A stretch of 41,387 nucleotides of DNA from a virus. Below, one piece after another: positions 1-41,387 of the stretch (positions within the stretch are counted from its first letter, which is position 1; every line of letters starts with the position of its first letter). Under the pieces are notes generated by a model. It ran no database searches. It worked only from the letters and a program-made list of their open reading frames with translations, and was not told the origin of the DNA. The stretch is from positions 1 through 41,387 of the IMG/VR virus record IMGVR_UViG_3300030098_003506, one strand, 5' to 3'. Both the position numbers and the translations under genes were made by a program.

Positions 1-53
1 TGCTCCGAGAGCATAGAGGCATTCTTAAGCTTCGCTAAAACGTCTTTGTTCAT
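1..53 (-). CDS. Partial gene at left edge, possibly UvsX/RecA-like N-terminus
   Basis: The minus strand opens with an ATG at 53 and reads MNKDVLAKLKNASMLSE before leaving the window, so only 17 residues are visible. The short Lys-rich helix ending in a KxAS-type stretch resembles the beginning of T4 UvsX (LKSRLIKAS), the phage RecA homologue, but 17 residues cannot settle this. A CTATAATAC element sits three bases upstream of the ATG, as at other operon heads in this genome, so the start codon itself is fairly credible. The gene lies directly downstream of the gene at 60-482. Confidence 0.35.
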   Translation of the reverse strand, partial: MNKDVLAKLKNASMLSE

Positions 54-56
54 GTA

Positions 57-65
57 GTATTATAG
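57..65 (-). promoter_or_regulatory. CTATNATAG-type promoter element for the left-edge gene
   Basis: The minus strand reads CTATAATAC, eight of nine matches to the CTATNATAG element seen at other operon heads, with three bases between it and the ATG at 53. It contains a perfect TATAAT. It overlaps the TAA stop (60-62) of the upstream gene, and no Shine-Dalgarno fits between it and the start. A promoter role is inferred from recurrence and position. Confidence 0.5.
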
Positions 66-482
66 CTCTACAGGCCAGAAATACTCAATATTATCTGGCT
101 CAGTCCAGCCATGCACAGCGTAATAATCAGGATCCTTACGAAGAAGGTTAGAACGATGGCTAGCGTGGACTCGGTCGTCGCCAATCCAGTCGGGCATTTG
201 AATATCATCAGGAAGATCATAATACTTCATGGTGTTGTTGTAACCACGGTCAATCCACTCCTGGATGCAGACATTATGGTACAGCTTGAGAGCAGGCAGG
301 TAACCACGCCACATGGTACGGGCAGGGTGATTAGCCCAACCAACCTTAGCACTAGGGTTAGCGGCGAGCTTATTGGTGCTATTAACTAGTTGCATAGCCT
401 CAACGCGCTGCTTGCCAAGACGGCGGTAGTCTAGAGCTTTGACGGAGGACAGGAAATCGGGATACGGCAGGAACGTTTGCAT
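60..482 (-). CDS. MSMEG_6728-family / pyrimidine dimer DNA glycosylase-like protein
   Basis: This 140-residue protein begins MQTFLPYPDF and has the features of the MSMEG_6728 family, related to the T4 endonuclease V-type pyrimidine-dimer excision fold: an LDYRRLGKQRVEA block near residues 17-29, GWANHPARTMWRG near 48-60, and a C-terminal HRSNLLRKDPDYY stretch near 109-121. Family members occur in phages and bacteria and are annotated as DNA repair proteins, although the activity of most is untested. A repair role on UV-damaged phage DNA is therefore inference. The gene stands alone with its own GTATAAT element upstream, and its stop overlaps the promoter-like element of the next gene. Confidence 0.7.
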   Translation of the reverse strand: MQTFLPYPDFLSSVKALDYRRLGKQRVEAMQLVNSTNKLAANPSAKVGWANHPARTMWRGYLPALKLYHNVCIQEWIDRGYNNTMKYYDLPDDIQMPDWIGDDRVHASHRSNLLRKDPDYYAVHGWTEPDNIEYFWPVEL

Positions 483-487
483 GGCTT

Positions 488-496
488 AAATTATAC
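488..496 (-). promoter_or_regulatory. Weak CTATNATAG-like element (GTATAATTT)
   Basis: On the minus strand a perfect TATAAT hexamer lies seven bases before the ATG at 482, in the context GTATAATTT. It matches six of nine positions of the operon-head element and has the same spacing from the start codon. No Shine-Dalgarno sequence is visible in the leader. Confidence 0.4.
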
Positions 497-537
497 CAAC
501 CAGTTCTATTTTTACCAGCACTAAATACTTATATACC

Positions 538-816
538 ATGCCCATCGTGCCTGAAAACCCTAACGACACGGTCACCAGAGCGGACCTCAATCAACAGCTT
601 GAAGTTCACGCTAAAACTATTGAGCTTCAAATACTGTTATCTAAACAGCAGGAGGAAATACTAGAAGAGTTGTCCAATTGCGTTGAAGATCATAAAAGAA
701 TTAAAAGAGCTTTGGAGACCCTAGAAAGAAGAACGTGGAAGCAGGGGTGGCTTTTTTGGGGTATGATATTTTCACTAATAACCACAGCCGCGACTCTAAT
801 GACAAAGGCAAGCTAA
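538..816 (+). CDS. Small coiled-coil protein with C-terminal membrane segment
   Basis: This 92-residue protein has a heptad-rich, Glu/Lys-rich helical region at about residues 20-68, then WKQGWLFWGMIFSLITTAAT at about 68-87, a single predicted transmembrane segment at the C-terminus. The layout (soluble coiled coil followed by one membrane helix) resembles XhlA-type holin-associated proteins, but no motif proves a lysis role. It is the first gene of a two-gene plus-strand unit between minus-strand genes. The next gene starts in its stop codon (TAATG). The leader is AT-rich (CTTATATACC before the ATG) with no clear Shine-Dalgarno. Confidence 0.6.
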   Translation: MPIVPENPNDTVTRADLNQQLEVHAKTIELQILLSKQQEEILEELSNCVEDHKRIKRALETLERRTWKQGWLFWGMIFSLITTAATLMTKAS

Positions 817-980
817 TGACTGATACTCACAGGCAGCTTCTTGATAAAATCAACACTATTCAAAGTGATGAGAGACCTTGCTCTTCCTACGAAGATACAG
901 ACACCTACAAAAAAACGCTAGCCGATGCTTCAGTAATGCTGGAGGATGAGATTGAGAAGCTTAAAAGTCGAATCGCTTAG
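816..980 (+). CDS. Small hypothetical helical protein
   Basis: This 54-residue protein starts MTDTHRQLLD at an ATG that overlaps the TAA of the preceding gene by one base (TAATG), indicating translational coupling. It is acidic and probably helical, with EDEIEKLKSRIA at the C-terminus. An earlier in-frame ATG at 735 lies deep inside the upstream gene and is less likely. It ends four bases before the oppositely oriented mazG-like gene, leaving no room for a terminator. I do not recognise the family. Confidence 0.5.
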   Translation: MTDTHRQLLDKINTIQSDERPCSSYEDTDTYKKTLADASVMLEDEIEKLKSRIA

Positions 981-984
981 TTGG

Positions 985-1353
985 TTAGCAGCCATCGTCT
1001 TCGTGATCATTATTTCTTTGACGAACGCCACCACCCTTTACAAAGCCATTAGGATAGCGAGCAAGTAATTTTTCTACATTAGCCTCTGCAATTTCACTGA
1101 GGTCAAGTTGAAGATTCGCAGCAGCCATTGCAACATAGTAAAGAATATCACCAAGTTCTTTCTTAGCATCTTGACGATTCAGTGGCTTTGCATGGAAATG
1201 TTTTTTCTTAATTAATTCACAGTATTCACCAGCCTCACCAGCAATACCTAAAGCCCAGTTAAGATTAGCTTCGTCCCAAGACATATCAGGGTTGGCTGTT
1301 CGCTTACATGCTACCTGATATTCATTAAACTTTATTGTCTTTCGAGGATCCAT
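985..1353 (-). CDS. MazG-like nucleotide pyrophosphohydrolase
   Basis: This 122-residue all-alpha NTP pyrophosphohydrolase has the metal-binding acidic helices of the MazG/dUTPase-2 superfamily: GEAGEYCELIKK at about residues 39-50 (E..E..E pattern) and KELGDILYYV at about 65-74 (ExxD pattern). The enzymes hydrolyse NTPs or dNTPs to the monophosphate. In phages they are thought to alter nucleotide pools or alarmone-related signals, and which substrate this one uses cannot be told. The start overlaps the last base of the gmd stop codon, so it is the last gene of the glycan operon and translationally coupled to it, although its function is not obviously glycan-related. Confidence 0.82.
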   Translation of the reverse strand: MDPRKTIKFNEYQVACKRTANPDMSWDEANLNWALGIAGEAGEYCELIKKKHFHAKPLNRQDAKKELGDILYYVAMAAANLQLDLSEIAEANVEKLLARYPNGFVKGGGVRQRNNDHEDDGC

Positions 1354-2324
1354 TACACAATCTCCATCCAGTGGTCAACCATCTCTTCAACCATACTTTC
1401 AAAAGTATATTCAGGTTTCCAGCCTAACACCTCTCTAATCTCAGAGGAATCTCCTTTTAAGAAATCAAGCTCTTGAGCCCTAAAATACTTGGGGTCTACT
1501 TCAACGTAGTCTTCGTAGTTAAGTCCAAGCTTTTCGAAAGTAACTTTGCACATGTCTCTAATCGTTCGGCTTTCACCTGTCGCCACAACCCAGTCTCCGG
1601 CTTTGTCATTGTTTACAATCATATGCATCGCTCGAACGTAATCCTTAGAGTGCCCCCAATCTCTTGAAGCATTCAGATTGCCTAAGGCAAGCTTCTTTCT
1701 CTTACCTTTCTTAATCTCCACAGCACCCTTTACAATCTTGTTAGTAACAAAGTTTGAACCTCGTCTTGGAGACTCGTGATTAAACAGAATACCGTTACAA
1801 GCGTGCATATTGTAAGCTGCTCGATAGTGTCTAACTAAGTTGTAGCCCATTACCTTAGCACAGCCGTAAGGCGAGGTTGGTGTCATGGGTGTGGTTTTTC
1901 TTTGATGCCCATCGTCATCAACAGAGTTTCCAAACATCTCAGAGGAACTCGCTTGATAGAACTTGACGTTGGGGACAACTTGTCGGCAAACCTCCAATAG
2001 ATTTAGAACACCTAATGCGTTTGTTTGAATCGTGAAGGAGGGGACATCAAAGCTGACTCTAACATGGCTTTGAGCGCCTAAGTTGTAAACCTCATCAGGC
2101 TTAACCTCTGATATAATTCTGGTCAGTGATGGGACATCTAAAAGATCCCCGTAGTGCAACGTAAGATCAAGATCTCTAATTCTGCTGTCTTGATTTTCAG
2201 ACACAGAGTTACGACGCACAATGCCGTGAACCTCATACCCCTTGGACAGAAGAAGTTCTGCCAAGTAACTACCGTCTTGGCCTGCGATGCCAGTTATTAA
2301 AGCTTTCTTATTACTCATAGTCAT
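1353..2324 (-). CDS. gmd: GDP-mannose 4,6-dehydratase
   Basis: An extended short-chain dehydrogenase of 323 residues, slightly shorter than the usual 345-370. It converts GDP-D-mannose to GDP-4-keto-6-deoxy-D-mannose, the precursor of GDP-L-fucose, GDP-rhamnose, GDP-perosamine and GDP-colitose. The NAD(P)-binding loop is TGIAGQDGSYLAE (about residues 9-21), the catalytic Ser/Glu lie in SSSEMFG, and the Tyr-Lys pair is in YGCAK. The ATG at 2324 overlaps the upstream stop in the ATGA arrangement; a second ATG at 2318 is also possible. No GDP-fucose synthase (fcl) lies in the window, so the next step must come from the host or from elsewhere in the phage genome. The downstream use is suggested by two fucosyltransferase-family genes in the same operon. 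Confidence 0.95.
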   Translation of the reverse strand: MTMSNKKALITGIAGQDGSYLAELLLSKGYEVHGIVRRNSVSENQDSRIRDLDLTLHYGDLLDVPSLTRIISEVKPDEVYNLGAQSHVRVSFDVPSFTIQTNALGVLNLLEVCRQVVPNVKFYQASSSEMFGNSVDDDGHQRKTTPMTPTSPYGCAKVMGYNLVRHYRAAYNMHACNGILFNHESPRRGSNFVTNKIVKGAVEIKKGKRKKLALGNLNASRDWGHSKDYVRAMHMIVNNDKAGDWVVATGESRTIRDMCKVTFEKLGLNYEDYVEVDPKYFRAQELDFLKGDSSEIREVLGWKPEYTFESMVEEMVDHWMEIV

Positions 2325-3151
2325 ACGCTCTTTTCAAAGAACTCACTAATTCCGTGATCCCATAAAACCTTATGGACACTATTGTTGATTGCGAGTTCGT
2401 AATTAGTTACCACCGCCTTTAAATTAGAGTTATACCAGGACTCATTGGCGACGTTGTTTATGATGTGGGACAACTCATCTAACGTTTCAAAAATGATCAC
2501 ACCTCTCGAATCATAATAGTCATGTATGTTAGAATTCTTATCACCATAATAAATAGGCACTGTTCCACAAGCAAAACAGTCATTAGCTTTTTCAGAGGTG
2601 TATCCGCTGAATATATTCTCAACAACCACTTGATACCTGTAAGGCTTCGTGCCTGTGGACTTATCCTCTATAGGTTGATAACCTGTGCCATACAAATCAA
2701 AGTGTTTGGAAAACTTTTCAACTATGTCGTGCCTATACTTTTGTGCAGCAGTCTCTCTTTTGTTAGAAAAGATTACGGACATGTTTTTACTCTTGGGTTC
2801 CTTCCACCCAAAGTTAGTCTTGTCCATCTTTATTCTGGGCCACACAGGATAGTATCTAAACTTACTACTTAGAGAAAGTAAAGGCTTATGGTGCGTAAGA
2901 ATCATGTCGAATTTATCGTAATTCTCAGCCACCCAAGAATATATCCCTGGTAGTATTGTGATCGGCTCTACAAGCATGGCAACCTTGTACTTGCTTACAT
3001 CACTCACTTGAGGTATGAGCGAATCAACATAGATTGTCATGTTTGAGCTTTTACCTCTCACAAGGGTAATGTGGTTAGAGCATTGATTTTCTGCTCCTGT
3101 TATGTCTGGAGACAGGAAATCATGATGAAATCCTATGGTGTGTTTGTACAT
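2321..3151 (-). CDS. Glycosyltransferase family 10 (alpha-1,3-fucosyltransferase-like)
   Basis: The 276-residue protein carries the GT10 donor-binding signature at residues 171-203: YRYQVVVEN, then TSEKANDCFACGTVPIYYGD. This is the block that binds GDP-fucose in alpha-1,3/1,4-fucosyltransferases of Helicobacter and animals. The N-terminal half (acceptor side) is divergent, and there is no membrane anchor or C-terminal heptad repeat, so it is a compact soluble version. It overlaps gmd by four bases, which directly couples the donor-pathway enzyme to the transferase. Use of GDP-fucose is inferred from the family and this linkage; the acceptor is unknown. Confidence 0.85.
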   Translation of the reverse strand: MYKHTIGFHHDFLSPDITGAENQCSNHITLVRGKSSNMTIYVDSLIPQVSDVSKYKVAMLVEPITILPGIYSWVAENYDKFDMILTHHKPLLSLSSKFRYYPVWPRIKMDKTNFGWKEPKSKNMSVIFSNKRETAAQKYRHDIVEKFSKHFDLYGTGYQPIEDKSTGTKPYRYQVVVENIFSGYTSEKANDCFACGTVPIYYGDKNSNIHDYYDSRGVIIFETLDELSHIINNVANESWYNSNLKAVVTNYELAINNSVHKVLWDHGISEFFEKSV

Positions 3152-3153
3152 AC

Positions 3154-3864
3154 CTAATCCTCAAACTTGTAATCAAACAAATCTATATCTTGCTTGTAGA
3201 TCTTGCCAACCTTCTCTATCAACTCATCTGTGTAGAAATATTCGTAAGAAGGAATATCATCTTTGTCGAAGTCTAAGGGTTTCTTGTCTGAAACATTCTG
3301 AGTTGTGTCAGTATAGGGGGATGGGGGCTGGTAATAAAAATCCTCAAAGTTAATGATATCACTCAAACCTAAGTCTTCTTGAACTTTCTTCATGTCAGTT
3401 GCAAGAGACTCAACCTTTACCACTCTATCGAATTGTAGTCCTACATTTCCGTAAGAGTAACACTTCACATGCTCTTCCATTCTAGACGGATGAACATTCT
3501 CTAAAAGGTTTACGAGATCGGTGAACGTCATGTCACCACTGTAGGAGTTATTCCCAAGTTCTATGGGGAAGTTCAGATTCTTATCCCTCATCAAGATCTT
3601 CTTATTCACATAGTAAGACACCAGTCGTTTCCATGGATTTCTTACAACTATGAATTTATAAAAGTCCTTGTAGGGTTCCTCCATTAAGATGTATGGATTA
3701 CTTAAAGCATAACCACGATTATTACACTCTGCATGAGGAGACTTAGCCCACTCAAAAACACCATGAGTATTTAAGAACCAAACTTTAGCCGTAGCGCAAG
3801 CGCACTTAGCGTTCCAGACGAGCATGAACTTGTGCTGGTTACTTACTAGGATTCTATCAAGCAT
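3154..3864 (-). CDS. PAPS-dependent sulfotransferase (family 2-like)
   Basis: This 236-residue protein has both cofactor-binding signatures of carbohydrate sulfotransferases. The 5'-phosphosulfate loop is at residues 18-27 (NAKCACATAK, in which the usual Lys-x-x-x-Thr pattern is recognisable) and the 3'-phosphate motif is at 73-85 (VVRNPWKRLVSYY). Such enzymes move sulfate from PAPS to sugar hydroxyls. PAPS would be supplied by the host. Unlike the genes around it, it is preceded by an eight-base gap and by a CTATAATAG promoter-like element at 3870-3878 with no Shine-Dalgarno, so it may head an internal transcript that also includes GT10, gmd and mazG. The acceptor is unknown; a sugar in the operon's own glycan is the simplest guess. 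Confidence 0.85.
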   Translation of the reverse strand: MLDRILVSNQHKFMLVWNAKCACATAKVWFLNTHGVFEWAKSPHAECNNRGYALSNPYILMEEPYKDFYKFIVVRNPWKRLVSYYVNKKILMRDKNLNFPIELGNNSYSGDMTFTDLVNLLENVHPSRMEEHVKCYSYGNVGLQFDRVVKVESLATDMKKVQEDLGLSDIINFEDFYYQPPSPYTDTTQNVSDKKPLDFDKDDIPSYEYFYTDELIEKVGKIYKQDIDLFDYKFED

Positions 3865-3869
3865 ATGAC

Positions 3870-3878
3870 CTATTATAG
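3870..3878 (-). promoter_or_regulatory. Perfect CTATNATAG element, internal promoter of the glycan operon
   Basis: The minus strand reads CTATAATAG, with an intact TATAAT, five bases before the ATG at 3864. It overlaps the TAA stop (3873-3875) of the aminotransferase gene upstream. The distance from the end of TATAAT to the ATG is seven bases, so a transcript would begin at or next to the start codon. No -35 consensus is visible 17 bases upstream. Confidence 0.6.
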
Positions 3879-4475
3879 TCTCTTATCTTTAAAAACGGTC
3901 ATATTCCTGAGATCTGGCCAATCAGTAACAACCCATTCACGAGGAGTGCGCTGCTTTGCTTCTTTGAGTTTTTCGATGCCTGCTCTTGCCGTTTCAGGTG
4001 TCATGTAATAGTGGTATCCGGTTGATGCTATGTCTTGCTTCCTCCAGGGAATGTTGGGAAGTCTACCATCATAAGACATCTTCTTAAGTGCCACTGCATC
4101 CGATAGGCTATCAGTTAGTATCATACCCCCCTTACCTAAGCTTAAATGTTTTTGAAATTGAAAACTTAGGCACATGAGACTTCCAGGAACATAGCCATTC
4201 TCTTGCCAATGAACGGCAGCGTCTATGATATATGTATTCCCAAGAGTGTAGTAGTTCTTCCAGTCCCAGTCGTCAAAGGACCAGTTAAGTTTCAGCTTCT
4301 CTGCCGTAAAGGGAACTGAGATATAAGTTCTACAAGGAATGACAATGTCATCAGCCTTTGTGTGTCTCAAACATAGTTCAATGGCGTGAGTACAACAATC
4401 TGTAGCGACCGCGTAAGGTGCGCCATAGAATCTGGCCACCTCAGTCTCGAATTTTGCTACATCATCAAAACTCAT
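3873..4475 (-). CDS. Short DegT/DnrJ/EryC1/StrS-type aminotransferase
   Basis: At 200 residues this is about half the normal length (370-400) of PLP-dependent sugar aminotransferases. The large PLP domain is present: substrate/cofactor contacts around YAVATDCCTHAIEL (21-34), Asp85 in IIDAAVHW, and the PLP lysine, probably Lys109, in SFQFQKHLSLGKGGM. The segment YHYYMTPETARAGIEKLKEA matches the region that normally begins the last part of the fold, after which the C-terminal small domain is essentially absent. It could be an active mini-enzyme (4-amino sugar synthesis, for example perosamine-type from the Gmd product) or a non-catalytic relic. It overlaps the methyltransferase gene upstream by four bases, and its frame is open and intact. 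Confidence 0.75.
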   Translation of the reverse strand: MSFDDVAKFETEVARFYGAPYAVATDCCTHAIELCLRHTKADDIVIPCRTYISVPFTAEKLKLNWSFDDWDWKNYYTLGNTYIIDAAVHWQENGYVPGSLMCLSFQFQKHLSLGKGGMILTDSLSDAVALKKMSYDGRLPNIPWRKQDIASTGYHYYMTPETARAGIEKLKEAKQRTPREWVVTDWPDLRNMTVFKDKRL

Positions 4476-5002
4476 TTTATCGCCTCAACATTCAAGCTAA
4501 TTAAAACACCATTATCCTTGTCCATGTGAGGGATGTAAGCTTGTGAGTGATCATCAAAATTAGCGTGCTCGGTGGTTCTCCAGTCATAAGCTTTCACGAA
4601 TCTAAAACCAGCATCGACTAATATTCTTTGAATTGAGAGAAAGTCGTAAGTTGTTTTGTGGTAAATTGCAGGATCATTAAACTTACCATAAAGAGGACCT
4701 AAGACTTGATCTAACGTTATTTCACCCTGATCATAAAGACCAGTAAGAACGGCAAAATTAGGAACAGCCAAGCGAAGGATGCCATCTTTTTTCAGAACTC
4801 TTCGCCATTCCTTAAGCACATGTGCAGCTTCGTCTCTGTCGAAGTACTCCAATAAATGGGAGGCATACAGTAAGTCGCAACTATCATCATCGTAAGGAAG
4901 CTTAACAACATCATTAGAGACTACATGAGGATAATCCACGTAATCGATGTGGTGCCAGTCTTTACCAAAATCTCTCTTACCACAACCTAAGTGAAGTTTC
5001 AC
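4472..5002 (-). CDS. Class I SAM-dependent methyltransferase (paralogue A)
   Basis: This 176-residue Rossmann-fold methyltransferase starts immediately with the SAM-binding motif I, LHLGCG (residues 3-8), followed by LPYDDDSCDLLYASHLLEYF (acidic and post-I motifs) and LKEWRRVLKKDGILRLAVPN (motif III region). It lacks an N-terminal extension. It is clearly related to the gene at 6997-7551: both share GPLYGK and a PHMDK block near the C-terminus. Within a sugar operon it may methylate a sugar hydroxyl, but the acceptor cannot be read from sequence. ATGA overlaps link it to both neighbours. Confidence 0.82.
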   Translation of the reverse strand: MKLHLGCGKRDFGKDWHHIDYVDYPHVVSNDVVKLPYDDDSCDLLYASHLLEYFDRDEAAHVLKEWRRVLKKDGILRLAVPNFAVLTGLYDQGEITLDQVLGPLYGKFNDPAIYHKTTYDFLSIQRILVDAGFRFVKAYDWRTTEHANFDDHSQAYIPHMDKDNGVLISLNVEAIK

Positions 5003-5412
5003 AGAAATACCTTATCCTTCCCCTGGCCTTCATACGGACCAGTCTTGTATTCGTACACTAATGTATCATCCTCCATTATCTCGTAGGTGTGTCCACCCTC
5101 TAAAGTGAAAGATATATCTCCAGTGTTCAAAATTACTTTTTCTAGCAAAGTACCATCGGTATCATAATAAGTAACCAAGATGCTACCTCTCATTACAACC
5201 CAACTCTCCTGAGCTATGCATGAATCATAGTTTGGCTTTTTCCAGATATGCTGATGTGGTCTAAAGGTTAAACCTTTTTTCATCTTAAGATGAGCGCACT
5301 GAATGAAATTGTCTGCTGCAACCAGTTCTGTCCTTGCCTCAGTGAACTCATCAAACCGATAAAGCATGTGAAGCAACTTCTCACTGTTTAGCTTTGAGTA
5401 AATTTCTTTCAC
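4999..5412 (-). CDS. WbuC-like cupin-fold protein
   Basis: A 137-residue single-domain cupin. The first cupin motif is visible as FRPHQH near residues 51-56, followed by QESWVVMRGSILVTYYD and a second strand set GDISFTLEGGHTYE near 98-111, which resembles WbuC-family proteins. WbuC proteins are common in O-antigen and fucosamine clusters; a metal-dependent role is suspected but no reaction is established. The downstream DKVFL ending is intact. It overlaps both neighbours by four bases and sits beside a second cupin gene, which suggests sugar epimerisation or isomerisation steps. Confidence 0.7.
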   Translation of the reverse strand: MKEIYSKLNSEKLLHMLYRFDEFTEARTELVAADNFIQCAHLKMKKGLTFRPHQHIWKKPNYDSCIAQESWVVMRGSILVTYYDTDGTLLEKVILNTGDISFTLEGGHTYEIMEDDTLVYEYKTGPYEGQGKDKVFL

Positions 5413-5828
5413 ACTAATTTCTCCTCAGGAACTATACAATCAACTCTGAACGTGTCGGACTCGTAGTCACAGCCACCACGAACTCCCTCGCTAAAGACGA
5501 CAAACTCATTCCCATCTTCTCTCACTATCAAAGTGTGTACCTCAAAAGGAGGAGTAGAGACAAGATCGCCAACCTTAGCTACAACCATCTTAGGCTCATC
5601 TTCTGAATCGAGAGGCTTATACCAGTATTCTAATGATCCTTTAGTTATGAGCATGTGCTGAGTGCTTACCTTGTGGTAGTGATTACCCCTCATTACATTT
5701 GGCTCTGAGTTAATTATAGCGACATGATCTATATTCTTCTTATAGAAGATATCTGATATGCTACCTCTAGCATCTTCAAATAATTCTAACGGGGCCTCAA
5801 CGTCACGCCAAACGTTTTTTATATTCAT
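5409..5828 (-). CDS. RmlC-like cupin (sugar 3,5-epimerase/isomerase-like)
   Basis: A 139-residue cupin starting MNIKNVW. DARGSISDIF (about 19-28) and RGNHYHK (about 47-53), followed by TQHMLITKGS, match the active-site strands of dTDP-4-keto sugar 3,5-epimerases and the FdtA/WxcM-type 3,4-ketoisomerases. I prefer the ATG at 5828 because it has a strong Shine-Dalgarno (GGAGGA at 5835-5840, seven bases upstream) and an ATGA overlap with the C-methyltransferase; an upstream in-frame start at 5846 lacks this. The exact reaction is undecided, but a keto-sugar nucleotide intermediate is the likely substrate. Confidence 0.78.
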   Translation of the reverse strand: MNIKNVWRDVEAPLELFEDARGSISDIFYKKNIDHVAIINSEPNVMRGNHYHKVSTQHMLITKGSLEYWYKPLDSEDEPKMVVAKVGDLVSTPPFEVHTLIVREDGNEFVVFSEGVRGGCDYESDTFRVDCIVPEEKLV

Positions 5829-7000
5829 GATAATTCCTCCAAGCACAAAAACTCTACGTTACTGTTTATCTGCTCAATCTTTTCCTTCAACATTGATGAG
5901 ATATTCCAGGACAGTATCAAAGCATAAAACTTACCGTAACTAGAGAGAGCTTCGTCGCCCACGATAGGTATTCTGGTAAGAGGTGTATACTTACCTTTCT
6001 TGTGCTCAGAAGCGTCCGTGATACAATCCAGCAGTGTGTTATCTATGTTGTAGAAGTTTAAGAATGTATTTGTCTTAGCGGCTGCTCCGATTCCTATGAT
6101 AGGGTATCCTTCGTTTTTAATCTCATACAGCTTGGACATAACTTTATTCCTATCCTTTGTAATTTCATTCATGAAATTTTGATAGGTTTCTTCTTTAAAG
6201 AGTCCAAAGTCCTCCTCTTCAATTATTAAGTTCTCAACCTGCTTAATCATTTGAACATTGTCTTTCTTTCGAGAGAAAACTCTGATTGAACCTCCATGAT
6301 AATCAACTATTTGAACTTTGAATATTTCCAAACCATGTTCTTTCAATAAATTGAAAGCATACTTAACCGTAAAGTAAGTAACATGCTCGTGATAAACTTG
6401 ATCAAACTTCTTATCTTGAATAGTGTAGAGCCAGTAAGGCAATTCAAAGATAAAGACTCCGTCGTCACTAAGGATTTCGGAAACAGCTTTTGTAAAAGCT
6501 GAAGTGTCATTGGCATGATTGAAGACATTATTTGCAATGACAACGTCTGCAATACCAAAGTCGCTCCTCAACTGATCAAGAGAATCTAGACCAAAAAGAA
6601 CATTATGTGTCTTCACTCCGTTCTGGCTAGCAATATTCGCCATCGACTTGGACGGATCAACACCCTCCGCTTGATAGCCTTTATCTATGAACTGCTTAGT
6701 TAGGAAGCCATCATTAGACCCTACTTCAAGAATTTTAGAGCCAGCAGGCAATAGGTCGCTCACGTCATGAGCGTAATCCTCCCAATGCTTGCGCGACACT
6801 TTTGAGTTTGAAGATGTGTAAGAATAATTGTAAAGGTTGTACCTATCATCATCCTTTGTTTCAAACTTCAGACGTATCTCACCAGTCTCCTTATTTAAGC
6901 CACACTCCAACGGGTAGGTGGGCTCTGATAAGTGATACTGATCCTCAGAAATAAAGGTGTCTGCAAAGGGATGCATCCCTAATTTAATTATGGTTTTCAT
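5825..7000 (-). CDS. Sugar C-methyltransferase (NovU/TylCIII type)
   Basis: The 391-residue protein has the architecture of C-3/C-5 sugar methyltransferases. After a short N-terminal LGMHPFADTF segment comes a SAM-binding domain with ILEVGSNDGFL (90-100), an active-site region YHEHVTYF (about 203-210) with YHGGSIRVF downstream, and the C-terminal domain with IGIGAAAKTNTFLNF and DASEHKKGKYTP. Family enzymes add a methyl branch to 4-keto-6-deoxy sugars. The usual N-terminal CxxC zinc site is missing, as the protein begins just after it. Together with the two cupins downstream it implies a branched-chain, modified deoxysugar. All junctions overlap by four bases. Confidence 0.88.
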   Translation of the reverse strand: MKTIIKLGMHPFADTFISEDQYHLSEPTYPLECGLNKETGEIRLKFETKDDDRYNLYNYSYTSSNSKVSRKHWEDYAHDVSDLLPAGSKILEVGSNDGFLTKQFIDKGYQAEGVDPSKSMANIASQNGVKTHNVLFGLDSLDQLRSDFGIADVVIANNVFNHANDTSAFTKAVSEILSDDGVFIFELPYWLYTIQDKKFDQVYHEHVTYFTVKYAFNLLKEHGLEIFKVQIVDYHGGSIRVFSRKKDNVQMIKQVENLIIEEEDFGLFKEETYQNFMNEITKDRNKVMSKLYEIKNEGYPIIGIGAAAKTNTFLNFYNIDNTLLDCITDASEHKKGKYTPLTRIPIVGDEALSSYGKFYALILSWNISSMLKEKIEQINSNVEFLCLEELS

Positions 7001-7551
7001 TTTTTACATTCCAGATTTAAGTGCATCTGAATACCAGTCTTGTCCATATGAGGCACGTAAGCTAATGAGAAGTCATCGTAGTTTTCTGGCAAGAACTCAT
7101 GCGCGTCATACTCCTGCACCTCAGTAAATCCTTGTTCAAAGAGAAGCTTCGTTAAGGAATCGTTATCGTAAATTGTTCTATGGTAAAGGTGCTCTTCACT
7201 GTTGAGTTTCCACTTACCATACAAGGGTCCAAGAATTCCGATGCCGTCAACGTCTCCATGTTCTTGATAAGCCTTAACAACGGATTTAAAATTAGGAACT
7301 GATACTTTAAGCACACCTCCCTTTCTCAGCACTCTCAACCATTCTTTTAAAATGATTACAGCCTCTTGCCTGTCATAATATTCGAAGGACCCGCAAGTGT
7401 AAATCATGTCCACGGAGTTATCCTTAAACATGGACAAATCGCCCAAGTCTGTATTTGGATGATCTATGTGCGGCAGAGTGTCCTTATCAATGTGAATAAA
7501 TCCCTCTAAGTGACGAGGCCCACAGCCCAAGTGTAATTTTATATCACTCAT
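6997..7551 (-). CDS. Class I SAM-dependent methyltransferase (paralogue B)
   Basis: This 184-residue methyltransferase begins MSDIKLHLGCG with SAM motif I at the very N-terminus, then HIDKDTLPHIDHPNTDLGDL and LKEWLRVLRKGGVLKVSVPN. It is a diverged duplicate of the gene at 4472-5002 (shared GPLYGK, YHRT/YHKT and YVPHMDK/YIPHMDK blocks). The ATG at 7551 lies one base after the upstream stop. An in-frame TTG at 7569, with a good GGAGGA upstream, would add six residues, so the start is not certain. The acceptor is unknown. Confidence 0.8.
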   Translation of the reverse strand: MSDIKLHLGCGPRHLEGFIHIDKDTLPHIDHPNTDLGDLSMFKDNSVDMIYTCGSFEYYDRQEAVIILKEWLRVLRKGGVLKVSVPNFKSVVKAYQEHGDVDGIGILGPLYGKWKLNSEEHLYHRTIYDNDSLTKLLFEQGFTEVQEYDAHEFLPENYDDFSLAYVPHMDKTGIQMHLNLECKK

Positions 7552-7552
7552 A

Positions 7553-7993
7553 TCAACTAACCCAAGCAACTGGTGCTTCCTCCACTCCGTTTGCTAACAA
7601 GGTGCAAGCTCTTCTTAAGCCATCTACACAGTGCCAATTATCTCTCACGATGATATAATAGCTCTCATATGGTGGCTCCAAGTAATCTTTATCAGAGTTT
7701 ATGACATCTTCAAATTCTTCAAGAAGTTCTTCGACAGTCATGTTCTCATTAGGAGTTCCCTTCCTTGCCCATGTGTGTCCTCTACACGATTCAAAGTATT
7801 CTCTCAGTGGCTGCTTATCCTCAGTAAGGTATTTGAAGTGAGGAGTTTCTTTAATGCTTATAGCAACCTGAGACCCCCAGATCTGATCTACTATATTCTC
7901 AAGCTTCACTGTTCTTATTTCTGCCGATCTAACTCCATACCCTGGGGGTAGGTACAAGCTCTGAGATCGCTCGCCCTCGTGAATTCTTTTCAA
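7553..7993 (-). CDS. ParB/sulfiredoxin-like protein of glycan clusters
   Basis: A 146-residue protein in which YYIIVRDNWHCVDGLRRACTLLA (about 111-133; only its core is quoted from experience of the fold) resembles the ParB/sulfiredoxin box normally written as G-H-R-x-x-A. The rest has no recognisable domain. Stand-alone ParB-like proteins of this type occur within polysaccharide gene clusters of bacteria and phages; their function is not established, although the ParB/sulfiredoxin fold binds nucleotides. It is one base from the genes on either side. Weak family call. Confidence 0.5.
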   Translation of the reverse strand: MKRIHEGERSQSLYLPPGYGVRSAEIRTVKLENIVDQIWGSQVAISIKETPHFKYLTEDKQPLREYFESCRGHTWARKGTPNENMTVEELLEEFEDVINSDKDYLEPPYESYYIIVRDNWHCVDGLRRACTLLANGVEEAPVAWVS

Positions 7994-7994
7994 C

Positions 7995-8648
7995 TTAGTG
8001 CCCTCTCACCTTATCATAAAGAGTCTCTGCCATCATGAAATCAAACTCGGTATCAATATCCATTGACTCTATCTCATTTAAAACTTTAAATGTTGGATTC
8101 TTAGTGACAACATTCCTATGAGTTTTCATCTGTTTTCTGCTTAGTAAGCAAACACCATATGTGATCTGGTAAATATCTGGCAGATCTTGGCTATTTGGTG
8201 AATTAGTTAAATTATAATTAAGGGGCTTACCGTTCAACCACAAGTGATGTTTTACTGGCTTGACGGTAACCACACTTTCTGATCTCTCAAATTCCTTTAG
8301 GCACTCCTCATAGGTTTCCAGAGAGATGAAGGGGCAAGTAACAGGACTATACATGATATTTTCGCAATCAGTAATCGTGCTCAAATTATCAAAAAACTCT
8401 GAATTACTCGCTTGAGATCCAGCAAAATAAGGGTCTCTTTCATGGGTGGTCACCCCCATGTCTTTAGCTTTTTGCAACATTTCAGGACAATCTGAGGTCA
8501 CCACGATGTCCTGTAACCTAGACTTAAGTTTCAGTAACTTATCAAGCTTAATTTCTAAGAGGGAAGAACCTCCAAAAGGCTTTATGTTTTTATTCTTAAC
8601 TCGTTGAGATCCTTTTCTTACAGGAACTATGGCAGTTACCTTTTTCAT
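7995..8648 (-). CDS. CMP-N-acylneuraminate cytidylyltransferase family (NeuA-like)
   Basis: The 217-residue protein opens with the CTP-binding signature of CMP-sialate synthetases, IVPVRKGSQRVKNKNIKPFGG (7-27, family pattern PxRxGSxxxxxKN). It continues with VTSDCPEML (49-57) and ends with the family-typical ESMDIDTEFDF metal/sugar region (about 191-201). It should activate a nonulosonic acid (sialic, legionaminic or pseudaminic type) or a related sugar as CMP-sugar; the substrate cannot be fixed. Two genes away lies a GT29 sialyltransferase-like protein, the obvious consumer of such a donor. No sialic acid synthase (NeuB) lies in the window, so the free acid probably comes from the host. Confidence 0.85.
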   Translation of the reverse strand: MKKVTAIVPVRKGSQRVKNKNIKPFGGSSLLEIKLDKLLKLKSRLQDIVVTSDCPEMLQKAKDMGVTTHERDPYFAGSQASNSEFFDNLSTITDCENIMYSPVTCPFISLETYEECLKEFERSESVVTVKPVKHHLWLNGKPLNYNLTNSPNSQDLPDIYQITYGVCLLSRKQMKTHRNVVTKNPTFKVLNEIESMDIDTEFDFMMAETLYDKVRGH

Positions 8649-9637
8649 TATGCTAATCTCCTAATTACATCAGACCAATCTCCCTTGAATTCTATGGCCT
8701 TATCGTCAATGTAATAATCGGCTCGCGGCTTTTCAAAAGTTATCTCATCAATAAGATCTCGAATACCATGATCACGTAACCACTCATCCACAAGTTCATA
8801 ACCAGATTTACCGTTTACTAGGGGGCGGTCTGGCTTTACTTTTGCTGAGAATATCACTATCCTCCAATCTTTAGCTAGCTCCTTAATAGCTTCTAACGAG
8901 CCCTCTATTGGATCACCGTAGCAAGTGCCATCATGCCACCCTTTATCAAAGGTATGAATGACTCCATCAAAGTCGATGGCCAATGTATCAAGTTCTTCTT
9001 CAAGACCTGGGGGCACCTGCTGATTGTATAATGTACCCTCTTCAACTTCTGATTTAATACCTAAGCAATCAAAACGTCTGCTTTTAGCTTTCTTGGATAT
9101 GCTGGGGCACGTATGTCCCGCACCGTGAATAAGCTCGTAAGTTAGTGCTAATGACATTAACTCAGAAGTATGATAATACTTCACGTTCTGTATAATTTGA
9201 AGAACATCTGAATTGATGTCTTTTTCTTTCGGTTGAGCCGCCCACAAGCAAGATTTTATACCGTTATTAGATGCCCAGTTTAAGGCAGTAGCTAAACAGT
9301 CTGAGGACTTGCCGCTGGTTGAGCAAGACATACCTATTGCAAGGCATTTACTCTTATCTAAACCACGAGTACGCATATCCAACCAGTGCATCAACCAATC
9401 ATTAAAATTAGTATCGCTCTGAATTGAGGTGCATAAAACTCCACCCGCAGGTGCCACGATATTTTTATCCGTCAGGCGTGAAGCGTCAATTGCAGCGTGC
9501 TCCGCGATTGACATGTTGCCACCGTGTCCAAAGTAAAAAACATGGGTTGCCTCACTGTATAACTTCTTCAACTCGTCAAACTCAGGAGTTGATATTATAG
9601 TTCTAAACTTGTGATCAAAGTGTTCAATGTCTAACAT
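8648..9637 (-). CDS. SIS-domain isomerase fused to HAD-like phosphatase
   Basis: This 329-residue protein is a two-domain fusion. Residues 1-175 are a SIS domain of phosphoheptose-isomerase (GmhA) type, with FGHGGNMSIAEHAA (36-49) and GMSCSTSGKSSD (102-113) as sugar-phosphate loops. Residues 215-329 are a HAD-like domain with LAIDFDGVI (219-227), FSAK as motif II and YYIDDKAIEF (308-317) as the metal-binding motif. GmhA isomerises sedoheptulose 7-phosphate, and GmhB is a HAD phosphatase two steps later, so the fusion may act in a heptose or related sugar-phosphate route. The kinase step is absent here. The stop overlaps the start of the NeuA-like gene by one base. Confidence 0.8.
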   Translation of the reverse strand: MLDIEHFDHKFRTIISTPEFDELKKLYSEATHVFYFGHGGNMSIAEHAAIDASRLTDKNIVAPAGGVLCTSIQSDTNFNDWLMHWLDMRTRGLDKSKCLAIGMSCSTSGKSSDCLATALNWASNNGIKSCLWAAQPKEKDINSDVLQIIQNVKYYHTSELMSLALTYELIHGAGHTCPSISKKAKSRRFDCLGIKSEVEEGTLYNQQVPPGLEEELDTLAIDFDGVIHTFDKGWHDGTCYGDPIEGSLEAIKELAKDWRIVIFSAKVKPDRPLVNGKSGYELVDEWLRDHGIRDLIDEITFEKPRADYYIDDKAIEFKGDWSDVIRRLA

Positions 9638-9639
9638 GT

Positions 9640-10281
9640 TTACGGTAAATAATCGCTAAGAAAGTCATCCACCTTCAAACGTTTGTCAGTCGCTACGTTG
9701 TTTAAAAAGTATTGAAATTGACCTTCGATATCATGATAGTCCCCATTGTCTCCAATTTTGAATATTTCGCTTATTCTCTCCAAATCGGTATCCCCGTAAT
9801 CAGGATGCTCTTTAGCGTAACTGGTGCGGTAGAAGTCCAATCCAGTGATAAATAAGCTATCGATATCATAGTTCAGCAAATCCACCATGGCAATTAGGCC
9901 AGTATTAGGTCTGCTCTTATTGTTTTCATTCAAGCTTGTTTTAATATTAGAATACAGATCCGAATCTATTATCTCGTGCTTGTTTAAATAAGTGTAACCA
10001 TACACATGGCAAGTTTCCAGACATCGTTCATTGAAGAACCATTCCGAAGGAGGATAAGAGCAAACGAGATATTTAAGCTTTGTATCTCCATAATCATGGT
10101 AGGAACCATCATAATAGATGATGTCTGTTCTGGTTCCTGAGTCTAACGGATTACCAATTTTAGCATGATTCAATCTAACGACCACATCATGAGAATCTAT
10201 GTAAGCACCATTGTTGCTCCCTTCAATCGATTTAGCAGGGCCAACCAAGGCTACTCTCTTTCCTTTTAGATAATTATCCAC
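9640..10281 (-). CDS. GT29 sialyltransferase-like protein
   Basis: The 213-residue protein matches the layout of family 29 transferases. Residues 7-57 resemble sialyl motif L (GKRVALVGPAKSIEGS, then IDSHDVVVRLNHA and GTRTDI), and residues 124-150 resemble motif S (RPNTGLIAMVDLL, then LFITGLDFY). A His-Asp-x-x-Glu near 183-186 could stand in for the catalytic-His motif VS, although its spacing is not the canonical HxxxxE. GT29 enzymes use CMP-sialic acid. The CMP-sugar synthetase family gene two positions downstream supports the assignment. It overlaps the GT6-like gene by eight bases. No membrane anchor is present, unlike the animal enzymes. Confidence 0.72.
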   Translation of the reverse strand: MDNYLKGKRVALVGPAKSIEGSNNGAYIDSHDVVVRLNHAKIGNPLDSGTRTDIIYYDGSYHDYGDTKLKYLVCSYPPSEWFFNERCLETCHVYGYTYLNKHEIIDSDLYSNIKTSLNENNKSRPNTGLIAMVDLLNYDIDSLFITGLDFYRTSYAKEHPDYGDTDLERISEIFKIGDNGDYHDIEGQFQYFLNNVATDKRLKVDDFLSDYLP

Positions 10282-10972
10282 GGGAATCCTTCTTTAATAT
10301 CTGATCTACAGAAACATCCAACGCTAATATCATGCTGGGGAATGGTATCGACCAAGCTGATTCAGGAGCACAATAACCTGCATCTAAGATTTTCGTTGGA
10401 GGATTATCCGCGAAATACCTATTAACATGTGATTCATCATGGTATATTGCTAATATGCCCTTAGAGTCATCCTTGTCAATATTTTTTGACACCACTTCAC
10501 AAAGCTTAAGATACTCGTCAGCGGAACCTCCTTGGAAGCCTCCACAACAGTATTGTGACACCTCTTCCTTCTTAAGATAGGCTGTGGATTCTGTCTGTAC
10601 ATCCTCTGGTGTACCTTGCTTGTTAACTATAAAGCCGGGATGCTGAACTCCTAAAAGATCAGTAAGGACTTCTTCGCCAACATGATCAACGACAAGCATA
10701 TCTGCATCTAAATAGTAAATGTAATCGTAGTCCTTTAGCTTATCCTTTATTGTTAGGAAGTAGTGATAACGATAGTAGGAATCTCCAGGCCAACCCCTCG
10801 GCTCAATCTTTAATGCGACAGCATCGTGATTCAAAGGATGATTCACGTTATCCGTGAACACGAAGAAATCTCTATCGTGATTCTTTAGAAAGTACTTGTG
10901 AATAGAGTCTAACAGGGGGTTAACAAACTTCACATAGTCATTGGTCGCTACAATTACGAAAGCTATTTTCAT
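10274..10972 (-). CDS. Glycosyltransferase family 6 (ABO/alpha-1,3-Gal(NAc) transferase-like)
   Basis: This 232-residue protein carries the GT6 core: DYIYYLDADMLV (84-94) with an intact D-x-D metal/nucleotide motif at 89-91, CCGGFQGGSADEYL (142-155), and the hallmark AIYHDESHVNRYFADNPPTK (175-194), which in the human ABO transferases binds donor and acceptor. GT6 enzymes transfer Gal or GalNAc in alpha-1,3 linkage. Members are known in bacteria and in cyanophage P-SSM2. The start at 10972 gives an ATGA overlap with the GT11 gene; a longer reading frame from 11038 would overlap it by 70 bases. Coupling to an alpha-1,2-fucosyltransferase-family gene mirrors the H-then-A/B order of blood group synthesis. 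Confidence 0.9.
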   Translation of the reverse strand: MKIAFVIVATNDYVKFVNPLLDSIHKYFLKNHDRDFFVFTDNVNHPLNHDAVALKIEPRGWPGDSYYRYHYFLTIKDKLKDYDYIYYLDADMLVVDHVGEEVLTDLLGVQHPGFIVNKQGTPEDVQTESTAYLKKEEVSQYCCGGFQGGSADEYLKLCEVVSKNIDKDDSKGILAIYHDESHVNRYFADNPPTKILDAGYCAPESAWSIPFPSMILALDVSVDQILKKDSRG

Positions 10973-11754
10973 ATTAAAATCCAATCCTTCGGATGCATAT
11001 CCTTTGTTGATAAATGAGCGTTTAAAGGCCCGAACCATTTGGTGGGAGCAACAATCTTCCTACCTTGATTATTGTTTAACCAAGCTCCCCACCAAGAGAA
11101 GCTAGAGTTAGCAATTATATTGTTCTGACACAAGGACATGAGGTAAATCTCCATATAATCCTTATCCTCATCAGCTATTACATGGCCTGGGTACCTCTCT
11201 CTTGCCCACTCCTTATCGTTAGTGAAGATGAGTAGGTTGGATGGCTTGAGCAAGTCTAAGGCTCTCTCATAGTAGTCTGTGCTCGTCAGATCAGCATGAT
11301 AGTTTGAATAAGGAAGCTCTAGGTAATCTCCTCTGCGGATGTGCATTCCAGTCGTAAACTCATCTACCTTATACTTGCTCTTCAGATAGTTTAAATCCTC
11401 ATCGGTCATCTCAAACATTTTTAGAATGTGGTCTCTATTGTGTTGAAAGTAGCGATGACTTTGAAGGTAACTATTCTTAATAAAAACTGAGTTATTAACC
11501 ACTGGAATAGGTTCGAACTCAAATGAAGACTCGGTGAATACGAAGGCATGACCCTCGGACTCGTCGGTGCATAATCTCCTTAAGAAGTTATTGAAGTAGC
11601 CCCCATGGTTTGGACTCTTTATGATTGGGAAGATTGCCTTGTGTCCATTGTCTTTTGAGTAACTTAGAACTGAGGCTATTTGAAATAGCTGATTGCCAAT
11701 ACCTGCACATCCAGGTGATGGCCCAATAACATCTGAAGTGATTATATTACTCAT
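10969..11754 (-). CDS. Glycosyltransferase family 11 (alpha-1,2-fucosyltransferase-like)
   Basis: The 261-residue protein has all the conserved GT11 blocks: GNQLFQIASVL (20-30), HIRRGDY (138-144, the arginine-rich GDP-fucose contact), and IIANSSFSWWGAWLN (213-227). GT11 includes the FUT1/FUT2 H-antigen enzymes and bacterial O-antigen fucosyltransferases, with GDP-fucose as donor. The length is typical of bacterial members, and there is no signal or membrane segment. It is joined by four-base overlaps to the GT25-like gene upstream and the GT6 gene downstream. Confidence 0.92.
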   Translation of the reverse strand: MSNIITSDVIGPSPGCAGIGNQLFQIASVLSYSKDNGHKAIFPIIKSPNHGGYFNNFLRRLCTDESEGHAFVFTESSFEFEPIPVVNNSVFIKNSYLQSHRYFQHNRDHILKMFEMTDEDLNYLKSKYKVDEFTTGMHIRRGDYLELPYSNYHADLTSTDYYERALDLLKPSNLLIFTNDKEWARERYPGHVIADEDKDYMEIYLMSLCQNNIIANSSFSWWGAWLNNNQGRKIVAPTKWFGPLNAHLSTKDMHPKDWILI

Positions 11755-12365
11755 ACTTTCAATGTGAAGTTAGTAAGATCTGGTTGATCTTTTTGGTAGA
11801 AGTAAGGGCTATTTGGCGTTAGAACCTTGAAGTCCTTGTGTATGGAAGCTAACGCCACATCGCAAGGAATGAAGTCATTAAGATAAGATTCAATAACTTC
11901 AGCAGCAGCGTCGATGTATCTCTGACTCAAGAACAACATGGCATGAGTTCCGCACATGTTATACACTCTTTTAAATTCTGGTGTCTCTTGAGTAGCCATC
12001 ACGATACCAGGATATCCAAAATTATTATTCCTAATTGTGCCATGATTAGACACCCCTAAATAGACAGCGTCAGTATATTCAGGCACTGAAAACTTTAACT
12101 TGAAAGCGTCTGTTGGCACAATATCATCCTCAAACACTACAGTCCCCGGCTTCATGTTTTTCAGAAGATGCAAGTGAGACAAGCCACAACCCACAAAGTG
12201 ATTACCGTAGGGATTTGATGGTGAAGACGTAGTGTTAGCAGATGATCTCTCAAAAGGCACACCAAGCTGGTCCAAGACATTTTTACACTCTGCCATGGAC
12301 TCCTTTGATGAGTCTACATTGATGACGTAGTTCTTAGTTTTAGTTAGTTCAATAAGTCGATCCAT
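11751..12365 (-). CDS. Glycosyltransferase family 25-like protein
   Basis: A 204-residue GT-A protein of the LPS glycosyltransferase type. VGCGLSHLHLLKNM (58-71) and TVVFEDDIVP (75-84) correspond to the GT25 pattern G-C-x-x-SH followed by x-x-EDD, the latter being the metal/nucleotide-binding acidic motif. GT25 enzymes of Neisseria and Haemophilus add beta-linked galactose to lipooligosaccharide, but donor use is not predictable here. Its start lies 22 bases inside the preceding gene, and its end overlaps the GT11 gene by four. Confidence 0.78.
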   Translation of the reverse strand: MDRLIELTKTKNYVINVDSSKESMAECKNVLDQLGVPFERSSANTTSSPSNPYGNHFVGCGLSHLHLLKNMKPGTVVFEDDIVPTDAFKLKFSVPEYTDAVYLGVSNHGTIRNNNFGYPGIVMATQETPEFKRVYNMCGTHAMLFLSQRYIDAAAEVIESYLNDFIPCDVALASIHKDFKVLTPNSPYFYQKDQPDLTNFTLKV

Positions 12366-13111
12366 GCTTCAAGAACCTTATCGTCTTCCCAGTACTCAGC
12401 CTGGGTGTCATTACCCTCGTTGCCGTGGTATTTCACTCCTGCACTCTTACACTCAGGCTTGATTAAGTTAAAGGTCTCAAGCTTTGGAGAGTGGAAGACA
12501 TCAGTTAATACATCATACACTGACTGCATGTCCGTGGAGACGCCTCTGTAGGAGACTTTGTTACCAAGCAAAGGCAACACCTTATCGTTAAAATATTCAG
12601 GAGAGGTAACCGCTCCATAAATTCTAACATCGTCGTGCCCATGCTTTAGGGCTCTCTCGATAGATTCGTGAGTTCTTTTGTTCTCATCTACGCTACCAAT
12701 AATACCAGCCACTTTAAATTTATTATCTTTGGGCGTGTATTTTTGAACAATGTTCGGGATAACATGCCCATCGATACCGTGCCAATCTCTTTGAAAGTTA
12801 GAGACAAAGTGAACGTCATCAAACACCAAGTCATTCATCTCTTTGATCGGGAAGATCTCTGTCTCATGGCAAGATAGTATCTGTTTCTTAACAGGCAACT
12901 TGTCAGTCACACGCATGTAGTGGTATACAAACACATCTTCTTTTAAAGGAGACACCTCATCATGATGCTTCCATTCACAGGTTATACCCTCCCACTTATG
13001 CGGAGTGTAAAAACAAGACTTGATACCCTTCGCATTAAGAGCGTTTACAAGACTATTAAAAGCGATGGTGGAACCGCCAGGACCACCCCAACCACTAACA
13101 AATTTAATCAT
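12344..13111 (-). CDS. GT-B fold glycosyltransferase
   Basis: The 255-residue protein begins with a glycine-rich GT-B loop, GWGGPGGSTIAFNSLVNAL (7-25), has a hinge segment near HETEIFPI, and a C-terminal nucleotide-binding half with AGIIGSVDENKRTHESIERAL (135-155). It is short compared with typical GT4 enzymes (350-400), and the end lacks a clear ExxxxxxxE motif, although KPECKSAGV near 218-226 may correspond to it. Donor and acceptor are unknown. Eight-base overlap with the GT4 gene upstream. Confidence 0.7.
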   Translation of the reverse strand: MIKFVSGWGGPGGSTIAFNSLVNALNAKGIKSCFYTPHKWEGITCEWKHHDEVSPLKEDVFVYHYMRVTDKLPVKKQILSCHETEIFPIKEMNDLVFDDVHFVSNFQRDWHGIDGHVIPNIVQKYTPKDNKFKVAGIIGSVDENKRTHESIERALKHGHDDVRIYGAVTSPEYFNDKVLPLLGNKVSYRGVSTDMQSVYDVLTDVFHSPKLETFNLIKPECKSAGVKYHGNEGNDTQAEYWEDDKVLEAWIDLLN

Positions 13112-14267
13112 TTAATTTATACCCCACTTGCTGCATTGCTTGCATGTACAAGTCATACCTCCCCTGGCACGACTTTCGCCCATCAAACAAATCCTTTGTT
13201 CGTTCATGTAAGTTTCTACCCAATTCAATACGATGCTTTTTATCCTTGCAAAGTTTAGTAAGTATCCTTATCCATTCACTCTTAGGAGCATCAGGATCAA
13301 TCAAATAGCCTGTCTCACCGTTAATAATTGTATCTTCATAGCAGCCAACGTTACTGGCAACCAGCGGAATCTTGTACCGAGAGCATTCAGCCACCTTAAT
13401 ATCTGATTTAGAATCGTTAAAGTTGTTCATCTGCAAGGGTGCTATCGCAACGTCCATATCCGCGTAATAACGTCCGTAAGCATCAGGAGGTAGCGCGTAG
13501 TGGATGTTATAGTTTTTGTGCCCCTTGAAGCCCCTCAGAAGCTGTGAGAGGTACTCAGGCCAGACCTTAGCCTCCCAACTATCCTTAGGCTTCTTGGGGT
13601 CTGGGGGTGGGTGGCCATAGAAATTCCATTGCACATTTTCCTTGCCAACCTTTTGATTGACAAGGTGAGGGATGGCGTTGAAGACCTTAACATCACCCCG
13701 GTGGTGAATACCTGCCGCGTAACCAATTCTTGTAAACTTCGCTTTGGTTTTTGGGTGGTTCCACGCAGGTAGCTGGTAATCTAGGTTGTTCTTAACTACA
13801 GCTAAACATCTACCTATGAAAGGTCTAATTCTATTAGCAAACTTAGCAGACGTAACAGTCACTAGGTCAGCGTTGTAATAGCAATACTTTGTAACTTCAC
13901 CAAGCTTGTTGTCTCTGTAGGTTTCAAATAAGTGATGCTCTTCATAAAGATCGGTCAGCAAGTCATCTGTGTCAAAGTGAACAAACTTCTTTAATTCTTT
14001 AGCGATCCCAACAACACGAGCGGTATAGGGGCCTCCATACTTTAGAATGTTTGCGACAAAGACAATGTCAGCCCAATTCATGTCATTGAGCTTCTCTGCT
14101 GGAGGAGCGTAGTTCTTTTCAGGGTCCACCTCTAAAGGGTTGTCGTTGAATCTAACTTCAACCTTATCACTTAATTCCTGAGACATCATTCCTATGGGAC
14201 TTAATTGCCTATAGTAACTACACCCTCCGTGGTTTGCGAATACAACTAGTATCTTCAGTTTACGCAT
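13104..14267 (-). CDS. GT4-family glycosyltransferase, first gene of the glycan operon
   Basis: This 387-residue GT-B enzyme has an N-terminal acceptor domain opening with ILVVFANHGGCSYYR (5-19) and a C-terminal donor domain with IGYAAGIHHRGD near 186-197. Its VAECSRYKIPLVAS segment (about 298-311) is the GT4 E-x7-E region, followed by GCYEDTIINGETGYLID. It is the promoter-proximal gene of the long operon, starting five bases after a CTATTATG element with no Shine-Dalgarno, and 24 bases downstream of the terminator that ends the gp32 unit. Sugar specificity is unknown. Confidence 0.85.
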   Translation of the reverse strand: MRKLKILVVFANHGGCSYYRQLSPIGMMSQELSDKVEVRFNDNPLEVDPEKNYAPPAEKLNDMNWADIVFVANILKYGGPYTARVVGIAKELKKFVHFDTDDLLTDLYEEHHLFETYRDNKLGEVTKYCYYNADLVTVTSAKFANRIRPFIGRCLAVVKNNLDYQLPAWNHPKTKAKFTRIGYAAGIHHRGDVKVFNAIPHLVNQKVGKENVQWNFYGHPPPDPKKPKDSWEAKVWPEYLSQLLRGFKGHKNYNIHYALPPDAYGRYYADMDVAIAPLQMNNFNDSKSDIKVAECSRYKIPLVASNVGCYEDTIINGETGYLIDPDAPKSEWIRILTKLCKDKKHRIELGRNLHERTKDLFDGRKSCQGRYDLYMQAMQQVGYKLND

Positions 14268-14271
14268 AGGG

Positions 14272-14280
14272 ACATAATAG
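14272..14280 (-). promoter_or_regulatory. CTATNATAG-type promoter element of the glycan operon
   Basis: The minus strand reads CTATTATGT, seven of nine matches to the operon-head element, four bases before the ATG at 14267 and immediately after the terminator hairpin. It is the only promoter-like sequence between the terminator and the roughly 13-kb operon, so it probably drives all of it. No -35 hexamer is recognisable. Confidence 0.5.
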
Positions 14281-14290
14281 TCCTATGAGT

Positions 14291-14327
14291 ATAAAAAAAC
14301 TAACCCAGATCCAAGGACCTGGGTTAG
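14291..14327 (-). terminator. Rho-independent terminator after the gp32 unit
   Basis: CTAACCCAG (14300-14308) pairs perfectly with CTGGGTTAG (14319-14327), with three further pairs possible inside the loop. On the minus strand the stem is followed by a run of seven T and then AT (14299-14291). It lies downstream of the lipoprotein gene and upstream of the glycan operon, so it separates the two units. The plus side has no T-run. Confidence 0.9.
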
Positions 14328-14352
14328 AAACATTGGTTCGCCCTTTGTTTTT

Positions 14353-14910
14353 TTATGCTGAAGCCGTAGGTTTCTTATCTTCTTCTTCGAAGACCTTCTT
14401 CGAACCATCCGAACTGTGAGCCGCACCAATAGCCTTACCAAGCGACATCACGGCATCTTTCAACTCCATCTTGCCATTGCCAGGAACAGCAGCCTTAACA
14501 GCAGCACCGTAGTGTTTACGCTTTCTCTTTGAGAAGAGAAGGCCAAGACCCTCAAGAGCAGCAACACCCGGGAAGACTGTATTCAGACCCCCAAGAGCCA
14601 TGCTGATTGCAGAGTCCAAAGCCTCCGAACCAGGATCCATCACATCCACGACATCCCCTGTGGGGTCCAAAACGTGGGCCTTGTCTACGAGAACTAAAGT
14701 CTCACCTTTAGCTGCCATCTTGCCTGCAACCTCTGGAGGAAGCATACCTAAATCAGCCGGAACGGCTTCAGCGCGAGCTTCGGGACGCACGTTTCCAATG
14801 GTGGTAACCACTTTATCAGAGAAGAGACTCTCCGCTAACGCACAACCAGTACACAGAAGGCCAAATACTGTAACGAAAAAGCCTGTCAACCAAAATTTCT
14901 TATTCATCAT
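14353..14910 (-). CDS. Putative phage lipoprotein
   Basis: The 185-residue protein starts MMNKK, followed by a hydrophobic stretch WLTGFFVTVFGLLCTGC whose Cys23 fits a lipobox (-1 Gly, -2 Thr, although Cys rather than Leu at -3). It is therefore probably exported and lipidated. The mature part has a Pro/Ala-rich region and a glycine-rich hydrophobic stretch at about 95-126, then a basic patch SKRKRKHYG and an acidic end. I do not recognise the family. It is co-transcribed with gp32 (ATGA overlap) and ends the unit before a strong terminator. Membrane-attached phage lipoproteins are sometimes exclusion or lysis factors, but nothing here shows that. Confidence 0.65.
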   Translation of the reverse strand: MMNKKFWLTGFFVTVFGLLCTGCALAESLFSDKVVTTIGNVRPEARAEAVPADLGMLPPEVAGKMAAKGETLVLVDKAHVLDPTGDVVDVMDPGSEALDSAISMALGGLNTVFPGVAALEGLGLLFSKRKRKHYGAAVKAAVPGNGKMELKDAVMSLGKAIGAAHSSDGSKKVFEEEDKKPTASA

Positions 14911-15731
14911 ACTTGCAAATCTCCCTTGTCATCACTCCAAGGTGGAGCGTCCGAGGTGGTCTCGGTCTTAACGGGGTTGAGAGAGGCTTCAAGGTTCATT
15001 ACAAGTTCCCTGCCCTCCTCATAGCTACCAATCTCAACAAGAGATTGGAGGTTCAATTCATTATCCATCCACTCAGCAACCTGAGCGGGTGTTCCAGCGC
15101 GAGTCTTCTTGTACTTAGCATTAGACTCGATGAAGCTAGGCCATTGACCTTGCTTGGTGATGCGGATGTTGAAGTCGTTACCACGCTCCAAATCAATGAT
15201 CGTGCTGTTATCAGGATCATCCTCATCTTGGAAGTCCTCGTTAATCATGGCCGACATCACACGATCAAACAATTGCTTGCTCATGGCGATGTACTTGACT
15301 GGATCCTCATCAGCCTCCTCAAGAGCACGCACTACACCGATCGAGTAAAATCTCGGCTTTGCCTTGAGTTGAGTTGCAAGGTCACCAAACTTCGACTTGA
15401 CGTTCTTGCCAGTCGCATCCTTACCCAGGTTCAGTTCCTTGTGACGACGCCACAGGTCAAAGTAGAAGTCGCACACAGGGCACTTTTCACCCTGAGTCTT
15501 ACGACACTTAAAGTTCCGCCATTGACCCTCGCTGTTTTGATATTTGTGGACAGCGCCTTCCACAAAGAATTCCAACGGGTCATCCTTACCGGGAAGGAAC
15601 CGGACGAAGTTATCGCCTTCCTGGAACGTAGCCCAGTTAGATACGCCCTGACCACCGCCACCACCTTGTGGCTTGTCGTCGTTCATAATCTTCTTGTGCA
15701 TCTCGCGAAGTTCTGCTAGTGTTTTTGCCAT
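14907..15731 (-). CDS. gp32: Single-stranded DNA-binding protein, T4 gp32-like
   Basis: A 274-residue gp32 homologue. The OB-fold zinc site is visible as His62, Cys76, Cys84 and Cys87 (CRKTQGEKCPVC), matching the His-Cys-Cys-Cys order of T4. The N-terminus (MAKTLAELREMHKK) is the cooperative-binding segment, followed by a GGGGG linker not seen in T4. The C-terminus is acidic and Pro/Trp-tipped (DAPPWSDDKGDLQV), as expected for the tail that contacts replication partners. It has a good Shine-Dalgarno (AAAGGAG) before the ATG at 15731. It lies between the replication helicase group and the lipoprotein gene. Confidence 0.92.
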   Translation of the reverse strand: MAKTLAELREMHKKIMNDDKPQGGGGGQGVSNWATFQEGDNFVRFLPGKDDPLEFFVEGAVHKYQNSEGQWRNFKCRKTQGEKCPVCDFYFDLWRRHKELNLGKDATGKNVKSKFGDLATQLKAKPRFYSIGVVRALEEADEDPVKYIAMSKQLFDRVMSAMINEDFQDEDDPDNSTIIDLERGNDFNIRITKQGQWPSFIESNAKYKKTRAGTPAQVAEWMDNELNLQSLVEIGSYEEGRELVMNLEASLNPVKTETTSDAPPWSDDKGDLQV

Positions 15732-15777
15732 TTTATTTCTCCTTTAGGCTGTTGGTTTGCAATCGAGTTCTAACAAG

Positions 15778-16200
15778 TTACTGGTAAAGCTTGGATTCCT
15801 GCCGACTGTTAGCGGAAAGCTGGACAAGCATATCTTTCTTCATCTCCAAGGTGCTACAGATACCCTTAGCATAGCCGTAGCTTTCCTTGAGACGACGAAA
15901 TTCGTTGTTTAATTCTCCAGTCACCTCAAGCGACTGAACGTAATCTTCAGCGGCGACAGCAGTCAGCTTAACGCCTTCGCTTCTTTTGGCGGTACGAGCA
16001 GATGCCTTATAGTTCTCCAAAGCATCCTCAGCGTTGTCTAGGAGTCTTTTGACCTTAATCATGACACCATAATAATAGCCGTAGAGTGCTGAGATTTCAC
16101 GAAGCTGGTTGGCGACCTCGTTTGGATCACGGGCCACTTGCCCTACGTCCCTAATAGCGGTTTCGTAGGATTCCTGCGTAATGTTTTCTGGATCAAGCAT
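15778..16200 (-). CDS. Helical protein, possible UvsY-like recombination mediator
   Basis: A 140-residue all-helical, charged protein with no cysteine cluster or nucleotide motif. Length, the basic middle (YKASARTAKRSEGVKL, 64-79) and the C-terminal helix with a small hydrophobic face are reminiscent of T4 UvsY (137 residues), the mediator that loads UvsX on gp32-covered DNA, and it sits next to gp32. Sequence identity is not recognisable by eye, so the name is only a suggestion. The ATG lies eight bases inside the HExxH gene. Confidence 0.45.
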   Translation of the reverse strand: MLDPENITQESYETAIRDVGQVARDPNEVANQLREISALYGYYYGVMIKVKRLLDNAEDALENYKASARTAKRSEGVKLTAVAAEDYVQSLEVTGELNNEFRRLKESYGYAKGICSTLEMKKDMLVQLSANSRQESKLYQ

Positions 16201-16594
16201 AAATTGTTGCGAATAATTTGGGGTTAAACTTTTGAATTAACATGGTCTGTTTAGTGAGGGCTACCACAAGCTGCTCATTAGACATAAACATCCTCTGCTG
16301 GTCAAAGTTTTTCTCGTCTAATCCTACACCTTCTAGCATACAGTGGTAGATTTCATGAATTATAGTCTCACGAGCATCGAAATCAGAGAGATTCATCTCT
16401 AATTTTATTGCACGCTCATCCCAACAGCATACGCCGTCAACTTTCTGATCGTCCTGATGCAAGTCTGAGTGAAGCTCAAAGGTGAACGTGGCCCACCCCA
16501 GTTCTATCTCACCGATTTCTTTATCTACAAATTTATTGTAGATATGTTTTTTGTCTTTTATAAAAGGGAAATCACTCGGCTTGCTGTTCTTCAT
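16193..16594 (-). CDS. HExxH putative zinc metallopeptidase-like protein
   Basis: A 133-residue protein with a clear zincin motif, TIIHEIYHCMLEGVGLDE (HEIYH at residues 80-84), followed by a C-terminal helix in which a glutamate (E107) might provide the third ligand. The size and placement resemble small phage ImmA/IrrE- or SprT-like proteins found in replication operons. Neither substrate nor activity is known. It overlaps the helicase gene by 23 bases and the next gene by eight, implying coordinated expression with gp41. Confidence 0.65.
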   Translation of the reverse strand: MKNSKPSDFPFIKDKKHIYNKFVDKEIGEIELGWATFTFELHSDLHQDDQKVDGVCCWDERAIKLEMNLSDFDARETIIHEIYHCMLEGVGLDEKNFDQQRMFMSNEQLVVALTKQTMLIQKFNPKLFATIYA

Positions 16595-17882
16595 GTGATG
16601 GTTCTCTCATCTGAAGGGTCGTGTAGTCGATCCCAATATTAATTAGATAGTGCTGTTTCGAGTCACGAGCCTTAATAACGAAGACCCGCATTTGACCCTC
16701 ATCATACTCCTCTTGAGTCTGATTCAAAGAGATGACCCAGTCAGCAGGGCGGATTTTTCCATAGGAGTCGCCAAGCTCTGCGTCTGTGATAATGTTGACA
16801 CGGCGTGCCTGACGGTTGGTTTGAGAGGCTGTCCAGACAAGGCAATTATGCTCGACCGCAAGCCCTCGAAGCTCCTCTGCGATTCTCTGTTGAGCTTGAT
16901 ACTCAGAATCAATAATACGGTTTGGACGTAGAAGCTCCAGGTAGTCTACAATAATCAGATCAGGTACGAAGTCCTTGTGAAGTCGCAACTGTACCAGCAG
17001 GGCTCGCAACTGATTTACATTAGATGCACCCGTTGGGAATTCTTTAATAATCAGCCTGCCGTTGGTTTTCTTCTGAACTTCTTTAAGGCGATCCTTAAGT
17101 TTCAACTGAGCATGAGGCTTCTTGAGATCAGCATTACGAATCTCTGTGAGCACAGAGTCGAATCGTCCTGCGATCTTATCTTGGCTCATCTCCAATGAGA
17201 GATACAAGACATTCTTACCCTCATAGATGGCATGAGCACCCTGGTTCACAAGGTATAGTGACTTACCAACACCTGGAGGTGCGACCACAATGGCAAGCTC
17301 TTTAGCTGCTAAACCACCTTCAAGGTGCCTATCATGGGTAGCGAAGACTGTAGAAATTTTTCGCTGGTTGTTATCCTGGTAAGATCTGTATAGGCGAGCG
17401 TTAACTTCTTCAAAGTAGTCCTGGCCAACGTCTACGTTGCGATTTACGAGTAGCGCGTTCTTTACAAGCTCCTCAACCTCTGCGATTTCACCCTCTTCGT
17501 TTAGGATGACCATCGCTTTACGAACCGCACCGTCCATTGCCTTTTGGCGAGCGAACTCTTCTACGGTGTCGAGAAGGAATTCACGGTCACCAAGGCAAGA
17601 CTTGTCGATAGTGTTGATCTCTGCAATGGTATTCTCGTAATCAATACCAGTGTCAGCCGCACCAGAGACGCTAGCATTAATGTAGTCTGGCAGAACTGAG
17701 TCAGAGGGCAGCTTTCGATACTTATCGTAGTAATTCCTTACCCCCAAGAAAACATTCTTGTAAGCAGGAAAGTCGAAGTAATCAGCCTTTAGAAGTGGAA
17801 CGATCTCAGAGAAGAACTCAATGTCCTTCTTGAGAAGGTACAGACAACCACGCTTGGTGTTGTCGCTAATATGGTAGGGCAT
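16572..17882 (-). CDS. gp41: Replicative DNA helicase, DnaB/T4 gp41-like
   Basis: The 436-residue hexameric helicase has an N-terminal helical domain (residues 1-150) and a RecA-like C-terminal domain with Walker A APPGVGKS (201-208), LSLEM (229-233) and Walker B LIIVDYLEL (309-317), then SQTNRQ (sensor region) and the DSYGKIRPADWVI block. It unwinds DNA ahead of the polymerase. It is first in its unit: the ATG at 17882 lies three bases after a CTATCATAA element and lacks a Shine-Dalgarno. The downstream overlaps couple it to the HExxH protein. Confidence 0.93.
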   Translation of the reverse strand: MPYHISDNTKRGCLYLLKKDIEFFSEIVPLLKADYFDFPAYKNVFLGVRNYYDKYRKLPSDSVLPDYINASVSGAADTGIDYENTIAEINTIDKSCLGDREFLLDTVEEFARQKAMDGAVRKAMVILNEEGEIAEVEELVKNALLVNRNVDVGQDYFEEVNARLYRSYQDNNQRKISTVFATHDRHLEGGLAAKELAIVVAPPGVGKSLYLVNQGAHAIYEGKNVLYLSLEMSQDKIAGRFDSVLTEIRNADLKKPHAQLKLKDRLKEVQKKTNGRLIIKEFPTGASNVNQLRALLVQLRLHKDFVPDLIIVDYLELLRPNRIIDSEYQAQQRIAEELRGLAVEHNCLVWTASQTNRQARRVNIITDAELGDSYGKIRPADWVISLNQTQEEYDEGQMRVFVIKARDSKQHYLINIGIDYTTLQMREPSHEEQQAE

Positions 17883-17885
17883 AGT

Positions 17886-17894
17886 TTATGATAG
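17886..17894 (-). promoter_or_regulatory. CTATNATAG-type promoter element of the gp41-gp32 unit
   Basis: The minus strand reads CTATCATAA, eight of nine matches, three bases before the gp41 ATG at 17882. It lies in the 21-base gap after the zinc-ribbon gene. No -35 and no Shine-Dalgarno are visible. Confidence 0.5.
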
Positions 17895-17903
17895 GGTCAG
17901 GGT

Positions 17904-18461
17904 CTACTTTTTCCTAGCTGCTTTTCCGATGGTACCGTCTTTTGTTGCTTGAATGTTTGCTTGCTTTAAAATTTCTCTGTTCTTTGTGGCTTGATCAGAG
18001 CTAGTTCTTTTGACGACTCCTTCCTTCTCAAGGACTTTCCAATTAGGAACCACCCTCTTGTAGTGCTGATCGCCTGTTTTAATTCTTTCTTTTGTTGCTT
18101 CGCAAGATTCTTTATAGAACTTTTCTGCTTGCACTTTATCCATACCTTCAGTGTGGTAGCGTTGACGTTCCTTCATTGCTTGGTAAGAGTTTCTACCATG
18201 CTTAATCATTGGTGCTCCGTCAACCAGACGCTCGCCTTTGCCTCCACAGAGACAGTCTACCACATCAGGTGGCATATCTCCATACTTAACTTCCTTATAA
18301 ACTTCATAATCCCTAGGATCGTCCCAGTCAGGGAGAGCATCAATCTCTTCCTGACTGAGGCTACTAACTAAAACTTGTTCAGTGAATACGTCATCCACCA
18401 AAGGAATGTGACGCATTTCTTCTTTGTCACACTCCACGCAGTAATAGTTATAGTAAGGCAT
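17904..18461 (-). CDS. FmdB-like zinc ribbon protein of unknown function
   Basis: A 185-residue basic protein starting MPYYNYYCVECDKEE, with CVEC near the N-terminus and CLCGGKGERLVDG at about residues 70-82. These two cysteine pairs form the FmdB-type zinc ribbon, here separated by a 55-residue insertion. The rest is Lys/Glu-rich and helical with no known domain. FmdB-like ribbons suggest nucleic acid or protein binding. The ATG at 18461 overlaps the NrdJ stop by one base (TAATG), with GGAG upstream, so it is coupled to nrdJ; a GTG at 18473 is an alternative. Confidence 0.6.
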   Translation of the reverse strand: MPYYNYYCVECDKEEMRHIPLVDDVFTEQVLVSSLSQEEIDALPDWDDPRDYEVYKEVKYGDMPPDVVDCLCGGKGERLVDGAPMIKHGRNSYQAMKERQRYHTEGMDKVQAEKFYKESCEATKERIKTGDQHYKRVVPNWKVLEKEGVVKRTSSDQATKNREILKQANIQATKDGTIGKAARKK

Positions 18462-20365
18462 TAGGCTCCACACTCCCCACCAATCTTGCAGGCTTCCACA
18501 GCCATTTCTGATTCAGCTTGATCGCTTGCAATAAGTTCCTTAGCCTTGGCAATATTTTCGTCAGTAAGTGGCAGGGCTTTGAGTGGCTCCATGCCCTTCG
18601 AACCCGCACGATAGACAGTCATGCCCTTAAGATAAGGAGCATACTTCAAAGCCATTTTGGAAACAACTTCGTAATCAGCATCTTCAGGGAGATTGATAGT
18701 CTTACTGATTGCATTGTCCACATACTTTTGAATACATGCCTGAACAGCCATGTGTTGCTCAGGAGTAATATCATAGGATCCTACAATGTGACGACCATTG
18801 CCACCAGATTCTAGATCTTTTTTGAACAGAGGATCGAGAACCATCTGAGACTTCCAAGTATTACCCTCACGGTAGCGGCGATCATACATCGGGGCAAAGA
18901 TGGGTTCAATACCCGTAGACGCACCGTGAATCATACCGACAGTACCCGTGGGAGCGGCAGTAAGCATGACAGCATTACGAATGCCATGCTCCTTAATAAG
19001 CATCCTGATACGAGCCGGAAGCGTCTTAGCGAACTCTTCGTTCAGGTATTTGCGAGCATTGAACTCGGGGAAAGAGCCACGCTCACGGGCGATGTAAACC
19101 GACGCAAGGTAAGACTCGTTACGAATCGTGGTATAGAGTCGATCAATAAACTCAATGCATTTGTCCGTGCCATACTTGATGCCAAGTTTGATAAGCATGT
19201 GGTGCAAACCCATCGTGCCCAAACCAATACGGCGGGAGCGATCACCTGCAATCTTACACTCTTCAATAGGATAATGATTTGCAGTTAGAGTATTGTCGAG
19301 GAATCGAATGCCAGTGCGAATAGTCCTAGCAAGCCGATTCCAATCCAAATCGCTAGAATCCTCGTTCACCATGTTGGACAGATTGATATGACCCAAGCAG
19401 CAATTGGCGTAAGAGTCTAATGGAATCTCACCACAAGGGTTAGTGGCATTCATGCGAAGGAAGTAGGACATGTTGGTGTAACGATTTGTCAGCGACAGGT
19501 TAAAGATACCCGGCTCACCAGACTTCACAGCATTCTTCCACAGTCGATTCCACAGGTCAATAGCCTTGAATTGAACTTCCTGAACATCCTCAAATTGGTC
19601 ATCCCAGCCACGAAGATGGTGTTGCTTCGCACGACCAAGAGCATCCTCTTCAGACAGTGCGACAATGTTGATAACCTCACTGTGTCCATCACTGGAGATT
19701 CTGTTTGCCGAGTACACCTTGTAATCCCGGTTGCCAAACTTAAACTGCCAAGTGTCATCATTTTCACATGCTTCAATAAACTTATCAGTAATCGCAACTG
19801 AGATGTTGAAGTTTGTTAACTGAGAAAGATCCAGCTTAATATGCAAAAAGTCCAGTAGATCAGGGTGATCCACATTAAGTTCTGCCATAAGTGCTGTTCG
19901 TCTGTTTTTACCTGCTTTAACATGATTTCCTACCTCGTTAATCATTTGCATCACCGACACAGAGCCAGGAGCAGAGTTCTTCACGTTACCAATGTCATCG
20001 CCCTTCGGGCGAATCTTAGAGAAGTTAAAACCAATGCCACCACCCCCACAGGAGATGCGATACATATCTTGAATGGTCTTACCGATAGATTCTACACTGT
20101 CGTCAGGCTCAATAGCGTAACAATTGAGAAGATTTTGCTGACTACGACCAGCACCATAAATAATACGACCCCCAGGTACAAGATCACCAGTGCTAAGGGC
20201 ATCGTAGAACTTCTTCTCATACTTTTCAATTTCTTCATCACCTTCAACAGATGCGATGTGCTTCGCCATCGCCTTACATCTCTCTGAATATTTCGTTTCG
20301 CCTGGGTAAGCGTAACGAGACATGAAAATTTCTTGACCTATACTATCCAATTGTTTAATTGCCAT
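18461..20365 (-). CDS. nrdJ: Adenosylcobalamin-dependent class II ribonucleotide reductase
   Basis: The 634-residue enzyme reduces ribonucleotides using a B12-generated thiyl radical. Visible are PGGRIIYGAG (64-73), the redox Cys82 in LLNCYAI, ISCGGGGIGFNFS (104-116), the radical/catalytic pair in NPCGEIPL (309-316; Cys311, Glu313), ANCCLGHINLSN (320-331), and the loop APTGTVGMIHGAST. The C-terminal ACKIGGECGA carries the swinging cysteine pair. A roughly 50-residue stretch (about 213-266) between the substrate domain and LWNRLWKNAV looks like an insertion. No NrdA/NrdB genes are present, so this would be the phage's route to dNTPs, dependent on host cobalamin. It overlaps gp46 by 11 bases. 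Confidence 0.94.
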   Translation of the reverse strand: MAIKQLDSIGQEIFMSRYAYPGETKYSERCKAMAKHIASVEGDEEIEKYEKKFYDALSTGDLVPGGRIIYGAGRSQQNLLNCYAIEPDDSVESIGKTIQDMYRISCGGGGIGFNFSKIRPKGDDIGNVKNSAPGSVSVMQMINEVGNHVKAGKNRRTALMAELNVDHPDLLDFLHIKLDLSQLTNFNISVAITDKFIEACENDDTWQFKFGNRDYKVYSANRISSDGHSEVINIVALSEEDALGRAKQHHLRGWDDQFEDVQEVQFKAIDLWNRLWKNAVKSGEPGIFNLSLTNRYTNMSYFLRMNATNPCGEIPLDSYANCCLGHINLSNMVNEDSSDLDWNRLARTIRTGIRFLDNTLTANHYPIEECKIAGDRSRRIGLGTMGLHHMLIKLGIKYGTDKCIEFIDRLYTTIRNESYLASVYIARERGSFPEFNARKYLNEEFAKTLPARIRMLIKEHGIRNAVMLTAAPTGTVGMIHGASTGIEPIFAPMYDRRYREGNTWKSQMVLDPLFKKDLESGGNGRHIVGSYDITPEQHMAVQACIQKYVDNAISKTINLPEDADYEVVSKMALKYAPYLKGMTVYRAGSKGMEPLKALPLTDENIAKAKELIASDQAESEMAVEACKIGGECGA

Positions 20366-21956
20366 TGCTAATCTTGCTAATACCTTTGTGTTTTCTAACT
20401 GTAATTGCGTTCGTATCCCCCAGAAGTTCCTGTAAATAGTTATTATGTGTAATCACTAAGACCTTCTTCTCAGGGTTCTGGGATTCTAAAGTGCGAAGAA
20501 GACTGTTAACGGCCAAGATACCAGGATTGTCGATGTTATCACAAACCTCATCAAAGAACAAGAGGTTGCAATCAGTTCTCGAAATCTTAGAGCTAAGATC
20601 TTGAAGGGCAAGCATTATAGCTAGGTTGACCTTCCTTTTCTCACCCCCAGATAAAGAAATATACTTGGTCTCTACGTTGTTGTTACAAATGGTTTCTGAC
20701 AGTTCATCGTTGAACTCCAAAGAGAACTGTCCACCAGTAAGGATTGAAGCATACTCGTTAGATCGTAAGTTAAAGTAATCCAAAATGTTCCTAATGATGT
20801 AACGAATAAGCCCCTTTTCTGAGAAAGCAATCTCCCAGAACTTCATAACCTCAAGTAAAGAATCAAGCTCAAGTCTTTTGGCTTCATATTCCTCTAACTG
20901 CGCTGACACTTGGGATAATCTATGTATGCTACTTTGAGCATTCTCAATCTGTTTATTTTTCTTATTGTATTTTGCCCACTCAGACGAAGAAATCTTCGGC
21001 TTTGATGTGTCATTAATGTCTCTGAGGTCCTTTACCAAGATCTCCTTATCTTTAAGTTGGCTTGTTAACTCTTTCGCTTCTTTCTTAAGTTCCGCTATGT
21101 CCTTTTTTGTTTGAGACTTGGAGTAAGTGCTTTTACAGACATGGCATTCTTTTTCTTCCTCGTAGACTCCTTCCTTAATTGCATCGTTAACTCTACGAAG
21201 ACGGTCACGTTCTTTTTTTATCGCTCGTTGATACTCTCGTATGTGTTTCTCATTTTCAGCGATCTTGGATTCATCTTTTAGAATATTCTCCAGGCTTGGG
21301 AGCTTCATGAGCTTATACTTCTCATCAGGGACTTCAGCCTGCAACTTATCTCTCTCGTTGATAAGATTAGCTAACAGAGTTCCAATTACCTTTAACTCGC
21401 CTTGGTACGAAGACTTTAATTGCTTAACGGATGCACGCTTTGAGAAAATGTCATCAAGGTTAAAACAGTTCTTAATAATCTTACGCTTATCTTCTGGGGT
21501 CGAATCGAGAAAGGTGAATGTAGAGTGTTGACCAAACACCACTGATGCAAGGAAAGATTTGTAGTCGCTCTCAAGCAATTCCTCTAATGCCTCTTGAGTT
21601 TGAGTCGCATTAGACTTGTTTACCAAGGTGCCGTTAACTTCTACGTCCAAACCAGTGGGTCTCTTAGACCTCGTAATTACGATGGTCCCAATACCCTTCT
21701 TTTCAATTTCAACGCATACAGAGCAATCCTTGCCAGCCTGAGCGTTAACTAGAGCCGCCTCGGTAGACTTGCGAATCGTGGTGCCATAGATGCCCCAGGT
21801 GACAGCCTCAAACAGAGCACTCTTGCCAGCGCCATTGGATCCTCCACTATCTTTGTTCCGACCCAGGATCCTGGTTATCCCATCGAGGTCCGAGAAGTTT
21901 AGGTCTAAATGTTTGAATGAGTAGAAGTTTTTAGCTGTGATCTTCTTGATCTGCAT
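20355..21956 (-). CDS. gp46: Recombination endonuclease subunit, T4 gp46/SbcC/Rad50-like
   Basis: A 533-residue SMC-type ATPase: Walker A GGSNGAGKS (38-46), two charged coiled-coil arms (about 175-370) joined at a zinc-hook CHVC (271-274), ABC signature YISLSGGEKRK (432-442) and Walker B LLFFDEV (465-471), then the VITHN switch. With gp47 it resects DNA ends and degrades host DNA. The length is close to T4 gp46 (560). The start lies 26 bases inside gp47, the normal T4-like order and coupling. Confidence 0.94.
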   Translation of the reverse strand: MQIKKITAKNFYSFKHLDLNFSDLDGITRILGRNKDSGGSNGAGKSALFEAVTWGIYGTTIRKSTEAALVNAQAGKDCSVCVEIEKKGIGTIVITRSKRPTGLDVEVNGTLVNKSNATQTQEALEELLESDYKSFLASVVFGQHSTFTFLDSTPEDKRKIIKNCFNLDDIFSKRASVKQLKSSYQGELKVIGTLLANLINERDKLQAEVPDEKYKLMKLPSLENILKDESKIAENEKHIREYQRAIKKERDRLRRVNDAIKEGVYEEEKECHVCKSTYSKSQTKKDIAELKKEAKELTSQLKDKEILVKDLRDINDTSKPKISSSEWAKYNKKNKQIENAQSSIHRLSQVSAQLEEYEAKRLELDSLLEVMKFWEIAFSEKGLIRYIIRNILDYFNLRSNEYASILTGGQFSLEFNDELSETICNNNVETKYISLSGGEKRKVNLAIMLALQDLSSKISRTDCNLLFFDEVCDNIDNPGILAVNSLLRTLESQNPEKKVLVITHNNYLQELLGDTNAITVRKHKGISKISNGN

Positions 21957-22983
21957 AATCTTTGATAAGGTTTAGCCCTTCCTCTAATCTCTCCTTAGGT
22001 ATTGTGGAGCATTGCTCTTCGATATACTTCCCAATGATATCTGCATCAATTACAGTTAAAGGCACATTAGGATCATAGCCCGACAATCTCTCGTTCAAAG
22101 TATCATCATAAACGGGTTGAAACTTTAAATCGACATAAGCCACTTTAAATTTATTAGCAATGTCAGCGCGAAGAAGAGAAGGTGGATCCTCTGAGAACTT
22201 GTCAATAGTAACGCGCAGAAGAGTAAAGTAGCTCGGATCTGAGATCTCCTCTTCCATTGCCTCAAGAGCATCGTAGGGGGCCTCGTAGAAGCGAGGTCCA
22301 AATCCTACTTTAAATTTATTAAGTGGCCCCCAGCCGTTAGGAGTTTCCTCTAGGATGCCAACGTAATGTTCATTATCAGCTTCTCCGAAGTTTGTAGACC
22401 AGGGAGTTCCGAGAATAGTTACGTGCTCATCCTCTAAATACTTATGAATGTGACCAAGAATTGTACGACATTCAAAGTCTTTCAGCGTAAGGCTAGAGTT
22501 AAAGCCACGAATGCCAAGGTGATCAGGACAGTAGCTGAAATGGCCGAAAGCGATATAATTATCATCAGGTCCTCTACGTAAGTGTTCCTTAATCGTTTCT
22601 TCATTTTCATAGTGTGGTATTAGTAATAACTTAAGATTAGTATCAACGTGAGTCTGCTGGACAAGCCGCACTTTTGACCCTGGGTAGCAAAGTGTTTCCA
22701 GCGCAGTCAACCCGTCATCGTTTCTATTTTGCGAATCATGGTTCCCTCTAAGCACATACATGAGTTTTAGACCTGGGATAAGAGCCAGTTTCTGAAACAT
22801 CTTATGAGTTTCTACGATCACATCAGGTGAAGGCTTTCGATGGTGATAGATGTCACCAAGGAAAACAATATGAGTTGGCTTGTGCTCATTGACAAGCCTA
22901 ATCGTAGATTCTATTTGGCTTTGGAGATAGCCTTCACATTTGGTATCATAGTGAGTGTCTCCAATGATCAGGCATTTCTTCAC
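21931..22983 (-). CDS. gp47: Recombination nuclease subunit, T4 gp47/SbcD/Mre11-like
   Basis: The 350-residue metallophosphoesterase has the Mre11 motifs in order: GDTHYD (8-13), FLGDIYHHR, LRGNHDSQ, an IPHYENEE loop, FGHFSY and GHIHKY. I take the GTG at 22983 as start because AAAGGAG lies five bases before it and it forms a GTGA overlap with the thyX stop; an ATG ten codons earlier lies further inside thyX. It pairs with gp46 for end processing and recombination-dependent replication. Confidence 0.93.
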   Translation of the reverse strand: MKKCLIIGDTHYDTKCEGYLQSQIESTIRLVNEHKPTHIVFLGDIYHHRKPSPDVIVETHKMFQKLALIPGLKLMYVLRGNHDSQNRNDDGLTALETLCYPGSKVRLVQQTHVDTNLKLLLIPHYENEETIKEHLRRGPDDNYIAFGHFSYCPDHLGIRGFNSSLTLKDFECRTILGHIHKYLEDEHVTILGTPWSTNFGEADNEHYVGILEETPNGWGPLNKFKVGFGPRFYEAPYDALEAMEEEISDPSYFTLLRVTIDKFSEDPPSLLRADIANKFKVAYVDLKFQPVYDDTLNERLSGYDPNVPLTVIDADIIGKYIEEQCSTIPKERLEEGLNLIKDYADQEDHS

Positions 22984-23756
22984 AGACTCTCCTTTGTAAT
23001 GCCTAGTTTGCAAAGATCATCTCTCATCAATTCGTAGATGCCTTCAGCCAGCATCCTAATCTCATACTGAGCGTCTGGCTTTAGACGTTGATGCAAGAAC
23101 CAAATAACACTTTGCAGGCTGAGAGTCCAGTATGCCTTGGTATACATGCATTGGGGAAGGATGCCTCTTGCTTGCTCTTTAGCTACACCGTTTTTAATCA
23201 TTCGATTATACATGTGTAGGGAATTAGTGCATAGCTGATCCATATATTCAATAATCTCACCTGGATACATATAACCCATGGTATTCTCATCCATGGGGTT
23301 TTCATATTCCTCAGATGATTGCTTGTTTCCATGAGGAGGATTAGATCTCAACTCTGTCGGGAGATAATAATCATCCGATGTCCTAGTGTATCTACCGCTG
23401 ACTTCATTCCAGGAGCAGCCCTTGTCAATATCATACAAATGATCAAACTCCTCAATAAATATCTCCCTTCCGTCAGCCTCTACTGACCTAAACCCCGAAC
23501 CAACCTGATATTTCATTAACTGCCTAGCCACAAAAATTGGCAGCTTCAATTGAAATGTATAGTAGCTGTGACGGAAGGGAGATGTGTGCTCATGTTTCCA
23601 CAGAAAATTTGTAAGCTTCCTATCTCTATCATCAAATAGGTCTTTCTCATTATCATAAGAACATCTAGCTGCGTTGACAGTTTTAAGGGCTGAGTCAGCC
23701 ATCATGCGATCAACCAAAGAAACGGAACTCTTTTTATCTTGAAGAAAGTCTATCAT
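22980..23756 (-). CDS. thyX: Flavin-dependent thymidylate synthase (divergent ThyX)
   Basis: A 258-residue ThyX, which makes dTMP from dUMP using FAD and methylene-folate. EHTSPFRH (56-63), the NEVSGRY block (117-123), ARGILP (196-201) and DAQYEIR (228-234) are conserved. The ThyX signature RHR is replaced by KYQ (82-84), and about 30 extra residues (85-114) separate it from SWNEVSGRY, to which it is normally joined. The ATG at 23756 has no Shine-Dalgarno; a TTG at 23807 would add 17 residues but would run through the start of the divergent gene. It heads the thyX-gp47-gp46-nrdJ unit, a dNTP-supply and recombination group. Confidence 0.88.
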   Translation of the reverse strand: MIDFLQDKKSSVSLVDRMMADSALKTVNAARCSYDNEKDLFDDRDRKLTNFLWKHEHTSPFRHSYYTFQLKLPIFVARQLMKYQVGSGFRSVEADGREIFIEEFDHLYDIDKGCSWNEVSGRYTRTSDDYYLPTELRSNPPHGNKQSSEEYENPMDENTMGYMYPGEIIEYMDQLCTNSLHMYNRMIKNGVAKEQARGILPQCMYTKAYWTLSLQSVIWFLHQRLKPDAQYEIRMLAEGIYELMRDDLCKLGITKESL

Positions 23757-23775
23757 AGGGGTAAATAGGATAGGA

Positions 23776-23784
23776 GTATTATAG
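23776..23784 (+). promoter_or_regulatory. CTATNATAG-type element between thyX and the DUF6321-like gene
   Basis: The plus strand reads GTATTATAG two bases before the ATG at 23787; the minus strand reads CTATAATAC, nineteen bases before the thyX ATG. The palindromic element could therefore serve both divergent genes within a 30-base intergenic space. Eight of nine positions match the operon-head element. Confidence 0.5.
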
Positions 23785-23786
23785 CC

Positions 23787-24740
23787 ATGGTTGGAAAGTT
23801 TAAGCAAGCTTTGCTAGAAAAAGGTGATATGTCTGGTATGACACAGAAGGGTGGGCACAAGAGGTCTACTAAAAGCGGTGCTGGGTTGACACAGAAAGGT
23901 GTTGAGAAGTATCGTCGTCAAAACCCAGGCTCTAAACTGAAGACTGCTGTGACCACACCTCCCTCCAAACTGAAACCCGGCAGCAAAGCGGCTAAACGTC
24001 GGAAGTCATTCTGTGCTAGAAGTAGAGGATGGACAGGTGAGCGTGGTAAGGCGGCTCGTCGTAGATGGAATTGTTCAACCGATATAAACTCTGACGCTTT
24101 AGACAGAATGAGTGAAATGATCGTGAATAAGTTACTCAACGAAGGAAAGCCTAAAGTTGTTCCCAAGGCAATGCTTCGTCGTGTGAAAAATGCAAGATTA
24201 GATTTAGCTGAAAGGTGTTGGGTCGGCTGGACTCAGAAAGGATTAAAGAAGAAGGGTAAAAAGATGGTCCCCAACTGTGTTAAAGAAGAAAACGATCCTC
24301 GAATGAAAACCACACCTGCTTCAATTCAGCAGGCTGGAGGTGATCCCGAGGCATACAAGAAGGAAAAGGCTAAAAAAGATCCTAAGCCTGTGTCAAAGAA
24401 GAAGAACCCTAGCCGCAGAGCCGCTATTGGAAGAAGCGGTGGCAAGTTCCGCAGAGAAAGAATTCAACCTGCTAAAGGTGCGGAAGGCCCAAGTGCTCCG
24501 ACTCGTCAAATCCCGGTAAAAAAGGATGTAAAGGGCGGTAAAGAAAACTTTAAGAAAGGCACTAGTGAGAAGCCTATGTCCAAAAAGAATGTCAACAAAA
24601 TGGGTGTCAGAGGTCAGGAGTCTAAGATCGCTGCTAAGAAGAGAGCGATGGGTAAAAAGACCGGGGCAGCCAACATTCAATTGATGAAGGATATGGGCGT
24701 GCTCAAATTCGACAAACAAGGTAGAAGAATAAGAAAGTAG
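23787..24740 (+). CDS. Basic DUF6321-like protein, possible virion/DNA-associated protein
   Basis: A 317-residue, strongly Lys/Arg-rich protein. Residues 30-95 carry the DUF6321-type block (GLTQKGVEKYRRQNPGSKL, PGSKAAKRRKSFCARSRGW, RRRWNC) found in many marine T4-like phages. A second cysteine block, CWVGWTQKGLKKKGKKM followed by VPNC (about 141-163), resembles another short domain seen in phage head-associated proteins. The C-terminal half is low-complexity and basic. DNA condensation or packaging into the capsid is plausible but unproven. The ATG is two bases after the palindromic promoter-like element. Confidence 0.6.
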   Translation: MVGKFKQALLEKGDMSGMTQKGGHKRSTKSGAGLTQKGVEKYRRQNPGSKLKTAVTTPPSKLKPGSKAAKRRKSFCARSRGWTGERGKAARRRWNCSTDINSDALDRMSEMIVNKLLNEGKPKVVPKAMLRRVKNARLDLAERCWVGWTQKGLKKKGKKMVPNCVKEENDPRMKTTPASIQQAGGDPEAYKKEKAKKDPKPVSKKKNPSRRAAIGRSGGKFRRERIQPAKGAEGPSAPTRQIPVKKDVKGGKENFKKGTSEKPMSKKNVNKMGVRGQESKIAAKKRAMGKKTGAANIQLMKDMGVLKFDKQGRRIRK

Positions 24741-24769
24741 CCATGCCTATATAAAGGTATGCTACTTTC
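24733..24769 (+). promoter_or_regulatory. Hairpin over the glycoside hydrolase start codon with promoter-like loop
   Basis: GAAAGTAGC (24733-24741) pairs with GCTACTTTC (24761-24769), and ATGCC (24743-24747) pairs with GGTAT (24756-24760), leaving one bulged C and the loop TATATAAA (24748-24755). The left arm holds the TAG stop of the upstream gene; the right arm holds the ATG (24759-24761) of the hydrolase. The loop is a T4 late-promoter-like sequence with the usual short distance to the ATG. Read-through mRNA would mask the start, whereas RNA begun at the loop promoter would not. Confidence 0.6.
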
Positions 24770-26252
24770 AATGCTGCTCGCTCTCGCCCCACAAGGCCCT
24801 GTTGGTATTAATTTAGAGACAGTCACTGACTGGCACCAGCAGACTCCCTTCGTAGACGCTTTTAAAAGCTCCCGTGAATGGATAAGCCACCAAGCAAGTC
24901 CATTCTCATGGGGCACAGGCCCAACAGTCATTACAGATGAGTTGGGATGGCCTCAGAGTCTTCAGTCTAATCAGTGGATTGAATCTATCATATTCTCCAA
25001 TGGTTCTCCCAACTACCCTGACGGCATCTACAATATTCGATACGACGGTGTCGGAACTGTCCAACCCTTAGCAGGAGGTAATGGTTCTGTTACAATAGTT
25101 CAACAGACTCAAGGCCACATTAAAATTAATTTACAGGTCCCAAGCGATGGGTATTTTACACTTAGAATTACTGACATCGTCCAGCCCATTGAAAATATTA
25201 GAGTCTACTTACCTGGATATGATAACTCACAAAGAATATTTCATCCTGATTTCATGAAGAGCTTGGAGCCTTTCGATACGATTAGGTTCATGAATTGGGG
25301 TAGGACCAACGATAATCCTGTGATCAATTGGTATGATGCTACCAACTTTTATAATTACACGCAGGCTACATCAGAAGGTGTCCACCCGTTGTACATGATT
25401 GATCTGTGCAACAAGACATGTAAGAACATGTGGATCTGTGTGCCTCACATGGCAAACGACCTATATGTTCAGTATCTTGCTTTATTATGTCGAATCGCTC
25501 TAGACCCATCACTTACAATTTATTTGGAATATAGTAATGAAGTATGGAACGGAATCTTCGATCAAAATACTTACGCACAAAATGAAGGCATGGCTTTGGG
25601 GCTTAATCCACAGCCTTGGCACGCTGGCTGGTTATTTTATTCTCAAAGATCAGTGGAAGTTTTCAACCTGTTCTCTAACATGTATAATCAGTTAAATGAC
25701 AGGAGACTTGTACGAGTGCTTGCAGGTCAGAGTGTTAACCCTTGGATTAATAGGCAGATCATGGACTGGCAGAATGCATATGAAAGTGCTGATGCATTTG
25801 CGGTCGCCCCTTACTTTGGCGGTGGTTTTGGGAATCTAAACAACGTTCCGCTAGCTCCGACCTTTTCGATACCCTATCTTCTCACCCTCTGTCAGGCAAA
25901 CATAGTCAATAATCACCATGTGTTCACTAGGCAAAATAAAATTGACACAAACCAAAGAGGCTTGAGATTGCTTGCCTACGAAGGGGGTCAGCATCTTGTA
26001 GGTGTAGGTGCCGCACAAAACAATCAAACGCTTACAAACTTATTTGTAGCAGCCAACAGAGATCCAGGTATGCGGCAGCTTTACTACATCGATCTCGATG
26101 AGTGGTTTAGTGAGGGAGCCGATCTCTTTATGCTGTATAGGCTCACAGGAGACTTTGGGAGATACGGCTCTTTCGGTCTTTTAGAATGGCAAACTCAACA
26201 CAAGAGCACTGCCCCTAAATGGCTAGGAGTGATGGATTACCTAGGTCGTTAA
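24759..26252 (+). CDS. Secreted clan GH-A-like glycoside hydrolase
   Basis: The 497-residue protein starts with a short hydrophobic leader (MLLSMLLALAPQG), which could be a signal peptide. The middle has a TIM-barrel look with YLEYSNEVWNGIF (255-267), in which Asn260-Glu261 matches the clan GH-A acid/base pair, and LLAYEGGQHL (404-413), in which Glu408 sits where the nucleophile is expected. Residues 20-140 form a beta-rich N-terminal region (DWHQQTPFVDAFKSSREW) seen in bacterial secreted cellulase-like or cellulose-binding proteins. Likely substrate is a host or environmental polysaccharide; it could be virion-bound or released at lysis. No phage tail domain is visible. It ends convergently on the polymerase gene, sharing a TTAA. 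Confidence 0.72.
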   Translation: MLLSMLLALAPQGPVGINLETVTDWHQQTPFVDAFKSSREWISHQASPFSWGTGPTVITDELGWPQSLQSNQWIESIIFSNGSPNYPDGIYNIRYDGVGTVQPLAGGNGSVTIVQQTQGHIKINLQVPSDGYFTLRITDIVQPIENIRVYLPGYDNSQRIFHPDFMKSLEPFDTIRFMNWGRTNDNPVINWYDATNFYNYTQATSEGVHPLYMIDLCNKTCKNMWICVPHMANDLYVQYLALLCRIALDPSLTIYLEYSNEVWNGIFDQNTYAQNEGMALGLNPQPWHAGWLFYSQRSVEVFNLFSNMYNQLNDRRLVRVLAGQSVNPWINRQIMDWQNAYESADAFAVAPYFGGGFGNLNNVPLAPTFSIPYLLTLCQANIVNNHHVFTRQNKIDTNQRGLRLLAYEGGQHLVGVGAAQNNQTLTNLFVAANRDPGMRQLYYIDLDEWFSEGADLFMLYRLTGDFGRYGSFGLLEWQTQHKSTAPKWLGVMDYLGR

Positions 26253-27313
26253 AGTTCATACTCAACACCATTACCAAAGCTAGAACCAACTTCAACATCA
26301 ACACCCAGCGGTACCTTCAAGTGAATGTTGAAGTTGTCTTTTAGATAGTGGTAGTTTTCAAGCTCGTCGCTAACAATTTCAACGACCCTCCTAGTCTCTT
26401 CTTTAGGAGCTATGAGTTCAATTGAGTCGTGAACAGTGGCTACAACTTTAGCCTTCATACCCTTAAGCTTCTCAATCACACCAAGCATACCGCACAGTAG
26501 GATATCGCTGGCGGCAGATTGAATTGTAAAGTTCAAACCTTGTCGGAACGCCTCGCGACGGACGCCCTTGAATGGTGAGCGGACATTAGGGAGGTGGCGA
26601 TAACGACCGAAGATGGTCTTAGCGTAACCAAACTGTTTAATGTATTCGTCGATAGTGTTCATGTATCGGCCTACACCTGGGAAAGCCGCTAGCCAACTAT
26701 TGATAATCTCCTCAGCGCGATCCTCTGGAATGTTACGCTTCGAAGCAAGAGTGTATGCAGTTCCGCCATACACTGTTAAGAAGCTCACTTCTTTCGCGAT
26801 CTGTCGTTCAAGTTTACTCACATCTTTGGGGTCCTTATTGAACGTCAATCCAGCAGAATAGCTGTGCAAGTCCACGCCAGATTTAAAGGCGTGAATCATG
26901 TTCTCCTCATTGGCAACATGAGCGAGAACTCTTAGCTCCATGGCTTTCATGTCGATCGTGATAAAGTCGTGACCCTCTGGGGCTACCACGTAATCACGAA
27001 TATTTACATCAAGTGACTCACGAGGAAGAGTGTGGAAGGACACTCCAATTTTATCAGTCTTCTTCCTACCAACGTTGGCACCAGAGTTTGAGATTCGCCC
27101 TGTAACCGTACCATCGATGTTATACTTCACATACATTCTACTGTTACCAGTATTCTGTAGTGCGGTGCGAGCACCTTCAATGTAAACAGAGTGAAGCTTG
27201 GTCAGCTTCTTATACTCCGAGAACCGATCAAAGAACTTCTTAGCAGCCTTCAACTGGTCATTCGACATGTTGTTCAGGACTGCCTTGGCGATGCTTACTT
27301 CTTCGTTATTCAA
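26249..27313 (-). CDS. polA: DNA polymerase family A, palm and fingers part (C-terminal subunit)
   Basis: The 354-residue protein holds the polymerase active site: TGRISNSG (about 51-58), motif A ITIDMKAMELRVLAHVA (118-134; catalytic Asp in TIDM), motif B RQIAKEVSFLTVYGG (168-182) and motif C ATVHDSIELIAP (catalytic Asp in HDS, where many enzymes have HDE). Exonuclease and most of the thumb are missing because they are encoded by the two genes upstream. The reading frame starts at a TTG (27313), eight bases inside the previous gene; an ATG at 27268 would shorten it by 15 residues. It must work with the upstream products as a split enzyme. Confidence 0.9.
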   Translation of the reverse strand: MNNEEVSIAKAVLNNMSNDQLKAAKKFFDRFSEYKKLTKLHSVYIEGARTALQNTGNSRMYVKYNIDGTVTGRISNSGANVGRKKTDKIGVSFHTLPRESLDVNIRDYVVAPEGHDFITIDMKAMELRVLAHVANEENMIHAFKSGVDLHSYSAGLTFNKDPKDVSKLERQIAKEVSFLTVYGGTAYTLASKRNIPEDRAEEIINSWLAAFPGVGRYMNTIDEYIKQFGYAKTIFGRYRHLPNVRSPFKGVRREAFRQGLNFTIQSAASDILLCGMLGVIEKLKGMKAKVVATVHDSIELIAPKEETRRVVEIVSDELENYHYLKDNFNIHLKVPLGVDVEVGSSFGNGVEYEL

Positions 27314-27830
27314 CCTTCAAGCCTCTCGCTGTGAACTCTTCTTCAACCATGGCTTTCACCTTAGTCAACGTTTCTTCGTTGGTAGAAGGTGCGCCCTTTT
27401 TAGTAAACTCGAAAGGATACAGTCCAAGACCGAAGTCGTCAACTTGAATCCATTCACCTTCATCATTCTTCTCAAATGAATAGATAATTTTCACAAGCTG
27501 ATTAGTGGAATTAAGGTTGGCGTCCTCCTCCAAACCAGCAGCGTCTCGCAAAGCAATGTCAGCCAGTTTGAGCTTGTCTTGAAGTTGCTGATCCAACTCG
27601 TTGAGCTTATCCTCATCGATAAGCAATCCTTCAAACTCCATGTCACGAAAGGCAACTGTCAGAGGTGCGATTAACTTCTCGTATAGGTGCTCTAACTTCT
27701 TCTGACGAACCTCTTCGAGTAGTTTTACATACACCTTTGCGGTGGCATAGGTATCCTTTGCATTACCCTCAACGCATTGAATCAATGGGATATTCTTCCA
27801 ATCAAACTTCTTACCTTCAACTGTTAGCAT
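27306..27830 (-). CDS. DNA polymerase family A, exonuclease motif III and thumb part
   Basis: A 174-residue fragment-like gene. NAKDTYATAKVYVKLLEEV (23-41) matches the end of the DnaQ-type 3'-5' exonuclease domain, with Asp26 as the motif III aspartate. LYEKLIAPLTVAFRDMEFEG (49-68), followed by LIDEDKL, is the start of the PolA thumb, and NLNSTNQLVKIIY and KKGAPSTNEETL continue it. It therefore bridges the proteins on either side. The ATG overlaps the preceding TAA by one base (TAATG), and its stop lies inside the palm gene. The frames of the genes before and after are the same, with this gene in a different one. Confidence 0.85.
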   Translation of the reverse strand: MLTVEGKKFDWKNIPLIQCVEGNAKDTYATAKVYVKLLEEVRQKKLEHLYEKLIAPLTVAFRDMEFEGLLIDEDKLNELDQQLQDKLKLADIALRDAAGLEEDANLNSTNQLVKIIYSFEKNDEGEWIQVDDFGLGLYPFEFTKKGAPSTNEETLTKVKAMVEEEFTARGLKVE

Positions 27831-28864
27831 TAGAACTTTTCTTCTGGGAAGTAGTAGTACACGAGATCAGCAAGCGACTTAGGAACATCCTCTTTGTATA
27901 GGTGTTGGAGGAGTTTAGTGTCGTAAACATTATACACATCTTCGACACCATACCTCTTCAAGAACTTAAGGTCGAAACCCGCATTCTGCAATATCTTTCT
28001 GTTATTTTTATTCGCCATAGCCTGACAGATGAATCGCATAAAAGCACCTTTCACCTTATAACCAAGCTTTGCTTCTTTATGATCAATGGGTAATACTAAG
28101 GTTCTGCCAAGCTCACCACTATCGCGATTGACAAGCGTCATTGAGATTGTGTGAATTGTATCCTCAAGAAAATTGAGACCCGTAGTCTCAATATCCACAG
28201 CAAGATCCATGTTGGTATCAATAAAATCACCACTTACCTCGTCCAATTCCCCTATGCTCAAAGCAAGAGTATGGTCCACTTGAGCGTCTGTAGCCTTCCC
28301 TAATAGCTCGTTATTTAGAGCATTCTCTAGGTCGGTCCTGAAAAGATAAGCGTTCTTAGGCTCTGCCACGACTTGGAACGGGTGAATAACTGGGACAACC
28401 TGGAACTCTGTCCCAGTCTCCGTTGCCAAGGTATCAACCTTGCCTCGAATCTTACTCTCCTCCTTTGCTTTACCATATAAAAGGGTGGTCGCGACCTTTC
28501 CACAAGCGAAGACAAGTCGAGGCTTGTAGTGATCGATTGTATCATGTAGGTGAATCTTACATGATTTTTTTATACCAGTGCTGAGATTCTCAGAAGTAAT
28601 ATTGGGACACTTTACAGCGGTTGTATAGCCAACATCCCAATCCTTTGAAAATCTGGCAAGCTCACGCTGGATGATGCTGTACTCTTGCGGTCGAAAGGCG
28701 GTAAACTCACCTTCAAACATCTTTGCTGAATCAGATATGAAGAGGATGTCTACTGGAGTGTTTTTGTACTCATAGTCCAAGATCGTATGCGTCGGTAGAT
28801 TCATCTTCAACGCAGGGCAACCCTCACACTTGGAGTTGACACCCTGGAAACTTAGTTGTGGCAT
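27830..28864 (-). CDS. Uracil-DNA glycosylase-like domain fused to exonuclease N-part of DNA polymerase A
   Basis: A 344-residue protein. Residues 8-185 resemble family 4 uracil-DNA glycosylases: Cys13, Cys16, Cys86 and Cys102 are spaced as iron-sulfur ligands, and VIHPF (159-163) matches the second UDG motif. The first motif, usually GEAPG, reads SDSAK, so activity is uncertain. Residues 219-344 begin a 3'-5' exonuclease with motif I AVDIETTGL (222-230) and motif II QNAGFDLKFL (293-302); motif III is in the next gene. Fusion of a UDG-like domain to a phage PolA is, as far as I recall, known from SPO1-type phages. The ATG is four bases from CTATCATAG. Confidence 0.85.
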   Translation of the reverse strand: MPQLSFQGVNSKCEGCPALKMNLPTHTILDYEYKNTPVDILFISDSAKMFEGEFTAFRPQEYSIIQRELARFSKDWDVGYTTAVKCPNITSENLSTGIKKSCKIHLHDTIDHYKPRLVFACGKVATTLLYGKAKEESKIRGKVDTLATETGTEFQVVPVIHPFQVVAEPKNAYLFRTDLENALNNELLGKATDAQVDHTLALSIGELDEVSGDFIDTNMDLAVDIETTGLNFLEDTIHTISMTLVNRDSGELGRTLVLPIDHKEAKLGYKVKGAFMRFICQAMANKNNRKILQNAGFDLKFLKRYGVEDVYNVYDTKLLQHLYKEDVPKSLADLVYYYFPEEKF

Positions 28865-28868
28865 AAGA

Positions 28869-28877
28869 CTATGATAG
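28869..28877. promoter_or_regulatory. Shared palindromic CTATNATAG promoter between DNA polymerase and late sigma
   Basis: CTATGATAG on the plus strand (CTATCATAG on minus) lies exactly four bases from the minus ATG at 28864 and four bases from the plus GTG at 28882. Both genes lack a Shine-Dalgarno sequence of normal spacing. The symmetry suggests one element read in both directions. Confidence 0.6.
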
Positions 28878-28881
28878 GTAA

Positions 28882-29235
28882 GTGAGTTATTATATTGACA
28901 ACAAAAGATTTGAGGATTTGATCCAAGAATTCAAACTTGATATTCGAACTAACGAGGATGAACTGTTCAACATGTTCGACATATTAATCAATAGACTCAT
29001 GTTGTCTTTCAAGTTTAATGTTGATCATGAAGAAGCTAAACAGGAATGCTTCCTACTTATACTTAAAGTACTCAAAAACTTCAACAGGGAATCTGGGCAG
29101 GCTTTCAATTACTTCACAACAGTAATACTGAATAACCTACGCCTTCTATACTCCAAGAACAAGAAGTATAACGAAAAACTTGAATCCTATAGGAGCCATA
29201 AAATGGGTACTCCTAAGGATCCAAGCTCTATCTAG
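28882..29235 (+). CDS. gp55: Late-transcription sigma factor, T4 gp55-like (short)
   Basis: A 117-residue protein (T4 gp55 has 185) with the gp55 core: MFDILINRLMLSFKF (31-45), then DHEEAKQECFLLILKVL (48-64), the region-2-like part that binds RNA polymerase core, and AFNYFTTVILNNLRLLYSK (74-92), the -10-recognition part. It lacks the long C-terminal extension that in T4 reaches the sliding clamp. The start is a GTG at 28882, four bases from the shared palindromic element. It could recognise the TATNAT-containing elements found at operon heads. It converges with the minus gene at 29232 on a CTAG. Confidence 0.75.
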   Translation: MSYYIDNKRFEDLIQEFKLDIRTNEDELFNMFDILINRLMLSFKFNVDHEEAKQECFLLILKVLKNFNRESGQAFNYFTTVILNNLRLLYSKNKKYNEKLESYRSHKMGTPKDPSSI

Positions 29236-29603
29236 ACTCCAATCTCTGCGCCAACTGAGCCATTATAAGATACGACTCTTGGGAAGGACTTATGAATCAC
29301 AACCAACATGGGTAGTTGGTCATAACGCGAGAGACAGGATGTTGATATTGTCTCTCTATGAGATTTAATCGCGGACTTAATTACGTCCAGGGCATTAGGC
29401 ACATTAAAAATGTCTACAACGTTTAAATCCGTAGTGCCATCTGACGGAAGCCTATCGTTGAAATGATTGCAAACCTTATCCCATGTGTTGGTGATAAGGT
29501 AGTACGAGTTTTGCTTACTCTCAATATTTGAAGTTACAATAGAACTCAAATGCTTCGAGTTTTGGATACTATTTGTCTTGAAGTTGTTCTTCTGTTTGCT
29601 CAT
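29232..29603 (-). CDS. Hypothetical protein
   Basis: A 123-residue protein from an ATG at 29603 (MSKQKNNF), overlapping the preceding gene by 35 bases. Upstream in-frame starts exist, to 29660, but would overlap more. The N-terminal 35 residues are Ser/Asn/Lys-rich, and the rest looks globular with alternating strands and helices (YYLITNTWDKV, ALDVIKSAIKSH, LPMLVVIHKSF). No family is recognised. It lies next to the gp55-like sigma and ends on the same CTAG palindrome from the opposite side. Confidence 0.5.
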   Translation of the reverse strand: MSKQKNNFKTNSIQNSKHLSSIVTSNIESKQNSYYLITNTWDKVCNHFNDRLPSDGTTDLNVVDIFNVPNALDVIKSAIKSHRETISTSCLSRYDQLPMLVVIHKSFPRVVSYNGSVGAEIGV

Positions 29604-29931
29604 CTTGGTGACCATCGTCTTCTTGAATAAGATCTTTTCCATCAGGACTGAGAGGTTCAACCCCTGCTACATCCTCAGTCACTCCTTCCTCCTGAGAGGC
29701 TTTATGAGCTTCAACCAACGACTGAATCTGCTCAGTCATTGCGTTACAACCAGCAAAGAAGATTTGCTTATAAAAGGTGTCATCCTCAAGTTCTGGTGGC
29801 TTGAGTTTACAAAAGTTCTTGAAGCCCTCGGCTTCTTCCTTGGAAAACTTAATCTGAATTTTCATACGTCCTCTACTGCGTTCAACTAATTTAAATTTGG
29901 TATCCTTAAACGATAATGATACTTTATCCAT
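29569..29931 (-). CDS. Hypothetical protein with acidic tail
   Basis: A 120-residue protein starting MDKVSLSF at 29931, four bases from a perfect CTATAATAG element, which supports this start over a longer reading frame from 30093 that would run through the divergent gene. Residues 1-80 alternate basic and hydrophobic (KIQIKFSKEEAEGFKNF); residues 80-120 are acidic (EEGVTEDVAG, QEDDGHQDEQTEEQ). Size and position next to a gp55-like gene make a gp33-type co-activator conceivable, but there is no sequence evidence for it. Confidence 0.5.
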   Translation of the reverse strand: MDKVSLSFKDTKFKLVERSRGRMKIQIKFSKEEAEGFKNFCKLKPPELEDDTFYKQIFFAGCNAMTEQIQSLVEAHKASQEEGVTEDVAGVEPLSPDGKDLIQEDDGHQDEQTEEQLQDK

Positions 29932-29935
29932 GCAG

Positions 29936-29944
29936 CTATTATAG
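29936..29944 (-). promoter_or_regulatory. Perfect CTATNATAG element between divergent genes
   Basis: The minus strand reads CTATAATAG four bases before the ATG at 29931, leading to a start with no Shine-Dalgarno. On the plus strand the same element, CTATTATAG, is followed fifteen bases later by the nuclease ATG at 29960, which does have an AGAGG (29948-29952). The site may serve both directions. Confidence 0.6.
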
Positions 29945-29959
29945 TCTAGAGGTTTTAAA

Positions 29960-30481
29960 ATGAAAGACGATTTTGATGTATCGCCATTAAGAAAAAAGAA
30001 AAAGGTAAACTCAAGAGCTAAAGGTAACAGGTTCGAGAACAAGATTGCTAAGACTCTGAACGAGAGATTTGACACAAAAGAGTTCTGTCGCACCCCAGGA
30101 TCTGGGGCCTTTGCTACAACTCACAAGTTGCCTGAATACTTGAAAGTATATGGAGACTTAATAACTCCTGAAAAGTTTAGATTCATTATTGAATGTAAGA
30201 AAGGATATAATGATGAACAAGTAAGTGATTTATTAAATCCTAAATCAACAATTTCAAAGATGATAGCTCAATCTCATCGAGATTCCAAGAAATCTTCAAG
30301 AAAGTTTTTGTTGCTTATTGGTCAGAATCGAAAGGAGCCAATAGCTATAACCAACGAGTTAAGCCTGCCAGTTAAGGGTCCAAGCTTTGTGGGTTCTGTT
30401 GGTGATGTTAAAGTTGCAATGTTTAGACTTAGTGATCTAGTCAACATTGATGATTCTTACTTTTTCCTTGATGACGCCTAA
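29960..30481 (+). CDS. PD-(D/E)XK nuclease, Holliday junction resolvase-like
   Basis: The 173-residue protein has a basic N-terminus (SPLRKKKK), then the nuclease fold: RAKGNRFENKIAKTL with Glu26, GDLITP with Asp66 and FIIECKKG with Glu78 and Lys80. This E-x40-D-x11-E-x-K arrangement is that of archaeal Hjc- and RecU-like resolvases. In a T4-like phage it could replace endonuclease VII (gp49) for debranching before packaging. An AGAGG Shine-Dalgarno precedes the ATG by seven bases. The 3' end overlaps the convergent 785-residue gene by 45 bases. Confidence 0.75.
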   Translation: MKDDFDVSPLRKKKKVNSRAKGNRFENKIAKTLNERFDTKEFCRTPGSGAFATTHKLPEYLKVYGDLITPEKFRFIIECKKGYNDEQVSDLLNPKSTISKMIAQSHRDSKKSSRKFLLLIGQNRKEPIAITNELSLPVKGPSFVGSVGDVKVAMFRLSDLVNIDDSYFFLDDA

Positions 30482-32794
30482 AGCTTCATGAAGTTTGTTC
30501 AATGCATCCCACATCAAGCTTTCTCTTGGTGTGATCAATTTATCATAAGGAGCTAACCTATCAGGATTAGAAGTATCTGCTGCTCCTAATGGGTTAGGTT
30601 TTTTTGAAACAGTTCGTCTCTCACCACCCGCACCAAGGAATCTTATCTTCTTACCCTCTCTCGTCAGTGTGTCAGATTTTTTAGACTGTAGGTTTCCTCT
30701 TGTCATCGCTAGAGAGATTGAAGATTTTTTATTACCCGCCCTAGTAAAGGATAACCCACTCTGAGTGATATTTAAATCCCATGAATCATTGTTGAGCCTA
30801 ATAGACTTTGCAATCTCTTGATAAGCTTTGTTCTGAGTAGTAGTGTAGCTAATACCTTCGTTGAGCATGTTTGTCTGCAACACAGTGTTGTTACTATATG
30901 AGGCCCCCGCAGCATAGTTTAAGCCTAATGCATAAATCTGCACAGCCTTATTGTGCGGACCTCTTTCCTTTAGATTACTCATTAACGCAGGCATGAGAAG
31001 AGCGGATTTCATTTGAGATTCTATCTTTTTTCTTTCTTTATTAGTTTTAGAATTCTTGTATGCCGTAGCTTGTTTACTTAGTTTATTGAATAATTGGTTT
31101 CGTTGCGTGTCTGTGAACGTAGAGTTCTTCTGTATGTTGTTCAGTGTGGTCTTGATAATCTCGTTTAAAGCTTTAACTGTCACCTTTTTCCCGTTTACTT
31201 CTGTCTCTATGTTATTCGATAATGAGTTAATCTCTTTCCTAATCTGCATCTGCTCTTTGTGAATAGCATCAAACTCACCTCGATATTGAGCCATCGTCTT
31301 CGAACTTATTTCTTTTGTGAAAGTTTTCCATACGGGGTTGTCTTTAGCGTTACCGCTCATAAAATCCCCAGTGTTATTATCTGAAAAGCTCCCCATAATT
31401 GTGTTAGCATTTGCGATATAGTTTTTGTAACTAATCTCACCCACATACACTTGCTGCCCTGGCTTTAAGTAACCAGCATCAACTAACTCATTGTAGTAAT
31501 CTGTTTTGTTGAGGCTATCGAATAGATCTTTAGCATCAACAGCTTCTAGCTTCTCCTGATCTAAAGCTTTTTTAGCTGCACCCTCCTCATACCAAATCTC
31601 TACTGAGTCTTGCTTCCTACCTTTTTTAGTAACTTCTCCAGATCTGACCGATAAATCAGGTAGCCTTTCTTTATTGGATAAGGAAGCCACATGAAATGAA
31701 GCCTGAATATTCCTACCATTGTCTTCCAACAAACTCATCAGTTTATCAAACTCAGCTTGGCTCTCTAGTGGGATGGCAGCATCTCTAGCTGTCCTTAACC
31801 ATGTTTCGCGATTTTCGATTAAGGATCTAATCCCTGTTTCAATTTTAAGTGCTACGTCTTTAATTAACTTCTCAGATCTCTTACGTTGTTCCTCAGTAAG
31901 CGATTCTCTATTCTTGAAGTAGGTTCTACTTAATGCGAATAAGTCTGGGGGATACTCTAAAGTATTACCTCGTATATTACTTTCGCCTCCCAAGCTTTCG
32001 GCGGCTTCCTGTATTATATTGATCTCCTTAATGTCATCGCAATCACTGATCATGTTAGCTATTGCTCTGGCTTTACCTTTACTGAAGACAGTCCCTTCTT
32101 GCCCTTCACCAGAGTCAGTATACACTACCATGTCACCCTTGTCAGTGCGTTGAAACCTTTCGCAGTAACCTTCGGATCCTATACCGTTGAGAGCCTCAGC
32201 TAAATTAAAAGCTCTTTCCACACTAGACTCTCTCGGCTCGACTCTGTAGAATTCCCCTTCTTTTACCACAACTGGATAATCAGCCACTAAAGATCTCACA
32301 AGATTTCTAGCGTTTTTACCGCCATCACGACCAACGTTGCTAGCCTTTGCTTTATCCAGCAAAGTTATAAGGGGTTGAACTAACTCAGGATCTTTTATGT
32401 CTACACCTAATTCAGTTAACTTTTCATCTAAGACAGGGTCAATAACAGGTTGATCTGCTTCAGGGCTTGCCTCATCAACAAGGTAGCCTATCATTTTATT
32501 GAAAGCATCCTCAGGATTTTTACCCTCTGGGGGACTTAACCTCCCATTAAGATAAGTAGCCCTTTGAAAGCTATTTGCCCCTGTCAATTTTCCGCTTTTT
32601 GGATTGTACTTTACTGTTTTACCGTCTAGGGTTTGCCCCACATTTAAGTAGGGCGATGTAGGATCCTGAGAGAATTGTATGTTTGCGAGAAGACCCTCAG
32701 CCTGTTGAATGCGAGGGTCATCCTGTTGTTCCAACAATCTTAATTTTTTGTTGTGAACTTTGCTAAACCTTTTTAGTAAATCTCTTTTATCCAT
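30437..32794 (-). CDS. Large protein of unknown function in the tail locus
   Basis: A 785-residue protein with no motif that I recognise. It is hydrophilic, helical and Asn/Lys/Ser-rich, with a coiled-coil-like stretch near 500-600 (KEQMQIRKEINSLSNNIET) and no signal peptide, membrane segment or cysteine cluster. It follows the tube gene gp19, where T4 and many relatives have the portal gp20, but does not look like a portal. It has its own transcription signals: a hairpin terminator lies upstream and a CTATTATAA element three bases before the ATG. A virion or injected protein is a guess. The far 3' end overlaps the plus-strand nuclease gene. Confidence 0.6.
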   Translation of the reverse strand: MDKRDLLKRFSKVHNKKLRLLEQQDDPRIQQAEGLLANIQFSQDPTSPYLNVGQTLDGKTVKYNPKSGKLTGANSFQRATYLNGRLSPPEGKNPEDAFNKMIGYLVDEASPEADQPVIDPVLDEKLTELGVDIKDPELVQPLITLLDKAKASNVGRDGGKNARNLVRSLVADYPVVVKEGEFYRVEPRESSVERAFNLAEALNGIGSEGYCERFQRTDKGDMVVYTDSGEGQEGTVFSKGKARAIANMISDCDDIKEINIIQEAAESLGGESNIRGNTLEYPPDLFALSRTYFKNRESLTEEQRKRSEKLIKDVALKIETGIRSLIENRETWLRTARDAAIPLESQAEFDKLMSLLEDNGRNIQASFHVASLSNKERLPDLSVRSGEVTKKGRKQDSVEIWYEEGAAKKALDQEKLEAVDAKDLFDSLNKTDYYNELVDAGYLKPGQQVYVGEISYKNYIANANTIMGSFSDNNTGDFMSGNAKDNPVWKTFTKEISSKTMAQYRGEFDAIHKEQMQIRKEINSLSNNIETEVNGKKVTVKALNEIIKTTLNNIQKNSTFTDTQRNQLFNKLSKQATAYKNSKTNKERKKIESQMKSALLMPALMSNLKERGPHNKAVQIYALGLNYAAGASYSNNTVLQTNMLNEGISYTTTQNKAYQEIAKSIRLNNDSWDLNITQSGLSFTRAGNKKSSISLAMTRGNLQSKKSDTLTREGKKIRFLGAGGERRTVSKKPNPLGAADTSNPDRLAPYDKLITPRESLMWDALNKLHEALGVIKEKVRIINVD

Positions 32795-32797
32795 AAC

Positions 32798-32806
32798 TTA
32801 TAATAG
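32798..32806 (-). promoter_or_regulatory. CTATNATAG-type promoter of the 785-residue protein gene
   Basis: The minus strand reads CTATTATAA, eight of nine matches, three bases before the ATG at 32794. It lies just after the terminator hairpin of the tail operon, so the large gene appears to be separately transcribed. Confidence 0.5.
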
Positions 32807-32811
32807 ACAAA

Positions 32812-32842
32812 TAGCCCTCTCCCTTATTTAGGGAGAAGGCTA
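32812..32842 (-). terminator. Terminator hairpin after the tail tube gene
   Basis: TAGCC (32812-32816) and TCTCCCT (32818-32824) pair with AGGGAGA (32830-32836) and GGCTA (32838-32842) around one C-A mismatch, with a five-base loop. On the minus strand the stem is followed by only TTTGTC, so the U-tract is short and termination may be partial. Confidence 0.65.
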
Positions 32843-32862
32843 CCCGAATTAGATCTAAGAGG

Positions 32863-33450
32863 TTAGTTGATCTTGTCGTAGTCCACGAAGTCGTAGCGGA
32901 AGGTCACTTCGACAGTGGAGAAATCATTCGTGGCGTAGTTCTTCTCCGAGTATCTAACACCTGTGGGATACACACCATACATTTCGATGAAGGCATGTGG
33001 CTCGTTAGTGTTATCAAGCTCAAGAATAGTAAGTTTGTTAGCCTTGAATGATCTGTTCCCAGGACCACCAGGAGCAGCCAGCTTGGTCATGTCACCCGAA
33101 ATCGGATCATAGATTGTCTTAAACCAATTCCAAAGAGCAGGAGTGGTTTGAGTCAATAACTGATTATCAAAGGTGATCGTGACAGCCTCAGGCGTGAACT
33201 TACCAGGGTAGTACATCTTATCATTAAGACGATCAACAACGATGTCATCAACCGCACCACCAACCGGACTGACTTGCTTCGCAGCAGCAGTTAAAACTTG
33301 TTGGGTACCGATGAACTCAGGCGGAACACCAAAGAACTTCACTTCAAACTGATACGATCTTACAGCGTCGAGCTTCGTGGAGATCTTAGGAAGGCTCTTC
33401 CCAGGCTCAAAGTTCGCTCTGTAGTCGTTCTTTAAAAAACTATCTACCAT
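32863..33450 (-). CDS. gp19: Tail tube protein, T4 gp19-like
   Basis: The 195-residue protein has the tube-protein pattern: a strand-rich N-terminal half with YQFEVKFFGVPPEF (33-46), YYPGKFTPEAVTITFDN (80-96), a WNWFKTIYDP segment (107-116) and AFIEMYGVYPTGV at 153-165, then a C-terminal TVEVTFRYDFVDYD. It forms stacked hexamers inside the sheath. Slightly longer than T4 gp19 (163). It directly follows the sheath gene, eight bases apart, and ends at a terminator. Confidence 0.93.
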   Translation of the reverse strand: MVDSFLKNDYRANFEPGKSLPKISTKLDAVRSYQFEVKFFGVPPEFIGTQQVLTAAAKQVSPVGGAVDDIVVDRLNDKMYYPGKFTPEAVTITFDNQLLTQTTPALWNWFKTIYDPISGDMTKLAAPGGPGNRSFKANKLTILELDNTNEPHAFIEMYGVYPTGVRYSEKNYATNDFSTVEVTFRYDFVDYDKIN

Positions 33451-33458
33451 GATTATTA

Positions 33459-35501
33459 CTAGTTAATGGTTGCCGATTGGCTAGTGAGGTTGACCTCGAA
33501 GACAATCGTTTCAGCAGCCTTCGTAGGCTTGATTGTCACCGAGCACCAAAGCTCATTTCTATCAACTCTTGCGGGAGTGTTCGTTGTCGAGTCGCACTTA
33601 ACAGAACCTTCAACGATGGCTCTTCTAGCCAGAAGGTCGTCGAGGAACGGGTTGATCGACTCCTCGACCAGTTCCCATGTGAATTGATCGTTAGGCTCAA
33701 ACTGGAAGGGCTTACCAAGCTCAAGCAGAACCTTACGAGTATAGATCATCAATCTGCGGACGTTGACTCGGTCAAGAGCAGTTGGTGCTCTTTGCGTGGT
33801 CTTCTGACCAAAGATTGTAATACCCGTGGTTGGATCCTTAGTGATCGGGTTGATCGAGTTAGAGTAAAGGGCATCTCTATCGCCTTGGTTAAGAGCGATC
33901 TCAACGTCCGTAGGCTTAGTTAAACGCCCTCTTCGGAAACCAGCCGGAGCAAACCAAGGCTCCGAGACAGCATCTGTGAAGACGCACTGTCTAGCAGCAA
34001 AGATCGACGGATCATAGTATTCTTCTGCACCCGCAAAGGCGTTGAAGATCTGAACCCACGGCCAGTAAACGGCAGCGTAAGAGGAGTTCAGTGCAGTTGC
34101 TCTGGTTGCAGCGTCTTGACCGTTGATCCATTGAATCGCATCTTGAACCTCATCCAACCCAAACGGCGGAGCAACTAAGGCTAAGAAGTTTTTGGAAGAC
34201 TCAGCCAAAGTAATAAAGGCATTTTGAACAGCATCATCGGTAACACCAGGAACAATACCAATCGAGATGTTTAAAGAATCATCATCGAGAGCATAGATTC
34301 CAGTTTTCTTTGCAGCCGTTCCAATTAAGGACGTTGCATTAGTAGCACCACTATCCCCGTCAATAAATCTGTAGTCGCCATCAACAAGTTTCAAGAATCT
34401 AGGTGTAGCGTCTGGCCTGTTATCCAAGGCTGAACCACCTATGAAGCCACCCGCCGCTGCTGTCACGCCGAATGAGGAAGGAGCCTCATAATCACTTGTG
34501 TCTTTCTCAAGCTCCACAAACACGTATTCCGACTCATTATTGTCTTCATCAACATTAAGTAAGAACTCAACAGAATTGGCACTTGAAGCAGCAAGCTCAA
34601 TCGCATTGTAGGATTCAACTTGAGAGCCGCTGTCATTAATCACCAACTGATCCCTAACCGAGACGTTGTTAAGCTCAATTGAAATTCCTTGTGTTGAGCC
34701 ATCCCTAAGGCTACTAAAGTTGTAACCCATGCCAGGGTAGATTGAGTATGCATTGAGAGCAACGTCAGAAGAACTGTAGCCGCTGACCGTCACATTGTTA
34801 CCACTAACACCATAATTATCTGGTAAGAAGCCTTCATCGGCAACCCCCATGATATTAAGACCTGAGAAACCTAAAGGTTCTTGATCGTGTCCATCGAGGT
34901 AGTTAGCCGATAATTGAAGAGTTGCACCGGAACCTGCGAATCGGGAACCCAAGAAAACATCATTGCCATCAACAAATGCAAAGACATCCTGATTCCCAAC
35001 AATGCCAGGGTCAAATGCTTTTTCAAAAATCTTTGCACGGGTAACCGCAGAGGTGTCTCCAACTGTGTCTGTCGAGCTTACGAGAGTAACAACCCCCTGG
35101 GCACTCTTTGTGCCGTCGTTACTCTTCGTTTGATACAGGATAGAGGAGGCGTTGACGCTGGGAACATAGCCACTAACTAAAACTGCCGGAGACGCACCAA
35201 CAGTAATAGCGGCTGAGGCATAAGAGGAAGCAGAATCAGTATCAATACCTCTAACAAAGTACAATTGATTAGTAGCTTCTAACACTTCAAGAGCGCCTTC
35301 AAGCCCTTGGCCCAAAAGGGTTGTGTCTGGTTTACCAAACTTTCTAATGAGATTCTCTTGGCTCGTAATAAGAGTGGGCTTATTGATCGGACCTTTGTTA
35401 GCGAAGCCGACTATGCCTACAACGCTTGAGTTGATATTCGGGGTGAAAATCGAAATATCATTTTCAAGAACTACAACGGATGGACTGGTTGGAATTGCCA
35501 T
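33459..35501 (-). CDS. gp18: Tail sheath protein, T4 gp18-like
   Basis: A 680-residue contractile sheath subunit (T4: 659). The N-terminus (SVVVLENDISIFTPNI) carries the strand exchanged between subunits, followed by GIVGFANKGP and LIRKFGKPD. The variable middle (about 100-380) is Ser/Gly/Asp-rich, and the conserved C-terminal part includes WPWVQIFNAF, FAPAGFRRGRL, VNVRRLMIYTRKVLL and FEPNDQFTWELV. It contracts around the gp19 tube during injection. Start two bases after the preceding stop. Confidence 0.95.
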   Translation of the reverse strand: MAIPTSPSVVVLENDISIFTPNINSSVVGIVGFANKGPINKPTLITSQENLIRKFGKPDTTLLGQGLEGALEVLEATNQLYFVRGIDTDSASSYASAAITVGASPAVLVSGYVPSVNASSILYQTKSNDGTKSAQGVVTLVSSTDTVGDTSAVTRAKIFEKAFDPGIVGNQDVFAFVDGNDVFLGSRFAGSGATLQLSANYLDGHDQEPLGFSGLNIMGVADEGFLPDNYGVSGNNVTVSGYSSSDVALNAYSIYPGMGYNFSSLRDGSTQGISIELNNVSVRDQLVINDSGSQVESYNAIELAASSANSVEFLLNVDEDNNESEYVFVELEKDTSDYEAPSSFGVTAAAGGFIGGSALDNRPDATPRFLKLVDGDYRFIDGDSGATNATSLIGTAAKKTGIYALDDDSLNISIGIVPGVTDDAVQNAFITLAESSKNFLALVAPPFGLDEVQDAIQWINGQDAATRATALNSSYAAVYWPWVQIFNAFAGAEEYYDPSIFAARQCVFTDAVSEPWFAPAGFRRGRLTKPTDVEIALNQGDRDALYSNSINPITKDPTTGITIFGQKTTQRAPTALDRVNVRRLMIYTRKVLLELGKPFQFEPNDQFTWELVEESINPFLDDLLARRAIVEGSVKCDSTTNTPARVDRNELWCSVTIKPTKAAETIVFEVNLTSQSATIN

Positions 35502-35503
35502 GA

Positions 35504-35755
35504 TTAACTACTTTTACGGATGGTTTTTTTATTCTTAAGGTTAGGTTGGACAGGCACTGCTTGCTTGGGAGCCGGATCTGCGATGTTGATTATTTTTACT
35601 AATCTGCGATGAACCAAGTTCTCCGCAATCTTGCTTTTCCATGTAGGAGGAACTTCAAGCCTATCCTTAGGAGCCAAGAAAAAAGTTTTAGTACCATCCG
35701 GTGTTCCGAAGGGTATGTTTAAACCTTGCATACTTGTATTTTTAACAATTTTCAT
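35504..35755 (-). CDS. Small hypothetical protein between gp15 and gp18
   Basis: An 83-residue basic protein starting MKIVKNTSM with a Shine-Dalgarno GGAG seven bases upstream. It has a compact beta-rich part (FGTPDGTKTFFLAPKDRLEVPPTW) and a Pro/Lys-rich tail (PAPKQAVPVQPNLKNKKT). In T4 the position between gene 15 and gene 18 holds the terminase genes 16 and 17, which are absent here. No family recognised; a small tail- or head-associated protein is likely from position. Confidence 0.55.
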   Translation of the reverse strand: MKIVKNTSMQGLNIPFGTPDGTKTFFLAPKDRLEVPPTWKSKIAENLVHRRLVKIINIADPAPKQAVPVQPNLKNKKTIRKSS

Positions 35756-35770
35756 ATAAAAGCTCCTACT

Positions 35771-35790
35771 ATATTTACTACCCTAGAGAT
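35771..35790 (-). promoter_or_regulatory. Structural-gene upstream element TCTAGGGTAGTAAATATAG
   Basis: The minus strand reads TCTAGGGTAGTAAATAT before the gene at 35504-35755, within the 51-base gap after gp15. A near-identical block (TCTAGGGTAAATATAT) lies before gp13 at 37913-37928. It contains TAAATATA-like sequence resembling T4 late promoters (TATAAATA). Function is inferred from this recurrence. Confidence 0.4.
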
Positions 35791-35806
35791 TTAAAAATAG
35801 TTAATT

Positions 35807-36490
35807 TCAGCTTTCATCGAGGGTGATATTGAAATTAAACTCCTCAATTTCACCCGTATTTGTAAACGCAAACTTAGGACTGGGTATGTAGGTCTCTAAA
35901 GTGATGGACAAGGTCTTCTGAAGGATCCTGTCCCCAGTGTCAGACGCGGTAACATTTCCGACCTCTCGTTCGTTATTTATGAAGGCTTTATTATGGACCG
36001 AATAGAGGGTTTCAATGTTTAAATCAGGGCTAAACATCGAGAAGATATTGGACCTAATCATGTCTAAATCAGCTTTGTACTTACACCACAGATTGACCTC
36101 ATACGTAATATTTATTGGTCTGGGTGGTAAGCTGAGGACTCGTGTGGCTCTACGTTTTTTAGGATCATAAGCTTTCTCACTTATGATGTTTTGATATCTC
36201 ATCCTATTCTGATCGCTCTCTGTTTGAGTCTCCACAACTGTGATCATAGGGAGAATTAACGTATTATCTGCCTTTAAGCGACCCGCTATTCTTTCAGGGT
36301 TACCATGCGAGCAATTGATCTTAATTCTATTCCCGTTACCATCAATGTAGTACATGTTACCAAAGATGTGTAACATGCTACGAAGGCTCTCTTTATAGAC
36401 GTTATCAATTACAGGCAAAAGCTTGGTTGATGTAAGATCAACTATTTTGTTTCGCACACTCAAGTCGCTTTTAAGTGATTCCTTACGCAT
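35807..36490 (-). CDS. gp15: Tail sheath stabiliser/completion protein, T4 gp15-like
   Basis: A 227-residue protein with the gp15 central block: PINITYEVNLWCKYKADLD, then MIRSNIFSMFSPDLNIETLY (about 124-162), and a KTLSITLETYIPSP strand near 191-204. T4 has IKMIYELSIFTRYEDD at the equivalent place. gp15 caps the last sheath ring and joins tail to head. It follows gp14 with a one-base overlap and begins at an ATG at 36490, keeping the T4 order 13-14-15. Confidence 0.82.
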   Translation of the reverse strand: MRKESLKSDLSVRNKIVDLTSTKLLPVIDNVYKESLRSMLHIFGNMYYIDGNGNRIKINCSHGNPERIAGRLKADNTLILPMITVVETQTESDQNRMRYQNIISEKAYDPKKRRATRVLSLPPRPINITYEVNLWCKYKADLDMIRSNIFSMFSPDLNIETLYSVHNKAFINNEREVGNVTASDTGDRILQKTLSITLETYIPSPKFAFTNTGEIEEFNFNITLDES

Positions 36491-37035
36491 TAGTATCTGC
36501 CTCCTACCTGATCAGGACGATCAAAGAAATCTTGATTGTGAATGTCTTGAGAGTCTCTGAGGAGTTTCGCGTGTACCATTAAGTGATAAACACCATAGGC
36601 TTCAAAGCTATCCTCTTGAACCTCAAACACTTCAAACTTCATCTCTTGAAACTCAGGTTGAAGAACGTCACCAATAGCGATTGATCTACCCAAGGAGTTT
36701 TCCGTGTAAGATTTATTAAATACAAACACCTGATCTATTTGCATCTCAACACCAAATTGAGAAAGGTTCTCCTCTATTGGTCGAGGATCATAGTGAGCCC
36801 AAACAGTTACTGGTTCTTGAGCAATTGTTTTCTGTCTGGATTCTTGATACACATCATCAATGTCATTAGAGGGTATGTATTCAAACACTTTAATTCGTGA
36901 ACCAGACAACTTAATGTTTTCGTAGTCCACCATATTAAAGAGATTCTTATCGTTCTTCTTTTTGAATAACGATAACCTAGTGTCCCTCTCCGTTGGAAAA
37001 TTTGTAGGAGGGGTATTTACCTTAAATCTAGACAT
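36490..37035 (-). CDS. gp14: Neck protein, T4 gp14-like
   Basis: A 181-residue protein placed between gp13 and gp15, as in T4 (gp14, 256 residues). DDVYQESRQKTIAQEPVTVW (about 60-79) and FGVEMQIDQVFVFNK (about 94-108) are the recognisable parts. It forms part of the collar to which whiskers and tail attach. It is shorter than the T4 protein, and the assignment relies on position as much as on sequence. Confidence 0.72.
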   Translation of the reverse strand: MSRFKVNTPPTNFPTERDTRLSLFKKKNDKNLFNMVDYENIKLSGSRIKVFEYIPSNDIDDVYQESRQKTIAQEPVTVWAHYDPRPIEENLSQFGVEMQIDQVFVFNKSYTENSLGRSIAIGDVLQPEFQEMKFEVFEVQEDSFEAYGVYHLMVHAKLLRDSQDIHNQDFFDRPDQVGGRY

Positions 37036-37907
37036 TAGAAGATATCAAATAACGCAGGTGGTTCGATCTCAGTTTTGAGTTCCTCTACAAGCATCTCTTT
37101 CTCTCTCTGAGCTTCAGCAGATAATTCAGCACCATTCAGTCTCGTGCCACCGCCAGGGCCAGGAAGAGTCGCATATTTACCTCTGATACCACCTAGAATT
37201 TCTTTGGCTAATGCTAAAGTGTATCTCTGCAACCAACTCTTATACGCATGGTGTAGAGTATTAGGATCAAAAGCTCTAAACTCTAAGAGAACATCCTCGT
37301 CGTTGTTCTCGGGCACTGGCCAAATATGCAGAAACTTGTTGTTAACGAGTTGCCATGTAGACATCTGACCTAAAACATTCTTAACTTGTTTTAGGTATTG
37401 CTGCATAAGAAGATACTGGCTAACATTGTAATTGTTAAATAAACCAGTATTCGTAAAGAACATGATAGCAAAATCAAACTCAAGTGAGCCAGGGTTTGCA
37501 CCAAACTTGAAAAAATCTCTGCGATACCAACAGTCATTTAAGTTGTCTGCAATCTCTTGAGGAAGTTCGTAAACATTCTTATTTGCTTCTGTCTTAAAGA
37601 CAGCGTACTGTGTCATCCAATCAGGAGCATGATACTCTAATTTAGAGATGGCTTCATCCACACATATTTGAATTTGAAAGTCATCAAGTTCAACATCAAT
37701 GACTGGATGCCCTAGCTTTGCCAGAACGTAGTCTTTTATAGTCCTGTTAAAGGTCTTAAACTCGTTTACGTCCTTGGCATCCTTATTATTTAAATCAGTA
37801 TCCTTCGGACTTTTGTAATCTTTAAGGCGATTACCACCATATGTGCCGTAGGAAGATCCGTAGGATCTAACGACTGGTACTACTACTTTGTCTCCATACT
37901 CAGGCAT
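37035..37907 (-). CDS. gp13: Neck protein, T4 gp13-like
   Basis: A 290-residue head-completion protein (T4: 309). Key features: a GHPVIDVELDDFQIQICVDEA segment (66-86), YLLMQQYLKQVKNVLG (165-180), and the most conserved end SWLQRYTLALAKEILGGIRG (224-243) followed by GGGTRLNGAEL (252-262). It closes the portal vertex after packaging. The N-terminal 50 residues are Gly/Ser/Tyr-rich and variable. First gene of the neck-tail unit; its ATG is preceded by AAATATATTTGTT and no Shine-Dalgarno. Confidence 0.88.
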   Translation of the reverse strand: MPEYGDKVVVPVVRSYGSSYGTYGGNRLKDYKSPKDTDLNNKDAKDVNEFKTFNRTIKDYVLAKLGHPVIDVELDDFQIQICVDEAISKLEYHAPDWMTQYAVFKTEANKNVYELPQEIADNLNDCWYRRDFFKFGANPGSLEFDFAIMFFTNTGLFNNYNVSQYLLMQQYLKQVKNVLGQMSTWQLVNNKFLHIWPVPENNDEDVLLEFRAFDPNTLHHAYKSWLQRYTLALAKEILGGIRGKYATLPGPGGGTRLNGAELSAEAQREKEMLVEELKTEIEPPALFDIF

Positions 37908-37912
37908 AACAA

Positions 37913-37928
37913 ATATATTTACCCTAGA
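37913..37928 (-). promoter_or_regulatory. Structural-gene upstream element before gp13
   Basis: The minus strand reads TCTAGGGTAAATATAT six bases before the ATG at 37907. It shares TCTAGGGTA and AAATATA with the element at 35771-35790 and follows the capsid terminator directly. A T4 late-promoter-like role is inferred. Confidence 0.4.
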
Positions 37929-37931
37929 AAT

Positions 37932-37964
37932 GAAAAAAGGACTCAGTATAAAACTGAGCCCTTT
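37932..37964 (-). terminator. Rho-independent terminator after the major capsid gene
   Basis: AAAGGACTCAGT (37936-37947) pairs with ACTGAGCCCTTT (37953-37964) with one A-C mismatch and a five-base loop. On the minus strand it ends in CCTTTTTTC. It separates the capsid transcript from the neck and tail unit. Confidence 0.88.
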
Positions 37965-37991
37965 CTTCCGTTGTTAGCTGAGTGCTAGATC

Positions 37992-39683
37992 TTAGAGATC
38001 GCCACCCACAGCGTAGTCACCAGCGAACGCCGTGCCACCATGGCCCGTGTTTCTGAAGATCTGCGGCGTGAGGAAGTCACTACCTTGACCGATAACACGA
38101 ATGACGCGGTAGAAGCGCGAGGCGGGTTGAACCGCAACCTTGCCGTAGCGAGTCAGGATGCCCTTTCTCGGCTGGAAGGTCTCAGGATCCGTAACGGTAT
38201 CCAGAGTTTGCAGCGGGATGTACGGGCAGTAGAAGTAGCCAGCGTCCATCGCGTTGTTGCCCTTGTAGCCAACAATGATTTCGTCCTCTGGGAACATCGG
38301 ATCGATGATCATGTCGTACTTACCAGCGAACTTACCAGCGTAAGAGATCTGGTTGGCACCCATGTTGGTCGGACCTTCAGTGCGATCGATACCACCCTCA
38401 AGCTTCGCAGCCGACTCCAGCATCGACGCCATGACAGGCGAGCAAACCAGGACGTTACCCGGCCCACGTAGGGTCGTCTTGTAGATGTCGGTGCTCGCGA
38501 AGTTAATCAGAGCAAGGACATTCGAGTACACTTCACCGAGGTGTCTCGGACGAAGGTTGGTCTGCGAACCTTCAATGAACTGCTTAAGGTCCATGACGAA
38601 GATGTTCGAGTACTTACGATCCATACCACCGCCTTGACCAGCAGGAGTCTTGTCCTCGTTGGTCAGAGCCGTCGAGAAGTCGTATTCGTAAGCGCCAGCA
38701 ACAAAAGTGCCACCAGGGCCAGTATTGTTAGCTCCCGTACCACCCATGCCGGTGAAGTTATCAGCACCGCCTTGGTAAAGCGAATCGAGAGTCCAGCCAC
38801 CAAGTGAGCCGACAGCGGCAGGGCCGTAAGCAAGCATGCGGATGTCTTCGATCAGTTCACGGTCGATTTCAAGGTTCATTTCCTTCGACAGCAGATCCGT
38901 GAGTTCAGCTTCCATATCCAGGTTGTGGTAAGCCTTCAGGTCTTGAGCAGCTTCCAGAGTCCAAAGGGCTCTCATCTTACGCTCACGCGCTTGAACCGTT
39001 TGCTTTTGGATGTGCAGGTTGACCTCAGGAATCTCGTTGCTCTTCAACCTTTCAGCGGCGGAAACAGCGTAACCCAGGATCGAGGTGCCACTCGGGAACG
39101 AAGCAAGCTTACCACCCATCGTGGTCGAGGGCGAACCGTTCACATCACTGATAACGTTGGACAGATCGAAGGACGAAGCGACGTTATCAAAGCTAGAGGT
39201 TGAGTTGGTGCTAGCTCTGTTTTGTAAACCGCTAGCAAAAGTGCCACCAGTGGTCCAATCATCGAGCAGTTCACTTGGTGCAGAACCATCGTAAGAACCA
39301 ATCTTCGTGGCAGTCAGGTTACGCGGAGTGATGTTGAACTTCGAGTACATCGTTTGCTCGATATCACCACCCAGAGCACGCGAGTTGCCCATGTAGAAGA
39401 TTTGCGACACCGGGCCGTCCATCGCTTGCGTGGCACCGATCTTGTTGAACATAAGCTCAGGGTAGGTGCGACGAATCAGCGGGAAGGCGAACTTTTGGAA
39501 AGTGCCGATCTTACCTGTGGTCGTAGCCGCAGGGCTTAATTCTTCATTCAGAGTCTGCTTCGTGAATTCTTTGGCTTGGTTTTCAAAGAGACGAGCAGTC
39601 TGGTACGCGATGTGATCATCCCCGATACCTTCAAGGAGTGGTTCCCAACGCTTCAGTAAATCGTTTCTATCAATTGCGGTCAT
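37992..39683 (-). CDS. gp23: Major capsid protein, T4 gp23-like
   Basis: A 563-residue HK97-fold capsid precursor (T4: 521). Recognisable blocks include LLKRWEPLLEG near the N-terminus, FPLIRRTYPELMFNKIG (66-82), VSQIFYMGNSRA (90-102), RERKMRALWTLEAAQDLKAYH (about 231-251), EINLEID-type and FIEGSQTNLRPRHLGE (about 371-386). In T4 the first 65 residues are removed by the gp21 protease; a similar site is expected here but I cannot fix it. The gene is visibly richer in G+C and in C-ending codons than the glycan operon, as expected for a very highly expressed gene. Confidence 0.96.
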   Translation of the reverse strand: MTAIDRNDLLKRWEPLLEGIGDDHIAYQTARLFENQAKEFTKQTLNEELSPAATTTGKIGTFQKFAFPLIRRTYPELMFNKIGATQAMDGPVSQIFYMGNSRALGGDIEQTMYSKFNITPRNLTATKIGSYDGSAPSELLDDWTTGGTFASGLQNRASTNSTSSFDNVASSFDLSNVISDVNGSPSTTMGGKLASFPSGTSILGYAVSAAERLKSNEIPEVNLHIQKQTVQARERKMRALWTLEAAQDLKAYHNLDMEAELTDLLSKEMNLEIDRELIEDIRMLAYGPAAVGSLGGWTLDSLYQGGADNFTGMGGTGANNTGPGGTFVAGAYEYDFSTALTNEDKTPAGQGGGMDRKYSNIFVMDLKQFIEGSQTNLRPRHLGEVYSNVLALINFASTDIYKTTLRGPGNVLVCSPVMASMLESAAKLEGGIDRTEGPTNMGANQISYAGKFAGKYDMIIDPMFPEDEIIVGYKGNNAMDAGYFYCPYIPLQTLDTVTDPETFQPRKGILTRYGKVAVQPASRFYRVIRVIGQGSDFLTPQIFRNTGHGGTAFAGDYAVGGDL

Positions 39684-39685
39684 AA

Positions 39686-40339
39686 TTAACCTCTATAACT
39701 GTTGAGTTTTGCTAACACGCCTTGATTGATCCACTCATTACCGTGGCCAGCGTGGTTTTCATTTAACTTTTCATCAGCTTCCTTCACTTTGAAGTTATCC
39801 TCACTGATGACCAGTGCCGTTTCCGAGAGTTGCCTCTCAGCGTTATTAGATTCTTGCAGACTTTCCATTTCACCATGGATTGTTTGCAAAGCCTCTTCTA
39901 ACTTTTGGTTCTTATCATTTGCGACCTTAGACTGACGCTTCAGGTTAACGTTCTCCTTAAGGAGCTTATCAACCTGACGGAGCAGAGCTTGGTTCTTCTC
40001 TTCCTGCTGCTCGCCAAGGGACGCGAGAACTTCCATGCCGTTCATTTCATCTTGCTGGGTGTTCTCTAGTGCAAACATCGAGCGGACGGTTTCGAACATT
40101 TGAGCGTTACGGAACGTCTCGTTTTCAAGTTCAAGCTCTTTAAGGGCTTGCTCTTTCAGCTTCTCAATGTTACCACGAATAAAAGATTGGACCTTCGTGG
40201 ACAGGTCACTAACTTGCTCTTCGACGCGCTGTTCAATGATCACAGCGACAAGCTCAGATACCTTTTCAAGGGTGCTTTCATCCAGACCCTCAGGAAGATA
40301 CTCAGCAACCGAATCTAAAATATCTTTTTGTTGCGACAT
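39686..40339 (-). CDS. gp22: Prohead core scaffold protein, T4 gp22-like
   Basis: A 217-residue, Glu/Gln-rich, almost entirely helical protein. VSELVAVIIEQRVEEQV (27-43), a long coiled coil at about 60-170 (LLRQVDKLLKENVNLKRQ), and a C-terminus ending HGNEWINQGVLAKLNSY match gp22 scaffolds. It forms the internal core around which gp23 assembles and is later degraded. Start at an ATG with AGAGG upstream; two bases separate it from gp23. Confidence 0.85.
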   Translation of the reverse strand: MSQQKDILDSVAEYLPEGLDESTLEKVSELVAVIIEQRVEEQVSDLSTKVQSFIRGNIEKLKEQALKELELENETFRNAQMFETVRSMFALENTQQDEMNGMEVLASLGEQQEEKNQALLRQVDKLLKENVNLKRQSKVANDKNQKLEEALQTIHGEMESLQESNNAERQLSETALVISEDNFKVKEADEKLNENHAGHGNEWINQGVLAKLNSYRG

Positions 40340-40389
40340 GTTAAACCTCTATGTAGGTATGTAGGGTATTAGTATGTTTTTAATACCAA

Positions 40390-40947
40390 TTATTTTTTCT
40401 TACCCTTCTTACCTCCAGGGGTTACCTTGCCACTACAAACAGCCGAAGCGTACATGTTAGCATATGCCGAAGGGTAGACAGCGAACTTACGTTTCGCAGC
40501 AGCTTTTCCCTTAGGACATAACTTACCTTCAATTATTTGACCAAGCCTTTCAAAGGCTTCTCTTTTCTTAGCTCTATTCTTAAATGTAGAAACCATGGTA
40601 GGTTTACCTCCTGGATTTCCTGCTGCTCTTTTACGTTTAACAGCAGATCTTCTCTGACCTTTGCTCATACGAGCAGCTTTCGCAGCGGGCACACACTTTG
40701 GATACCCCTTGCGTTTCTCACCTTTTTGACGACCGCAGGGTTTAAAACCGCCACCTTTCTTAGGAGCACCGATATCAACCCAGCGTTGTTGAACCCATTT
40801 ACGTAAGTCTTCGTAGATGAGAGACTCGTTGGCTTCGCTTTTTTTATTCAATAATGCTCTAATCCTTTTAGCTTGACTGGCATGGAGTTCGACAGCCTTG
40901 TCCAACTCCTTTGCAATCTTGTCTAAAACTTTAGACTTGTCGGTCAT
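40390..40947 (-). CDS. Basic DUF5872-like cysteine/lysine-rich protein
   Basis: A 185-residue basic protein with two blocks seen in many marine T4-like phages. Residues 48-105 have KWVQQRWVDIGAPKKGGGF, CGRQKGEKRKGYPKC, MSKGQRRSAVKRKRA (DUF5872-type); residues 140-185 have LCPKGKAAAKRKFAVYPSAY, then ANMYASAVCSGK. The N-terminal 40 residues form a helix. Function unknown; the four cysteines and the high basicity suggest DNA or virion association. It resembles the plus-strand gene at 23787 in composition. It overlaps the next gene upstream by four bases and precedes gp22. Confidence 0.65.
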   Translation of the reverse strand: MTDKSKVLDKIAKELDKAVELHASQAKRIRALLNKKSEANESLIYEDLRKWVQQRWVDIGAPKKGGGFKPCGRQKGEKRKGYPKCVPAAKAARMSKGQRRSAVKRKRAAGNPGGKPTMVSTFKNRAKKREAFERLGQIIEGKLCPKGKAAAKRKFAVYPSAYANMYASAVCSGKVTPGGKKGKKK

Positions 40948-41375
40948 TTCTTAGATTCCTTAGACTTTTTGTCATCACGACCATTACCGTTGCCATTGGC
41001 ATCAGATGCTTCAGCAGCACCTTCAGACACGATGGATCGTAAGTTTTGCATTAAAGCGGTTGCTACAAGAGTTAACAATGCTGAAGCAACTGATACTTGA
41101 TCATCAGGGATAGAGCCTGTGCCAAGCATGGCAATGAAGCCACCAATCAACAGAACAAGAAGAGCAGGCGTTGTGAGAGCGATGTTAGTACGAGCTTTCT
41201 CACTAGCACTCTGAGACAGCTTCAGCTTAGTTAATTCAAGTTGAATCTTATCTCTTTGAATAGCACGTTCAGCAGCCTTTTCTTCTCTCTCACGAGCTAC
41301 GACAGCTTTATACTTATCACGGGCGGCTCTCGCCTCCTCCCGTTTCATCTTCAGTGCTGCCTTTTCGTCTTTCAC
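40944..41375 (-). CDS. Coiled-coil membrane protein, start possibly outside the window
   Basis: At least 143 residues: a charged coiled coil (about 1-62, Lys/Glu/Arg/Ala-rich), two hydrophobic segments (TTPALLVLLIGGFIAMLG near 69-86 and VASALLTLVATALM near 97-110), and a Lys/Ser-rich hydrophilic tail with NGNGNG. The reading frame opens at a GTG at 41375 but remains open to the window edge (reading QTFI before it), so the true start may lie outside. Two membrane segments in a small protein could be holin-like, but nothing proves it. Overlaps the following gene by four bases. Confidence 0.6.
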   Translation of the reverse strand: MKDEKAALKMKREEARAARDKYKAVVAREREEKAAERAIQRDKIQLELTKLKLSQSASEKARTNIALTTPALLVLLIGGFIAMLGTGSIPDDQVSVASALLTLVATALMQNLRSIVSEGAAEASDANGNGNGRDDKKSKESKK

Positions 41376-41387
41376 AATAAATGTCTG

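Follow-up and report, generated by a model that had tools for sequence, protein, structure and literature searches.

A T4-like phage operon that appears to join two recurring modules of glycosylation genes

LPS gene clusters are known in the T4-like cyanophages P-SSM2, S-SSM7, S-SM2 and S-SCSM1, and the papers describing them already propose a change of the surface glycan as their role (PMC3037559, PMC7824862, PMC9602691). According to two other papers, the blood-group-type O antigens of E. coli O86 (WbwK, WbnI) and of Bacteroides ovatus (BoGT6a) involve the GT11 and GT6 families (PMC4202792, PMC3961637). The DNA analysed here, a stretch of 41,387 nucleotides from IMG/VR record IMGVR_UViG_3300030098_003506 (hereafter the window), is a fragment of a T4-like phage genome, and it carries an island that has both of these families and that resembles the cyanophage clusters in being large and co-directional, in its epimerases/dehydratases and in its several transferases and methyltransferases. 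As in the island, GT6, GT11, GT25-like and gmd-type genes lie within one cluster in P-SSM2; unlike in the island, GT29-like, CMP-synthetase and isomerase-HAD genes were undetected in the stretches of P-SSM2 (36.7 of 252 kb searched), B23 and LR745206. Large LPS-type islands that include GT6 are already known in cyanophages, and the novelty of this one lies in the joining of two modules and in a sialyltransferase relative of dual resemblance. The original prediction that the operon reshapes the host surface glycan is plausible, but the idea is not new, because the same role has already been proposed where large cyanophages carry LPS clusters.

The island is, as first described, a single 18-gene operon with overlapping genes: its 18 open reading frames (positions 1353-14267) all lie on the minus strand, as do all features located below, and neighbours overlap or are separated by at most 8 bases. 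The run is extended by one gene for a MazG-like pyrophosphatase (mazG, 985..1353; PF03819, 41 bits), and a terminator-like hairpin with a 12-pair stem and TTTTTTT is found at 14300..14327, 5' of the operon's first gene. Neither terminator-like sites (14, against a shuffle mean of 11.8) nor promoter-like sites (36, against 34.6 in shuffles) are enriched in positions 1-16000. The island's neighbours are replication genes (gp32, helicase, RNR, ThyX), which is no proof of early expression. The T4 late-promoter octamer occurs nowhere in the window, so that as a test of the island's timing it is empty.

The island is under purifying selection and is kept by the phage. All 18 island frames stay open in a relative that is 90% identical at the DNA level, and dN/dS against this relative is 0.032-0.085 in 17 of the 18 genes, the remaining one (6997-7569) having no value because dS is saturated; the nine genes flanking the island gave 0-0.24. 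The island is therefore not stuffer DNA, nor a set of chance frames, which bears directly on the proposal that such genes are functionless host-derived filler for headful packaging. 'Stuffer DNA' was left open for large-genome cyanophages in the report on their LPS genes (PMC3037559), and for the present island, at least, selection shows that the DNA is more than filler; with module partners that also recur across dereplicated viral loci, we find this explanation scarcely credible.

Four of the genes belong to what we call module A (gmd, GT11 and GT6, in many loci joined by a GT25-like gene). The gmd gene, for GDP-mannose 4,6-dehydratase (1353..2324; PF16363, 4e-120, 402 bits), scores 401 bits with TIGR01472, just under the equivalog cut-off of 415. 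A scan for the GDP-fucose-synthase (fcl) motif GMVG gave none in the six frames of the 91-kb contig, so that by motif scan of this possibly incomplete contig the GDP-L-fucose pathway (gmd plus fcl) is represented by gmd only. The GT11 gene (alpha-1,2-fucosyltransferase family, 10969..11754; PF01531, 1e-19, 71 bits) has the signature motif of that family, HxRRxD, as HIRRGD. The GT6 gene (ABO family, 10274..11038; PF03414, 7.5e-31, 108 bits) probably starts at 10972 (Met23) rather than at the annotated position, and a Met is found there in 53 of 82 viral relatives. Its homology to BoGT6a (1.6e-37, residues 23-243) and human ABO (about 1e-28, residues 22-226) in the PDB spans the catalytic domain, with both DAD (DXD type) and the catalytic glutamate of HDE present. 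All 82 viral relatives have DXD, while the 84 ORFs sampled from the bacterial set divide into 54 with DXD, 29 with NXN and one unreadable; BoGT6a itself is of the NXN type, in contrast to the island protein, according to its description (PMC3961637). Searches for GT6 relatives gave 452 viral stretches and 184 bacterial or archaeal genome stretches. The fourth gene, for a GT25-like transferase with an EDD motif (11751..12365), matches PHROG 24091 (unknown function, 1e-27); its single sequence is under the PF01755 cut-off (21.5 against 24 bits), 10 of the 13 rows of its alignment, window included, match PF01755 at E <= 0.01, and E79, D80 and D81 are invariant.

Module B centres on a GT29-like sialyltransferase relative (9640..10281) with sialylmotif L and S-like and VS-like motifs. 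It scores 30.2 bits with PF00777 (cut-off 23), the match of the single sequence covering residues 8-56 only, which is sialylmotif L, and all 26 GT29-like rows, window included, match the same family. The 26-row profile matched ST3Gal1 (2e-10, spanning 5-151) and CstII (1.4e-7), and also ST6Gal1 and CstI, so that by profile comparison the phage proteins appear to resemble both animal GT29 and Campylobacter GT42 sialyltransferases. The island protein has sialylmotif L, an S-like motif and the VS His in common with these enzymes, but is shorter (213 aa), shows no membrane anchor by reading and has Gln in place of the VS Glu. In a 75-row viral alignment, which includes the window and its two near-copies, the PNTG of sialylmotif S (125-128) has P in 57 rows, T in 53 and G in 73; His183 of the VS motif (HxxxxE) is kept in 73, and the Glu position holds Glu in 46 and Gln in 23. 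At least 120 viral stretches contain the GT29 L-motif pattern, and among the matches listed 116 hold an ORF matching the GT29-like profile, the window's own contigs included; two bacterial phyla also gave GT29-like matches, the first in 12 of 398 genomes and the second in 6 of 292, with several matches partial or weak. Many viral contigs and some bacterial genomes thus carry sialylmotif genes, against a 2014 review which describes bacterial sialyltransferases as devoid of sialylmotifs and not GT29 (PMC4202792).

Next to it lie genes for a fusion of a GmhA-like SIS phosphosugar isomerase domain with a HAD-like domain (8648..9637) and for a member of the NeuA-type CMP-nonulosonate (sialate) synthetase family (7995..8648; PF02348, CTP_transf_3, 1e-10, 42 bits). 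The isomerase-HAD profile matches GmhA (8.5e-14), and residues 1-174 of its AF2 model (pLDDT 82) align with GmhA at a VIA Z of 18.4; the C-terminus matches PHROG 1238, the HAD label resting on annotations of matching phage genes and on motif reading. The synthetase profile is closer to NeuA (1.1e-36) than to KdsB (4e-12), and the single sequence is closer to PseF (2.7e-16) than to KdsB-type enzymes (7.8e-6), both under the curated cut-offs. CMP-sialic acid would be a candidate donor for the GT29-like protein, as suggested by the NeuA-type gene close by, a neighbour that recurs in other loci. Family profile searches found no NeuB or NeuC among the 18 island genes. The operon had been framed in terms of histo-blood-group and Lewis-type glycan synthesis; the enzyme families hold, but these labels denote families and not products, and the animal framing is loose, GT6 and GT29-like relatives having been found in viral stretches and in prokaryotic genomes as well; with no fcl motif and no NeuB/NeuC found the island alone would not be expected to make a histo-blood-group or sialyl epitope.

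The operon's first gene encodes a GT-B glycosyltransferase (Glyco_trans_1_4, 13104..14267; Pfam 36.4 bits, cut-off 27; PHROG 7162, glycosyltransferase), with relatives at 46-54% in viral loci. The following protein (12344..13111) had zero matches in Pfam, PHROG and NCBIfam and is a probable GT-B fold transferase by predicted structure only: a modest AF2 model from 4 rows (pLDDT 70) matches GT-B enzymes of the PDB by Foldseek (2e-5, TM about 0.4) and by VIA (Z 12.8, rmsd 5.6, 225 residues). Downstream are a protein of no known family, ParB-like by reading only (7553..7993; a 38% relative in contig L052, below), a SAM methyltransferase (6997..7569; PF08241, 28.7 bits), a sugar C-methyltransferase family member (Methyltransf_14, 5825..7000; PF08484, 3.4e-36), a sugar isomerase/epimerase-like cupin (5409..5846; PF14667, 35.5 bits; FdtA weak), a cupin of WbuC (4999..5412; TIGR04366, 43.1 bits, cut-off 42), a family of O-antigen clusters, and a second SAM methyltransferase (4472..5002; PF08241, 40.4 bits). 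There follow a half-size DegT/LegC-type aminotransferase that keeps the PLP lysine motif (3873..4475; PF01041, 58 bits) and has short homologues in loci L121 (62%) and L219 (55%), a PAPS-type sulfotransferase (Sulfotransfer_2, 3154..3864; PF03567, 72.2 bits; PHROG 3347) and a GT10 protein (alpha-1,3-fucosyltransferase family, 2321..3151; motif ENIFSGYTSEK). The latter is just under the PF00852 cut-off as a single sequence (22.3 against 23.9 bits), its 18-row profile matches solved PDB fucosyltransferases at 3.3e-22, and R140, E178, N179, E187, K188, P199 and G203 are invariant in the 18 rows. Sequence and structure searches bore out the families originally named, to graded degrees: the gmd, GT6, GT11, sulfotransferase and CMP-sialate-synthetase calls are firm, with Pfam scores over the cut-offs, and the GT10, GT29-like and GT25 calls are good once relatives are added, GT10 and GT25 falling short as single sequences; one of the two GT-B calls is likewise firm, with a Pfam match, and the other is structural only. 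The isomerase-HAD protein, C-methyltransferase, WbuC cupin and half-size DegT were absent from that first description.

Gene content across viral contigs suggests that two modules which recur in phages have come together in the island: gmd/GT11/GT6, and GT29-like/CMP-synthetase, the latter often with the isomerase. We compared 33 GT6 and 90 GT29-like dereplicated viral loci for partners within 4 kb, a limit that corrects only partly for their unequal length (medians 20.6 and 10.1 kb). The best supported result is the pairing of GT11 with GT6, far above the comparison set: GT11 is present at 23 of 33 GT6 loci and 4 of 90 GT29-like loci (p=2e-13). The corresponding counts are 23/33 and 14/90 for gmd-type genes and 16/33 and 5/90 for GT25-like genes. 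Conversely, the CMP-synthetase accompanies 34 of 90 GT29-like loci and 0 of 33 GT6 loci (p=5e-6). The isomerase-HAD gene is tied to GT29-like genes only weakly: within 4 kb it occurs at 15/90 GT29-like and 1/33 GT6 loci (p=0.067), and over the whole locus at 21/90 and 2/33 (p=0.036). Among 44 viral loci with both a GT29-like gene and a synthetase, the isomerase protein is encoded in 23 and, by reading, a NeuB-like synthase in 7. GT10 (6/78 GT6 and 7/118 GT29 loci) and the sulfotransferase (0/78 and 1/118) are tied to neither module. A list of transferases thereby resolves into two modules, each recurring among viral contigs and each open to testing. Both occur in L052, a 191-kb IMG/VR contig of a distant T4-like phage (matched major capsid protein segments only 32-48% identical), with GT11, GT6, GT29, isomerase-HAD and CMP-synthetase ordered as in the island and identities of 70% for isomerase-HAD, 60% for the synthetase and 40% for GT29. 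The C-methyltransferase, cupin, methyltransferase and the homologue of the 7553 gene are shared as well, but in another order, and the 14.5-kb stretch compared has no gmd, GT10, sulfotransferase or DegT match.

We consider the island to be, with fair probability, a phage-maintained glycosylation cassette of LPS/O-antigen type, whose two modules alter the terminal surface sugars of the host; gene content, families, co-occurrence and purifying selection are observed, and from this we infer sugars, linkages, acceptor, timing and benefit. Module A would use GDP-6-deoxyhexose and UDP-sugar donors, its product most likely being a fucosylated, GT6-capped terminus, while module B would activate a nonulosonic (sialic-acid-like) sugar and then attach it. 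The C- and other methyltransferases, cupins, DegT-like protein and sulfotransferase may tailor the sugars. Family searches recognised no flippase, polymerase, ligase or initiating transferase among the 18 genes (two of them without family), so that synthesis of a whole polymer by the island cannot be shown; the phage would rely on the host both for core pathways and for acceptors, either lipid-linked or LPS. The altered sugars of the infected cell could then block rival phages or change the phage's own receptor.

The same transferases, being cytosolic, could reach assembling virions, and chloroviruses provide a precedent in that they glycosylate their own capsid protein with virus-encoded enzymes. 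Glycosylation of capsid or tail proteins, for stability or to avoid binding wrong surfaces, is nevertheless a doubtful alternative, since the operon lies among replication genes, remote from the genes for gp23 and the tail, none of the 18 genes was recognised as encoding an oligosaccharyl- or protein O-transferase, and the WbuC, LegC-like DegT and NeuA families indicate LPS/O-antigen-type pathways. Many tailoring enzymes would also suit a soluble or secreted sugar-containing metabolite that leaves the surface glycan unaltered, one option proposed for a second sugar/amino-acid gene cluster of cyanophages in its description (PMC7824862). Seven transferase genes (of graded certainty), with no non-sugar scaffold gene recognised, make this unlikely. 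Very unlikely is a modification of the phage DNA with sugars, after the manner of T4 glucosyltransferases: the phage is T4-like, and a single DNA glucosyltransferase (1y6g, Z 11.3, level with many other entries) figures among the 50 VIA rows of the 12344 model, but ThyX is the sole base-modifying enzyme among the window proteins scanned (the 91-kb contig being annotated in part), and the remaining island families act on glycans, as GT6, GT11, GT10, GT29-like, NeuA and sulfotransferase enzymes do.

Returning to the cassette for host surface sugars, it is conceivable, if rather improbable, that phages form a self-circulating reservoir of such terminal-sugar cassettes, including a lineage of small sialylmotif transferases as a link between animal GT29 and bacterial GT42 and an all-DXD GT6 lineage; two such cassettes would be combined here to cover a host, in the course of infection, with both fucosylated A/B-type and nonulosonic-acid branches. 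If so, the scatter of 'animal' families among bacteria may be due to exchange by viruses and not to cell lineages. Small, soluble members of these families might moreover be of use as tools for glycan synthesis. By reading, no photosynthesis genes were seen in the window. The capsid protein is less than 60% identical to each of 2473 matching phage records, and the top-ranked matches come from an uncultured phage (29.8%) and from Vibrio phages (28%), closely followed by those from Synechococcus phages.

The island of 18 minus-strand sugar genes (1353-14267) combines two modules that recur in viral loci: one of gmd, GT11 and GT6, often with a GT25-like gene, and one of a GT29-like gene and a CMP-sugar synthetase, often with an isomerase-HAD gene. 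ORFs of collected loci were searched with profiles grown from the island's 18 proteins. The viral GT6 set comprised the best 80 of 452 loci, the genome set the best 80 of 184 GT6 loci from bacteria and archaea, and the viral GT29 set at least 120 stretches retrieved with a motif L pattern; our counts leave out both contigs of the window itself, which contribute two loci to each viral set, and so cover 78 GT6 and 118 GT29 loci. Among the loci listed, GT11 occurs in 66 of the 78 viral GT6 loci versus 7 of the 118 viral GT29 loci, while the CMP-synthetase occurs in none of the former and 44 of the latter. Because median locus length is unequal (20.6 versus 10.1 kb), we also applied a stricter comparison, dereplicated at 70% identity with partners at most 4 kb away (33 GT6 and 90 GT29-like loci). 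GT11 then accompanies 23/33 GT6 versus 4/90 GT29-like genes (p = 2e-13), and the synthetase 0/33 versus 34/90 (p = 5e-6); GT25-like genes are found at 16/33 versus 5/90, and gmd-type genes at 23/33 versus 14/90, with a profile that picks up other sugar epimerases too. For the isomerase-HAD gene the difference is not significant within 4 kb (1/33 versus 15/90, p = 0.067), and p is 0.036 when it may lie anywhere in the locus (2/33 versus 21/90). The gmd motif proper is present in 31 of the 78 viral GT6 loci, 14 of which also have the fcl motif. GT11 and GT6 are strictly adjacent, on one strand and no more than 300 bases apart, in 13/78 viral and 18/80 genome loci. GT10 (6/78 viral GT6 and 7/118 viral GT29 loci) and the sulfotransferase (0/78 and 1/118) are members of neither module.

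The island is like P-SSM2-type clusters in kind, P-SSM2 itself carrying GT6, GT11, GT25-like and gmd-type genes, and this kind of cluster is known. What is new is the fusion with a CMP-nonulosonate/GT29-like module, together with GT10 and the sulfotransferase. Apart from the two window contigs, the only one among the matches listed to combine all five families (GT11, GT6, GT29, isomerase-HAD and synthetase) is L052, a 191-kb IMG/VR contig of a distant T4-like phage. There they stand in the identical order, GT11-GT6-GT29-isomerase/HAD-synthetase, followed by a C-methyltransferase, a cupin, a methyltransferase and a homologue of the gene at 7553, in an order unlike the window's. Since the isomerase-HAD and synthetase of L052 are 70% and 60% identical to those of the window, whereas matched segments of the capsid protein are only 32-48% identical, we infer that the cassette seems to have moved between phage lineages.

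The original prediction described these as the enzyme families of histo-blood-group and Lewis-type glycan synthesis, which is right for the family names and should be taken as nothing beyond them. Its gmd, GT6, GT11, sulfotransferase, cytidylyltransferase and one of its GT-B calls each score above the Pfam cut-off. As single sequences, the proposed GT10 and GT25 fall just under it; GT10 became firm with an 18-row alignment (PDB fucosyltransferases, 3.3e-22), and PF01755 was matched by 10 of 13 GT25-like rows, the window's own protein included, such profile scores depending in part on the relatives placed in the alignments. Used as single queries, the GT10 and GT29 proteins retrieved no loci beyond the two contigs related to the window. 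The second supposed GT-B (12344) belongs to no sequence family; its predicted model (pLDDT 70, built from four rows) resembles GT-B enzymes with a large rmsd, and the product is likely to be one.

Left unused in that prediction were minus-strand genes for a sugar C-methyltransferase family protein (5825-7000), a WbuC-family cupin (4999-5412), a half-size DegT (3873-4475), and a SIS phosphosugar isomerase domain with a HAD-like C-terminus (8648-9637). The SIS domain is nearest GmhA (profile 8.5e-14; model pLDDT 82, with VIA against GmhA giving Z 18.4 and rmsd 3.2 over 164 residues), and the C-terminus corresponds to PHROG 1238; phage genes that match it are annotated as dehalogenase-like hydrolases. 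A CMP-Kdo route (KdsD-, KdsC- and KdsB-like) for this gene and the synthetase (7995-8648) was dropped, as the synthetase profile is NeuA-type at 1e-36 versus 4e-12 for KdsB; for the isomerase part GmhA is nearest, yet KdsD also matched at a VIA Z of 16.2, which is not decisive. Short DegT versions with the PLP lysine motif kept occur in two other viral loci (L121 and L219; 62% and 55% identical), so the window's copy is not a local wreck. The half-size form, which has no C-terminal domain, is conserved beside gmd in several phages (window 3873-4475 (-); L121:11119-11724; L219:14490-15077).

The GT29 call for the gene at 9640-10281 exceeds the Pfam cut-off, with a match confined to residues 8-56. 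A tblastn search with this gene against 50,697 phage records gave no match, but the idea that it is unique to the window phage was rejected, since the motif L pattern matches at least 120 viral stretches. In an alignment of 75 GT29-like rows, which takes in the window and its two near-copies, conservation of motif L follows from the construction of the search pattern, while S and VS are independent of it. The S motif residues are P in 57 rows, T in 53 and G in 73; the VS His is present in 73/75, and the VS Glu position is occupied by Glu in 46 rows and by Gln in 23, among them the window. All 26 rows of a smaller set match PF00777, and the 26-row profile matches both ST3Gal1 (2e-10, positions 5-151) and, over nearly full length, Campylobacter CstII (1.4e-7, positions 5-205). 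PMC4202792 classes CstII as GT42 and describes bacterial sialyltransferases as lacking sialylmotifs and not belonging to GT29. We propose that the GT29-like genes may form a lineage bridging GT29 and GT42. In cellular genomes, any prophages counted, matches occur in 12/398 from the phylum that includes an Arenibaculum locus (Pseudomonadota) and in 6/292 from that of a Moorena locus, Moorena being a cyanobacterium; several of these matches are partial or weak. Among the open-licence PMC papers listed in our searches, none was recognised as describing a phage sialyltransferase. Where viral loci carry both a GT29-like gene and a CMP-synthetase (44, not dereplicated), common neighbours, named by reading, are dehydroquinate-synthase-like (11 loci), class III aminotransferase-like (10), NeuB-like synthase (7) and HpcH-type aldolase (6) genes, possibly phage routes to unusual acidic sugars.

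The GT6 ORF was called from 11038; because Met stands at its Met23 position in 53 of 82 viral relatives (22 are not aligned that far), a start at 10972, overlapping the GT11 gene by 4 bases, is more likely. Its alignment with BoGT6a spans residues 23-243, and that with human ABO transferases residues 22-226. DXD is present in 82/82 viral GT6 ORFs; of 84 ORFs in the genome set, 54 have DXD, 29 have NXN and one is unreadable, a sample biased to DXD by the phage GT6 query. PMC3961637 gives NXN as the bacterial rule and mentions two cyanophages with GT6. On a tree of 170 rows, there are 8 changes of the viral label versus 57 in shuffles, and the window groups, with modest support (80), with four other rows: L052, two further viral ones and one bacterial. 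By eye, the window GT6 has Cys-Gly-Gly at the site of Leu-Gly-Gly (266-268) in human GTA. No donor sugar was drawn from this by-eye comparison. Residues 266 and 268 are those named in PMC4202792.

The window phage is T4-like. The window, a virus record of 41,387 bases, matches a 91,106-base IMG/VR contig along its entire length at 99.97%; its gp23-type capsid protein is 28-33% identical to the 25 best of 2473 matching phage records; and it encodes a gp32-type SSB, a DnaB-type helicase, ribonucleotide reductase and ThyX, as well as tail sheath and tube genes recognised by reading. The island lies in the replication neighbourhood, between a gp32-adjoining gene and mazG (985-1353), with structural genes elsewhere, and its ORFs overlap or are separated by at most 8 bases. 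The late-promoter sequence TATAAATA has no match across the window, and, upstream regions inspected by eye also offering no usable pattern, inference of expression timing from promoters was dropped.

Sullivan et al. (PMC3037559) did not decide between a function and 'stuffer DNA' for the LPS genes of cyanophages; the island is functional. In a second contig (27,347 bases, 90% DNA identity to the window) all 18 island frames are open. dN/dS was obtained for 26 of 28 window genes compared, the exceptions being 6997-7569 (saturated dS) and 20355-21956, and is 0.032-0.085 in the island (17 values) and 0 to 0.24 in nine other window genes. Between the two contigs, dS is 0.24-2.4 over 60-15731 versus 0.06-0.17 in the neighbouring replication genes (15778-20365), and alleles in the former zone are therefore either older or more often exchanged. 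This zone extends past the island, and the several-fold difference in dS suggests exchange of a block of that greater width.

None of the 18 island genes can be recognised as encoding an initiating transferase, flippase, polymerase or ligase, and a search of the 91-kb contig gave no fucose-synthase motif, so the phage would probably borrow host precursors and acceptors and modify a host polysaccharide at its outer sugars. On one branch GT11 would act, then GT6; on another, the GT29-like enzyme would add a CMP-activated nonulosonic sugar; methyl and sulfate groups may tailor the sugars. The main rival to such alteration of the host is that the island decorates the virion. With host polysaccharide as the target, the benefit might be exclusion of rivals or a change of receptor, as PMC7824862, PMC9602691 and PMC3037559 already propose for the LPS clusters of cyanophages.

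A 497-aa protein at 24759-26252 (+), one of two plus-strand genes among the window genes listed, has no Pfam match and a hydrophobic N-terminus, and on reading resembles a secreted carbohydrate-active protein. A 1295-aa ORF among the tail/baseplate genes of the 91-kb contig (L005:8128-12015, +), also without a Pfam match, has an N-terminal part that reads like a glycoside hydrolase; comparison of the two shows no homology (best E 0.73). The family A DNA polymerase of this T4-like phage (26249-28864, -) consists of three overlapping ORFs, with a uracil-DNA-glycosylase-like and 3'-5' exonuclease piece, a middle piece without a Pfam family and the polymerase domain, which represents either a real split or sequencing errors. 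PMC3037559 places tRNAs near cyanophage LPS clusters too; six tRNA genes are present in the 91-kb contig (L008:18349-19059; L009:4069-4145), five of which form a cluster some 7 kb past the island.
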